The position numbers and the translations under genes are program-made. From positions 1-36,781 of the forward strand of contig JAFRQP010000061.1 in assembly GCA_017428565.1 (NCBI GenBank): a stretch of 36,781 nucleotides of DNA, in the 5' to 3' direction. This DNA comes from Oscillospiraceae bacterium. Lineage in GTDB: Bacteria; Bacillota; Clostridia; Oscillospirales; Oscillospiraceae. Within the stretch, counting starts at the first letter, position 1, and each line of letters opens with the position of its first letter. Below the pieces are notes generated by a model, which saw nothing but the letters and a program-made list of their open reading frames with translations, did not search any database and was not told the DNA's origin. This document shows, piece after piece, positions 1-36,781 of the stretch.

Positions 1-138
1 AAGAGTGAAGAGTGAACAGTGAAGCGTGATGGTGTGCCGCTTCGCGGCACGGTTTTCAATCTGTCCCGCGTCGCGGGACCCCCTTTCTTTTCACTTTTCA
101 CTTTTCACGTTTCACTTTTCACTTTTCATTCTCCACCA
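1..138. repeat. Heptad/two-hairpin composite repeat, copy H1 (cut by window edge)
   Basis: The left arm holds heptads of the type AGAGTGA/ACAGTGA (1-29). Two short hairpins follow: GTGCCGC-TTC-GCGGCAC at 34-50 and GTCCCGC-GTC-GCGGGAC at 63-79. The right arm (about 88-128) is a run of TTCACTT-type heptads, the inverse complement of the left arm. The same architecture recurs near 8226, 12129 and 21635. The stop codon of the plsC-like gene (119-121, minus strand) lies inside the right heptad arm, so the last codons of that gene are made of repeat sequence. Confidence 0.8.
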
Positions 139-922
139 CTTCCCGCATTTTCGCCTTGCTGTACTCGGCCAGCTCCCGGGTGCTCATGGCCTTGACCTGC
201 TCCGGCGGCAGGACCTCCAGAATATCCAGGTATACCCGGGTGGGCAGCAGGAGCGTCCGGCGGGAGGCCTTCTCCGTATCCTGCACGCAGGCGATCACCA
301 GGGGCACGCCGGCCCGCTGGGCGATCTTGAAAGAGCCGGGGTGGAACTCGCCCATTTTGCCGGTACGGGTGCGGGTCCCCTCGGGGAAGATGCCCATGCT
401 GCAGATGCCCCGCTTCAGATAGTCCGCGGCGGTGAGGATGCTGCGCAGGGCGTTGCGGTCGTTCTCCCGGTCGATGGGCAGGAAGCCCGCGGCGTAGGCG
501 ATGTCCCCGATCATGGGGATGGCCAGATTAGAGGGCTTGGACACGAAGGCGATGTTCTCCCCCTTCAGATAGTGGAGGATCATCAGCGGATCGTAGAAGG
601 AGCGGTGGTTGCAGACCAGCAGATAAGGGGTCTTGGGCAGCTTTTTCAGTCCCGTGATCTTGGGGCGCAGGCCGCCGTAGGCGCAGAGCAGGCTGTCGAT
701 CCGGCGCACGCTCTCCATGGCGCCGGGAAGCTGCTTTTCCAGGGGCTTTTCCCGGTCCACATTCCGGGCGGGCAGCCAGTTCAAAAAGACGAAGAGGACG
801 TGCAGCACAAGCTCCAGCCCCAGGAAGATGGGGATCCCCCACCAGAGAGAGAAGCCGCAGCCCAGGGGCAGCCCCAGGGCCCCCGCCAGAGAGAGCAGGA
901 AGAACAAAAGCACGTATATCAT
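119..922 (-). CDS. plsC: 1-acyl-sn-glycerol-3-phosphate acyltransferase (PlsC/LPLAT family)
   Basis: Predicted membrane enzyme that acylates lysophosphatidic acid at the sn-2 position to make phosphatidic acid in phospholipid synthesis. The 267-aa protein begins with two hydrophobic segments (residues ~1-50). It then has the family's catalytic NHRSFYDP block (HX4D) and the glycerol-phosphate binding block FPEGTRTR, followed by a basic stretch. Length and motif order fit PlsC/AGPAT proteins. The start at 922 has a GGAGG ribosome binding site about 8 nt upstream and an extended -10 promoter near 950. The C-terminal codons run into a heptad repeat. It is divergent from the glycerol-1-phosphate dehydrogenase gene. 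Family is clear; the exact acyl donor is not visible. Confidence 0.93.
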   Translation of the reverse strand: MIYVLLFFLLSLAGALGLPLGCGFSLWWGIPIFLGLELVLHVLFVFLNWLPARNVDREKPLEKQLPGAMESVRRIDSLLCAYGGLRPKITGLKKLPKTPYLLVCNHRSFYDPLMILHYLKGENIAFVSKPSNLAIPMIGDIAYAAGFLPIDRENDRNALRSILTAADYLKRGICSMGIFPEGTRTRTGKMGEFHPGSFKIAQRAGVPLVIACVQDTEKASRRTLLLPTRVYLDILEVLPPEQVKAMSTRELAEYSKAKMREVVENEK

Positions 923-949
923 GACAGACCTCCGCCTTTTATTTTTTTC

Positions 950-962
950 ATTATACCACAGG
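950..962 (-). promoter_or_regulatory. Extended -10 promoter of the plsC-like gene
   Basis: On the minus strand this reads CCTGTGGTATAAT, an extended -10 (TGnTATAAT), about 28 nt upstream of the start codon. No good -35 box is visible. The same CTGTGGTA block precedes three other genes in the window. Confidence 0.6.
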
Positions 963-1001
963 CCGACGGAAATGGGAAGAAGGGAATCTCCGGCGGCACA
1001 G

Positions 1002-1037
1002 CCTTTTCGCAGGGTTGCGCATCCTTTTCGCAGGGTT
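1002..1037 (+). repeat. 15-bp direct repeat, 21-bp period, upstream of the G1P dehydrogenase promoter
   Basis: CCTTTTCGCAGGGTT occurs at 1002-1016 and again at 1023-1037, so the copies are two helical turns apart. They end four bases before the TTGACA -35 hexamer at 1041. The placement suggests a tandem operator or activator site for the downstream gene; the binding protein is unknown. Confidence 0.6.
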
Positions 1038-1040
1038 CAC

Positions 1041-1069
1041 TTGACAAGCGTCCCGGGAACGATTACATT
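1041..1069 (+). promoter_or_regulatory. Promoter of the G1P dehydrogenase gene
   Basis: TTGACA at 1041-1046, a 17-bp spacer and TACATT at 1064-1069, 41 nt upstream of the ATG. The consensus -35 with a moderate -10, preceded by direct repeats, is compatible with an activated promoter. Confidence 0.6.
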
Positions 1070-1109
1070 ATAAAAGATGAGAACAAATATGAATCGGAGG
1101 TAAATCGCC

Positions 1110-2348
1110 ATGATCCTGAACACCAAGCAGTACCTGGGTCCCTGCGCCTGCGGGCGCGATCACGAGCTGCGCACCAAGCTGGTGGTGTGCGAGTACGGCG
1201 CGCTTACGCGCTTCGAGCAGTACATGGACGACTGCGGCCTGAGCGGCCACCGGATCGTCATCTACGACACCAACACCTACAATCTGCCCGGCATGGTCCA
1301 CGTCCGGGCCGACCAGGAGATCGTGCTGGAGGCCAAGGGCCTGCACAGCGAGAAGGGCCTGATCGAGAACTGCATGACCCGCTTTGAAAAGACCCCGGAT
1401 TACGTGGTGGTGGTGGGCGGCGGCACCCTGATGGACTTCGGCCGCTACAGCGCCTGGCGTCTGGGCATCCCCTTCGTGGCCATCCCCACCATCGTCTCCT
1501 CCGACGGCTTCACCGCCGACATCTGCTCCATCATCATCGACGGGCAAAAGAAGTCCATCCCCATGCAGGCCGCGGACGCGGTGATCTGCGACATGAACAT
1601 CATCGCAGGCGCGCCCATGTTCCTGAACATCGCGGGCGTGCAGGACATCCTGGCCAAGCACGTGTCCATCGCGGACTGGAAGATCGCGCACATCGTCTCC
1701 GGCGAGTATTTCTGCGACAAGGTCTGCGCCATGGCCCAGGAAGCGCTGGACATCATGGTCCGCTGCGCCAACGAGCTGGCCGCGGGCCAGAAGCCGGATC
1801 TGGAGGCCATGGCCTACACCCAGATGCTCTCCGGCCTGACCATGCAGATCCTGTCCAACAGCCGGGCGGCCTCCGGCGCGGAGCATCTGGTAGCCCATCT
1901 GGTGGAGATGAAGCCCAAGTACTTCGAGAAGGCCCACGGTCTCCACGGCGAGTGCGTGGGCGTGGGGACGCTCATGTGCGCCAAGGCCTACCACAAGCTG
2001 GCGGAGCGGGAGAGCATCACCGTCAAGCCCTTCGAGCCCATCGATGAGGCCTGGGTGCGGGAGATTTTCGGCCCTCTGGCCGACGGCATCCTGAAGGAGA
2101 ACGAGAACGACGTGCTGAAGACCTTCCCGCCGGAGGCCATCGCCGAGCACTGGCAGGAGATCCGGGAGGTCATCGCCAGGATCCCCACCTACGAGGAGCT
2201 GGACGCCCTCTACGCCGCCATCGGCGCCAAGCACACCCTGGAGGAGCTGGGCATCGACCCGGCCTGCGAGGACAGCTTCCTGGACATCTCCTCCGCCATC
2301 CGCAACCGTCTCACCCTGGCCCGCATGACGAGGCTCATCGTGAAGTAA
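1110..2348 (+). CDS. sn-glycerol-1-phosphate dehydrogenase family (AraM/EgsA-like, iron/zinc alcohol dehydrogenase fold)
   Basis: A 412-aa NAD(P)-dependent metal dehydrogenase of the dehydroquinate synthase-like fold. Family members interconvert dihydroxyacetone phosphate and sn-glycerol 1-phosphate in the cytosol. Visible are the nucleotide-binding VVGGGTLMD (residues ~98-106), IPTIVSSDGF, and metal-ligand segments with SGAEHLVAH and KAHGLHGECVG, whose histidines and upstream aspartate would hold the metal. The length suits AraM rather than the shorter glycerol dehydrogenase GldA. The start at 1110 follows GGAGG with good spacing. The neighbours (plsC-like, PocR/AraC, glpK) support a glycerol-phosphate role. 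Bacterial AraM enzymes are known, so the gene alone does not imply archaeal ether lipids. The substrate is inferred from family only. Confidence 0.85.
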   Translation: MILNTKQYLGPCACGRDHELRTKLVVCEYGALTRFEQYMDDCGLSGHRIVIYDTNTYNLPGMVHVRADQEIVLEAKGLHSEKGLIENCMTRFEKTPDYVVVVGGGTLMDFGRYSAWRLGIPFVAIPTIVSSDGFTADICSIIIDGQKKSIPMQAADAVICDMNIIAGAPMFLNIAGVQDILAKHVSIADWKIAHIVSGEYFCDKVCAMAQEALDIMVRCANELAAGQKPDLEAMAYTQMLSGLTMQILSNSRAASGAEHLVAHLVEMKPKYFEKAHGLHGECVGVGTLMCAKAYHKLAERESITVKPFEPIDEAWVREIFGPLADGILKENENDVLKTFPPEAIAEHWQEIREVIARIPTYEELDALYAAIGAKHTLEELGIDPACEDSFLDISSAIRNRLTLARMTRLIVK

Positions 2349-2419
2349 AGCGTCTCCCGATTGCAAAGGGGCCTGCTGCAGCATGCAAAAAAAGGCGGAA
2401 CCCCCCTTTGTTTCGCAGG

Positions 2420-2560
2420 GGAGGGCCTTGCGCCCTCCCGGCGGAACAGCGCCTTGATAGGGAAAAAATGTTCGGCGAATTCGCACAATCTGCGAGTTCG
2501 CCGAACATTTTTTCAAGATCGTCCTTCACGCTGCCGGAGGGGGCGAGCCCCTCCCCTGCG
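2420..2560. repeat. Nested inverted repeat centred on a bidirectional terminator
   Basis: The arm near 2415-2456 (CGCAGGGGAGGGCCTTGC, then CCCTCC and CAGCG) is approximately the inverse complement of the arm near 2528-2565 (CGCTGCCGGAGGGGG, then CCCCTCCCCTGCGGCGG). A long terminator hairpin lies between them, so the spacer of two convergent genes is one imperfect palindrome of about 150 bp. I see no coding potential; it resembles a small non-autonomous palindromic insertion. Confidence 0.55.
2463..2513. terminator. Bidirectional intrinsic terminator
   Basis: A 23-bp stem (AAAAAATGTTCGGCGAA arm and its complement) encloses the loop CAATC, with A-run and T-run on either side. It serves both the dehydrogenase (+) and the AraC gene (-), which converge here. 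Confidence 0.9.
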
Positions 2561-2613
2561 GCGGCGACTGGGCTGTGCGTTTTTGCGGCCGCCCCGTCTG
2601 ATTTTCGTACTCT

Positions 2614-3597
2614 CTATGTATAATACTTCTGCTGGCGGTAGGCCAGGGGGGTGATCCCCTCGAAGGCCTTGAAGACCTTGATAAAGTAGCTGCTGTCCAG
2701 AAAGCCCAGCTCTGCGCTGATCTCGCTGACGCTCTTTCCCGTCTTTCGCAGCAGCTCCTTGGCCCTGGTCACCTTCTGCCGCTTCATGTAATCCGTGAAA
2801 TTCTCCCCCAGCTCCCGCAGGAAGAGCTTGGAGAAATAACAGCCGCTCAGGTGGCAGAGCTCCGCCATCTGATTCATCCGGACCATCTCTCCCGGGTGCT
2901 CCTGCATGTAGGTCAGCGCAGGGTAGACGGGGCTGTCTTCCGGCACGCGGATCCCTCCGTTTACGCCCCGCTCCTCCCCTTCGTCCCGAGGCCAGTCCAG
3001 GCTGGGAGGCAGGCCGCTGCGCAGCACCCACTCCTGGGCCATCCGGTCGCTGCGGTCCTGGACGGCGCGGCCGACGATATAGCGCACCACGGAGTGGATC
3101 AGCGCCGCGATCTCCACGATGCGGCTGTACTCCATCTCCGGCAGCCGCCGGTATTTTTCCAGCAGCCCGGCACGGGCGTCCCGCTCCTCGGGCTGAAAGG
3201 AGCTGATCTCGTTGACCAGACGCCGCACCTTGCCGTCCCGGTCCCCGTCCGGCAGGCGCACCTGGCCGAACATCACCGCCCCCAGGTACTGGTTCCCCAC
3301 CACCACAGGCACTGCCACGTCCACGATGCCGCAGTGGCAGAGGTAAATGAAGGGCTCGTTGCGCCGCACAGCCTCCAGGCCCGCCAGCGCGTCGCAGCGG
3401 TAGCAGCGCTTGCAGGTGACGGGGTTTTCGCGGATGACGGTGCAGAAGGAGGTGCGCCCGCTGTGCTTGGAGATCGGGATGCCCTTGTAGTCGATGGTGA
3501 TGATCGCAGTGCGGGTGAGAGCGGCAAGCTGATCCTGCACCGCCTCCCAGCGGGCCACGTCCAGCAGGCTTTTCAGATCGTATTCGACGCCGGCCAT
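2614..3597 (-). CDS. AraC-family regulator with N-terminal PocR ligand-binding domain
   Basis: A 327-aa transcription factor. Residues ~5-150 match the PocR sensory domain: LKSLLD start, cysteine cluster TCKRCYRC, and the LCHCGIVDVAVP and VMFGQVRL blocks. The C-terminal ~100 residues form an AraC double helix-turn-helix (CHLSGCYFSKLFLRELG, GFLDSSYFIKVFKAFEG). PocR domains are associated with sensing 1,3-propanediol, glycerol and related small polyols in Clostridia and enteric bacteria. I chose the ATG at 3597 (MAGVEYDLKS) because the PocR domain begins there; the reading frame stays open further upstream. It is divergent from the MarR gene and converges on the G1P dehydrogenase gene, a plausible target. 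The ligand is inferred, not shown. Confidence 0.88.
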   Translation of the reverse strand: MAGVEYDLKSLLDVARWEAVQDQLAALTRTAIITIDYKGIPISKHSGRTSFCTVIRENPVTCKRCYRCDALAGLEAVRRNEPFIYLCHCGIVDVAVPVVVGNQYLGAVMFGQVRLPDGDRDGKVRRLVNEISSFQPEERDARAGLLEKYRRLPEMEYSRIVEIAALIHSVVRYIVGRAVQDRSDRMAQEWVLRSGLPPSLDWPRDEGEERGVNGGIRVPEDSPVYPALTYMQEHPGEMVRMNQMAELCHLSGCYFSKLFLRELGENFTDYMKRQKVTRAKELLRKTGKSVSEISAELGFLDSSYFIKVFKAFEGITPLAYRQQKYYT

Positions 3598-3801
3598 GTG
3601 CTTCACATCCCCCGTGTATATTATATATTTACATGGATATACTTTCATTCTATATAATATACTGTCAAAATTCTCCTGTCCATCCGCTTTTTCCACAAAA
3701 AATTCCTATGATTTCAGTCATTTTCCCAAATGGGCTTTTCTTTCTCTTGACAATTATGATAGAATGATTTGAAAGAATTACAAAGGCAGGCAGGTGATCC
3801 T
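3598..3801. promoter_or_regulatory. AT-rich divergent regulatory region between araC-type and marR-type genes
   Basis: About 200 bp, much more AT-rich than the surroundings. It contains TATAAT-like runs on the minus strand (near 3620-3660) and TTGACA with TATGAT-like sequence on the plus strand near 3748. I cannot assign a single well-spaced -35/-10 pair to either gene. It must hold both promoters and probably regulator sites. Confidence 0.5.
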
Positions 3802-4308
3802 ATGAAAGTGGAATGGATGGGGCGCTATCGCGAGCTGGTGGCCTTGCTCGTGCAGCACTCCAATATCACCGCCCGCGCGGCGACCCAGCCGCTGCAGCTG
3901 AGCCCGGATCTGCGCATGAGCAGCGTCTCCTGGCAGGTACTGGAGTACCTGATCGAGCACGAGGACGACGACGCCTGCATGATCCAGCTCTCCGAATCTC
4001 TGGGCCTCCCCCAGAGCAGCTTCTCCAAAATCGCCCGGCAGCTCACCGAGCAGGGGCTGGTCGCCCGCTACCGGACCACTGTCAACCGGAAAAACATCAT
4101 TCTGAAGCCCACCGAGGAGGCGCGGGAGCTGTACGCCTCTATCAGCCCCGTGCTTTTCGAGCGGGCCTTTCGGCGCTTCTTCGAAAGCCTGGATGGCCTG
4201 GACGACGCGTCCCTCTCCGTCTTTACCGCGGCGCTGCGTGGCCTGAACGAGCAGCTGTGCCTGATGGGCGAGCCGCAGGCTCCCGCAGCGCTTGTAAAAG
4301 AGAATTGA
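3802..4308 (+). CDS. MarR-family transcriptional regulator
   Basis: A 168-aa predicted DNA-binding regulator with a winged helix-turn-helix. The helix-turn-helix is around residues 55-85 (MIQLSESLGLPQSSFSKIARQ), followed by a wing with LVARYRTTVNRKNIILKPTEEA and helical dimerisation ends, the usual MarR plan. I chose the ATG at 3802, preceded by GCAGGTGAT, rather than an in-frame position 33 nt upstream. A strong terminator follows, then the promoter of the hydrolase gene, so it is probably monocistronic. It may control the downstream membrane hydrolase, since MarR genes often regulate neighbours. No ligand is evident. Confidence 0.88.
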   Translation: MKVEWMGRYRELVALLVQHSNITARAATQPLQLSPDLRMSSVSWQVLEYLIEHEDDDACMIQLSESLGLPQSSFSKIARQLTEQGLVARYRTTVNRKNIILKPTEEARELYASISPVLFERAFRRFFESLDGLDDASLSVFTAALRGLNEQLCLMGEPQAPAALVKEN

Positions 4309-4337
4309 CCCCTTCCCTCTTCTCTCGCCCTTTCTCC

Positions 4338-4378
4338 AACCTGCACAAATTCCGAGTCCGGAATATGTGCAGGTTTTT
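4338..4378 (+). terminator. Intrinsic terminator after the MarR gene
   Basis: Stem AACCTGCACA/TGTGCAGGTT, extended internally by ATTCCG/CGGAAT, followed by TTTTTG. Confidence 0.9.
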
Positions 4379-4459
4379 GTTTTTCTTTGTTTGGACAAAT
4401 CCTGTCGATCTGTCAAGATATTACCGCAAAAGAATACCAAATCGGAAAAAAGTAGTCAA

Positions 4460-4488
4460 ATGACGGCAGTCCTTCTTTCTTATATAAT
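4460..4488 (+). promoter_or_regulatory. Promoter of the membrane hydrolase gene
   Basis: ATGACG at 4460-4465, a 17-bp spacer and consensus TATAAT at 4483-4488, giving a leader of about 115 nt before the ATG at 4613. Apart from this and the preceding terminator, I see nothing else in the 4309-4612 spacer. Confidence 0.55.
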
Positions 4489-4612
4489 TTGCATAAGGTG
4501 AGCGCGGAATATCCGTTTTTCGTCGCTCATATTCAGCAAAGTCACCAAAAGTGCCGGACTTCGCGCCGGCGCGGCGGTGAGAAAACGAAAAGAGAAGAGA
4601 AAGGAGATCCGT

Positions 4613-6550
4613 ATGAAAAAACTTTCCAAAAGCAAGCTCGTACTGATCATCGCCGTTGCCCTGATGCTGATCAGCATGGTCGGCACCGCCTGTATGCAGG
4701 GCAACTGGGGCAAGACGCAGGTCAAAACCTACTACGTCAGCCTGAACGAGCTCCAGGACATGATCCGGGAAAACAACGCCAAGACCGGAAAAGACATCCA
4801 GATCACGTTTTCGGGCAGCGACGCCCAGTTCAGCTTTATGACGCTGATCCCGAAGACCGCCACCGCAGAGCATCCCGCCCCCGCCATCATCTGCGCCCAC
4901 GGCGGCGCCAACACCAAGGAGATGCAGATGCCCGGCTACATCGAGCTGGCCCGCCGCGGCTTTGTGGTCATCACCATCGACATGTCCGAGCACGGCTACA
5001 CCGACGCCGCCACCATGGGCGCGACGCTGGACAGCTACGGCATGCTGGCAGCTGCCGAGTACGCCATGAGCCTGCCCTGCGTCAAGGAGGACTGCATCGG
5101 CGTCACCGGCCACTCTCAGGGCAACTCCGCCTGCTACGGCACCATCCAGGCGCTGAACACCGAGGGCTCCACCCAGCGCATCGCCGCCTGGGTCGAAGGC
5201 GCCGGCTCCATGCCCGCCGTTCTGATCACGCCGGAGGAGGTTCGCGGCATGATCTGGACCGTCTCCGTGGACCACTATGACGAGTTCGACTCCGTGTACT
5301 TCGACTCCCCGCACATTCTGACCAACGACAACGGCAAAACCATCATCCGCGGCGTGTATCCCGGCTACAATGACGACGCCGTCGTGGACGGTCAGTGGTA
5401 TGATCCCAGCGGCCCCATCGACGCTCCCAAGCCCGGCGAGGCGCTGGAGGCCGAGACGGCCGTGCGCCTGCTCAACCCGCCCATCACCCACCCCATGTTC
5501 CACTTCACCCTCACCGGCACCAAGATCACCGTTGACGGCTTCTACGCCGCCTTCGGCACCCCCGACGGAGCCAAGTACATCCCCTCCAGCAACCAGGTCT
5601 GGCCCGTGACGGTCTGCTTCGAGCTGCTGGGTCTGATCGGCTTCTTCATGATGATCTTCCCGCTGGTGGCTCTTCTGAAGGACACCAAGCTCTTTGCCGG
5701 CATCACCCGAAAGGTCCCCGCCCGTGACGAACTCAGCGCGACCCTGGATCTGAAGGAGGGCATCATCTGGGCCCTGACCCTGGTGGCCTCGGTCATCTTC
5801 GCCTTCTTCTCCTACAAGAAGCTCTATCCCGCCGGGGATGCGCTGCTGAACCCCGCCATCTACGCCGCCAACGGCGTGGCCAATGGCATCGGGATCTGGA
5901 CCCTGGCCTGCGGCGCCTTCGCCGTGGTCGTCACCGTCCTGGCCTTCCTGCTGCGCAAGATCCTGGCCCGCGGCAAGGAAGTGGGCAATCCCTTCGCCCC
6001 CGCCGCGCTGGACAGCCTGAAGCAGTTCTTCCTCACCGCGCTCTTCGGGATCACCGTGGTGGTGCTGATGTTCATCCCGGTGTACATCGCCCGCTATGTC
6101 TTCAACGCCGACTTCCGCATCTGCTCCTTCATCGTCATGGCCGGCGAGATCAGCGAGCTGCCGCTGGTGCTGTGCAAGTATGTGCCCATCTGGCTCTGCT
6201 TCTACATCCCCAACGCCATCACCCTGGCCGCCACCCGCTATAAGAACGTGCCCGACTGGGTCACCGCCCTGGTCTGCGCTGTGGCCAACTCCCTGGCGCT
6301 GGTCATCTTCGTCATCAAGCAGTACGGCACCCTCTTCCGCACCGGCTTCCTGTGGGATCCCAACGGCGGCATGGCCGGCATCGTGGCCTTCCCCATCATT
6401 TTCTGTCTCTTCTTCGCGGCCTTCTCCGCCCGCTATGTGTACAAGAAGACCGGCAACATCTGGGCCGCCGGCTTCATCAACGGCACGGTCATGTGCTGCT
6501 CCACCCTGTTCGCCACCAGCTTCCCCACCGATTTCGTTCTGACCTTCTGA
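4613..6550 (+). CDS. Alpha/beta hydrolase fused to a polytopic membrane domain, unknown substrate
   Basis: A 645-aa protein. An N-terminal signal anchor (residues ~8-27) is followed by an alpha/beta hydrolase domain. This carries an oxyanion-type CAHGG at ~94-98 and the nucleophile elbow GHSQG with Ser168. The C-terminal half (~340-645) holds around eight hydrophobic segments, suggesting a membrane-embedded enzyme with an extracytoplasmic catalytic domain. The start at 4613 follows AAAGGAGAT; an in-frame ATG at 4577 lacks such a site. I do not recognise a named family for the complete architecture. Lipid, peptide or cell-wall ester hydrolysis are all possible. It lies between a MarR regulator and glycerol kinase, and both genes have their own promoter. 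Confidence 0.8.
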   Translation: MKKLSKSKLVLIIAVALMLISMVGTACMQGNWGKTQVKTYYVSLNELQDMIRENNAKTGKDIQITFSGSDAQFSFMTLIPKTATAEHPAPAIICAHGGANTKEMQMPGYIELARRGFVVITIDMSEHGYTDAATMGATLDSYGMLAAAEYAMSLPCVKEDCIGVTGHSQGNSACYGTIQALNTEGSTQRIAAWVEGAGSMPAVLITPEEVRGMIWTVSVDHYDEFDSVYFDSPHILTNDNGKTIIRGVYPGYNDDAVVDGQWYDPSGPIDAPKPGEALEAETAVRLLNPPITHPMFHFTLTGTKITVDGFYAAFGTPDGAKYIPSSNQVWPVTVCFELLGLIGFFMMIFPLVALLKDTKLFAGITRKVPARDELSATLDLKEGIIWALTLVASVIFAFFSYKKLYPAGDALLNPAIYAANGVANGIGIWTLACGAFAVVVTVLAFLLRKILARGKEVGNPFAPAALDSLKQFFLTALFGITVVVLMFIPVYIARYVFNADFRICSFIVMAGEISELPLVLCKYVPIWLCFYIPNAITLAATRYKNVPDWVTALVCAVANSLALVIFVIKQYGTLFRTGFLWDPNGGMAGIVAFPIIFCLFFAAFSARYVYKKTGNIWAAGFINGTVMCCSTLFATSFPTDFVLTF

Positions 6551-6582
6551 TCGCTCTCCTTTTTCTCTCCTTCCTCAGCCCT

Positions 6583-6606
6583 GGGCCGCCGCAATTGCGG
6601 CGGCCC
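6583..6606. repeat. Perfect 24-bp palindrome downstream of the hydrolase gene
   Basis: The half-site is GGGCCGCCGCAA followed by its exact complement. It has no trailing T-run, so it may be a weak terminator, a transcript-end stabiliser or a protein site. Confidence 0.5.
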
Positions 6607-6633
6607 GCCTCTATTCCGGCTCTCAACTTATCG

Positions 6634-6662
6634 TTGCAAAAAGGAATGGAAAACGGTATAAT
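6634..6662 (+). promoter_or_regulatory. glpK promoter
   Basis: TTGCAA at 6634-6639, a 17-bp spacer and TATAAT at 6657-6662, about 53 nt before the glpK ATG. Confidence 0.75.
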
Positions 6663-6672
6663 ATAATTGTAA

Positions 6673-8205
<1,533 letters not shown>

Positions 8206-8225
8206 GGGCGAAGCCCATATTCCTC

Positions 8226-8337
8226 AGTGAAGAGTGAAAAGTGAAAAGCGAAAAGTTGAGGTGTCGCCTTCGGCGACGAATTCAAATCCGTCCCGCTTTG
8301 CGGGACACCATCACTCTTCACTCTTCACTCTTCACTC
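8226..8337. repeat. Heptad/two-hairpin composite repeat, copy H2
   Basis: The left arm has GTGAAGA/GTGAAAA heptads (8227-8258). Hairpin GTCGCC-TTC-GGCGAC is at 8263-8277 and hairpin GTCCCGC-TTT-GCGGGAC at 8290-8306. The right arm has CTCTTCA-type heptads to about 8336. The core is in reverse orientation relative to copies H3 and H4. It abuts the GIY-YIG-type palindrome starting at 8343. Confidence 0.85.
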
Positions 8338-8558
8338 CCCCGTGTCATTGCGAACCAGTGACCGATGTCACTGGTGTGGCAATCCGTTTCTTTCGTCCCC
8401 CAAAAAAGAATACGGATTCCCACGCCAGTGTGCGCACTGGCTCGGAATGACAGGCCTTTGGCGTGTGCGCTCCGCGACCCCGTCCTCCGGACTCTGAACT
8501 ATGAAGCCTATCGCCCCCGTCCCCCGTCTGCCCGACCCGCGCCTGTGTCCCCGGGCGG
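8337..8558. repeat. 222-bp direct repeat R1 containing a nuclease-less copy of the GIY-YIG element ends
   Basis: Nearly identical to 9001-9222 at an offset of 664 bp. Its first part (8343-8452) is a nested palindrome. One arm starts TGTCATTGCGAACC and contains the hairpin CCAGTGAC-CGAT-GTCACTGG; the other ends CTCGGAATGACA. They are joined by a short TTTCTTT...AAAGAA hairpin. The first arm is identical over 44 bases to the right end of the GIY-YIG element at 21529-21572, and the second differs by about two bases from its left end. The orientation is inverted relative to that element. A GAACTCTGAACTATGAA heptad run is near 8495. Confidence 0.85.
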
Positions 8559-8623
8559 AGGCATACCCATGAAGGGCACTTTGCCCCGCCCCTGCTGAAC
8601 ACTGAATATTGAGGAGGTTCCCT

Positions 8624-8983
8624 ATGGATTTTGACGAGATCTTTGGCTTCGGCGATCTGAACCTGAGCTTCCCGGTACGCCTGGATGGCTTTGCCGGCGA
8701 GGAATTTACCTACAGCGTGTATTGTGATGCAGCTCCGGAAGACAAGGTGGACGCTGTCAAGGCGGCAGTGAGCCGCTTTCAGACGGAGCAGGAAGACCCG
8801 GACGTTTATTATGGCGATGTCAGCGTTTTGCTGCAGGACGGCAAGATCCTGATCCTCCACGACCTGGGGAATGTGGATCCTCAGAACAACATTCCCGCGA
8901 TTCAGAGGCTGATGACCGCCCTGGATACGCTCGGCGGGATCAAAGAGGTCGTCATCAACGAGGGCATGGGCTTCCCGTTCTGA
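8624..8983 (+). CDS. Hypothetical protein, 119 aa, between direct repeats
   Basis: I do not recognise a family. It is a small, acidic, soluble-looking protein without signal peptide or membrane segment. It starts MDFDEIFGFGDLNLSFPV and ends with a hydrophobic strand near VVINEGMGFPF; mixed alpha/beta content is likely. The ATG at 8624 follows a strong GAGGAGG, favouring it over an in-frame position 15 nt upstream, and argues that the gene is expressed. The codon G+C is lower than in the adjacent glpK and HAD genes. It stands alone between two direct 222-bp repeats (8337-8558 and 9001-9222), so it may be cargo or an unstable accessory gene; recombination between the repeats would delete it exactly. 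Small immunity or defence proteins can look like this, but nothing here proves it. Confidence 0.75.
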   Translation: MDFDEIFGFGDLNLSFPVRLDGFAGEEFTYSVYCDAAPEDKVDAVKAAVSRFQTEQEDPDVYYGDVSVLLQDGKILILHDLGNVDPQNNIPAIQRLMTALDTLGGIKEVVINEGMGFPF

Positions 8984-9000
8984 ACCCCGCCCCGCGTCCC

Positions 9001-9222
9001 CCCCCGTGTCATTGCGAACCAGTGACCGATGTCACTGGTGTGGCAATCCGTTTCTTTCGTCCCCCAAAAAAGAATACGGATTCCCACGCCAGTGTGCGCA
9101 CTGGCTCGGAATGACAGGCCTTTGGCCTGTGCGCTCCGCGGCCCCGTCCTCCGAACTCTGAACTCTGAAGCCTATCGCCCCCGTCCCCCGTCTGCCCGAC
9201 CCGCGCCTGTGTCCCCGGACGG
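9001..9222. repeat. 222-bp direct repeat R2
   Basis: Second copy of the repeat at 8337-8558, same orientation, with only a handful of differences. The palindromic core is 9007-9116, followed by the hairpin ACAGGCC-TTT-GGCCTGT at 9114-9130. That hairpin matches the outer hairpin of the GIY-YIG element (21136-21152) in inverse orientation. A GAACTCTGAACTCTGAA heptad run is near 9159. Confidence 0.85.
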
Positions 9223-9261
9223 CTAATAGCCGCCCCTACAATAAAAACATGGAGAATCAAC

Positions 9262-10083
9262 ATGACCAATCTGGACAAGCTGAAAAATTGTGAGCTCTTC
9301 CTCTTCGACATGGACGGCACCCTGTATCTGGGGGACATTGTCTATGACGGCGCCATCGCGCTGATGGAGGACCTGCCCCGCCTGGGCAAACAGTATATCT
9401 ACCTGACCAACAACTCCTCCCGGGCCGGGGTGGACTACATCACCCGCCTGCGCCGCCTGGGCTTCCCCTGCGAGGCGGAGAACGTCTTCACCTCCGGCAT
9501 GGCCACCGGCCTCTATCTCAACCAGCGCTACCCCGGGGCGAAGGTGTATCTGGCCGGCACCCGGGCCTTCTACCGGGAGCTCGTCAGCTACGGCATCGAC
9601 CTGGTGAACGACGAAGCCGGCCACACCGAGGCCTTTGACGTGGACGTGGTGGTGCAGGGCTTCGACACGGAGCTCCGGTACGAAAAGCTGGACAAGGCGG
9701 TGCACTTCCTCCGCCGGGGCGCCAAGTTCATCGCCGCGAACCCGGACTGGGTCTGCCCCATGCCGGCGGGCGAGGTGCTGCCGGACTGCGGCAGTATCTG
9801 CGCGCTGCTGACCGCCTCCTCCGGCGTGAAGCCCGAATACATCGGCAAGCCCAACCGGAATATGATCGACGTGATCGCCCAGATGACCGGCATCCCCAAC
9901 GAGCGCATCTGCGCCGTGGGCGACCGGCTCTATACCGACATCGCCGTGGCCCAGAACGCGGGCAGCGTGTCCGTGCTGGTGCTCTCCGGCGAGACGGATC
10001 AGGCCATGGTGGACGCGGCGGAGCGCAAGCCCGACCTGGTGCTCCCCTCGGTGAAGGAGCTCCACGAGCTGCTGCGCGGCTGA
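9262..10083 (+). CDS. HAD-IIA family sugar/nucleotide phosphatase (NagD-like)
   Basis: A 273-aa cytosolic Mg-dependent phosphohydrolase of the HAD superfamily, subfamily IIA. Motif I FDMDGTLYLGD is at residues ~14-24 (nucleophile Asp and acid/base Asp), motif II is YLTNNSSR, the IIA cap lies between residues ~75 and 180, motif III lysine is in GKPNRNM and motif IV is GDRLYTDI. Relatives dephosphorylate nucleoside monophosphates, 2-phosphoglycolate or p-nitrophenyl phosphate; sequence alone does not choose. The ATG at 9262 follows a modest GGAGAA. A repeat-filled spacer separates it from the glycosyltransferase gene. Confidence 0.92.
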   Translation: MTNLDKLKNCELFLFDMDGTLYLGDIVYDGAIALMEDLPRLGKQYIYLTNNSSRAGVDYITRLRRLGFPCEAENVFTSGMATGLYLNQRYPGAKVYLAGTRAFYRELVSYGIDLVNDEAGHTEAFDVDVVVQGFDTELRYEKLDKAVHFLRRGAKFIAANPDWVCPMPAGEVLPDCGSICALLTASSGVKPEYIGKPNRNMIDVIAQMTGIPNERICAVGDRLYTDIAVAQNAGSVSVLVLSGETDQAMVDAAERKPDLVLPSVKELHELLRG

Positions 10084-10245
10084 GCGCGGCGCTGCCGCGC
10101 AGCGCTTAGTGCTTAGTGCTTAGGATTTAGCAGGTGCGAGGCGCTGCGCTTCTCCTGCCTCATCCCCCCGTTCACTTTTCACTCTTCACTTTTCACTTTT
10201 CACTCTTCACTTTTCACTCTTCACTCTTCACTTTTCACTCTCCCA
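10084..10245. repeat. Heptad arrays in the spacer before the PMT-like gene
   Basis: Two unrelated heptad runs occur here: TTAGTGC units at about 10104-10131 and a longer TTCACTT/TTCACTC run at about 10170-10243. The second is the same heptad family as the arms of the hairpin repeats, but without the hairpin core. Confidence 0.75.
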
Positions 10246-10268
10246 TCCCTCCCCGGAGGTTCCTGTTC

Positions 10269-12128
10269 ATGTCCGCCATCCATCTCTTTTTCATTCTCAG
10301 CACCGCGGCGATCGCGCTGGTCCTGCTGCTGAGCATCCCCAATCCGCTGCGCTGCACGCTCCCCGGCGAGCCTCCGCCCCCGACCAAAAAAGGACGGGGG
10401 CTTCGGCCTGTGTCGACGGATCGCTCCCGCCGCCTCTCCCGCCGGGATCTGCTGCCTCTGCTGCTGGTGACGGCGCTCTACGCCTTCGCGGCCTTTTTCC
10501 GTCTGGGCAGCACCGCCGCGCCTCAGAGCTTCGTGCCCATGGCGGGGCAGGAAGCGGTGATCGAGCTGCCGGAGGGTGTCTACCCCAGCCGGATCCTGCT
10601 CTACCCCGGCGTGGGCATGGGCAGCTACGCGCTGGACGCCTCGGAGGACGGGGAGGACTGGCAGTACCTGGACGCCTTCAACCAGGACCACATCGCCGTG
10701 CTCAAATGGACGGAGCTCTCGCCCTCCACCCTCCTGCGGCCCCGTTTTCTGCGTCTGCGCTGCACCAGCGGCGAGCCCTGGATGGGCGAGCTGGTGGTGC
10801 TGGACGGGGATGGGCAGCTCGTTCCGCTCAAGTGCTCCGCTCCGGCGCTCTGCGACGAGGCGGACACCGCCCCGGCGGTCTTCTCCTTCCAGAACTCCAG
10901 CTATTTTGACGAGATCTACCACGCCCGCACCGCCTGGGAGCATCTGAACGGCGTCTGGCCCTACGAGATCACCCACCCGCCCCTGGGCAAGGAGATCATC
11001 GGCCTGGGCGTCTCCCTCTTCGGCATGACCCCCTTCGGCTGGCGCTTCTCCGGCACACTCTTCGGGGTGCTGATGCTGCCGCTGCTGTATGTCTTTCTGA
11101 AAAAGCTCTTCGGCGGTGTCTGGATCCCCACCCTGGGGATGCTGCTTTGGGCCTCGGACTTCATGCACTATGTGCAGACCCGCATCGCCACCATCGACAC
11201 CTACTCGGTGTTCTTCATCCTGCTGATGTACCTTTTTATGTACCTCTGGCTCACGGAGGACAGGCTTTGGGCCCTTGCGCTCTGCGGGGTCAGCTTCGGC
11301 CTGGGCGCCGCCGCCAAGTGGACCAGCATCTACGCCGGCGCGGGCCTGGCGCTGCTCTGGGCAGCCAAGTGGATCGCCCGCTTCGTCCAGGCGCGCCGCG
11401 GCGCCCCTGCCTCCCCTGCAAGGGGAGGTGTCGGCGCAGCCGACGGAGGGGTCCTCCCCGCCTTTTGGAAAAACGTGCTCTTCTGCCTGGTGTTCTTCAT
11501 CGCCGTGCCGGGGCTGATCTACTATTTCAGCTACCTGCCCTATGGCCGGGCGGCGGGTTATTCCCCCTTCAGCCGGGACTACGCCGCCATGGTCTGGAGC
11601 AACCAGGTCTATATGTTCAACTATCACTCCAGCGGCGTGCTGGGGGCCACCCACCCCTATTCCTCCAACTGGTACCAGTGGCTGGTGGACGCCAAGCCCA
11701 TCCTCTACGTGCTGGAATACCCCAGCGCGGAGACCAAGACCTCCATCGCGGCCTGGCTGAACCCGCTGCTGTGCTGGGGCGGGCTGCTGTGCCTTCCGCT
11801 GCTGGGCTTCATGGCCCTCGTCCGCCGGGACAAGCGCGCCGGCTTCGTCCTGATCGGCTACCTGGCGGAGCTGCTGCCCTGGGTGCCCATCCCCCGGCTG
11901 ACCTTCGCCTATCACTACTTCCCCTCCTCGCTGTTTCTGGTGCTGGGGCTCTGCTACGTCTTCGCCCTGCTGCGGGAAAACCGCCCCCACTGGCGAAGCT
12001 GGCCCGTGATCCTGACGGGCTGGAGTCTTGCCCTCTTCGCCCTGTTCTTCCCGGTGCTGAACGGTCTGCCCATCGGTCGGGAGCTCTCCACCGCGCTGTA
12101 TCAGTGGTTCTCCTCCTGGCCCCTGTAG
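10269..12128 (+). CDS. Phospholipid-carrier-dependent glycosyltransferase (GT39/PMT-like)
   Basis: A 619-aa polytopic inner-membrane protein resembling protein mannosyltransferases and ArnT-type GT-C enzymes, which move a sugar from a lipid carrier. After two N-terminal hydrophobic segments there is an extracytoplasmic beta-rich region (residues ~80-200). The GT39 hallmark follows: acidic FDEIYHARTAWE with HPPLGKEIIGLG. About ten further membrane segments come next, with SDFMHYVQTRIATIDTY. The ATG at 10269 follows CGGAGG; the open frame further upstream is only heptad repeat translated. A palindromic repeat is inserted in frame near residues 380-396, between membrane segments. The acceptor is unknown. 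Confidence 0.85.
   Translation: MSAIHLFFILSTAAIALVLLLSIPNPLRCTLPGEPPPPTKKGRGLRPVSTDRSRRLSRRDLLPLLLVTALYAFAAFFRLGSTAAPQSFVPMAGQEAVIELPEGVYPSRILLYPGVGMGSYALDASEDGEDWQYLDAFNQDHIAVLKWTELSPSTLLRPRFLRLRCTSGEPWMGELVVLDGDGQLVPLKCSAPALCDEADTAPAVFSFQNSSYFDEIYHARTAWEHLNGVWPYEITHPPLGKEIIGLGVSLFGMTPFGWRFSGTLFGVLMLPLLYVFLKKLFGGVWIPTLGMLLWASDFMHYVQTRIATIDTYSVFFILLMYLFMYLWLTEDRLWALALCGVSFGLGAAAKWTSIYAGAGLALLWAAKWIARFVQARRGAPASPARGGVGAADGGVLPAFWKNVLFCLVFFIAVPGLIYYFSYLPYGRAAGYSPFSRDYAAMVWSNQVYMFNYHSSGVLGATHPYSSNWYQWLVDAKPILYVLEYPSAETKTSIAAWLNPLLCWGGLLCLPLLGFMALVRRDKRAGFVLIGYLAELLPWVPIPRLTFAYHYFPSSLFLVLGLCYVFALLRENRPHWRSWPVILTGWSLALFALFFPVLNGLPIGRELSTALYQWFSSWPL
11410..11457. repeat. Palindromic repeat inside the PMT-like coding sequence
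   Basis: CCTCCCCT-GCA-AGGGGAGG (11410-11428) is followed by GTCGGC-GCA-GCCGAC (11430-11444) and GGAGGGG. Read in inverse complement, the intergenic repeat near 32450-32511 has the same order of parts: CCTCCCTC hairpin, TGGC, a GC-rich stem, ACGGAGGGAG. Here the repeat lies in frame and encodes a Pro/Ala/Gly-rich loop with no stop codon. Confidence 0.75.
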
Positions 12129-12272
12129 AGAGTGAAAAGGGAACAGTGAAAAGTGAAAAGATATTGTGTCCCGCGAAGCGGGACGAATTGAAATCAGTCG
12201 CCGAAGGAGACACCATCCCTCTTCACTCTTCACTCTTCACCCTTCGCTCTTCACTCTTCACTTTTTTCCTTC
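12129..12272. repeat. Heptad/two-hairpin composite repeat, copy H3
   Basis: Starts directly after the stop codon of the PMT-like gene. Left arm of GTGAAAA-type heptads, hairpin GTCCCGC-GAA-GCGGGAC (12168-12184), imperfect hairpin GTCGCC-GAA-GGAGAC (12197-12211), then a right arm of CTCTTCA-type heptads to about 12270. The hairpin order is opposite to copy H2. Confidence 0.85.
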
Positions 12273-12345
12273 GCAGAGGGAACAAAATCCCTGCGCGCTC
12301 GTCTAACTCTTGTCCCCCCAACTTCTTTGACAGGAGGCGCAAGCC

Positions 12346-12780
12346 ATGCTGGGCAAACAGAAATGCAAGATCCTCAAGGAGATCCGCCAGCGGATCGCCG
12401 ATGAAAACGATATCCCCTATGTGACAAGCGAGTGCACCCACAAGGGCGCGTGCAAGGGCACCTGCCCCAAGTGCGAGAGCGAGCTGCGCTATCTGGAGCA
12501 GCAGTTGGCTCTGCGGCAGAGCATGGGCAAGCGGGTGGCGGTGGCCGCCCTCTGCGCCGGCCTTGCCTTCGGCGCCGCGGGCTGCGGCCCCGCTGACCCG
12601 GAGCCTACGCCCACCCCCGACTACGTGGACGTGCTGGAAGGCGAAGTCGCCCCCTATCCCGACGATCTGGACGGCATGGTCCCCAACGAGCCCGACCCCA
12701 CGGAGGAGCCCGACGAGTGGGAGCTGGAGGGCGACGTGGCCTGTATTCCCGACGACGCCGACGAGAACGGCAATGGCTGA
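12346..12780 (+). CDS. Cys-rich small protein paired with a radical SAM enzyme
   Basis: 144 aa. The N-terminal ~55 residues form a helical, cysteine-containing module with Cys30, Cys36, Cys40 and Cys43 (CX5CX3CX2C, around KGTCPKCE), suitable for Fe-S or zinc binding. A hydrophobic stretch (~60-78) ending in FGAAGCG resembles a membrane or lipoprotein-like segment. The C-terminal ~60 residues are strongly acidic and proline-rich (PEPTPTPDY, DPTEEPDEWE). AGGAGG precedes the ATG. The stop overlaps the radical SAM start by 8 nt, so the two are translationally coupled. I do not recognise a named family. It could be the substrate, a redox partner or a scaffold of the radical SAM enzyme. Confidence 0.8.
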   Translation: MLGKQKCKILKEIRQRIADENDIPYVTSECTHKGACKGTCPKCESELRYLEQQLALRQSMGKRVAVAALCAGLAFGAAGCGPADPEPTPTPDYVDVLEGEVAPYPDDLDGMVPNEPDPTEEPDEWELEGDVACIPDDADENGNG

Positions 12781-13396
12781 GCCCCTTTTCCCGCTTCTGA
12801 GCCTGGCGCGGCTGCGCATGGAAACGGACGGCGCCGGGGTCACCACCCTGGTGGCCGGGGCGGGCTGTCCCCTATCCTGCCGCTGGTGCATCAACAAGCG
12901 ACTGCTGAAAGAGGCGAAGGCGGAGCCGGTGACGGCGGAGGAGCTGACGGAGCGGCTCAGGATCGACGATCTGTACTTTCGCGCCACCGGCGGCGGGGTC
13001 TGCTTCGGCGGCGGGGAAGCGCTGCTGCACGCGGACTTTCTGCGCCGCTTCCGGGAAGTCTGCCCGGCGGAATGGCGCATCAGCGCCGAGACCAGCCTGG
13101 CCGTTCCGCCCGATGCTGTCCGCACCGCGGCGGAGGCGGTGGACTTCTTCATCGTGGACTGCAAGGACATGGACGGGGAGATCTACCTTCGCTATACCGG
13201 CGGGGACGGGGCGCTGATGCGGGAAAACCTGCGGCTGCTCCTGTCTCTGGCGGGCGCCGGGCGCATCCGCGTGCGGGTGCCGCGCATCCCGGAGTACAAT
13301 ACCGCCGAAGACCAGGCCCGCAGCGCCGCGGCTCTCCGCGCTCTGGGCGTGGAGACGGTGGAGCTCTTCGACTACGTGATCCGCCCGGACGCCTGA
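12773..13396 (+). CDS. Radical SAM protein (activase-like)
   Basis: A 207-aa short radical SAM protein. The cluster motif CPLSCRWC (CX3CX2C) is at residues ~25-32, followed by INKR. GGGVCFGGGEAL carries the GGE SAM-binding motif, and later strands include ETSLAV, VDCKDM and RVPRIPEYN. Size and order resemble pyruvate formate-lyase activating enzymes, but no glycyl radical enzyme is nearby. The ATG at 12773 lies inside the end of the Cys-rich gene, so the pair forms a two-gene operon closed by the terminator at 13401. The target is unknown; modification of the Cys-rich partner is one possibility. Confidence 0.88.
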   Translation: MAEPLFPLLSLARLRMETDGAGVTTLVAGAGCPLSCRWCINKRLLKEAKAEPVTAEELTERLRIDDLYFRATGGGVCFGGGEALLHADFLRRFREVCPAEWRISAETSLAVPPDAVRTAAEAVDFFIVDCKDMDGEIYLRYTGGDGALMRENLRLLLSLAGAGRIRVRVPRIPEYNTAEDQARSAAALRALGVETVELFDYVIRPDA

Positions 13397-13400
13397 ACGC

Positions 13401-13439
13401 AAAACCCGCTCTGAAGGACTTGCCTTCAGAGCGGGTTTT
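13401..13439 (+). terminator. Terminator of the radical SAM operon
   Basis: Stem AAAACCCGCTCTGAAGG with its complement around the loop ACTTG, ending in TTTTC. Confidence 0.9.
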
Positions 13440-13500
13440 CGGCGTTTTTGCTTTTTCGCGCCCTCCTTCCTTCACTTCTTCAATTTCCCTCTTCCCTTTT

Positions 13501-13529
13501 TTGACATTTCCCTATATAATGACTATATC
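13501..13529 (+). promoter_or_regulatory. Promoter of the zinc-ribbon/Ig-like protein gene
   Basis: TTGACA at 13501-13506, a 17-bp spacer and TATATC at 13524-13529, 35 nt before the ATG at 13564. Confidence 0.6.
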
Positions 13530-13563
13530 AACTCTATCAAAAATACAGAAAGCCGGTGACCTT

Positions 13564-14901
13564 ATGTTCTGTCCCAATTGCGGAGCCAACAATCCGGACG
13601 GCGCAGGCTTCTGCACCAACTGCGGCGCGCCGCTGAAAGCCAAGCCCGCCCCCGCGCCCGAGCCGGAGGCCTACCCCGCCCCCTCCCGCCCGGTCTGGCC
13701 CTGGATGGCCCTGGGCGCCGTGGCGCTGATCGCGCTGGCGGTGATCGTGATCTTCCTGGTGAAGAGCAGACAGGACGCGGCCAGCCCCACCGGTGAGCCC
13801 GGGTCCATCATCGCACCCACAACAGACCCCGGCGCCGTTGTCGCCCCGCCCACCTCGGACCCGGCGCTGACGCCCGCCTCCCCCACGCCCACCTCCCAGA
13901 TCATCGTCATCACGCCAAGCCCTGCCCCGGCGACTCCTACGACCGCGCCGGCGACTCCCGCCCCCACCGTCGCGGTGCCCGACGTGGTCCGCGTCTTCTA
14001 TAAGGACACGGAGAAGACCGAGTTCACCGCCGCCGTGGGCGAGTCCGTGCCGCTGAACGCCCAGGCCTACCCCATCGAGAGCTTCACCAACGCAAGCTTT
14101 GCCTGGAGCTGCAGCGAGCCCGGCGTGCTGAAGCTGGAGCCGGACGCCTACGGGCGCACCTGCACCGTCACGGTGCTGAAAAAGCACAGCTCCCCCGTCA
14201 CCCTGACGGTGACCTGCTGCGGCAAGTCGGCAAACGTGCTGGTCTACACCAAGGATGCCGCTCCCAGCTATCCGCCCGCCGGCCCCGTGACGCTGGACAA
14301 GGATCTGCAGTACCGCATCAACATCTTCCTGTCCAATTTCTCCGAGCAGAGCTTTTTGAACATGAAGCTCTCCACCGCGCCGGACGACCAGCTGATGAAG
14401 TTCGTGTGGATCTACTGCAAGATCAACCACGGCGGCGCCATCTCCTACGACGGCTCCTTTGAAACCATCCCCCTCGGCACCATGAACGAGTATCTGAACC
14501 GCTTCTTCGGTCTCACCCGAAACCCGGTCAACGGCGCCAGCTATATGCTGGATCAGTGGAACAGCTTCAGCTATCACGACGGCAAGTTCTGGTTCCCCGC
14601 CGCCAGCGGCGAGAGCTACAACAAGTTCACCGTGGTGGATTCCATGAAATCCAACGGCGACGGCACCTACACCGTGGACTTCCAGGTCTACGAGCTGGGG
14701 CTGGAGGAGTATTGGAACACCCCCGGCATCGACAATTCCTACTACTGGCTGAACTCCGAACAGGTGTCCGTCAAGGTCTGGGACTACAAGTGCATGCCCG
14801 TCCAGGGCGGCACCGCTGTGGTGCGGGACTTCACCTACAACGGCCGCGCCACCTTCCAGCTCATCTCTTATGAGATCTGGGACATCGAGTTCTCCTACTG
14901 A
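13564..14901 (+). CDS. Zinc-ribbon membrane protein with extracellular Ig-like and unknown C-terminal domain
   Basis: 445 aa. An N-terminal cytoplasmic zinc ribbon (CPNCG at 3-7 and CTNCG at 17-21) is followed by a Pro/Glu linker and one membrane span (~44-63). A long Thr/Pro/Ala/Ser-rich stalk (~65-140) leads to a bacterial Ig-like domain (~140-235; VGESVPLNAQAYP, WSCSEPGVL), then a ~200-residue C-terminal domain I do not recognise (FLSNFSEQSFLNM near its start). It is probably a surface-exposed type II membrane protein. The ATG at 13564 places the zinc ribbon at the extreme N-terminus, as in similar proteins; the ribosome binding site GCCGGTGA is modest. The next gene has the same zinc ribbon-span-stalk plan. 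Confidence 0.85.
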   Translation: MFCPNCGANNPDGAGFCTNCGAPLKAKPAPAPEPEAYPAPSRPVWPWMALGAVALIALAVIVIFLVKSRQDAASPTGEPGSIIAPTTDPGAVVAPPTSDPALTPASPTPTSQIIVITPSPAPATPTTAPATPAPTVAVPDVVRVFYKDTEKTEFTAAVGESVPLNAQAYPIESFTNASFAWSCSEPGVLKLEPDAYGRTCTVTVLKKHSSPVTLTVTCCGKSANVLVYTKDAAPSYPPAGPVTLDKDLQYRINIFLSNFSEQSFLNMKLSTAPDDQLMKFVWIYCKINHGGAISYDGSFETIPLGTMNEYLNRFFGLTRNPVNGASYMLDQWNSFSYHDGKFWFPAASGESYNKFTVVDSMKSNGDGTYTVDFQVYELGLEEYWNTPGIDNSYYWLNSEQVSVKVWDYKCMPVQGGTAVVRDFTYNGRATFQLISYEIWDIEFSY

Positions 14902-14949
14902 TCGCTCCGGCCGCTGCAGGCGCAGAGCCGTCTGAGGATCACCCCGCGC

Positions 14950-14977
14950 AAAAAGGCTGCCCCCGGGCAGCCCTTTT
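14950..14977 (+). terminator. Terminator between the two zinc-ribbon genes
   Basis: AAAAAGGCTGCC with GGCAGCCCTTTT, loop CCCG. Confidence 0.85.
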
Positions 14978-15043
14978 GCTATGGCCTGCCCCTTGCGACA
15001 TCCATTCTTTCTCCTCATCACTCTTGACAAAGCAGGTGATACG

Positions 15044-17494
15044 ATGCGTACTTGTTCTCATTGCGGCGCGGCCAACGAGGCCGAAGGCGCCTTCTGCGTG
15101 AACTGCGGCTCGCCTCTCGCCGAGGCTCCCGCCTCCGAAGCGCCCAAGGCGGAAAAGGCCCGCTTCGGCATCGTGGGCGGCAGCGCCGGCAGCTCCGCCT
15201 CCGGCGGGGAGAAGGCCCGCTTCGGCATCGTCGGCGGCTCTGCCGGACACGATGGGGGCGGCTCCGCCGGCCGCAGCGGCGTTGCCGGTCCTCCCGACGG
15301 CGGCTTTTCGGGCGGAGGAGGCTTTACACCCCCGCCGCCGCGCCCCTCCAGGGCCCCGCTCTGGATCGCCCTGGGCGCCGTGGCCGTCATCCTGGCGGCG
15401 CTGGCGGCCATCTTCCTGCCCCGCCTCCTCCGCGGCAGCCCCGGCGGCGACAGCAAGTCCCGGGAGCAGACCCAGGCCGCCATTGAGCAGATCGTCTCCG
15501 CCGCCGAACCCTACCAGGATCCCAACGGCCAGGTGCCCCCGGAGAACACCCAGGCCGCCATCGGCGCGGTCTACGCCTCCGCCCAGAGCAACCCCCTGGT
15601 GACCTCCTGCCAGATGGACCCCTACGGCGTGGTCATGCACGTGGCCACCGGCCCGGTCTACGTCTACTGCCCCACTGCGGGCGAGCCCTACGGCGGCAGC
15701 CTCACGCCGGAGCCCCCAATCCCCGGCGCCGCCCCCTATGCCGGCGAGGGCTGGGGCGAGTTGGAGGTGCTCACCGTGCAGCCCTACGACAGTGAGAACC
15801 GGGAGATCGCCCGCCGCGGCGGCTACCGCCACGATCTGGACGCCCCGGACCTGGCCGCCGCCAGCCTGGTGGCCCGGGACCCGGAGCACTGGCACTTCGG
15901 CGCAGCCAATAATGTCAACGACGGCGCCCTGACCATGGACCGCATCCTCTCCATGGACGACTACCAGGTGATCCTCTGGCACGGCCACGGCGGCTACACC
16001 AGCTACACCGGCTATTTCCTCTGCACCAACATCCCCTGGACCGAGGAGCTCGCCGCGCGCTACGGGCTGAACGAGGGCAACTGCTGCCTGGTGTCTGACG
16101 GCACCATCGGGCTCAAGCCCTCCTATTTTGAACAGAACTTCGGCCCCGACGCCTTCTACAACGCCTACCTCTACATCGGCACCTGCTACTCCGGCATCGA
16201 GCCGAAGCTGGCGGAGGTCTTTCTCAGCAAGGGCGCGGCGGCGGTCTACGTGAACTCCGAGTCCATCAGCCGGCAGTACAATCTGGACATGATGCGCGTG
16301 ATCGCGGAGGCCTTTCTGGGCGGCGAGGAGGCCCCCGCGGCCGCCGGCGCTCTGGCCGCTGCCAGCGGAAGCTATGCCTTCCCGCCGGCGGAGGACTGGA
16401 CTGTGCGGGACGCGCTGCAGCTGGCCTGTTTGGCCTACGGCACCCGGGATCCCTATTCCTCCGAGGGTGCACAGGTCCTCTGCTACAGCACGGATACCAT
16501 GAACGGTTTGGACTATGAGGCCTGGCTGGCCCGCTTCGCCCAGCGCCCCGGCGCCGAGCCCGAACCGGAGCCCGGCACTGAGATCGAACCGGAGCCCGGC
16601 ACTGAGCCCGAACCCGAGCCGGTGCAGGAGATGCATCAGCTGATCGGCTATTGGTATGCCATGCCGGACTACCACGCCACCATCGTGGTCACCGACCAGA
16701 CCATGAACCGCATGGATCTGGAGTTCCACTATGAGACTCCCGGCTCCGCAGACAACGTGGAGCGTTTCTCCGGCGCCGTCTTTGTGGATGGCAGGTGGGA
16801 GACCCGCTATAAGGACCTGTACGGCAACACCGGCCTGCTGCGGATGCGCTATGAGGACTTCACGATCTATGTGGAGATCCTCCCCGATCCGGGCGCCGGA
16901 AACTACGGCCTGCACCAGTGCGCCGGCGAATTCATCCGCATCCTGGACTTCCCGGAGCCGGAGCCCGAACCCGCTGCGGACGACATCTACATCCGGTATA
17001 TGAAGGATCACCCCACGATCCGGACGGATCTGTATACCCAGAACGACGTGTTCATCCCCTCCTGCTGGGCCCTGGTGGATCTCAGCGGCGACGGGACGCC
17101 CGAGCTGCTGCTGGGCACCGCCCAGGACAGCTATTTCAGCGGAGAAATGACCGGCGTGCTGATCGTCATGCTCAACGACCGGGGAGAACTGGAACCGGCC
17201 TACTACGTGGACACGGACACTGTGTATAACTATCCGGACCTGTGCTACGGGCGCTGGCTCGTCACCTACGGCCACGGAACGGGAGGCTATCTGGAGACTC
17301 AGTATCTCAGCTATGGCGCGAACGGCTGGGTGACCCTTCGGGAGGTCTATTGGGGCATTGAGGAGGACGAAAGCTCCTACTACCTCCCCGGCACAGAGGT
17401 AGAGCCAGAGATCTTCGGGCAGTACCTGCTGCAGTTCGCCGGATATCCCGACGATCCCATCCACGAGGAGATCGAAATCCAGCCCATACCCTGA
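15044..17494 (+). CDS. Zinc-ribbon membrane protein with caspase-like (clan CD) peptidase domain
   Basis: 816 aa. Zinc ribbon with Cys4, Cys7, Cys18 and Cys21; a cytoplasmic Gly/Ser-rich linker holding two copies of KARFGIVGGSAG; one membrane span (~104-127); then an extracellular peptidase-like region (~240-440). There ILWHGHGG (His315) and IGTCYSG (Cys381) form a likely His/Cys dyad of the gingipain/clostripain clan. A Glu-Pro repeat stalk (~505-525) follows, then two beta-rich modules, the last with an FG-GAP-like DLSGDGTPELLLG. The ATG at 15044 follows CAGGTGAT. Function is inferred: surface cysteine protease or protease-like sensor. A second clan CD protein is encoded at 27364-29877. Confidence 0.82.
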   Translation: MRTCSHCGAANEAEGAFCVNCGSPLAEAPASEAPKAEKARFGIVGGSAGSSASGGEKARFGIVGGSAGHDGGGSAGRSGVAGPPDGGFSGGGGFTPPPPRPSRAPLWIALGAVAVILAALAAIFLPRLLRGSPGGDSKSREQTQAAIEQIVSAAEPYQDPNGQVPPENTQAAIGAVYASAQSNPLVTSCQMDPYGVVMHVATGPVYVYCPTAGEPYGGSLTPEPPIPGAAPYAGEGWGELEVLTVQPYDSENREIARRGGYRHDLDAPDLAAASLVARDPEHWHFGAANNVNDGALTMDRILSMDDYQVILWHGHGGYTSYTGYFLCTNIPWTEELAARYGLNEGNCCLVSDGTIGLKPSYFEQNFGPDAFYNAYLYIGTCYSGIEPKLAEVFLSKGAAAVYVNSESISRQYNLDMMRVIAEAFLGGEEAPAAAGALAAASGSYAFPPAEDWTVRDALQLACLAYGTRDPYSSEGAQVLCYSTDTMNGLDYEAWLARFAQRPGAEPEPEPGTEIEPEPGTEPEPEPVQEMHQLIGYWYAMPDYHATIVVTDQTMNRMDLEFHYETPGSADNVERFSGAVFVDGRWETRYKDLYGNTGLLRMRYEDFTIYVEILPDPGAGNYGLHQCAGEFIRILDFPEPEPEPAADDIYIRYMKDHPTIRTDLYTQNDVFIPSCWALVDLSGDGTPELLLGTAQDSYFSGEMTGVLIVMLNDRGELEPAYYVDTDTVYNYPDLCYGRWLVTYGHGTGGYLETQYLSYGANGWVTLREVYWGIEEDESSYYLPGTEVEPEIFGQYLLQFAGYPDDPIHEEIEIQPIP

Positions 17495-17523
17495 ACCGGG
17501 GCGCACGCAGCGCCCTCAAACGC

Positions 17524-17559
17524 AAAAGCACCCTTTCCGATCCCGGAAAGGGTGCTTTT
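17524..17559. terminator. Bidirectional terminator
   Basis: AAAAGCACCCTTTCCG with CGGAAAGGGTGCTTTT, between the convergent protease-like gene and gluQ. Confidence 0.92.
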
Positions 17560-17571
17560 CGTATATGATTG

Positions 17572-18501
17572 CTATTCGATTGCAATGTCCCCGGTCTTCA
17601 CCCGGCGCCAGTCGAAGTCCGGCAGCAGCTCCCGGGGCGTCACAGGCTCCGCCGTCTCCCGCAGGCCGCAGAGCCAGGCCAGCCGGCCCACCACGGCCTC
17701 CGGCGACATCTCCCGCCGCAGGGCCTGGGTGCTGAGACTGCCGAGACGCTTGGAGAGCTTGCCGCGCCCGCCGACCAGCAGGGGCGCGTGGCAGTAACTG
17801 GGAGGCGTGCCGCCCAGCATCTCGATGAGCCAGGACTGCCGGGGCGCGGAGTCCAGCAGGTCCCGCCCCCGCACCACCCGGGTGACGCCCATCTCCAGGT
17901 CGTCCACGCAGACGGCCAGCTGATAGGCAAAGACCCCGTCGGAGCGGCGGATCACAAAGTCGCCCCCCTCCCGGGCGGGGTTCTGCCGCAGGAGGCCGTA
18001 GTGCCCGTCCTCCAACGCGAGTTCCCGATCCGGGGCCCGGAGCTTCCAGGCCGGGGGCCGGGGCCCGGCGAAAAGGGCCGCCCGCTCCCCCTCCGTCAGC
18101 CGGGCGCAGGGGCAGGCCGGGTCGAACTGCGCCTCCCCCGGCGCGGGGGCGGAGGCGGCGGCCAGGCGCTTCGCCCGGCTGCACCAGCAGGGGTAGGCAA
18201 GCCCCAGCTCCCGCAGCTTTGCAAAGGCGGCCTCGTAGTGTTCCGTCCGGGCGCTCTGGGCGAAGGACGGCTGCTCCGGCCAGCCCTCGTCCCAGTCCAG
18301 ACCCAGCCAGCGCAGATCCCCGGCCAGAGCCTCAATGTATTCCCGCTTGGAGCGGGCGGGGTCCAGATCCTCCAGCCGGAAGATCAGCTTCCCGTTTTGG
18401 GCGCGGCAGTCCAGCCATGCCAGCAGCATGGCCAGCAGGTTTCCCAGATGCAGATAGCCCGAGGGACTGGGCGCAAAGCGCCCCACGACACGCTTTTCCA
18501 T
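17572..18501 (-). CDS. gluQ: Glutamyl-Q tRNA(Asp) synthetase
   Basis: 309 aa. A truncated glutamyl-tRNA synthetase paralogue that attaches glutamate to the queuosine base of tRNA(Asp), without an anticodon-binding domain. Visible are the HIGH-type signature FAPSPSGYLHLGN, LEDLDPARS, a zinc site with CWCSRA and CPCARL, and the KMSKS variant GKLSKRLGS near residue 240. The length (~300) and the missing C-terminal half distinguish it from GltX. The start at 18501 has only a weak ribosome binding site (ACAGGC). It is monocistronic, divergent from the PRTase-like gene and converges on the protease-like gene. Confidence 0.93.
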   Translation of the reverse strand: MEKRVVGRFAPSPSGYLHLGNLLAMLLAWLDCRAQNGKLIFRLEDLDPARSKREYIEALAGDLRWLGLDWDEGWPEQPSFAQSARTEHYEAAFAKLRELGLAYPCWCSRAKRLAAASAPAPGEAQFDPACPCARLTEGERAALFAGPRPPAWKLRAPDRELALEDGHYGLLRQNPAREGGDFVIRRSDGVFAYQLAVCVDDLEMGVTRVVRGRDLLDSAPRQSWLIEMLGGTPPSYCHAPLLVGGRGKLSKRLGSLSTQALRREMSPEAVVGRLAWLCGLRETAEPVTPRELLPDFDWRRVKTGDIAIE

Positions 18502-18596
18502 GCCTGTATGATACCATCCCCGCCCCGGAAACGCAAGGCCTCCCCGACTGCGAAACCCGCTCTCTCCGCTTTTTCTCCCGCCCGAGAAATTCGCGG

Positions 18597-18625
18597 TTGT
18601 GCGCAGCGCTTTCCTGTGGTATGAT
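18597..18625 (+). promoter_or_regulatory. Promoter of the PRTase-like gene
   Basis: TTGTGC at 18597-18602, a 17-bp spacer and extended -10 CTGTGGTATGAT ending at 18625. Confidence 0.65.
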
Positions 18626-18682
18626 CATTTTACAGACCGGTAGGAAGCAGACCCGTCGACCCGCGCTGAAAGGAGAGCAGCC

Positions 18683-19324
18683 ATGGTCATTCCCACGATC
18701 CATATCCGCAGCGAGTACAGCGAGATCCCCCTGCGCATCGCCAAAGGCCATTTCGCCACGAGCCACAGCCACATCAACTACTTTGTCGACATGACCTTCA
18801 CCAAGCACCGCCTGGCGGAGGCGCGTCAGGCCGCCAGGGAGCTGGCCGTCAAGTTCCGGTCCTCCGAGATCGTGGACACGATCCTCTGTCTCGACGGAAC
18901 GGAGGTGCTGGGCGCCTGTCTGGCGGAGGAGCTCGTGGAGGAAGGCATCAAGACCGAGAACGAACACAACACGCTCTATGTGGTCACACCCGAGACCACG
19001 CCCGGCAACCTGCAGATCTTTCGGGAGAACATCGCGCACCTGATCCGCAACCGCCGCATCCTCATTCTGGCCGCCTCCGTCACCACCGGCAACGCCGTGC
19101 AGGAGGCCATCCAGGCTCTGCGCTACTACGGCGGCGTCCCCGTGGGCGTCTGCAGCATTTTTTCCTGCCTGGACGACTGCGGCGGATTCCCCGTCACCAC
19201 GATTTTCCACGCCAAGCTCCTGGAGGATTACCGCTCCGTCCCCGCCGGACAGTGCCCTCTCTGCAAGGCCGGCGTCAAGCTGGACGCCCTGGTCAACAGC
19301 TACGGCATTTCCAGCTTCATGTGA
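18683..19324 (+). CDS. Type I phosphoribosyltransferase-like protein
   Basis: 213 aa. The segment RRILILAASVTTGNAVQEAIQAL (split as RRILILAASVTTG then NAVQEAIQAL) has the layout of the PRPP-binding loop of orotate and purine phosphoribosyltransferases. However, the usual acidic pair before TTG (as in DDVxTTG) is replaced by AAS. An upstream ILCLDGTEVLGACLAEEL corresponds to the PPi-loop strand, and a C-terminal CPLC may bind metal. Such divergent OPRT-like proteins are often annotated as orotate phosphoribosyltransferase, but loss of the acidic residues makes catalysis doubtful. The ATG follows AAAGGAGAG. No pyrimidine genes are near. Confidence 0.75.
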   Translation: MVIPTIHIRSEYSEIPLRIAKGHFATSHSHINYFVDMTFTKHRLAEARQAARELAVKFRSSEIVDTILCLDGTEVLGACLAEELVEEGIKTENEHNTLYVVTPETTPGNLQIFRENIAHLIRNRRILILAASVTTGNAVQEAIQALRYYGGVPVGVCSIFSCLDDCGGFPVTTIFHAKLLEDYRSVPAGQCPLCKAGVKLDALVNSYGISSFM

Positions 19325-19340
19325 GCTTGCCGAGAGAACC

Positions 19341-19373
19341 AAAAAGGACCATCCCGATGGGATGGTCCTTTTT
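19341..19373. terminator. Terminator between the PRTase-like gene and the tRNA-Arg cassette
   Basis: AAAAAGGACCATCCC-GAT-GGGATGGTCCTTTTT, symmetric, so it can act on both strands. In the tRNA-Arg direction it follows the second tRNA-tail-like copy. Confidence 0.9.
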
Positions 19374-19545
19374 GGCGCGCTGGTTGGGATTCGCCTGCGG
19401 CCGGGCACGCTGGTTGGGATTCGCTTGCATTTCTTTTTTGCTGCGGGAGACGCAAAAAAGAAATTAAGGTATCGTCCAGTGTTTGCACTGGTCGATGAAA
19501 GCCACCTGAGTGGCTTTCGGACATGATTCGAATCCCTTGCAGCGC
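19374..19545 (-). other. tRNA-tail-closed three-hairpin cassette, copy A (downstream of tRNA-Arg)
   Basis: Read on the minus strand from 19545. A left arm CGCTGCAAGGGATTCG is 15/16 identical to the inverse complement of the tRNA-Arg 3' tail. Then GAATCATGTCC and three hairpins: GAAAGCCAC/GTGGCTTTC (19497-19518); an 11-bp stem (one mismatch) with loop CAAA (19471-19496); and a 13-bp stem ATTTCTTTTTTGC/GCAAAAAAGAAAT (19429-19464). The right arm CGAATCCCAACCAGCG can pair with the left arm. A second tail-like copy (19374-19394) and a terminator follow. The same cassette lies after tRNA-Ser at 32759. Confidence 0.8.
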
Positions 19546-19582
19546 AAAAATCCCGCAGGCCCGAATGGGCTTGCGGGATTTT
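19546..19582 (-). terminator. tRNA-Arg terminator
   Basis: AAAAATCCCGCA arm with complementary TGCGGGATTTTT type arm, immediately after the encoded CCA of the tRNA on the minus strand. Confidence 0.9.
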
Positions 19583-19659
19583 TGGCACGCTGTAAGGGAT
19601 TCGAACCCCTGACCTTCTGGTCCGTAGCCAGACGCTCTATCCAGCTGAGCTAACAGCGC
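19583..19659 (-). tRNA. tRNA-Arg (anticodon ACG)
   Basis: A full cloverleaf on the minus strand. The acceptor GCGCTGT pairs with ACAGCGT (first pair G-U), the D-arm holds AGCTCAGCTGGATAGAGC, the anticodon stem TCTGG/CCAGA encloses CTACGGA (anticodon ACG), and the T-arm holds GGTTCGAATCCC. CCA is encoded. ACG needs A34-to-inosine editing to read CGN codons. Confidence 0.96.
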
Positions 19660-19677
19660 ATTTTTACGTGCTCAAGT

Positions 19678-19706
19678 ATATTAGCATAGCCGGAAAGAAA
19701 AAGCAA
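19678..19706 (-). promoter_or_regulatory. tRNA-Arg promoter
   Basis: On the minus strand TTGCTT (19701-19706), a 17-bp spacer and TAATAT (19678-19683), 18 nt before the tRNA 5' end. Confidence 0.7.
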
Positions 19707-19796
19707 GTCTTTTTTTCAGGTTTTTTCCATTTCTTTGTGAAACGGAATTCTTGCCGCATCGCACAGAAAGGCGCGGAAATTTTCCTGCTTTATTTG

Positions 19797-19825
19797 TTGA
19801 AATTTTCCAAATTATTGCGTATAAT
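19797..19825 (+). promoter_or_regulatory. arc operon promoter
   Basis: TTGAAA at 19797-19802, a 17-bp spacer and TATAAT at 19820-19825, about 62 nt before the arcA ATG. I did not find a convincing ArgR box by eye. Confidence 0.75.
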
Positions 19826-19887
19826 AGGACGGCGGTGCGCTCCGAGCGCCCATCGGCGAGAGCCAGCCGCCGGAAAGGGGAACGTGG

Positions 19888-21120
19888 ATGAAAGGTATTT
19901 GCGTACACAATGAGATCGGCACGCTGAAAAAGGTGCTGCTGCACCGGCCGGGGAAGGAGCTGCTGAATCTGACGCCGGATCGGCTGCAGGAGCTGCTGTT
20001 TGACGACATCCCCTTCCTGCGGGTGGCCCAGCGGGAGCACGATGCCTTCGCCCAGACCCTGCGCGACAACGGCGTGGAGGTGGTCTACCTGGAGGATCTG
20101 ATGACCCAGGTGCTGGACCAGAACCCCAAGCTGCTGGACCCCTTCCTGCACCAGTGGCTGCAGGAGGGCGGCATCCGCACCCGCCGCTGGCAGGACCGGA
20201 TTTCCGACTATCTGTGCGAGCATTTTTACGGCAAGGCTCTGGTGGAGAAGACCATGGAGGGCATCACCCTGAAGGAGATGGGCAACGTGAAGGCCTACTC
20301 CCTGCAGGACCGGATCGCCCCGCCGGACGATCTGATCGTGGACCCCATGCCCAACCTCTACTTCACCCGGGACCCCTTCGCCTCCGTGGGCGAGGGCGTG
20401 TTCCTGAACTGCATGCACTACCCCACCCGCCGGCGGGAGACTATCTACGCCGACTACATTTTCCGCTACCACCCGGACTTCTCCGGCCTGGTCAAGCGCT
20501 ACTACGACCGGGACATGCACGCCAGCATCGAGGGCGGCGACGTGCTGATCCTCTCGGAGAACACCATCGCCATCGGCATCTCCCAGCGCACCTGCCCCGA
20601 CGGCATCGAGGCTGCCGCCCGCAACCTCTTCCGGGACGCGTCGTGCCCGGTGCGTCGGATCCTGGCCTTCGACATTCCCCGCTGCCGGGCCTTCATGCAC
20701 CTGGACACGGTTTTCACCCAGGTGGACCGGGACAAGTTCACCATCCATCCCGCCATTCTGGGGCCGCTGACGGTCTATGAGCTGACCCCCGGCCCGGCGG
20801 ACAAGGGCGGGCTCTGCCTGCGGCAGATCGACTCCGATCTGGAGCACATTCTGGAGGAAACTCTGGGCGTGGAGAAGGTGGAGCTGATCCCCTGCGGGGG
20901 CGACGATCTGATTGCCGCCGCCCGGGAGCAGTGGAACGACGGCTCCAACACGCTCTGCATCGCCCCGGGCAAGATCGTGGTCTACGAGCGCAACGACGTG
21001 AGCAACCGGATTTTGCGGGACAAGGGTCTCACCGTGCTGGAGATCCCCAGCGCAGAGCTGAGCCGGGGCCGCGGCGGCCCCCGCTGCATGTCCATGCCCC
21101 TGGTCAGAGCCGCGCTTTGA
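19888..21120 (+). CDS. arcA: Arginine deiminase
   Basis: 410 aa. Cytosolic enzyme hydrolysing L-arginine to citrulline and ammonia, first step of the arginine deiminase pathway. Recognisable blocks are NEIGTLKKVLLHRPGKEL, the YFTRDPF substrate region, an EGGDVL acidic motif, MHLDTVFTQVD with the catalytic His, and the C-terminal RGGPRCMSMPLVRAAL with the nucleophilic Cys. Length is normal. The start at 19888 follows AAAGGGG. It heads an arcA-arcB-arcC order, but a GIY-YIG element now lies between arcA and arcB. A second copy of the last ~52 bp, with the Cys codon, lies at 21574-21625. Confidence 0.96.
   Translation: MKGICVHNEIGTLKKVLLHRPGKELLNLTPDRLQELLFDDIPFLRVAQREHDAFAQTLRDNGVEVVYLEDLMTQVLDQNPKLLDPFLHQWLQEGGIRTRRWQDRISDYLCEHFYGKALVEKTMEGITLKEMGNVKAYSLQDRIAPPDDLIVDPMPNLYFTRDPFASVGEGVFLNCMHYPTRRRETIYADYIFRYHPDFSGLVKRYYDRDMHASIEGGDVLILSENTIAIGISQRTCPDGIEAAARNLFRDASCPVRRILAFDIPRCRAFMHLDTVFTQVDRDKFTIHPAILGPLTVYELTPGPADKGGLCLRQIDSDLEHILEETLGVEKVELIPCGGDDLIAAAREQWNDGSNTLCIAPGKIVVYERNDVSNRILRDKGLTVLEIPSAELSRGRGGPRCMSMPLVRAAL
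21062..21120 (+). repeat. arcA 3' end, first copy of the duplicated segment
   Basis: From GCCGGGGC to the TGA stop. The segment is repeated at 21574-21625 with a 6-bp deletion and three substitutions. Confidence 0.85.
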
Positions 21121-21135
21121 TTTAAAGTGGCATAT

Positions 21136-21572
21136 ACAGGCCACAGGCCTGTCATTGCGAGCCAGTGCGCACACTGGCGTGGCAATCCGTTTTCCTTTCT
21201 CGTGTAAACAGAGACGAACCATCATGCACTATTACGTTTATATTCTCGCCAACGCAACAAACGTAGCTCTTTACATCGGCGTCAACAACGATCTGATCCG
21301 AAGGGTGTATGAGCACAGAACCAATGCCGACCCCAAGAGCCATACTGCCCGATACGGCATTCATAAGCTTGTCTATTATGAGGAGACAACGGATGTCAGG
21401 GCCGCTATCGGACGGGAAAAACAGCTCAAGAGTTGGAATCGGGCACGAAAAAATAAGCTGATTGGGAGCCTTAATCCCAGCTGGACTGATTTATACGACG
21501 GCCTGCTGTGAGTGACGATTGAGAGATGCGGATTGCCACACCAGTGACATCGGTCACTGGTTCGCAATGACA
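21136..21572 (+). mobile_element. Small GIY-YIG-encoding element with hairpin termini
   Basis: About 437 bp. The left end is the perfect hairpin ACAGGCC-ACA-GGCCTGT (21136-21152), running into TGTCATTGCGAGCCAGTG, then CACTGG and TGGCAATCCG (to 21189). The right end (21529-21572) is the inverse: CGGATTGCCACACC, hairpin CCAGTGAC-ATCG-GTCACTGG, TTCGCAATGACA. Each terminus is itself an imperfect palindrome. The only gene inside is a 95-aa GIY-YIG nuclease. It lies between arcA and a duplicate of the arcA 3' end. Two nuclease-less copies of its ends occur at 8343 and 9007. Confidence 0.8.
21224..21511 (+). CDS. GIY-YIG nuclease family protein (YhbQ-like, 95 aa)
   Basis: A single GIY-YIG domain fills the protein. 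MHYYVYILAN supplies the GIY-equivalent strand, ALYIGVNNDLIRRVYEH the YIG motif (Tyr18-Gly20) and catalytic Arg candidates, and AIGREKQLKSWNRARK the metal-binding Glu and basic helix. The C-terminal end is NPSWTDLYDGLL. The ATG at 21224 is chosen because the domain begins there; upstream in-frame codons lie in the terminal repeat. No strong ribosome binding site is visible (only AGACG), so expression may depend on arc operon read-through. Family members act on DNA. Its position between the element's inverted ends suggests a role in element movement, which is inference. Confidence 0.88.
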   Translation: MHYYVYILANATNVALYIGVNNDLIRRVYEHRTNADPKSHTARYGIHKLVYYEETTDVRAAIGREKQLKSWNRARKNKLIGSLNPSWTDLYDGLL

Positions 21573-21573
21573 T

Positions 21574-21625
21574 GCCGGGGCGGCCCCCGCTGCATGTCCA
21601 TGCCCCTGATCAAAGCCGCGCTGTG
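21574..21625 (+). pseudogene. Second copy of the arcA 3' end
   Basis: Encodes RGGPRCMSMPLIKAAL then TGA. Compared with functional arcA, two conservative amino acid changes (Val to Ile, Arg to Lys), one silent change and a 6-bp loss at the start. It begins two bases after the right terminus of the GIY-YIG element and has no start of its own. Confidence 0.85.
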
Positions 21626-21634
21626 AGCAGGAAC

Positions 21635-21741
21635 GAAAAGAGAAAAGTGAAAAGCTATGGTGTCCCGCTTCGCGGGACGGATTTGAATCAGTCGGCGGAG
21701 CCGACACAATCACTCTTCACTCTTCACTCTTCACTTTTTCG
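21635..21741. repeat. Heptad/two-hairpin composite repeat, copy H4
   Basis: Heptads GTGAAAA and similar, hairpin GTCCCGC-TTC-GCGGGAC (21662-21678), hairpin GTCGGC-GGA-GCCGAC (21691-21705), then CTCTTCA-type heptads. Same core orientation as H3. It follows the duplicated arcA end by 10 bp. Confidence 0.85.
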
Positions 21742-21790
21742 CGTTTCCCTTAACTTTATCATAAAACCAAATCATAGGAGGACTACTACC

Positions 21791-22786
21791 ATGGGCGTCA
21801 ACATCAGAGGACGGAGCTTCCTCACTCTTCTGGACTACACCCCCCACGAGATCAACTACCTCATCGACCTGGCCGCCGAGTTCAAACGTCTGAAGGCTGC
21901 CGGCGTGGAGCACAAATGGCTGAGCGGCAAGCAGGTCGTGCTGCTGTTCGAGAAGACCTCCACCCGCACCCGCTGCTCCTTCGAGGTGGGCGCCCGCGAC
22001 CTGGGCATGGGCGTGACCTTCCTGGATCCCGGCTCCAGCCAGATGGGCAAGAAGGAATCCCTGGCCGACACCGCCAAGGTCCTGGGCCGCATGTACGACG
22101 GCATCGAGTACCGCGGCTTCAAGCAGAGCGTGGTGGAGGATCTGGCCAAGTACTCCGGCGTGCCCGTGTGGAACGGCCTGACCGACGACTTCCATCCCAC
22201 CCAGATGCTGGCCGATATGCTCACCATCCGGGAGGAGTTCGGCCATGATCTGCGGGGCAGGAAGCTCACCTTCTTCGGCGACGCCCGCAACAACGTTGCA
22301 AACTCTCTCATGGTGGTCTGCGCCAAGCTGGGCATGCACTACTGCGCCTGCGGCCCCAAGGAAAACATGCCCAAGGCGGAGCTGATTGCCAAGTGCCAGG
22401 CCGTGGCCGCAGAGACCGGCGCCGTGCTGGAGTTCACCGACGACCCCGCCCAGGGCGCCAAGGACTGCGATGTGCTGTACACCGACATCTGGGTCTCCAT
22501 GGGCGAGCCCGCGGAGCTCTGGGCCAAGCGTATCGAGCTGATGCTGCCCTACCAGATCAACAAGGAGCTGATCGCCAAGGCCAAGCCCACCGCCATCTTC
22601 ATGCACTGCCTGCCCGCCTTCCACGACCGGGAGACCGTGGTGGGCGAAGAGATCTACCAGAAGTTCGGCCTGGAGGCCATGGAGGTCACCGACGACGTGT
22701 TCCTGGGGCCCCAGGCGCGGCAGTTTGACGAGGCCGAGAACCGCATGCACACCATCAAGGCCATCATGTACGCCACGTTGAAGTAA
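21791..22786 (+). CDS. arcB: Ornithine carbamoyltransferase (catabolic)
   Basis: 331 aa. Cytosolic enzyme of the arginine deiminase pathway, here expected to phosphorolyse citrulline to ornithine and carbamoyl phosphate. Motifs: carbamoyl-phosphate loop STRTRCSFEVG, LGMGVTFLDPGSSQMGKKES, the HPTQMLAD block, ornithine-binding DIWVSMGE, and the catalytic HCLPAFHD. The ATG at 21791 follows AGGAGG with a 9-nt spacing. The catabolic role is inferred from arcA upstream and arcC coupled downstream (1-nt overlap). The 280-bp spacer before it holds repeats and the arcA 3' duplicate. Confidence 0.96.
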   Translation: MGVNIRGRSFLTLLDYTPHEINYLIDLAAEFKRLKAAGVEHKWLSGKQVVLLFEKTSTRTRCSFEVGARDLGMGVTFLDPGSSQMGKKESLADTAKVLGRMYDGIEYRGFKQSVVEDLAKYSGVPVWNGLTDDFHPTQMLADMLTIREEFGHDLRGRKLTFFGDARNNVANSLMVVCAKLGMHYCACGPKENMPKAELIAKCQAVAAETGAVLEFTDDPAQGAKDCDVLYTDIWVSMGEPAELWAKRIELMLPYQINKELIAKAKPTAIFMHCLPAFHDRETVVGEEIYQKFGLEAMEVTDDVFLGPQARQFDEAENRMHTIKAIMYATLK

Positions 22787-23721
22787 TGGCGGAACGGATC
22801 GTTGTGGCCCTGGGCGGCAACGCCCTGGGCAGGACGCCGACGGAGCAGCTCTCCCTGGTGCGGGAGACCGCGCGCCCGCTGGTGGATCTGGTGGAAAAAG
22901 GCTATGAACTGGTCATCGGCCACGGCAACGGCCCCCAGGTGGGCATGATCAATCTGGCCATGGAGTATTCCGCCCAGAAGGGCGGCGGAACCCCCTTCAT
23001 GCCCTTTGCCGAGTGCGGGGCCATGACCCAGGGCTACATCGGCTACCATCTGCAGCAGGCTCTGCAGGAGGAGCTGCGCCGCCGGGGCATCCGCAAGGAG
23101 GTCGTCACCCTCGTCACCCAGGTGGTGGTGGACGAGAACGACCCCGGTTTTCAGCATCCCACCAAGCCCGTAGGCTGCTTCTACACCCGGGATCAGGCCG
23201 AGAAGATGGCCGCCAACAAGGGGCTCACCTTCATGGAGGACGCAGGGCGCGGTTATCGCCGTGTGGTGCCGTCTCCAATTCCCAGGCGCATTGTAGAGAT
23301 CAATGTGGTGGATCAGCTGGTGAAATCCGGCGTGATTGTGATCACAGTGGGTGGTGGTGGCATTCCCGTGGTGGAGACGCCCTACGGGCTGCGGGGCGTG
23401 GAGGCCGTGATCGACAAGGACCGCGCCTCTTCCCTGCTGGCCAGGGATCTGCACGCCGACCGGCTGATCATCCTGACGGCGGTGGACCGGGTCTGTGTGA
23501 ACTTCGGCAAGCCCGACCAGCGGGAGCTGGCGGAGATGAGCATCGCCGACTGCCAGCGCTACATCGCGGAGGGGCAGTTCGCCCCGGGCAGCATGCTGCC
23601 GAAGGTGGAGGCCTGTCTGGACTATGTCCGCGGCAACCCGGAGGGCGAGGCGCTGATCACCTCCCTGGTCCGTGCGGCGGACGCCCTGGAGGGCAGGACT
23701 GGCACCCTTATCCGGGGCTGA
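22786..23721 (+). CDS. arcC: Carbamate kinase
   Basis: 311 aa. Uses carbamoyl phosphate and ADP to make ATP plus carbamate, the energy-yielding last step of the pathway. Amino acid kinase fold with VVALGGNALGR at the N-terminus, VIGHGNGPQVG, GCFYTRDQAEKMA, a GGGGIPVV nucleotide loop, DKDRASSLLARDL, and LPKVEACLDYV. The ATG overlaps the arcB stop by one base (TAATG), implying coupled translation. A terminator follows 28 bp after the stop and closes the operon. Confidence 0.97.
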   Translation: MAERIVVALGGNALGRTPTEQLSLVRETARPLVDLVEKGYELVIGHGNGPQVGMINLAMEYSAQKGGGTPFMPFAECGAMTQGYIGYHLQQALQEELRRRGIRKEVVTLVTQVVVDENDPGFQHPTKPVGCFYTRDQAEKMAANKGLTFMEDAGRGYRRVVPSPIPRRIVEINVVDQLVKSGVIVITVGGGGIPVVETPYGLRGVEAVIDKDRASSLLARDLHADRLIILTAVDRVCVNFGKPDQRELAEMSIADCQRYIAEGQFAPGSMLPKVEACLDYVRGNPEGEALITSLVRAADALEGRTGTLIRG

Positions 23722-23749
23722 GGGCCTTCCCCACCCCAGACAGATACAA

Positions 23750-23779
23750 AAACAGACCGGGAGAAATCCCGGTCTGTTT
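23750..23779 (+). terminator. arc operon terminator
   Basis: AAACAGACCGGGA-GAAA-TCCCGGTCTGTTT, followed by further T-rich sequence. Confidence 0.92.
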
Positions 23780-23856
23780 GTCTGTTGTGCGTCGTGGGGA
23801 TATCTGTAACTGCGGGCGATACATGAAACGCCCCTGCGCATCCCCGCCCTCTCAAA

Positions 23857-23884
23857 ACTCAAATCTGAAAACTCAAAACTGAGC
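23857..23884. repeat. TCAAAAC-type heptad array
   Basis: Units TCAAAAC, TCAAATC, TGAAAAC, TCAAAAC in register, ending at the degV 3' end. Confidence 0.7.
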
Positions 23885-23886
23885 TC

Positions 23887-24771
23887 TCAGTCCACCCGCT
23901 CGCTGCCCCAGAAGAACAGGGCCACGGTGCCGGGGCCGGTGTGGGAGCCGATGGTGGTGCCTACATAGTTGATCTCCACCTTGCCGTTGAGCCTGGGGAA
24001 GCGCTCCTCCACCAGGGCGGCCACGGCCTGGGCGTCGGGGATGCAGGCGGACTGGGAGATGTAGCACTTGCCGTCATAGTCCAGACCGTCCCGGGCGCAC
24101 TCCTCCATCTTCTTCACGATCTCCCGGATGACCCGCTTTTTGGTGCGGATCTTAAAGCGGGGGATCAGGCGGCCCAGATTGTCCATATTCAGCAGGGGGC
24201 AGATCTCCAGGACGCTGCCGAAGAAGGCGGCGGTCTTGGAAATGCGGCCGCCCTTGACGTAAAAGCTCAGATCCGTGGAGAAAAACCAGTGGTGCAGCTT
24301 CAGGCGGTTTTCCTCGATCCAGGCGACCATCTCGTCCACGCTCAGCCCCTCGTCCCGCTTGGCGGCGGCGGTGTCCATCAGCAGGCCGTAGCCCGAGGAG
24401 GCGCCCAGGGAGTCGATGATATAGATCTTCCGCTCCGGGAAGCGCTCGGAGAGGATGTTGGCGGCGTTGCGGGCGGAGTTGATGGTGCCGGAGATGCCGG
24501 AGGAGAGGCACACGTGGACGATGTCCTGCCCCTGCTCCAGGAAGGGGGTAAAGGCGTCCACATACTCGGCCACGCTGACCTGGGAGGTCTTGGTGTCCGC
24601 CCCCTTGGTCATGCGGTCATAGAAATCCTCAAAGGGGATGGACTGGCCCAGATCGTCCGGATACTCCACCCCGTCCAGGGCGTAGTGGAAGCAGACGTAG
24701 TTGACGTGGATCTTTTCAAAATGCTCCTTGCTCAGATCGGCGGTGGAGCAGCAGCTGAGAATATAGCTCAT
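23887..24771 (-). CDS. DegV family protein (fatty-acid-binding, FakB-like)
   Basis: 294 aa. DegV/FakB proteins bind one fatty acid and present it to the FakA kinase for entry into phospholipid synthesis. Visible are the N-terminal ILSCCSTADLSKE, SSGISGTINSARNAANIL (fatty-acid carboxylate site region), the DSLGASSGYGLLM block and the C-terminal VGTTIGSHTGPGTVALFF. The start at 24771 follows AAAGGAGA. No FakA kinase gene is in the window. The link to the plsC-like gene at the window start is only thematic. Confidence 0.93.
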   Translation of the reverse strand: MSYILSCCSTADLSKEHFEKIHVNYVCFHYALDGVEYPDDLGQSIPFEDFYDRMTKGADTKTSQVSVAEYVDAFTPFLEQGQDIVHVCLSSGISGTINSARNAANILSERFPERKIYIIDSLGASSGYGLLMDTAAAKRDEGLSVDEMVAWIEENRLKLHHWFFSTDLSFYVKGGRISKTAAFFGSVLEICPLLNMDNLGRLIPRFKIRTKKRVIREIVKKMEECARDGLDYDGKCYISQSACIPDAQAVAALVEERFPRLNGKVEINYVGTTIGSHTGPGTVALFFWGSERVD

Positions 24772-24865
24772 CGGGAAGTCTCCTTTCCTGTTTTTCCAGC
24801 CTACAGGATACCCGCTTTCGCCGCAAGAGGCAATCCACCATCCGGCCCGCCCGCTCTACAAAACG

Positions 24866-24901
24866 GGAGCGCCCCCGGTTTTTTCTCTACCGGGGACGCT
24901 C
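24866..24901 (-). terminator. Terminator-like hairpin after the XRE gene
   Basis: Minus strand GGAGCG and CCCCGGT segments pair with ACCGGGG and CGCTCC around an AT-rich loop. It lies between the 3' end of the XRE gene and the degV start. Confidence 0.65.
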
Positions 24902-24935
24902 CGCTCACTCTACGATTCGTAGAATATCCGTGTTT

Positions 24936-25583
24936 TCAAGGGCTTTCGGCTTCGTTGCCCGCTTTCTCCATTTTGGCCGCGGTTCCCTTCTTCGGCCGCT
25001 TCTGCACATGAAAGCTGAGGAAGACCAGCGCCTCCGCCAGCACGGCGATGAGAAAGATCTGCCAGGGGTTGTGGTTGAGGAACAGCAGATAAAAGGCGCC
25101 GAACAGACTCAGCACAAAGAGCGCCACCACATATTTCAGATAGTGCGTCCGCTTGAAGATGCACAGCAGCACCATCCAGGTCAGCACCGACACCGGGAAG
25201 GCCGCAACAAAGATCTTCCAGCGCACCATATCCGCCAGCCACAGGGCCACGAAAGCCGTCAGCGCCAGGGTCCAGACCCCCAGCACGGCGATGGCGATGA
25301 TGACGCTGGTGCTGTACACCACGTCCTGCTTGGGATCCTCCGCCGTCCGGGTGGGCTCCCAGCTCGTGTGGGAGGAGAGGATGTAGTCCACCGTCACGCC
25401 GAAGAGCTCCGCCATCTGGGTCAGCACATAGGCGTCCGGGATGGCCTCGCCCCGCTCCCACTTGGAGATGCTCTTGTCGGAATAATTCAGTTTTGCCCCC
25501 AGCTCCGCCTGGGTAAGCCCTGCGGCGGTGCGGAGGTTGATGAGGTTGCCGGCTGCCACCAGCTTCAGTTCTTCCAGCTGCAT
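24936..25583 (-). CDS. XRE-family regulator with C-terminal membrane domain
   Basis: 215 aa. An N-terminal helix-turn-helix of Cro/CI type spans residues ~5-60 (NLINLRTAAGLTQAELGAKL, NYSDKSISKWERGEAIPDAY, typical XRE layout). After a ~35-residue linker, four or five hydrophobic segments reach the C-terminus (for example VIIAIAVLGVWTLALTAFVA). This suggests a membrane-tethered regulator. I chose the ATG at 25583 because AAAAGGAG lies 8 nt upstream; an in-frame ATG at 25601 lacks a site. Targets and signal are unknown. Confidence 0.85.
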   Translation of the reverse strand: MQLEELKLVAAGNLINLRTAAGLTQAELGAKLNYSDKSISKWERGEAIPDAYVLTQMAELFGVTVDYILSSHTSWEPTRTAEDPKQDVVYSTSVIIAIAVLGVWTLALTAFVALWLADMVRWKIFVAAFPVSVLTWMVLLCIFKRTHYLKYVVALFVLSLFGAFYLLFLNHNPWQIFLIAVLAEALVFLSFHVQKRPKKGTAAKMEKAGNEAESP

Positions 25584-25757
25584 AAGGCGGCTCCTTTTCA
25601 TAGTTAAAAGAGATTATATCATGTTTTTTCTGTTTTTTCAACGGAGAGGCTGGACAAAATTCCGATCTTGTGTAAAATAGGTTTGCATTCCGGACGAGCG
25701 TTTTCCGCGCCCCCGGACAAACGGAAAAGGATCCGCCCCCGGGCGGGAGGAGGAAGC

Positions 25758-26489
25758 ATGACAGAAGCGAAAAAGGAAGCCCTGGGTCTGCGGCTGTGGC
25801 GGCTATTTCTGCGGGCGCTGCCCCTGATCGGGCTCACCGCCCTGGGGCTGTGGCTGTGGCTCAGCGGGGAGAAGCCCTCTGTTGACATGATCAAGGAGGC
25901 CGTCCGGACCTATACCGACGACAAGCCCCTGATGGTGGCGCTGTTTTTGCTGCTGCTCTTCGCGCTGAAGAGCGTGTCCCTCATGTTCCCGATCCTGGTG
26001 CTGATGGCGGCCTGCGGGGCCCTGTTCCCGCTGCCGGCGGCCATTCTGATCGCCACTCTGGGCACCGCCCTCACCCTGAGCATCCCCTACTTCATCGGCC
26101 GGGGCGCCGGGCCGGACATGACGGTGAAGCTGCAGGAAAAGCACGAACGTCTGCGGGAGCTGCGGGCCCTGCGCCGGCGCAACGAGTTTTTTCTGGCCTT
26201 TCTGATCCGCATCATCGGCATCCTGCCCTGCGACGTGGTGAGCCTGTATCTGGGCAACACCCGGATGCCCTACGTAAAATACGTGGTGGGCGGCGTGCTG
26301 GGCTTCATGGCCGACATCCTCACCGCCACGGTGGTGGGCATGAAGGTGGAGGACCGGAGCTCGCCCTGGTTCTGGGGCGCCATCGCGGTGAATCTGCTGG
26401 TGGCCGGCGGCTCCACGCTGTTTTATACCTTCTACCGCAAGCGCCACGGCGACGAGGACGCGCCGGAGGCGGAGCAATCGGAGGAATGA
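25758..26489 (+). CDS. TVP38/TMEM64 (DedA-like VTT domain) membrane protein
   Basis: 243 aa with about five to six hydrophobic segments. The VTT signature area is FPILVLMAACGALFPLPAAI, then SIPYFIGRGAG and later FLIRIIGILPCDVVSLYLG with VVGGVLGFMADI, as in TVP38/TMEM64/DedA relatives. These proteins are linked to lipid scrambling or undecaprenyl-phosphate and membrane homeostasis in other organisms. The ATG at 25758 follows GGGAGGAGG; the in-frame sequence upstream is less plausible. Its own terminator follows. Confidence 0.87.
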   Translation: MTEAKKEALGLRLWRLFLRALPLIGLTALGLWLWLSGEKPSVDMIKEAVRTYTDDKPLMVALFLLLLFALKSVSLMFPILVLMAACGALFPLPAAILIATLGTALTLSIPYFIGRGAGPDMTVKLQEKHERLRELRALRRRNEFFLAFLIRIIGILPCDVVSLYLGNTRMPYVKYVVGGVLGFMADILTATVVGMKVEDRSSPWFWGAIAVNLLVAGGSTLFYTFYRKRHGDEDAPEAEQSEE

Positions 26490-26536
26490 AGCGCGGCTTC
26501 GAAAGAAGAAAGCCCTTCGATCCTTCTCCTTCATGC

Positions 26537-26572
26537 AAAAACCCAGCCTCACTGAAGCGAGGCTGGGTTTTT
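26537..26572. terminator. Bidirectional terminator
   Basis: AAAAACCCAGCCTC with GAGGCTGGGTTTTT, between the convergent VTT and SH3b genes. Confidence 0.92.
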
Positions 26573-26589
26573 CTCGTTATTCTCTTGGA

Positions 26590-27153
26590 TCAGGGCGCCT
26601 TTTCGGAGATGAACTCCCCTGCCACGTAGCCGATCACGGAATCGTTGTACCAGATCTTGCACCAGCCGCCTTCGTAGCCCAGGATCTTTACCATGGTGCC
26701 CTTGGGCAGGCTCTCATAGATCTTGTAATTGGTGCCGGGGCCCACGCGGAAGTTGGCCCAATCCACCGTGGTGTAGCCGATCTTGGCATAGAACTTCTCT
26801 TCCTGGGTGGCGGTGGGGTAGTACATGTCGCCGGTATCGTCGGCAAACTCGATCTCACCCTCCTGTCCGTCGGAATTGTCGTCGGCGCTGGCCTCGGGCG
26901 CGGGAGTGGGGGCGGGCGTCGCGGTGGGCACCTCGACAGGCACCGTGGTGGGCGCGGTGGTGGGCAGCGTCTCCACCGGGGCGTACTCCACAGGCGTGTC
27001 GGGGCCGCTGACGATGGCGGGAGGCGTCTCGATGACCATGTTGTTGTCACCGGGGTCCACATTCTCCACGACCTCGGCCTCCTTGGTTTCGCCGCAGGCC
27101 GCCAGGGCGAAGACCGCGGCAAGGATCAAAATCAGAGCAAGCAGCTTTTTCAC
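26590..27153 (-). CDS. SH3b-domain lipoprotein
   Basis: 187 aa. A lipoprotein signal with lipobox FALAAC (Cys20) is followed by an acidic, Thr/Pro/Val-rich stalk (~25-105). A C-terminal bacterial SH3 domain spans ~125-185 (NFRVGPGTNYKIYESLPKGT, VKILGYEGGWCKIWY). It is probably anchored on the outer face of the membrane and binds cell-wall peptides or partner proteins. The ATG at 27153 follows TAGGAGG. The following clostripain-like gene on the same strand is also surface-directed, but a 210-bp spacer separates them. Confidence 0.92.
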   Translation of the reverse strand: MKKLLALILILAAVFALAACGETKEAEVVENVDPGDNNMVIETPPAIVSGPDTPVEYAPVETLPTTAPTTVPVEVPTATPAPTPAPEASADDNSDGQEGEIEFADDTGDMYYPTATQEEKFYAKIGYTTVDWANFRVGPGTNYKIYESLPKGTMVKILGYEGGWCKIWYNDSVIGYVAGEFISEKAP

Positions 27154-27214
27154 GGATAAAACCTCCTAACCATAACATGCAAAAGGCGATTCGTCCACTT
27201 ATGTTTGCAGCGGT

Positions 27215-27227
27215 ATTGTACCACAGC
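27215..27227 (-). promoter_or_regulatory. Extended -10 promoter of the SH3b lipoprotein
   Basis: Minus strand GCTGTGGTACAAT, the same CTGTGGTA block seen upstream of plsC, the PRTase-like gene and the GNAT gene; no clear -35. Confidence 0.55.
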
Positions 27228-27302
27228 TTCGGGAAAAAGAAAACATAATTTTTCTTAATATCCGGGCAAAAACCTGGAAATTCAAGGCAAAGTGGGGAAT
27301 GG

Positions 27303-27362
27303 GGGTTCCGCGTTCCGGGTTCAGCGTTCAGCGGGCGGGGGGATTCTCAGAACGCAGAACGG
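27303..27362. repeat. GTTCAGC-type heptad array
   Basis: Units GTTCCGC, GTTCCGG, GTTCAGC, GTTCAGC, then an inverse run CAGAACGCAGAACGG, just beyond the 3' end of the clostripain-like gene. Confidence 0.65.
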
Positions 27363-27363
27363 A

Positions 27364-29877
27364 TCAGCCGCGCAGGCTCTCTGTCCAGTAGTGCTGCTGG
27401 TAGAGGTCGGTGAAGCGGAAGGTGTAGACCGGGCGGTCGCTCTCGTCCAGGGGGACGTTTTCGACCTTCACGCCGTCTTCCCCGATGATCAGGGGCGCGC
27501 CCAGGTAGTAGCTGTTCTCATAGGTCCCGTCGTAGCGGTAGTAGTCGCAGAGAAAGTCCAGCCGGTCGCCGGGCTGCAGGAGGCGGATATTGGTCTGGGC
27601 GTCGGCGTCGCTGGTGTTCTCCAGGTCCACCGGCTCGCCCGGCTCAGTCTGGGTCTTGGGCAGCTCCTGAAGCTCCTGGTCCTCGTAGACCGTGCGGATG
27701 CCGATGACCGCGCCCTCGCCGGTCTCGCCGTCGAAGCGGATCAGCAGCTCCACCCGCTCGCCGTTGAGCTCGGCGGGCACGTAGCCGTAGAAGCCGTTGT
27801 CCACGGCGTACTCGTGGTAGTAGGCCACCGGGTGATCGTTGATGGCCACCCAGCTGCGCTCCTGGGGCGCCAGCAGGGCGCCGTCCTCGTCCCAATCAAA
27901 GACCATGTCCAGGCCCATGTCCAGGTAGCCCTCGCCGTCGTCCAGGAAGAGGTTCAGCGCCAGGCCCTCCACCATGGCCCACTGCTCCTCGGGCAAGGCG
28001 ATCACATACTCGCCGGCGGCGTTCTGGGTCCAGGTCAGCTTAGTGGGGTCGAAGTGGTTGGCCGCGATGTAGGCGGCGGTGTCCTCGGTGCTGATGCTGC
28101 GGCCGAAGAGGAAGCCGGTGTTGCCGGAGGAGAGGCCCGGGATGGCGCCGAAATCGCCGCCGCCCAGGAAGCCCTCCAGCAGGCCGGTCAGATCATAGCT
28201 GCTGGAGGAGGCGCCGCTGTAGCCGCCGCCAAAAAGGCTGGCATAGGGGTTGTTGCTGCCGCCGGAGGCCACCTGGCCGCTGACCTCCATGCTGGCAAAC
28301 TCCCGGATGCACTGGGAGTAGCTGGAATCCATGCCGATGGCCTGGTAGGTCTTCACGGCCTTGTCCACATTGGCAGTCTTCCGATAGGGGAAGTAGATGG
28401 AGAGGCCATAGGCGTTGGACATGTTGGAGGAGGTGCGGTTGTACTTCACCGCGCCCAGCAGAGCCTCGGCCAGAGCGCGGCTCTCCGCGGTGTCCAGGTT
28501 CCTGGCGAAGTGGACCAGGTCGATCTGGTCGATGGCGGTGCTGCGGGCAAACTCACGGGCGCCGTTGCGGGCGTTGGAGACCTGCTGGAAGCCGTCGTTC
28601 TGGATCAAACCGATGACGGACTTGGAGAAGTCCCGCATGGCATCGGGCACCGTGGCGGAGAGCTCCGCGATATCCACCACCGAGAGGGTGGCGGACTGGC
28701 CCGGGCACTGGCTGGAGCAGGTGCGGACAAAGTCGTCCACGATGTTCTTGCCGATGTCCACGCTGGGCATGGAGGTGTTGTTGGAGAGCTTGGTGAGCCA
28801 GTCGGTGTAGTACCAGCCGATGCCGGGCTCGGTCTCCTCGGAGGCGATCATGTAGTCCGCGTAGGGCTCCAGCATGAGACCGGTCTCCACGGTGGCCATC
28901 AGGCAGGCGTCGAAGCCCACGATGTCGAACTGGATGCCGCCGTCCTTCAGCGCCCGGTCGATGCCCTCCAGAGGCATGGAGCCGCTGCGCTTGTTGTTCT
29001 CGTCATAGCCGTAGCCGCTGACAGAGCCGCCGCCGTGATCCCAGAGGATCAGCATATAGCGGTTGGCGGGGTAGTTTTTGGCGCCCCACTGGATGAAGCG
29101 GGTCAGCGTGGCGGGGTCGGTCATGGCGCCGGTGCCGTGGTTGTCCACCACACGCTTGAGACCGCCGCTCTGCACCTCGTAGATCTGGTTCTGCCGGCTG
29201 CTGATCACGCTGTTGTTCCACCGGGCGCAGCCGCCGGTGTAGACCAGCACGTGGACATTGGGGCCGATGGTGGCACGGGTCATCTCGGTCAGGTCCTTGG
29301 TGGCCATACCGCTGCGGGACTCCAGGTCCGTGCCGCACATGTAGATCAGGATGGTGACCTCATCCCGCTGGTTGCCCAGGATGCGGGTGTACTTGTCCCG
29401 CGCGCCGGAGGCCACGCTGGTGTCCACAGCGCCGGAGTTGACCTCCTGGGCGCTGCCGGAGTAGGAGGCGCCGGCCAGAAGGTTGGCGTAGGGGTTCGCG
29501 CTGCTCGTCGTGCTGCCGCTGCCGGAACCGCTGCCGCCGGGGATCAGGTTCCCGTAGGGGTTGGCGCTCACATCATTGTAGGCGCTGCCGCCGGAAAGCG
29601 CGCTGTCATCGCCGCCCCCCAGCAGGCCGCCCAGGCCGCCGCCTTTCAATAGCATGATAAGGACAAGGATGATGACGATGAGGATGCCACCGCCGCCGCC
29701 GGCCTTGGCGGCGCGGCTCATGCCCTGGCCGGCGGGCCGGCTGGGGCGGTTGGGGCGGTTGGGGTTGCTGCCGGCGCTGCCCACGGGACCGGTGTTCTGG
29801 CCCTCGCCGCGCCGATAGGCTCCGGTGCTCTGTCCGGAGACTTTGGTTTTACGACCCTGGGGTCTGTTCTCTGGCAT
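27364..29877 (-). CDS. Membrane-anchored clostripain-family (C11) cysteine peptidase
   Basis: 837 aa. A cytoplasmic Arg/Pro-rich N-terminus (~1-60) precedes one membrane span (~63-78, ILIVIILVLIMLL) and a Gly/Ser/Asn-rich linker with two SANPY(G/A)NL repeats. The clostripain domain begins at VTILIYMCGTDLES and contains ILWDHGGG (His281) and GFDACLM (Cys325), the expected dyad. The C-terminal ~300 residues are beta-rich and unassigned. I prefer the ATG at 29877, preceded by GCGAGG, over a TTG 9 nt upstream. Clostripain prefers Arg sites; specificity is not visible here. The substrate is unknown, probably extracellular. Confidence 0.9.
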   Translation of the reverse strand: MPENRPQGRKTKVSGQSTGAYRRGEGQNTGPVGSAGSNPNRPNRPSRPAGQGMSRAAKAGGGGGILIVIILVLIMLLKGGGLGGLLGGGDDSALSGGSAYNDVSANPYGNLIPGGSGSGSGSTTSSANPYANLLAGASYSGSAQEVNSGAVDTSVASGARDKYTRILGNQRDEVTILIYMCGTDLESRSGMATKDLTEMTRATIGPNVHVLVYTGGCARWNNSVISSRQNQIYEVQSGGLKRVVDNHGTGAMTDPATLTRFIQWGAKNYPANRYMLILWDHGGGSVSGYGYDENNKRSGSMPLEGIDRALKDGGIQFDIVGFDACLMATVETGLMLEPYADYMIASEETEPGIGWYYTDWLTKLSNNTSMPSVDIGKNIVDDFVRTCSSQCPGQSATLSVVDIAELSATVPDAMRDFSKSVIGLIQNDGFQQVSNARNGAREFARSTAIDQIDLVHFARNLDTAESRALAEALLGAVKYNRTSSNMSNAYGLSIYFPYRKTANVDKAVKTYQAIGMDSSYSQCIREFASMEVSGQVASGGSNNPYASLFGGGYSGASSSSYDLTGLLEGFLGGGDFGAIPGLSSGNTGFLFGRSISTEDTAAYIAANHFDPTKLTWTQNAAGEYVIALPEEQWAMVEGLALNLFLDDGEGYLDMGLDMVFDWDEDGALLAPQERSWVAINDHPVAYYHEYAVDNGFYGYVPAELNGERVELLIRFDGETGEGAVIGIRTVYEDQELQELPKTQTEPGEPVDLENTSDADAQTNIRLLQPGDRLDFLCDYYRYDGTYENSYYLGAPLIIGEDGVKVENVPLDESDRPVYTFRFTDLYQQHYWTESLRG

Positions 29878-30057
29878 AAGATGCAACCTCGCTTTCTTTA
29901 GAAGGAAAGGGCTTCGGCGTCCCTTCCCCCGCTTTTCTTCAAAGTGTTAACGCTTGTAGTTCAGTATAGCAGATTCTTTTTCCCGGCGCCAGTCCCCCGG
30001 CGCATTTTTTCCGCCCCAGGGACCTTTCTCTTTGAAAAAATGTGGGAAAACCCGCAC

Positions 30058-30086
30058 TTGCATGCGGAAACAGAATGTGATAAAAT
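30058..30086 (+). promoter_or_regulatory. rex promoter
   Basis: TTGCAT (30058-30063), a 17-bp spacer and TAAAAT (30081-30086). A TGTGA...ACAAAA stretch overlaps the -10 and may be a degenerate Rex site for autoregulation, but I would not assert it. Confidence 0.55.
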
Positions 30087-30122
30087 AAACAAAATGATTG
30101 GTCGGACAAGGAGAGCAGAAAC

Positions 30123-30800
30123 ATGAAACGTCTGAAGGTTTCCAACAACGTGATCCGCCGGCTGCCCCGCTATCTGCGCAAGCTGGACGAGCTGAGCGCC
30201 CAGGGGGTCAGCAGGGTGTCTTCCTCGGAGCTGGGAAAGCAGCTTGGGCTGACGCCGTCTCAGATCCGGCAGGACTTCAGCTGCTTCGGGGAGTTCGGCC
30301 AGCAGGGCTACGGCTACCACGTGCCCACGCTCCGGGCCCAGGTGGCCGCCATCCTGGGCATGGACCGGAATTACCGGGCGGTGCTCATCGGCGTGGGCAA
30401 CATCGGCCACGCGCTGATCGACAACTTCTGCTTCAGCGACTGGGGCTTTCAGCTCACCGCCGCCTTCGACGTGAAGCCGGAGGTCGTGGGCACCGTATTC
30501 AACAAGGTCCCGGTGCTGTCCGTGGAGGAGCTGCCCCAGTATCTGGACGAGCATGAGACCGATATCGCCGTGCTCGCCGTTCCCAAGGACGCCGCCATCC
30601 CCGTCACCCGCCTTCTGACCGCCCACGGGGTGGAGGCCATCTGGAACTTCACCAATGTGGAGCTCACGGAGCCCAACAGCAGCGTCATTGTGGAAAACGT
30701 GCATTTTTCCGACAGTCTGCTGTCTCTGAGCTACTTCGTCTCTGAGCGGCAGGACGAAAAGGCCGCCCGCGCCGCCCGGGAAGCGCGCCGGGAGCATTGA
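30123..30800 (+). CDS. rex: Redox-sensing transcriptional repressor Rex
   Basis: 225 aa. A DNA-binding repressor that senses the NADH/NAD+ ratio and controls fermentation and respiration genes. The N-terminal winged helix spans ~1-80 (VIRRLPRYLRKLDEL, SSELGKQLGLTPSQIRQDFS with the recognition helix, GQQGYGY). The Rossmann domain carries VLIGVGNIGHAL, AAFDVKPEVVG and AVLAVPKDAA. The length fits the family. The ATG follows AAGGAGAGC. It is followed by mnmE, but with a 178-bp repeat-bearing spacer. Confidence 0.97.
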   Translation: MKRLKVSNNVIRRLPRYLRKLDELSAQGVSRVSSSELGKQLGLTPSQIRQDFSCFGEFGQQGYGYHVPTLRAQVAAILGMDRNYRAVLIGVGNIGHALIDNFCFSDWGFQLTAAFDVKPEVVGTVFNKVPVLSVEELPQYLDEHETDIAVLAVPKDAAIPVTRLLTAHGVEAIWNFTNVELTEPNSSVIVENVHFSDSLLSLSYFVSERQDEKAARAAREARREH

Positions 30801-30978
30801 GAGTTTTGAGTTTCGAGTTTTGAGAGGACGAGATCCCCCTCCCTGTCATCGCGAACCTCCCTGCCGCTGACGGAAGGGGTCAACCTTCCTTCATTCCTTT
30901 ATTCCTTCATGTCTTCATTCCTTCATCCACACGGGGAGGGGCCTGTCCCCTTCCCCTTCTTTCTTTTGGAGGTCGCTT
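30801..30978. repeat. Repeat-bearing spacer between rex and mnmE
   Basis: Contains a GAGTTTT/GAGTTTC heptad run (30801-30823), the inverse of the array at 23857. A TGTCATCGCGAACC fragment at 30844-30857 is one base from the GIY-YIG element terminus. An eight-base periodic TTCCTTCA/TTCCTTTA run is at about 30885-30927. The mnmE ribosome binding site GGAGG lies at the end. Confidence 0.65.
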
Positions 30979-32337
30979 ATGTCTGAACCCATCGCCGCCA
31001 TCGCCACCGGCGCCCAGGTTGCCGCCATCGGCATCGTCCGCCTCTCCGGCGAGGGCGTGATCGCGCTGGCCGGGCGGCTGTTCCGCCCCGCGGGGGAGCT
31101 CCCCCTTGAGGCGCAGCCGGACCGGAAGCTCTGCTACGGCCGGCTCTGCCGCCGGGACGGGAGCCTGCTGGATCTGTGTCTGACCACCGTGAGCCGCGCC
31201 CCCAACAGCTACACCGGCGAGGACACCGTGGAATTTCAGTGCCACGGCTCCCCCCTGCTGCTGCGCACGCTTCTGGAGGAGCTCTTCGCCCTGGGCGCCC
31301 GGCAGGCCGGGCCCGGGGAATTCACCAAGCGGGCCTTCCTCAACGGCCGCCTGGGCCTCTCGGAGGCGGAGGCCGTGGCCGATCTCATCGACGCGGAGAG
31401 CGACGAGGCCCTGCGCAACGCCGCCGGGCAGCTCTCCGGCGCCATCCACCGCCGGGCCGAGGCCATCTATTCCGCCCTCTCGGACATCAGCGCACACTAC
31501 CACGCGGTGCTGGACTACCCGGACGAGGACATCGAGGACTTCCGCCTCCGGGACTACCGGGCGACCATGGAGGAGGCGCTGGAGCGTCTCAACCGGCTGC
31601 TCAGGAGCTTCGAGCGAGGCCGGCTTCTCAATGCGGGCATCCCCACCGCCATCGTGGGCCGGCCCAACGCGGGCAAAAGCTCTCTGCTGAACGCCCTGCT
31701 GGGCTATGACCGGGCCATTGTCACCGCCGTCCCCGGCACCACCCGGGACACCATCGAGGAGCGGCTGCGGCTGGGCGGGCTCTGCCTGCGGCTGATCGAC
31801 ACCGCCGGCATCCGGGACACGGAGGACGAGGTGGAGCGCCTGGGGGTCCTGCGCAGCCGGGCCGCCCTGGAGCAGGCGGAGCTGGTGCTGGCCGTGGTGG
31901 ACGGCAGCCGGGACTACAGCGACGAGGACCGGGAGATCCTGCGGGCCGCGGAGACGGCGAAGCGGGGTCTGGTGGTGCTCTCCAAGCGGGATCTGGCCGC
32001 GGTGACGGAGGAGATCGACACGCCTCTGCCCGTGATCCCGGTGAGCAGCCTCACCGGCCAGGGTCTGGAGGCGCTGGAGGCGGCCATCGCGGCCCTCTTC
32101 CCCCTGCCGGAGGCCCCGGCGGGCGAGATCCTCACCAACGCCCGCCAGCGGGACGCCGTGGCCCGGGCGGCCGAAGCGCTGCGCGCCGCGCTGGAGGCCA
32201 TGGAGCAGGGTCTGACGCCGGATCTGGTGCTGACAGAGACCGAGGGGGCCATGGCCGCCCTGGGCGAGCTCACCGGGCGCAGCGTCCGTGAGGACGTCAC
32301 CGACCGCATCTTCCGCCGCTTCTGCGTGGGGAAGTGA
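30979..32337 (+). CDS. mnmE: tRNA uridine-34 modification GTPase MnmE (TrmE)
   Basis: 452 aa. With MnmG it installs the carboxymethylaminomethyl (or related) group at C5 of wobble uridine in certain tRNAs. The N-terminal formyl-THF-binding domain starts PIAAIATGAQVAAIGIVRLSG and contains NSYTGEDTVEFQCHG. The G domain contains G1 GRPNAGKSS, switch/G2 TTRDTIEE, G3 DTAG and G4 SKRD. The C-terminus ends FCVGK, carrying the essential Cys of the family. The ATG follows TTTTGGAGG. No mnmG is adjacent. Confidence 0.97.
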   Translation: MSEPIAAIATGAQVAAIGIVRLSGEGVIALAGRLFRPAGELPLEAQPDRKLCYGRLCRRDGSLLDLCLTTVSRAPNSYTGEDTVEFQCHGSPLLLRTLLEELFALGARQAGPGEFTKRAFLNGRLGLSEAEAVADLIDAESDEALRNAAGQLSGAIHRRAEAIYSALSDISAHYHAVLDYPDEDIEDFRLRDYRATMEEALERLNRLLRSFERGRLLNAGIPTAIVGRPNAGKSSLLNALLGYDRAIVTAVPGTTRDTIEERLRLGGLCLRLIDTAGIRDTEDEVERLGVLRSRAALEQAELVLAVVDGSRDYSDEDREILRAAETAKRGLVVLSKRDLAAVTEEIDTPLPVIPVSSLTGQGLEALEAAIAALFPLPEAPAGEILTNARQRDAVARAAEALRAALEAMEQGLTPDLVLTETEGAMAALGELTGRSVREDVTDRIFRRFCVGK

Positions 32338-32590
32338 GAGCGAACGGTGATAGACTGACGCCGTGGGGGCGCATCACGATGCGCCCGCCGTCACGGGACA
32401 GCCTCGACCACCACCGCAGGGAGGGACTTACCCATCCCGCGGTCATGGGAACTCCCTCCGTCGTCCGCCTGGCGTGAGATCGGCGGACGCCACCTCCCTC
32501 GGAGAGGGAGGCAAAGTCCCCGCCGCCGTGGCGCGTTCCTCCATTTCTTCACCCCTTCATCCTATCTGCGCGCTATCCCGTACATTTTTC
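32338..32590. repeat. Palindromic repeats between mnmE and tRNA-Ser
   Basis: A hairpin GGGCGCAT-CACG-ATGCGCCC is at 32367-32386. A composite palindrome at about 32450-32511 has CTCCCTCCGTC, the stem GTCCGCC/GGCGGAC, and the hairpin CCTCCCTC-GGA-GAGGGAGG. The second belongs to the same family as the one inside the PMT-like gene at 11410. No gene is visible. Confidence 0.7.
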
Positions 32591-32619
32591 TTGACAAGCC
32601 AGCGGCGCTGTGATAATAT
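32591..32619 (+). promoter_or_regulatory. tRNA-Ser promoter
   Basis: TTGACA (32591-32596), a 17-bp spacer and TAATAT (32614-32619), 14 nt before the tRNA. Confidence 0.8.
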
Positions 32620-32632
32620 ACTCGGGCGGCAT

Positions 32633-32724
32633 GCAGAAGTACCCAAGAGGCCGAAGGGGCTCCCCTGCTAAGGGAGTAGGCGTGTATAAAGCGCGCGAGG
32701 GTTCAAATCCCTCCTTCTGCGCCA
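32633..32724 (+). tRNA. tRNA-Ser (anticodon GCU)
   Basis: A type II tRNA with a long variable arm. The acceptor GCAGAAG pairs with CTTCTGC, the anticodon stem CTCCC/GGGAG encloses CTGCTAA (anticodon GCT), the variable arm is GTAGGCGTGTATAAAGCGCG-like, and the T-arm holds GGGTTCAAATCCC. Discriminator G and encoded CCA. Confidence 0.96.
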
Positions 32725-32725
32725 T

Positions 32726-32757
32726 AAAAAGAGACTACCTTTGGGTAGTCTCTTTTT
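32726..32757 (+). terminator. tRNA-Ser terminator
   Basis: AAAAAGAGACTACC with GGTAGTCTCTTTTT. Confidence 0.92.
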
Positions 32758-32758
32758 A

Positions 32759-32902
32759 TGCCAGAGGAGGGATTTGAATCATGTCCGAAAGCCACGCAGG
32801 TGGCTTTCATCGACCAGTTCAAAAACTGGTCGATTCCTTGATTCCTTTTTGCCGTCCCCCACAAGGCAAAAAGGAATGCACGCAAATCCCTCCTTCTGCG
32901 TC
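32759..32902 (+). other. tRNA-tail-closed three-hairpin cassette, copy B (downstream of tRNA-Ser)
   Basis: The left arm GGAGGGATTTG pairs perfectly with the right arm CAAATCCCTCC. The right arm is part of an 18-base exact copy (32883-32900) of the tRNA-Ser 3' tail (32704-32721). Inside are GAAAGCCAC-GCAG-GTGGCTTTC (32787-32808), the perfect 11-bp stem ATCGACCAGTT-CAAA-AACTGGTCGAT (32809-32834) and the 13-bp stem ATTCCTTTTTGCC/GGCAAAAAGGAAT (32841-32877). Relative to copy A, several stem positions changed on both strands with pairing kept. Confidence 0.8.
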
Positions 32903-32936
32903 AAAAAAGAACCACCCAAAAGGGTGGTTCTTTTTT
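32903..32936 (+). terminator. Terminator after the first tRNA-Ser tail copy
   Basis: AAAAAAGAACCACCC-AAAA-GGGTGGTTCTTTTTT. Confidence 0.9.
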
Positions 32937-33123
32937 GGCATAGAAGAAGGTGGAATTATGATTCCGAGCGCGCGGAGCGCGCGAGGGGATTGCGGATTCC
33001 CGCCGCCGGTGGCGGATGAAGGGAATCCGCAATCTCCGCAGCGGTCGAAAAACCGGAGGATCAGCGTAAGCCCGAACGGTTTTTCGGGCCCCGCAAGGTG
33101 GGAGAATCCCTCCTTTTGCGCCA
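32937..33123 (+). other. Second tail-ended cassette downstream of tRNA-Ser, different interior
   Basis: Opens GGCATAGAAGAAGGTGGAAT, resembling a decayed inverse tail, and ends AATCCCTCCTTTTGCGCCA (33105-33123), a third copy of the tRNA-Ser 3' end with CCA. The interior contains GCGCGC-GGA-GCGCGC (32968-32982), a perfect 14-bp stem GATTGCGGATTCCC/GGGAATCCGCAATC (32988-33034) enclosing CCGCC/GGCGG, and a CCCGAA/TTCGGG stem (33071-33088). It shares the frame of copy B but not its hairpins. Confidence 0.65.
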
Positions 33124-33129
33124 TCAAAG

Positions 33130-33165
33130 AAACCTCTTTTGTCTACCAAGGCAAAAGAGGTTTTC
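33130..33165 (+). terminator. Terminator after the second tRNA-Ser tail copy
   Basis: AAACCTCTTTTG with CAAAAGAGGTTT, ending in TTTTC. Confidence 0.85.
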
Positions 33166-33215
33166 TTGTTCTGACGTTTACAGATTTTGCTGCTGTTACT
33201 TGAAGCATTCTATCA

Positions 33216-33243
33216 TTGAATTACAACGAGATTTTGGTATAAT
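33216..33243 (+). promoter_or_regulatory. Promoter of the 106-aa orphan
   Basis: TTGAAT (33216-33221), a 16-bp spacer and extended -10 TGGTATAAT ending at 33243. Confidence 0.6.
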
Positions 33244-33280
33244 AAAAAAAACATAAATCTACTTCTATGGGGGATTCCAT

Positions 33281-33601
33281 ATGTCTTATTTTGATATTAC
33301 CGTTGATGATGTTTTAAAAGTATACGAACATTTGAAAGACAGATACGAGCTAATCTTGACCTCTACGTCTGCGCTGGATGATGGTTTTACTGTGGATTGT
33401 CCTATCATTGTCGGAAAATCTCATGGGCAGATCATCTATTTGTACGAATACGACGGATATTTTGTTTTGGATGTAATGGATTCAAAACAAACAAAAGGAA
33501 CCCACTGGCATCCCATCAACGTAGAGCTTGCAGTTGATGATATTGTGGAATTTATGGAAGGTAAATCCGATTATCAATTATCTCCCTTCAGGAACGTGTA
33601 A
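33281..33601 (+). CDS. Hypothetical protein, 106 aa, AT-rich orphan
   Basis: I do not recognise a family. A soluble, acidic small protein with mixed alpha/beta pattern: an N-terminal helix (VDDVLKVYEHLKDRYELIL), several strands (IIYLYEYDGYFVLDVMD) and THWHPIN before a C-terminal helix (VDDIVEFMEG). The ATG follows GGGGGA and has its own promoter. Codons are clearly more AT-rich than in every neighbour, which suggests recent transfer. The size and the IYLYEYDGYFVLDV strand pair would suit an immunity-type or toxin-linked protein, but no partner gene is adjacent. It sits after the tRNA-Ser tail copies, a typical place for acquired DNA. Confidence 0.75.
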   Translation: MSYFDITVDDVLKVYEHLKDRYELILTSTSALDDGFTVDCPIIVGKSHGQIIYLYEYDGYFVLDVMDSKQTKGTHWHPINVELAVDDIVEFMEGKSDYQLSPFRNV

Positions 33602-33618
33602 GGCATTTGCGTATGGGA

Positions 33619-33648
33619 TATGCTAGGCGGCTTTCATCGACCGGTTCA
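33619..33648 (+). other. Fragment of the tRNA-associated cassette
   Basis: GGCGGCTTTC followed by ATCGACCGGTT-CAAA-AGCCGGTCGA, the second hairpin of the tRNA cassettes with the same CAAA loop and a paired A-T to G-C change. No tRNA or tail copy flanks it. Confidence 0.65.
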
Positions 33649-33679
33649 AAAGCCGGTCGAAGCTCCGCCTTCCCTCGCC

Positions 33680-35146
33680 TTATTCCACGGCGAAATCGTC
33701 TTCCACGGCCCGGTTCAGCTCCCAGAGATGGATCGAAGCGTCGCCCTTCACAAGGAAGCTCTCCTCCCCCGCCGTCGGGAAAATGCGGGAGGAAAACACC
33801 GCGTCGCCGTCGTTCACGAAAATCTCGACCGAGCTGCGGTCGATGAAGATGCGCAGGTGGAAGAGCCCCTTCGGCAGCGGGCGCACCCGCGCTTCTCCCT
33901 GCTCCGTGTTAAAGCGGCGCGCCAGGCCGGAGCGATCCACAGTGATGGTTTTCTCCGCGTCCAGATAGGCGATGCGCAGGCCGCCCGAACCGTCCTCCCG
34001 CGCAAAGAGGCGCAGCTCCAGATCGCCTCCGCGGCTGATCGCTTCCATCTCGCACACCCGCGGCAGCAGATCCGTGGACTCGAGATCGATCTTTTTCCCG
34101 CGAAGGGCGCGCAGGGTGTCCAGCGGCTGCTGAATCAGACGCCGATCCCGCACGCGCAGCTCCCGCGGCAGGGTCAGGCAGCCGGACCAGTCCTCCTCAT
34201 CGGTGGGATAGGCCGCGTCCGGAAGTCCCATCCAGGCCACCAGCGTCGCCTTGTTCTGATCCTTCGGATTGGCGGCGCATTCCGCCGCGTAGGAATCAAA
34301 GCCGAAATCCAGCACGTGAAAATGGGTGTTGTCCGGCGTAAAGGTGAGCGTCTCCCAATCCATATGCCCCAGCAGGTAGCCGCTGTGGTGCACGCTCTCT
34401 CCCCGGCCGGGAAGCTTCAAATGCTGGGGGCAGAAGAGCAGCACGTCGTAGCCGCTGATGGTCTCGATCGACGGGCACTCCCACATATCCCCGAAGTCTT
34501 CGAAGCCGGGCACCTTCAACTGTCCGGCAAAATGCCAATCCTTCGTGGGCGCGTCGGAGGCATAGATCATCACGCAGCCCTTTTTCTCCATGGTCTGCGC
34601 GCCGATCACCAGATAATACTTCCCGTTTTCCTTGTTGTGGATGATCTTCGGATCGCGCTGATGCTCGGTATACCCCGGATTCGGGCCGAACAGCGGCGGG
34701 AGCTTCTCCGCCCCGCCGTCGTCTCTCAGCTTCACAAGGCAGGTATAGGACTTGCGTGTCCAGTCCTCGTCCCGGTGGTTCCCGGTATAGTAGAGCCAGA
34801 CGGCGTCCTCTGTGGGCAGGGCGGAGCCGGAGTACGCGCCCTTGTTGTCAAATTCCGTATCCGGGCGGATGCAGGGGCCCACATTCTTCCAGGTCACCAG
34901 ATCCCTTGACACGGTATGGTACCAGTACTTGAGTCCGTGCACCGCGCCCCAGGGGCACCATTGATAGAAGAGATGCCAGACGCCGTCATGAAACACAAAG
35001 CCGTTGGGGTCGTTCAAAAGCCCGGTGACGGGCTGAATATGATACAGCTGGCGATAATCGGACCGCGCGATTTGAGCATGCAGCTCGCGAATCTCCCCGG
35101 CGTCCTTCAGAACGCGATAGCGTTCCTCCTTCGTCCATGTCCTCAT
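33680..35146 (-). CDS. Glycoside hydrolase family 32 (sucrose/fructan beta-fructosidase)
   Basis: 488 aa. A retaining beta-fructofuranosidase of the GH32 five-bladed propeller. LLNDPNGFVFHDG holds the nucleophile Asp, QRDPKII the transition-state-stabilising Asp and WECPSIE the acid/base Glu. A C-terminal beta-sandwich ends with ..IFVNDGDAVFSSRIFP. There is no signal peptide, so it is cytosolic and probably acts on imported sucrose, sucrose 6-phosphate or short fructans. I chose the ATG at 35146, where the family N-terminus begins; the frame stays open far upstream only by chance. The ribosome binding site (AAAGGG) is weak. No sugar transporter is in the window. Confidence 0.93.
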   Translation of the reverse strand: MRTWTKEERYRVLKDAGEIRELHAQIARSDYRQLYHIQPVTGLLNDPNGFVFHDGVWHLFYQWCPWGAVHGLKYWYHTVSRDLVTWKNVGPCIRPDTEFDNKGAYSGSALPTEDAVWLYYTGNHRDEDWTRKSYTCLVKLRDDGGAEKLPPLFGPNPGYTEHQRDPKIIHNKENGKYYLVIGAQTMEKKGCVMIYASDAPTKDWHFAGQLKVPGFEDFGDMWECPSIETISGYDVLLFCPQHLKLPGRGESVHHSGYLLGHMDWETLTFTPDNTHFHVLDFGFDSYAAECAANPKDQNKATLVAWMGLPDAAYPTDEEDWSGCLTLPRELRVRDRRLIQQPLDTLRALRGKKIDLESTDLLPRVCEMEAISRGGDLELRLFAREDGSGGLRIAYLDAEKTITVDRSGLARRFNTEQGEARVRPLPKGLFHLRIFIDRSSVEIFVNDGDAVFSSRIFPTAGEESFLVKGDASIHLWELNRAVEDDFAVE

Positions 35147-35180
35147 AGGCACAAGCCCTTTCTTTTGGATCTCTTCTTCG

Positions 35181-35209
35181 ATTTTACATGAAATCCGCGC
35201 GCTGCGCAA
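35181..35209 (-). promoter_or_regulatory. GH32 promoter
   Basis: Minus strand TTGCGC (35204-35209), a 17-bp spacer and TAAAAT (35181-35186), 35 nt before the start codon. Confidence 0.6.
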
Positions 35210-35319
35210 TCCCTTTCCCCGCTTCTTTTCGCGCGAGCGCTTGCCGCCGCGCAGCAGCGGAGGCTGCCCCGCGCCTGAAGAGGATCCTCTTCCGCTTTTC
35301 GGGGGGCTTTGCGGCTCGG

Positions 35320-35348
35320 TTGTTTTTGACGGCGGCCTGTGGTATAGT
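35320..35348 (+). promoter_or_regulatory. Promoter of the tandem GNAT gene
   Basis: TTGTTT (35320-35325), a 17-bp spacer and extended -10 CTGTGGTATAGT ending at 35348. This gives a GC-rich leader of about 100 nt. The 307-bp spacer between the divergent GH32 and GNAT genes otherwise shows only short palindromes (GAAGAGGATCCTCTTC near 35276). Confidence 0.6.
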
Positions 35349-35452
35349 GTCCGTGAGAACGGGGCCCTCCCCCTCCGCCGCGGCGGGGGCGAGGCTTCGG
35401 AAAACGCTTTTGCGCTCGCGCCCCGGCGTCCGGAGCGCGGAGGAGGCAGCAT

Positions 35453-36451
35453 ATGCAGATTCAATCGGGAGATCTTCTGATCCGCGACGCCGCGGCCGCG
35501 GACGCGGAGCAGCTTGCGGCCTGGTGGAACGACGGGGCGGTCATGGCCCACGCCGGCTTTCCCCTGGGTCTGGGCACCAGGGCGGAAAAGGTCCGCGGGC
35601 AGCTGGCCCGGGGCAGCGACGAGCGGGGCCGCGTGCTGATCCTCGAGCTGGCCGGCCGGCCCATCGGGGAGATGAGCTGGTCCCGGGCGGAGGAGCGTAC
35701 CGCGGAGATCGGCATCAAGATCTGCGAGCGCGATTGTCAGGAAAAGGGCCTGGGCCGCGTGGCTCTGAGCCTCTTGATCCGGGAGCTGTTTTCCCGGGGC
35801 TATGGGCGGATCGCGCTGGACACGAACCGGGAAAACCGGCGGGCCCGGCATGTGTACGAGCTGCTGGGCTTCCGGCAGCTGCGGGTCAACACCGACGCCT
35901 GGCAGGATCAGCTGGGCGCGTGGCAATCCTCGGTGGACTACGAGCTGAGACCCGGGGACTTCCGGGACTGCTCCGCCGCGGGGCTTGCGGCCGGGCGCAG
36001 CGGCCTCTGCGTCCAAAGGCTCGGAGCGGAGCGGGAGGCGGAGCTGATCGCCTTCAACAGGCTTTGCTTTCCTACAGATTTCTGGAAGGAAGAGGATTGG
36101 CGCGAGCTGCTGGCCGACCAGCGGGCGATCTACTGGGCCCTGCTGGACGGGGAGAAGCTGATCGGGGACGTCTTTCTCTACAACTGGCAGGGGGAGAAGG
36201 ACTATGTGAAGATCATGAACCTCTCCGTCCACCCGGACTACCGGGGCCGGGGTCTGGCGCACCGGCTTCTGGACTACGCCCGGGAGGAGCTGTCCCGCCG
36301 CGGTATGGGGAAGTACTGCGGGGAGACCCGCGCCTCCAACGCCGCCATGCAGCGGGTCTTTGCCGACTGCGGCTATCGGCTGAACCGGATCGAGGATGTG
36401 GGCTTTGAAAATCCCCGGGAGGACGCGTACAAATACCTGCTGGAGCTGTGA
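35453..36451 (+). CDS. Tandem GNAT-domain acetyltransferase
   Basis: 332 aa with two acetyl-CoA-dependent N-acetyltransferase folds. The first (~6-165) is RimJ/L-like with EIGIKICERDCQEKGLGRVA as the acetyl-CoA loop and NRENRRARHVYELLGF. The second (~185-332) has IMNLSVHPDYRGRGLAHRLL and TRASNAAMQRVFADCGYRL. Each domain keeps its RGxG/QEKGLG-type pyrophosphate-binding stretch, so both may be active. The ATG follows GGAGGAGGC. The acceptor substrate (antibiotic, amino acid, ribosomal protein or polyamine) cannot be told. It is divergent from the GH32 gene. Confidence 0.88.
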   Translation: MQIQSGDLLIRDAAAADAEQLAAWWNDGAVMAHAGFPLGLGTRAEKVRGQLARGSDERGRVLILELAGRPIGEMSWSRAEERTAEIGIKICERDCQEKGLGRVALSLLIRELFSRGYGRIALDTNRENRRARHVYELLGFRQLRVNTDAWQDQLGAWQSSVDYELRPGDFRDCSAAGLAAGRSGLCVQRLGAEREAELIAFNRLCFPTDFWKEEDWRELLADQRAIYWALLDGEKLIGDVFLYNWQGEKDYVKIMNLSVHPDYRGRGLAHRLLDYAREELSRRGMGKYCGETRASNAAMQRVFADCGYRLNRIEDVGFENPREDAYKYLLEL

Positions 36452-36676
36452 GCTTAGCGCCCCTCGGGGGAAGTCGAACATAGAAAAACACAGAGGCGCA
36501 TTGGGCGCCCTCACACAAGGATGCGGCAGCGCAAAAAGGATATTTTCGCGCCGGGCTGCGTTGAAAATGCTCGCAATCCATGTCCAGGATTCCTGCGCTT
36601 TTCGCCTTGCCCGACACAAAAATCTCTCTTTTTGCGTGCGGAGCAGTTTTGAGCGAGGGCTTTTTCGATCAGACAA
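36452..36676. other. Non-coding stretch after the GNAT gene
   Basis: About 225 bp with no convincing gene. It contains short palindromic bits (for example GGGCGCC near 36510, and a CAAAAATCTCTCTTTTTGCG stretch near 36617). Low-complexity open frames on both strands have no family resemblance. It could be another intergenic repeat, but I see no second copy in the window. Confidence 0.4.
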
Positions 36677-36677
36677 T

Positions 36678-36722
36678 ATAGAAAAATCCGGGAATACTTG
36701 ATGTATTTCCGGATTTTTCTAT
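36678..36722. terminator. Terminator-like long hairpin near the window end
   Basis: 20-bp stem (ATAGAAAAATCCGG arm and CCGGATTTTTCTAT arm, one wobble) with loop TTGAT. Symmetric A/T flanks could serve either strand. Confidence 0.7.
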
Positions 36723-36781
36723 GCAGGATGGGCGGAAAAGAGCCGCTCAAAACCTGTCGTCTCCTTATGTGAAGGCGCCCT

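Follow-up and report, generated by a model that had tools for sequence, protein, structure and literature searches.

A three-hairpin cassette with locally matched tRNA tails behind tRNA and tmRNA genes of Oscillospiraceae, a candidate small mobile DNA element

RESULTS

The window, a stretch of 36,781 nucleotides making up contig JAFRQP010000061.1 of an Oscillospiraceae bacterium (assembly GCA_017428565.1), contains two copies of a cassette that an earlier note had described behind tRNA-Arg and tRNA-Ser: copy A (19374-19545, minus strand) and copy B (32759-32902, plus strand). Both tRNA neighbours were confirmed, and each copy is oriented alike relative to its own tRNA. The presumed target of copy A is tRNA-Arg(ACG) (19583..19659, minus; ARAGORN and Rfam RF00005). 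A palindromic terminator-like hairpin, T, composed of an A-run, a GC stem and a T-run, starts at the CCA end of this tRNA (19546..19583, minus; by reading) and is followed by an inverse copy of the tRNA-Arg tail (GCGCTGCAAGGGATTCGAA; 19527..19545, minus). Hairpin 1 (19497..19518), hairpin 2 with its CAAA loop (19471..19496) and hairpin 3 with its variable 13-bp stem (19429..19464), all on the minus strand and identified by reading and folding, lead to a direct copy of the same tail (beginning with CGAATCCC; 19404..19423, minus). A second direct tail copy (19374..19393, minus; by reading) and a second terminator-like hairpin at about 19341-19373 complete this region.

The same order is found on the plus strand behind tRNA-Ser(GCT) (32633..32724; ARAGORN and Rfam), the presumed target of copy B: hairpin T (32724..32759; by reading), an inverse copy of the tRNA-Ser tail (32763..32778), hairpins 1 (32787..32808), 2 (32809..32834) and 3 (32841..32877), all by reading and folding, a direct tail copy (CAAATCCCTCCTTCTGCG; 32883..32900) and, 3' of it, a second terminator-like hairpin (32903..32936; by reading). 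A further, degenerate direct tail copy (GAATCCCTCCTTTTGCGCC; 33104..33122, plus; by reading) is perhaps the end of a second, poorly preserved core, a decayed cassette at about 32937-33103. Here begins a one-gene unit on the plus strand, with a leader terminator (33122..33168), whose leader motif also lies 3' of tRNA tails or element-borne tails at other loci, and a 106-aa open reading frame (33281..33601) that had no Pfam or PADLOC match. Beyond it lies the fragment that the earlier note had placed at 33619, a truncated element (33625..33662, plus; by reading and search) holding the 3' half of hairpin 1, then hairpin 2.

Direct reading showed that GAATCATGTCC and the hairpin arms GAAAGCCAC/GTGGCTTTC are common to copies A and B, and that their 13-bp hairpins differ at three positions, each compensated on the opposite arm. 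The 11-4-11 hairpin with loop CAAA is also present in both copies, with one correction: in copy A, folding places one A-A mismatch in the 11-bp stem. The closing stems, GGGATTCG/CGAATCCC in copy A and GGGATTTG/CAAATCCC in copy B, are each local to their own tRNA. For copies A and B, folding either strand as DNA and the sense strand as RNA gave z-scores of -7.8 to -10.7, with 0 of 200 shuffles as good.

A second set of copies was picked by the hairpin 2 motif (91 rows less 7 first-set copies and 3 duplicates, or 81); 79 of the 80 second-set loci given to model R2 matched it. Fifty-one of the 81 copies lie 35-56 bp (within 60 bp) 3' of a same-strand tRNA, of 23 kinds, or tmRNA. A same-strand tRNA stands at 61-3000 bp from another 10; 11 have none within 3 kb in the sequence examined, and 9 are cut by the sequence edge. 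Among the 51 copies, the local tail was the best of 37 tails for the direct copy in 47 and for the inverse copy in 35. The edges were sharp in 109 distinct copies: the match of the direct copy rises from 0.22 at position 55 to 0.82 at position 56 and drops after 76, while that of the inverse copy rises from 0.29 at position 53 to 0.97 at position 54. These profiles were aligned on inner positions only, and the edges were the same when end positions were scored. The inverse copy spans tail positions 54 to about 65 and the direct copy 56-76. A hairpin of at least 8 pairs, with at most one mismatch, stands between the CCA and the inverse tail in 105 of the 109 copies. The order of the unit is tRNA tail, terminator T, inverse tail, three-hairpin core and direct tail, in uniform orientation and over about 170-200 bp with the terminator hairpin included. 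A hallmark of tRNA islands was thus observed, namely a tRNA 3' fragment lying downstream in the same orientation and starting in the T-loop. The possibility that tail and terminator were duplicated together as a footprint was unsupported, since average identity drops past position 76.

The genome containing the window gave 20 covariance-model matches, comprising 18 good copies, one decayed copy and one reverse-strand echo. The same model detected the element in 18 of 36 other genomes of the genus and in none of 23 genomes from other families of the order. Across the family, 18 of 400 genomes (the present one included) and 10 of 106 genera carry it. An order-wide search was positive in 5 of 394 genomes, all within the same family; because this search scores 8 candidates per genome, absence outside the family is only provisional. 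A range scan yielded at least 117 stretches, with 80 among the matches listed. The hosts are a group of uncultured gut bacteria. Copy B as query had no match in phage and plasmid collections, and the hairpin 2 pattern was found on only three viral contigs, one of them 3' of tRNA-Lys; a phage or plasmid origin was therefore set aside.

Several other cores share the same layout, and tandem copies, internal duplications and truncated copies occur. Similar cores are found with unlike tails, as at the tmRNA and the tRNA-Val(CAC) of G428, whose cores agree at 92%. In comparisons of orthologous loci between different species, the tRNA-Arg locus of seven genomes holds type I in three, another core in one, a gene unit in one and the palindromic terminator only in two, and 13 of 28 readable tRNA-Lys loci hold type I, II or III. 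At two loci without a core, L159 and L160, a palindrome extends into acceptor sequence; such palindromes might represent scars, or else an older state. Of 111 copies, 23 had a nearest neighbour of the same tRNA kind (compared with 2.9% of random pairs), 33 had one in the same genome (compared with 6.0%), and 64 had one sharing neither, many copies being without an assigned tRNA. By this measure, the core is strictly bound neither to tRNA kind nor to genome.

Covariation was very strong, extending to 44 of 45 pairs. Both signals whose absence the earlier note had named as grounds for abandoning its reading, covariation and enrichment beside tRNA genes, were therefore present. In hairpins 1 and 3, G-T pairs make up 1.0-1.3% of cells, versus 6.2% in tRNA acceptor stems and 1.9% in anticodon stems. 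Their excess over A-C is small in these hairpins (20 versus 12 and 20 versus 9), and in hairpin 2 it was 11 versus 2 in the second alignment and 15 versus 15 in the first; the anticodon-stem control itself shows little excess (16 versus 10). Between close copies, 54 changes are two-sided versus 26 one-sided, and 27 of 51 Watson-Crick double changes are transversion-type. Given the rarity of G-U beside acceptor stems, though its level is near that of the anticodon-stem control, and the share of transversions, about half of the double changes, these sequence comparisons favour a DNA palindrome over an RNA. Base-pair covariation is expected of a DNA palindrome as well as of an RNA family. At gathering scores, Rfam returned tRNA and tmRNA only at the elements searched, other matches falling below family thresholds, and a named RNA was set aside as the identity of the element.

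Tyrosine recombinases were found in 42 of 44 genomes tested, and within the genus the number of matches overlaps between the 19 carriers (3-16) and 18 other genomes (0-15). With such near-universal presence and overlapping numbers, no tyrosine recombinase could be linked to the element among the tested genomes. The genome of the window has 10 tyrosine recombinases at 11 places, and no PF00589 place lies inside its type I units of about 0.2 kb.

DISCUSSION

On balance, the cassette is probably a small element of non-autonomous mobile DNA that uses the T-loop of tRNA and tmRNA genes as its docking site, restores the tail and is moved in trans, and it appears to represent a type of small mobile DNA not described before. 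As one option, the earlier note had proposed a mobile element directed at tRNA 3' tails, whose sequence it adopts. This is supported by cores that resemble one another yet sit, with locally matched tails, at many different tRNAs and at tmRNA, and by orthologous tRNA loci that hold the element, another core or neither in different species; movement itself is an inference. By analogy with tRNA-integrating islands, the direct tail would correspond to the tRNA 3' fragment displaced on integration, and the tail copy adjoining the tRNA body would keep the tRNA functional. Movement would depend on a recombinase supplied in trans; tyrosine recombinases are the likeliest candidates, because they are the enzymes known for tRNA T-loop sites. 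Since structure is kept more than sequence, the enzyme may act on a cruciform or perhaps on a folded single strand. An inverse tail copy is, to our knowledge, part of no known tRNA-island layout; it could stay matched to the local tail if the inverted-repeat arms were homogenized by template switching, a process that would likewise account for the changes seen in pairs in hairpins 1 and 3.

Template switching during replication, together with unequal recombination, might alternatively have spread hairpin-rich DNA at tRNA ends with no enzyme of its own, the arms being homogenized in place. The tandem copies and internal duplications, as well as the excess of two-sided over one-sided changes, are in line with such a process, but it leaves unexplained both the sharp edges at 54 and 56 across 23 tRNA kinds plus tmRNA and the presence of like cores behind many different tRNAs, and we regard it as unlikely. 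The structured RNA of the earlier note is less well supported. A non-coding RNA, transcribed by read-through from the tRNA or from its own promoter, with a closing stem that mimics or competes with the T-arm and so regulates or protects tRNA processing, would agree with the very strong covariation and folds, the fixed orientation and position behind tRNAs and the slight excess of G-T over A-C. Yet a terminator-like hairpin separates tRNA and element in nearly all copies, G-U pairs are rare relative to acceptor stems though not far from the anticodon-stem control, about half of the double changes are of the transversion type, orthologous loci are patchily occupied, truncated copies exist and no Rfam family other than those of tRNA and tmRNA reached its cut-off at the elements searched, which makes this RNA reading improbable as well.

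In a further, rather unlikely reading, an integron-like system would use the tRNA genes as many docking sites in parallel. Insertion would take place at the T-loop, corresponding to attI; the core, which inverted copies of the local T-arm close, would be a folded single-strand recombination site corresponding to attC; cassettes of one gene each, equipped with a terminator and a promoter, would be stacked behind the tRNAs; and a recombinase reading structure rather than sequence would allow the element to serve any tRNA by copying its tail. Consistent with this, the elements show the attC-like hallmark of a palindromic fold with little sequence conservation, several cores have one layout, and the one-gene units, whose reading frames differ in function, begin directly after a tail, be it that of a tRNA or one carried by an element. 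Among 17 instances of the leader motif past the CCA filter, 16 were judged by eye to follow tail-like sequence, and a type I core lies immediately upstream of 8. Integron boxes are GTTRRRY and RYYYAAC, however, and these are absent: the T-loop GTTCRAN is unlike GTTRRRY, the inverse copy has TTCRA as its T-loop, and the direct copy starts at C56. Moreover, none of the nine tyrosine recombinases tested, out of the 10 in this 84% complete draft genome, reached the integron-integrase cut-off (TIGR02249), and some gene units end without a core in the sequence examined. The present repeat is non-coding and rich in hairpins of the sort used by enzymes that act on single strands. It is nevertheless very improbable that it is a REP/MITE-like element of a Y1 (IS200/IS605) transposase or a retroelement using the tRNA tail. 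The incomplete genome of the window has no PF01797 (Y1) match despite 18 good copies; Y1 occurs in 12 of 19 carriers versus 9 of 18 others of the genus, and RVT_1 in 7 of 19 versus 4 of 18, with none in 7 carriers of other genera. Because Y1 is lacking here and many carriers are without one or both, Y1 transposase and reverse transcriptase were rejected as required movers.

Returning to the mobile element that we favour, its closest known counterparts include tRNA/tmRNA-integrating islands and satellites with a tyrosine integrase (Islander). According to the available part of PMC4383910, these share with it a target inside a tRNA or tmRNA gene, a 3' fragment displaced downstream in the same orientation, a restored target gene, the T-loop class of crossover and tandem arrays. 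In contrast, the element has no integrase gene, and its length of about 0.2 kb is below the 2 kb that islands must exceed in the Islander filter (PMC4383910, as far as available). It further differs from the islands described there in its inverse tail copy, its multi-hairpin core and the use of about two dozen tRNA kinds by one core family. Integron attC sites, in the accessible portion of PMC8946536, resemble it in low sequence conservation, a strong palindromic fold, a closing stem at the presumed recombining sequence and tandem units of fixed orientation; unlike attC sites as described in that portion, the element comes with no integron integrase found and no matching boxes, targets the tRNA T-loop and has a closing stem whose match to each target covers about 10 bases. 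Repetitive hairpin-forming and double-hairpin elements of mitochondria are also small, mobile-looking hairpin repeats, but they sit in mitochondrial intergenic regions and some genes, and the available part of PMC2800124 describes no locally copied tRNA ends. Homogenization of inverted-repeat arms by template switching accounts for paired changes in both arms (PMC8604942, available part), but is a mutational process rather than an element and leaves the spread unexplained.

No name for the element was found in Rfam or in the literature searched, whose coverage was thin for subscription journals and preprints. Genes for tRNAs are classic landing sites for mobile DNA, and the tRNA-targeting elements known to us each depend on a fixed sequence that ties them to a single tRNA. 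In the present case, a single core family serves about two dozen tRNA kinds plus tmRNA, and every copy carries the local tail in both inverse and direct form. Its very strong covariation is a caution that such a signal can arise from DNA palindromes and is alone no proof of RNA. If mobile, the cassette would be site-specific yet retargetable, with recognition based on structure.

Copies A and B in the window and related copies in the genome

Both cassettes of the window, copy A (positions 19374 to 19545, minus strand) and copy B (32759 to 32902, plus strand), could be read in the sequence as the earlier note described them, except that hairpin 2 of copy A carries one A-A mismatch. As it had also stated, the copies are equally oriented relative to their tRNAs, copy A being preceded by tRNA-Arg(ACG) and copy B by tRNA-Ser(GCT), and the claimed multibranch fold was obtained on folding as DNA and as RNA (z, -7.8 to -10.7). 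Downstream of copy B in the window lie, in order, an apparent decayed second unit, a leader, a 106-aa open reading frame (ORF) and a truncated element.

A pattern search located six places in the window's own genome. A covariance model built from six copies gave 20 matches there: 18 were good copies, one was decayed (contig C4, position 7075) and one was the echo of a tandem pair on the reverse strand. One good copy each follows tRNA-Arg(ACG), Ser(GCT), Ser(GGA), Ser(TGA), Thr(GGT) and Glu(TTC), and two each follow tRNA-Lys(TTT), Leu(GAG), Gly(CCC), Pro(TGG) and the tmRNA (Rfam RF00023, at L064:1564-1914). The copy on contig C75 has a tail resembling that of tRNA-Ala(CGC), with no adjoining tRNA called. 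The tail of the copy on contig C51 (L210) matches tRNA-Pro(CGG), which lies about 6 kb upstream, separated from the copy by a conventional integrative element that encodes an integrase. That element sits in the tRNA gene, upstream of the type I copy, and has repeated tRNA 3' halves.

The covariance model was also run on other genomes. The element was found in 18 of 36 other genomes of the same genus, with 0 to 20 matches per genome within the genus, and was absent from all 23 genomes searched from other families of the order. Family-wide it is carried by 18 of 400 genomes and 10 of 106 genera; order-wide, by 5 of 394 genomes, every one from the same family. A scan of genome contigs with the hairpin 2 motif found 117 stretches; the 80 listed are all labelled Oscillospiraceae, Ruminococcaceae, Clostridia, Clostridiales or Eubacteriales, and among them the sample is ruminant gut wherever the title names one.

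Tail copies match the local tRNA

In relatives, the copies at the fetched loci mostly carry an inverse match ahead of the core as well as a direct match, both to the tail of the upstream tRNA. The hairpin 2 motif yielded a second set of 81 copies (91 rows, less 7 copies already in the first set and 3 duplicates), and model R2 matched 79 of the 80 loci supplied to it from this motif. Adjacency to tRNAs, a check proposed earlier, was borne out: 51 of the 81 copies follow a tRNA (23 kinds) or tmRNA on the same strand at a distance of 35 to 56 bp. A same-strand tRNA lies at 61 to 3000 bp for a further 10 and was not found within 3 kb in the fetched sequence for 11; the other 9 are cut by an edge. 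Among the 51 copies, direct matches average 16.0 bases to the copy's own tail versus 5.5 to the tails of other tRNAs, and inverse matches 11.8 versus 6.5. Of 37 tails compared, the copy's own matches best for 47 direct and 35 inverse copies.

Across 109 distinct copies from both sets, the direct copy runs from tRNA position 56 (match, 0.22 at 55 and 0.82 at 56) to position 76, while the inverse copy starts at position 54 (0.29 at 53 and 0.97 at 54) and fades past 65. T54 and T55 are identical in nearly all tRNAs, so the two bases AA that open the core may belong to either tail or core, and both edges, direct and inverse, may therefore lie at 55/56. Between the CCA and the inverse tail, 105 of the 109 copies have a hairpin of at least 8 pairs with at most one mismatch, and 100 have at least 12 pairs.

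Pair changes favor a DNA palindrome

Covariation, likewise proposed as a check, was evident in both alignments, with double changes at 44 of 45 pairs in each (1156 cells versus 303 in shuffles for the first set, 752 versus 214 for the second), counts that lean towards the modeled structure because both alignments were fitted to it and share some copies. In the second alignment, 93% of cells were paired, versus 31 to 45% when slid. Hairpin 2 is conserved in sequence in most copies; hairpins 1 and 3 vary in sequence with pairing kept.

The earlier note had left open a structured RNA or a mobile element. An RNA helix would be expected to pass through G-U, and G-T accounts for 1.0% of cells in hairpin 1 and 1.3% in hairpin 3 (A-C, 0.6%). 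In control stems from tRNAs of the same loci, G-T and A-C amount to 6.2% and 0.6% (acceptor) and to 1.9% and 1.2% (anticodon), and in hairpin 2 they number 15 versus 15 in the first alignment and 11 versus 2 in the second; the G-U test alone is indecisive. Among 29 pairs of close copies, which are non-independent, 54 changes were two-sided versus 26 one-sided, and 27 of 51 Watson-Crick double changes were of the transversion type. Given the low G-T and this pattern between close copies, a DNA palindrome with arms copied from each other fits better than an RNA helix.

Other cores and gene units share the layout

In the same genome, a different core (type II) lies behind tRNA-Tyr (L177) and tRNA-Arg(CCG) (L180), and another distinct core behind tRNA-Val(GAC) (L056), all in the layout of type I. 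Type II and type III cores also occur at L340, L348, L352, L355 and L366, arranged as tail, inverse tail, core, tail; in type III, the inverse copy is taken from the 5' side of the T-arm. An inverse tail of at least 9 bases is present in 158 of 356 tRNA contexts at fetched loci, fractions that are not rates because these loci were mostly fetched for holding the element. By motif, the 158 comprise 111 type I, 4 type II, 5 type III, 20 other cores (by eye, many are divergent type I) and 18 without a direct tail in reach. The best 30 tRNA-Lys loci across 101 genomes of the genus were surveyed; 28 were readable, and 13 of these hold a core of type I, II or III. An arginine deiminase gene adjoins tRNA-Arg(ACG) in 7 of 16 loci, which hold type I (three), another core (one), a gene unit (one) or only a palindromic terminator that extends into acceptor sequence (two). 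At L159 and L160, behind tRNA-Arg(ACG), the terminator palindrome runs 9 to 10 bases into acceptor sequence without any core, which may be a scar or an older state.

The fetched loci were searched for two leader motifs (terminator, then promoter-like sequence, usually followed by a single ORF), and 17 instances passed a filter for CCA just upstream. By eye, 16 follow a tail that is either a tRNA's own or element-borne (the exception is L018:2364), and 8 have a type I core immediately upstream; larger integrative elements own some of these leaders. One-gene units that have common leaders and start at such a tail include L187:1870-2783 (behind tRNA-Val(CAC)), L064:2100-2760, L126, L136 and window positions 33122 to 33601; their ORFs appear mutually unrelated. 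Another core follows the gene unit at C12, L126 and L136; other gene units have none behind them in the fetched sequence. Ten ORFs between or behind copies gave Pfam matches to HTH (two), GNAT, Sel1, CHAP and AMP-binding (one each), and four had none. At L170, L184, L134 and L145, tails of tRNAs or element-borne tails are followed by a further structured sequence resembling GTCAGAAGAAG..CCTTCTTCC. Direct repeats resembling GTTCGTTGG form arrays near tRNA-Lys at L350 and L356 and may be arm sites for the integrases of other islands. L058 and L061, which concern two different tRNAs, share a non-coding stretch (CCGCGCGGCGGGGTTATTGAACGTGAAAGACACCCC..) between their tandem copies.

Relation to known systems and possible mechanism

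The element falls outside the definition of a tRNA-integrating island, as it lacks an integrase, is too short and has an extra inverse tail, and it does not match the integron box. Rfam 15 has no entry for it, searches of an open-access library turned up no description, and one copy had no match in phage and plasmid collections; by these comparisons the element is new. It may yet prove to work by a variant form of tRNA integration.

The earlier note proposed a mobile element that takes on tRNA tails. The element has local tails, site specificity, patchy presence and a conserved palindromic structure; mobility itself is the inferred part, the element being probably mobile DNA with a mover supplied in trans. 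The natural candidates for this mover are tyrosine recombinases, because the T-loop is among the crossover subsites that they use in tRNA genes (PMC4383910) and folded single strands are a substrate of integron integrases (PMC8946536). None of nine recombinases tested reached the integron-integrase cut-off, and recombinase number did not separate carriers from non-carriers, as the counts overlap. Neither Y1 transposases nor reverse transcriptases are needed as movers. Inverted-repeat arms are known to be homogenized through template switching (PMC8604942), and such switching could rewrite an originally foreign inverse tail to match the local tail once the element has inserted.
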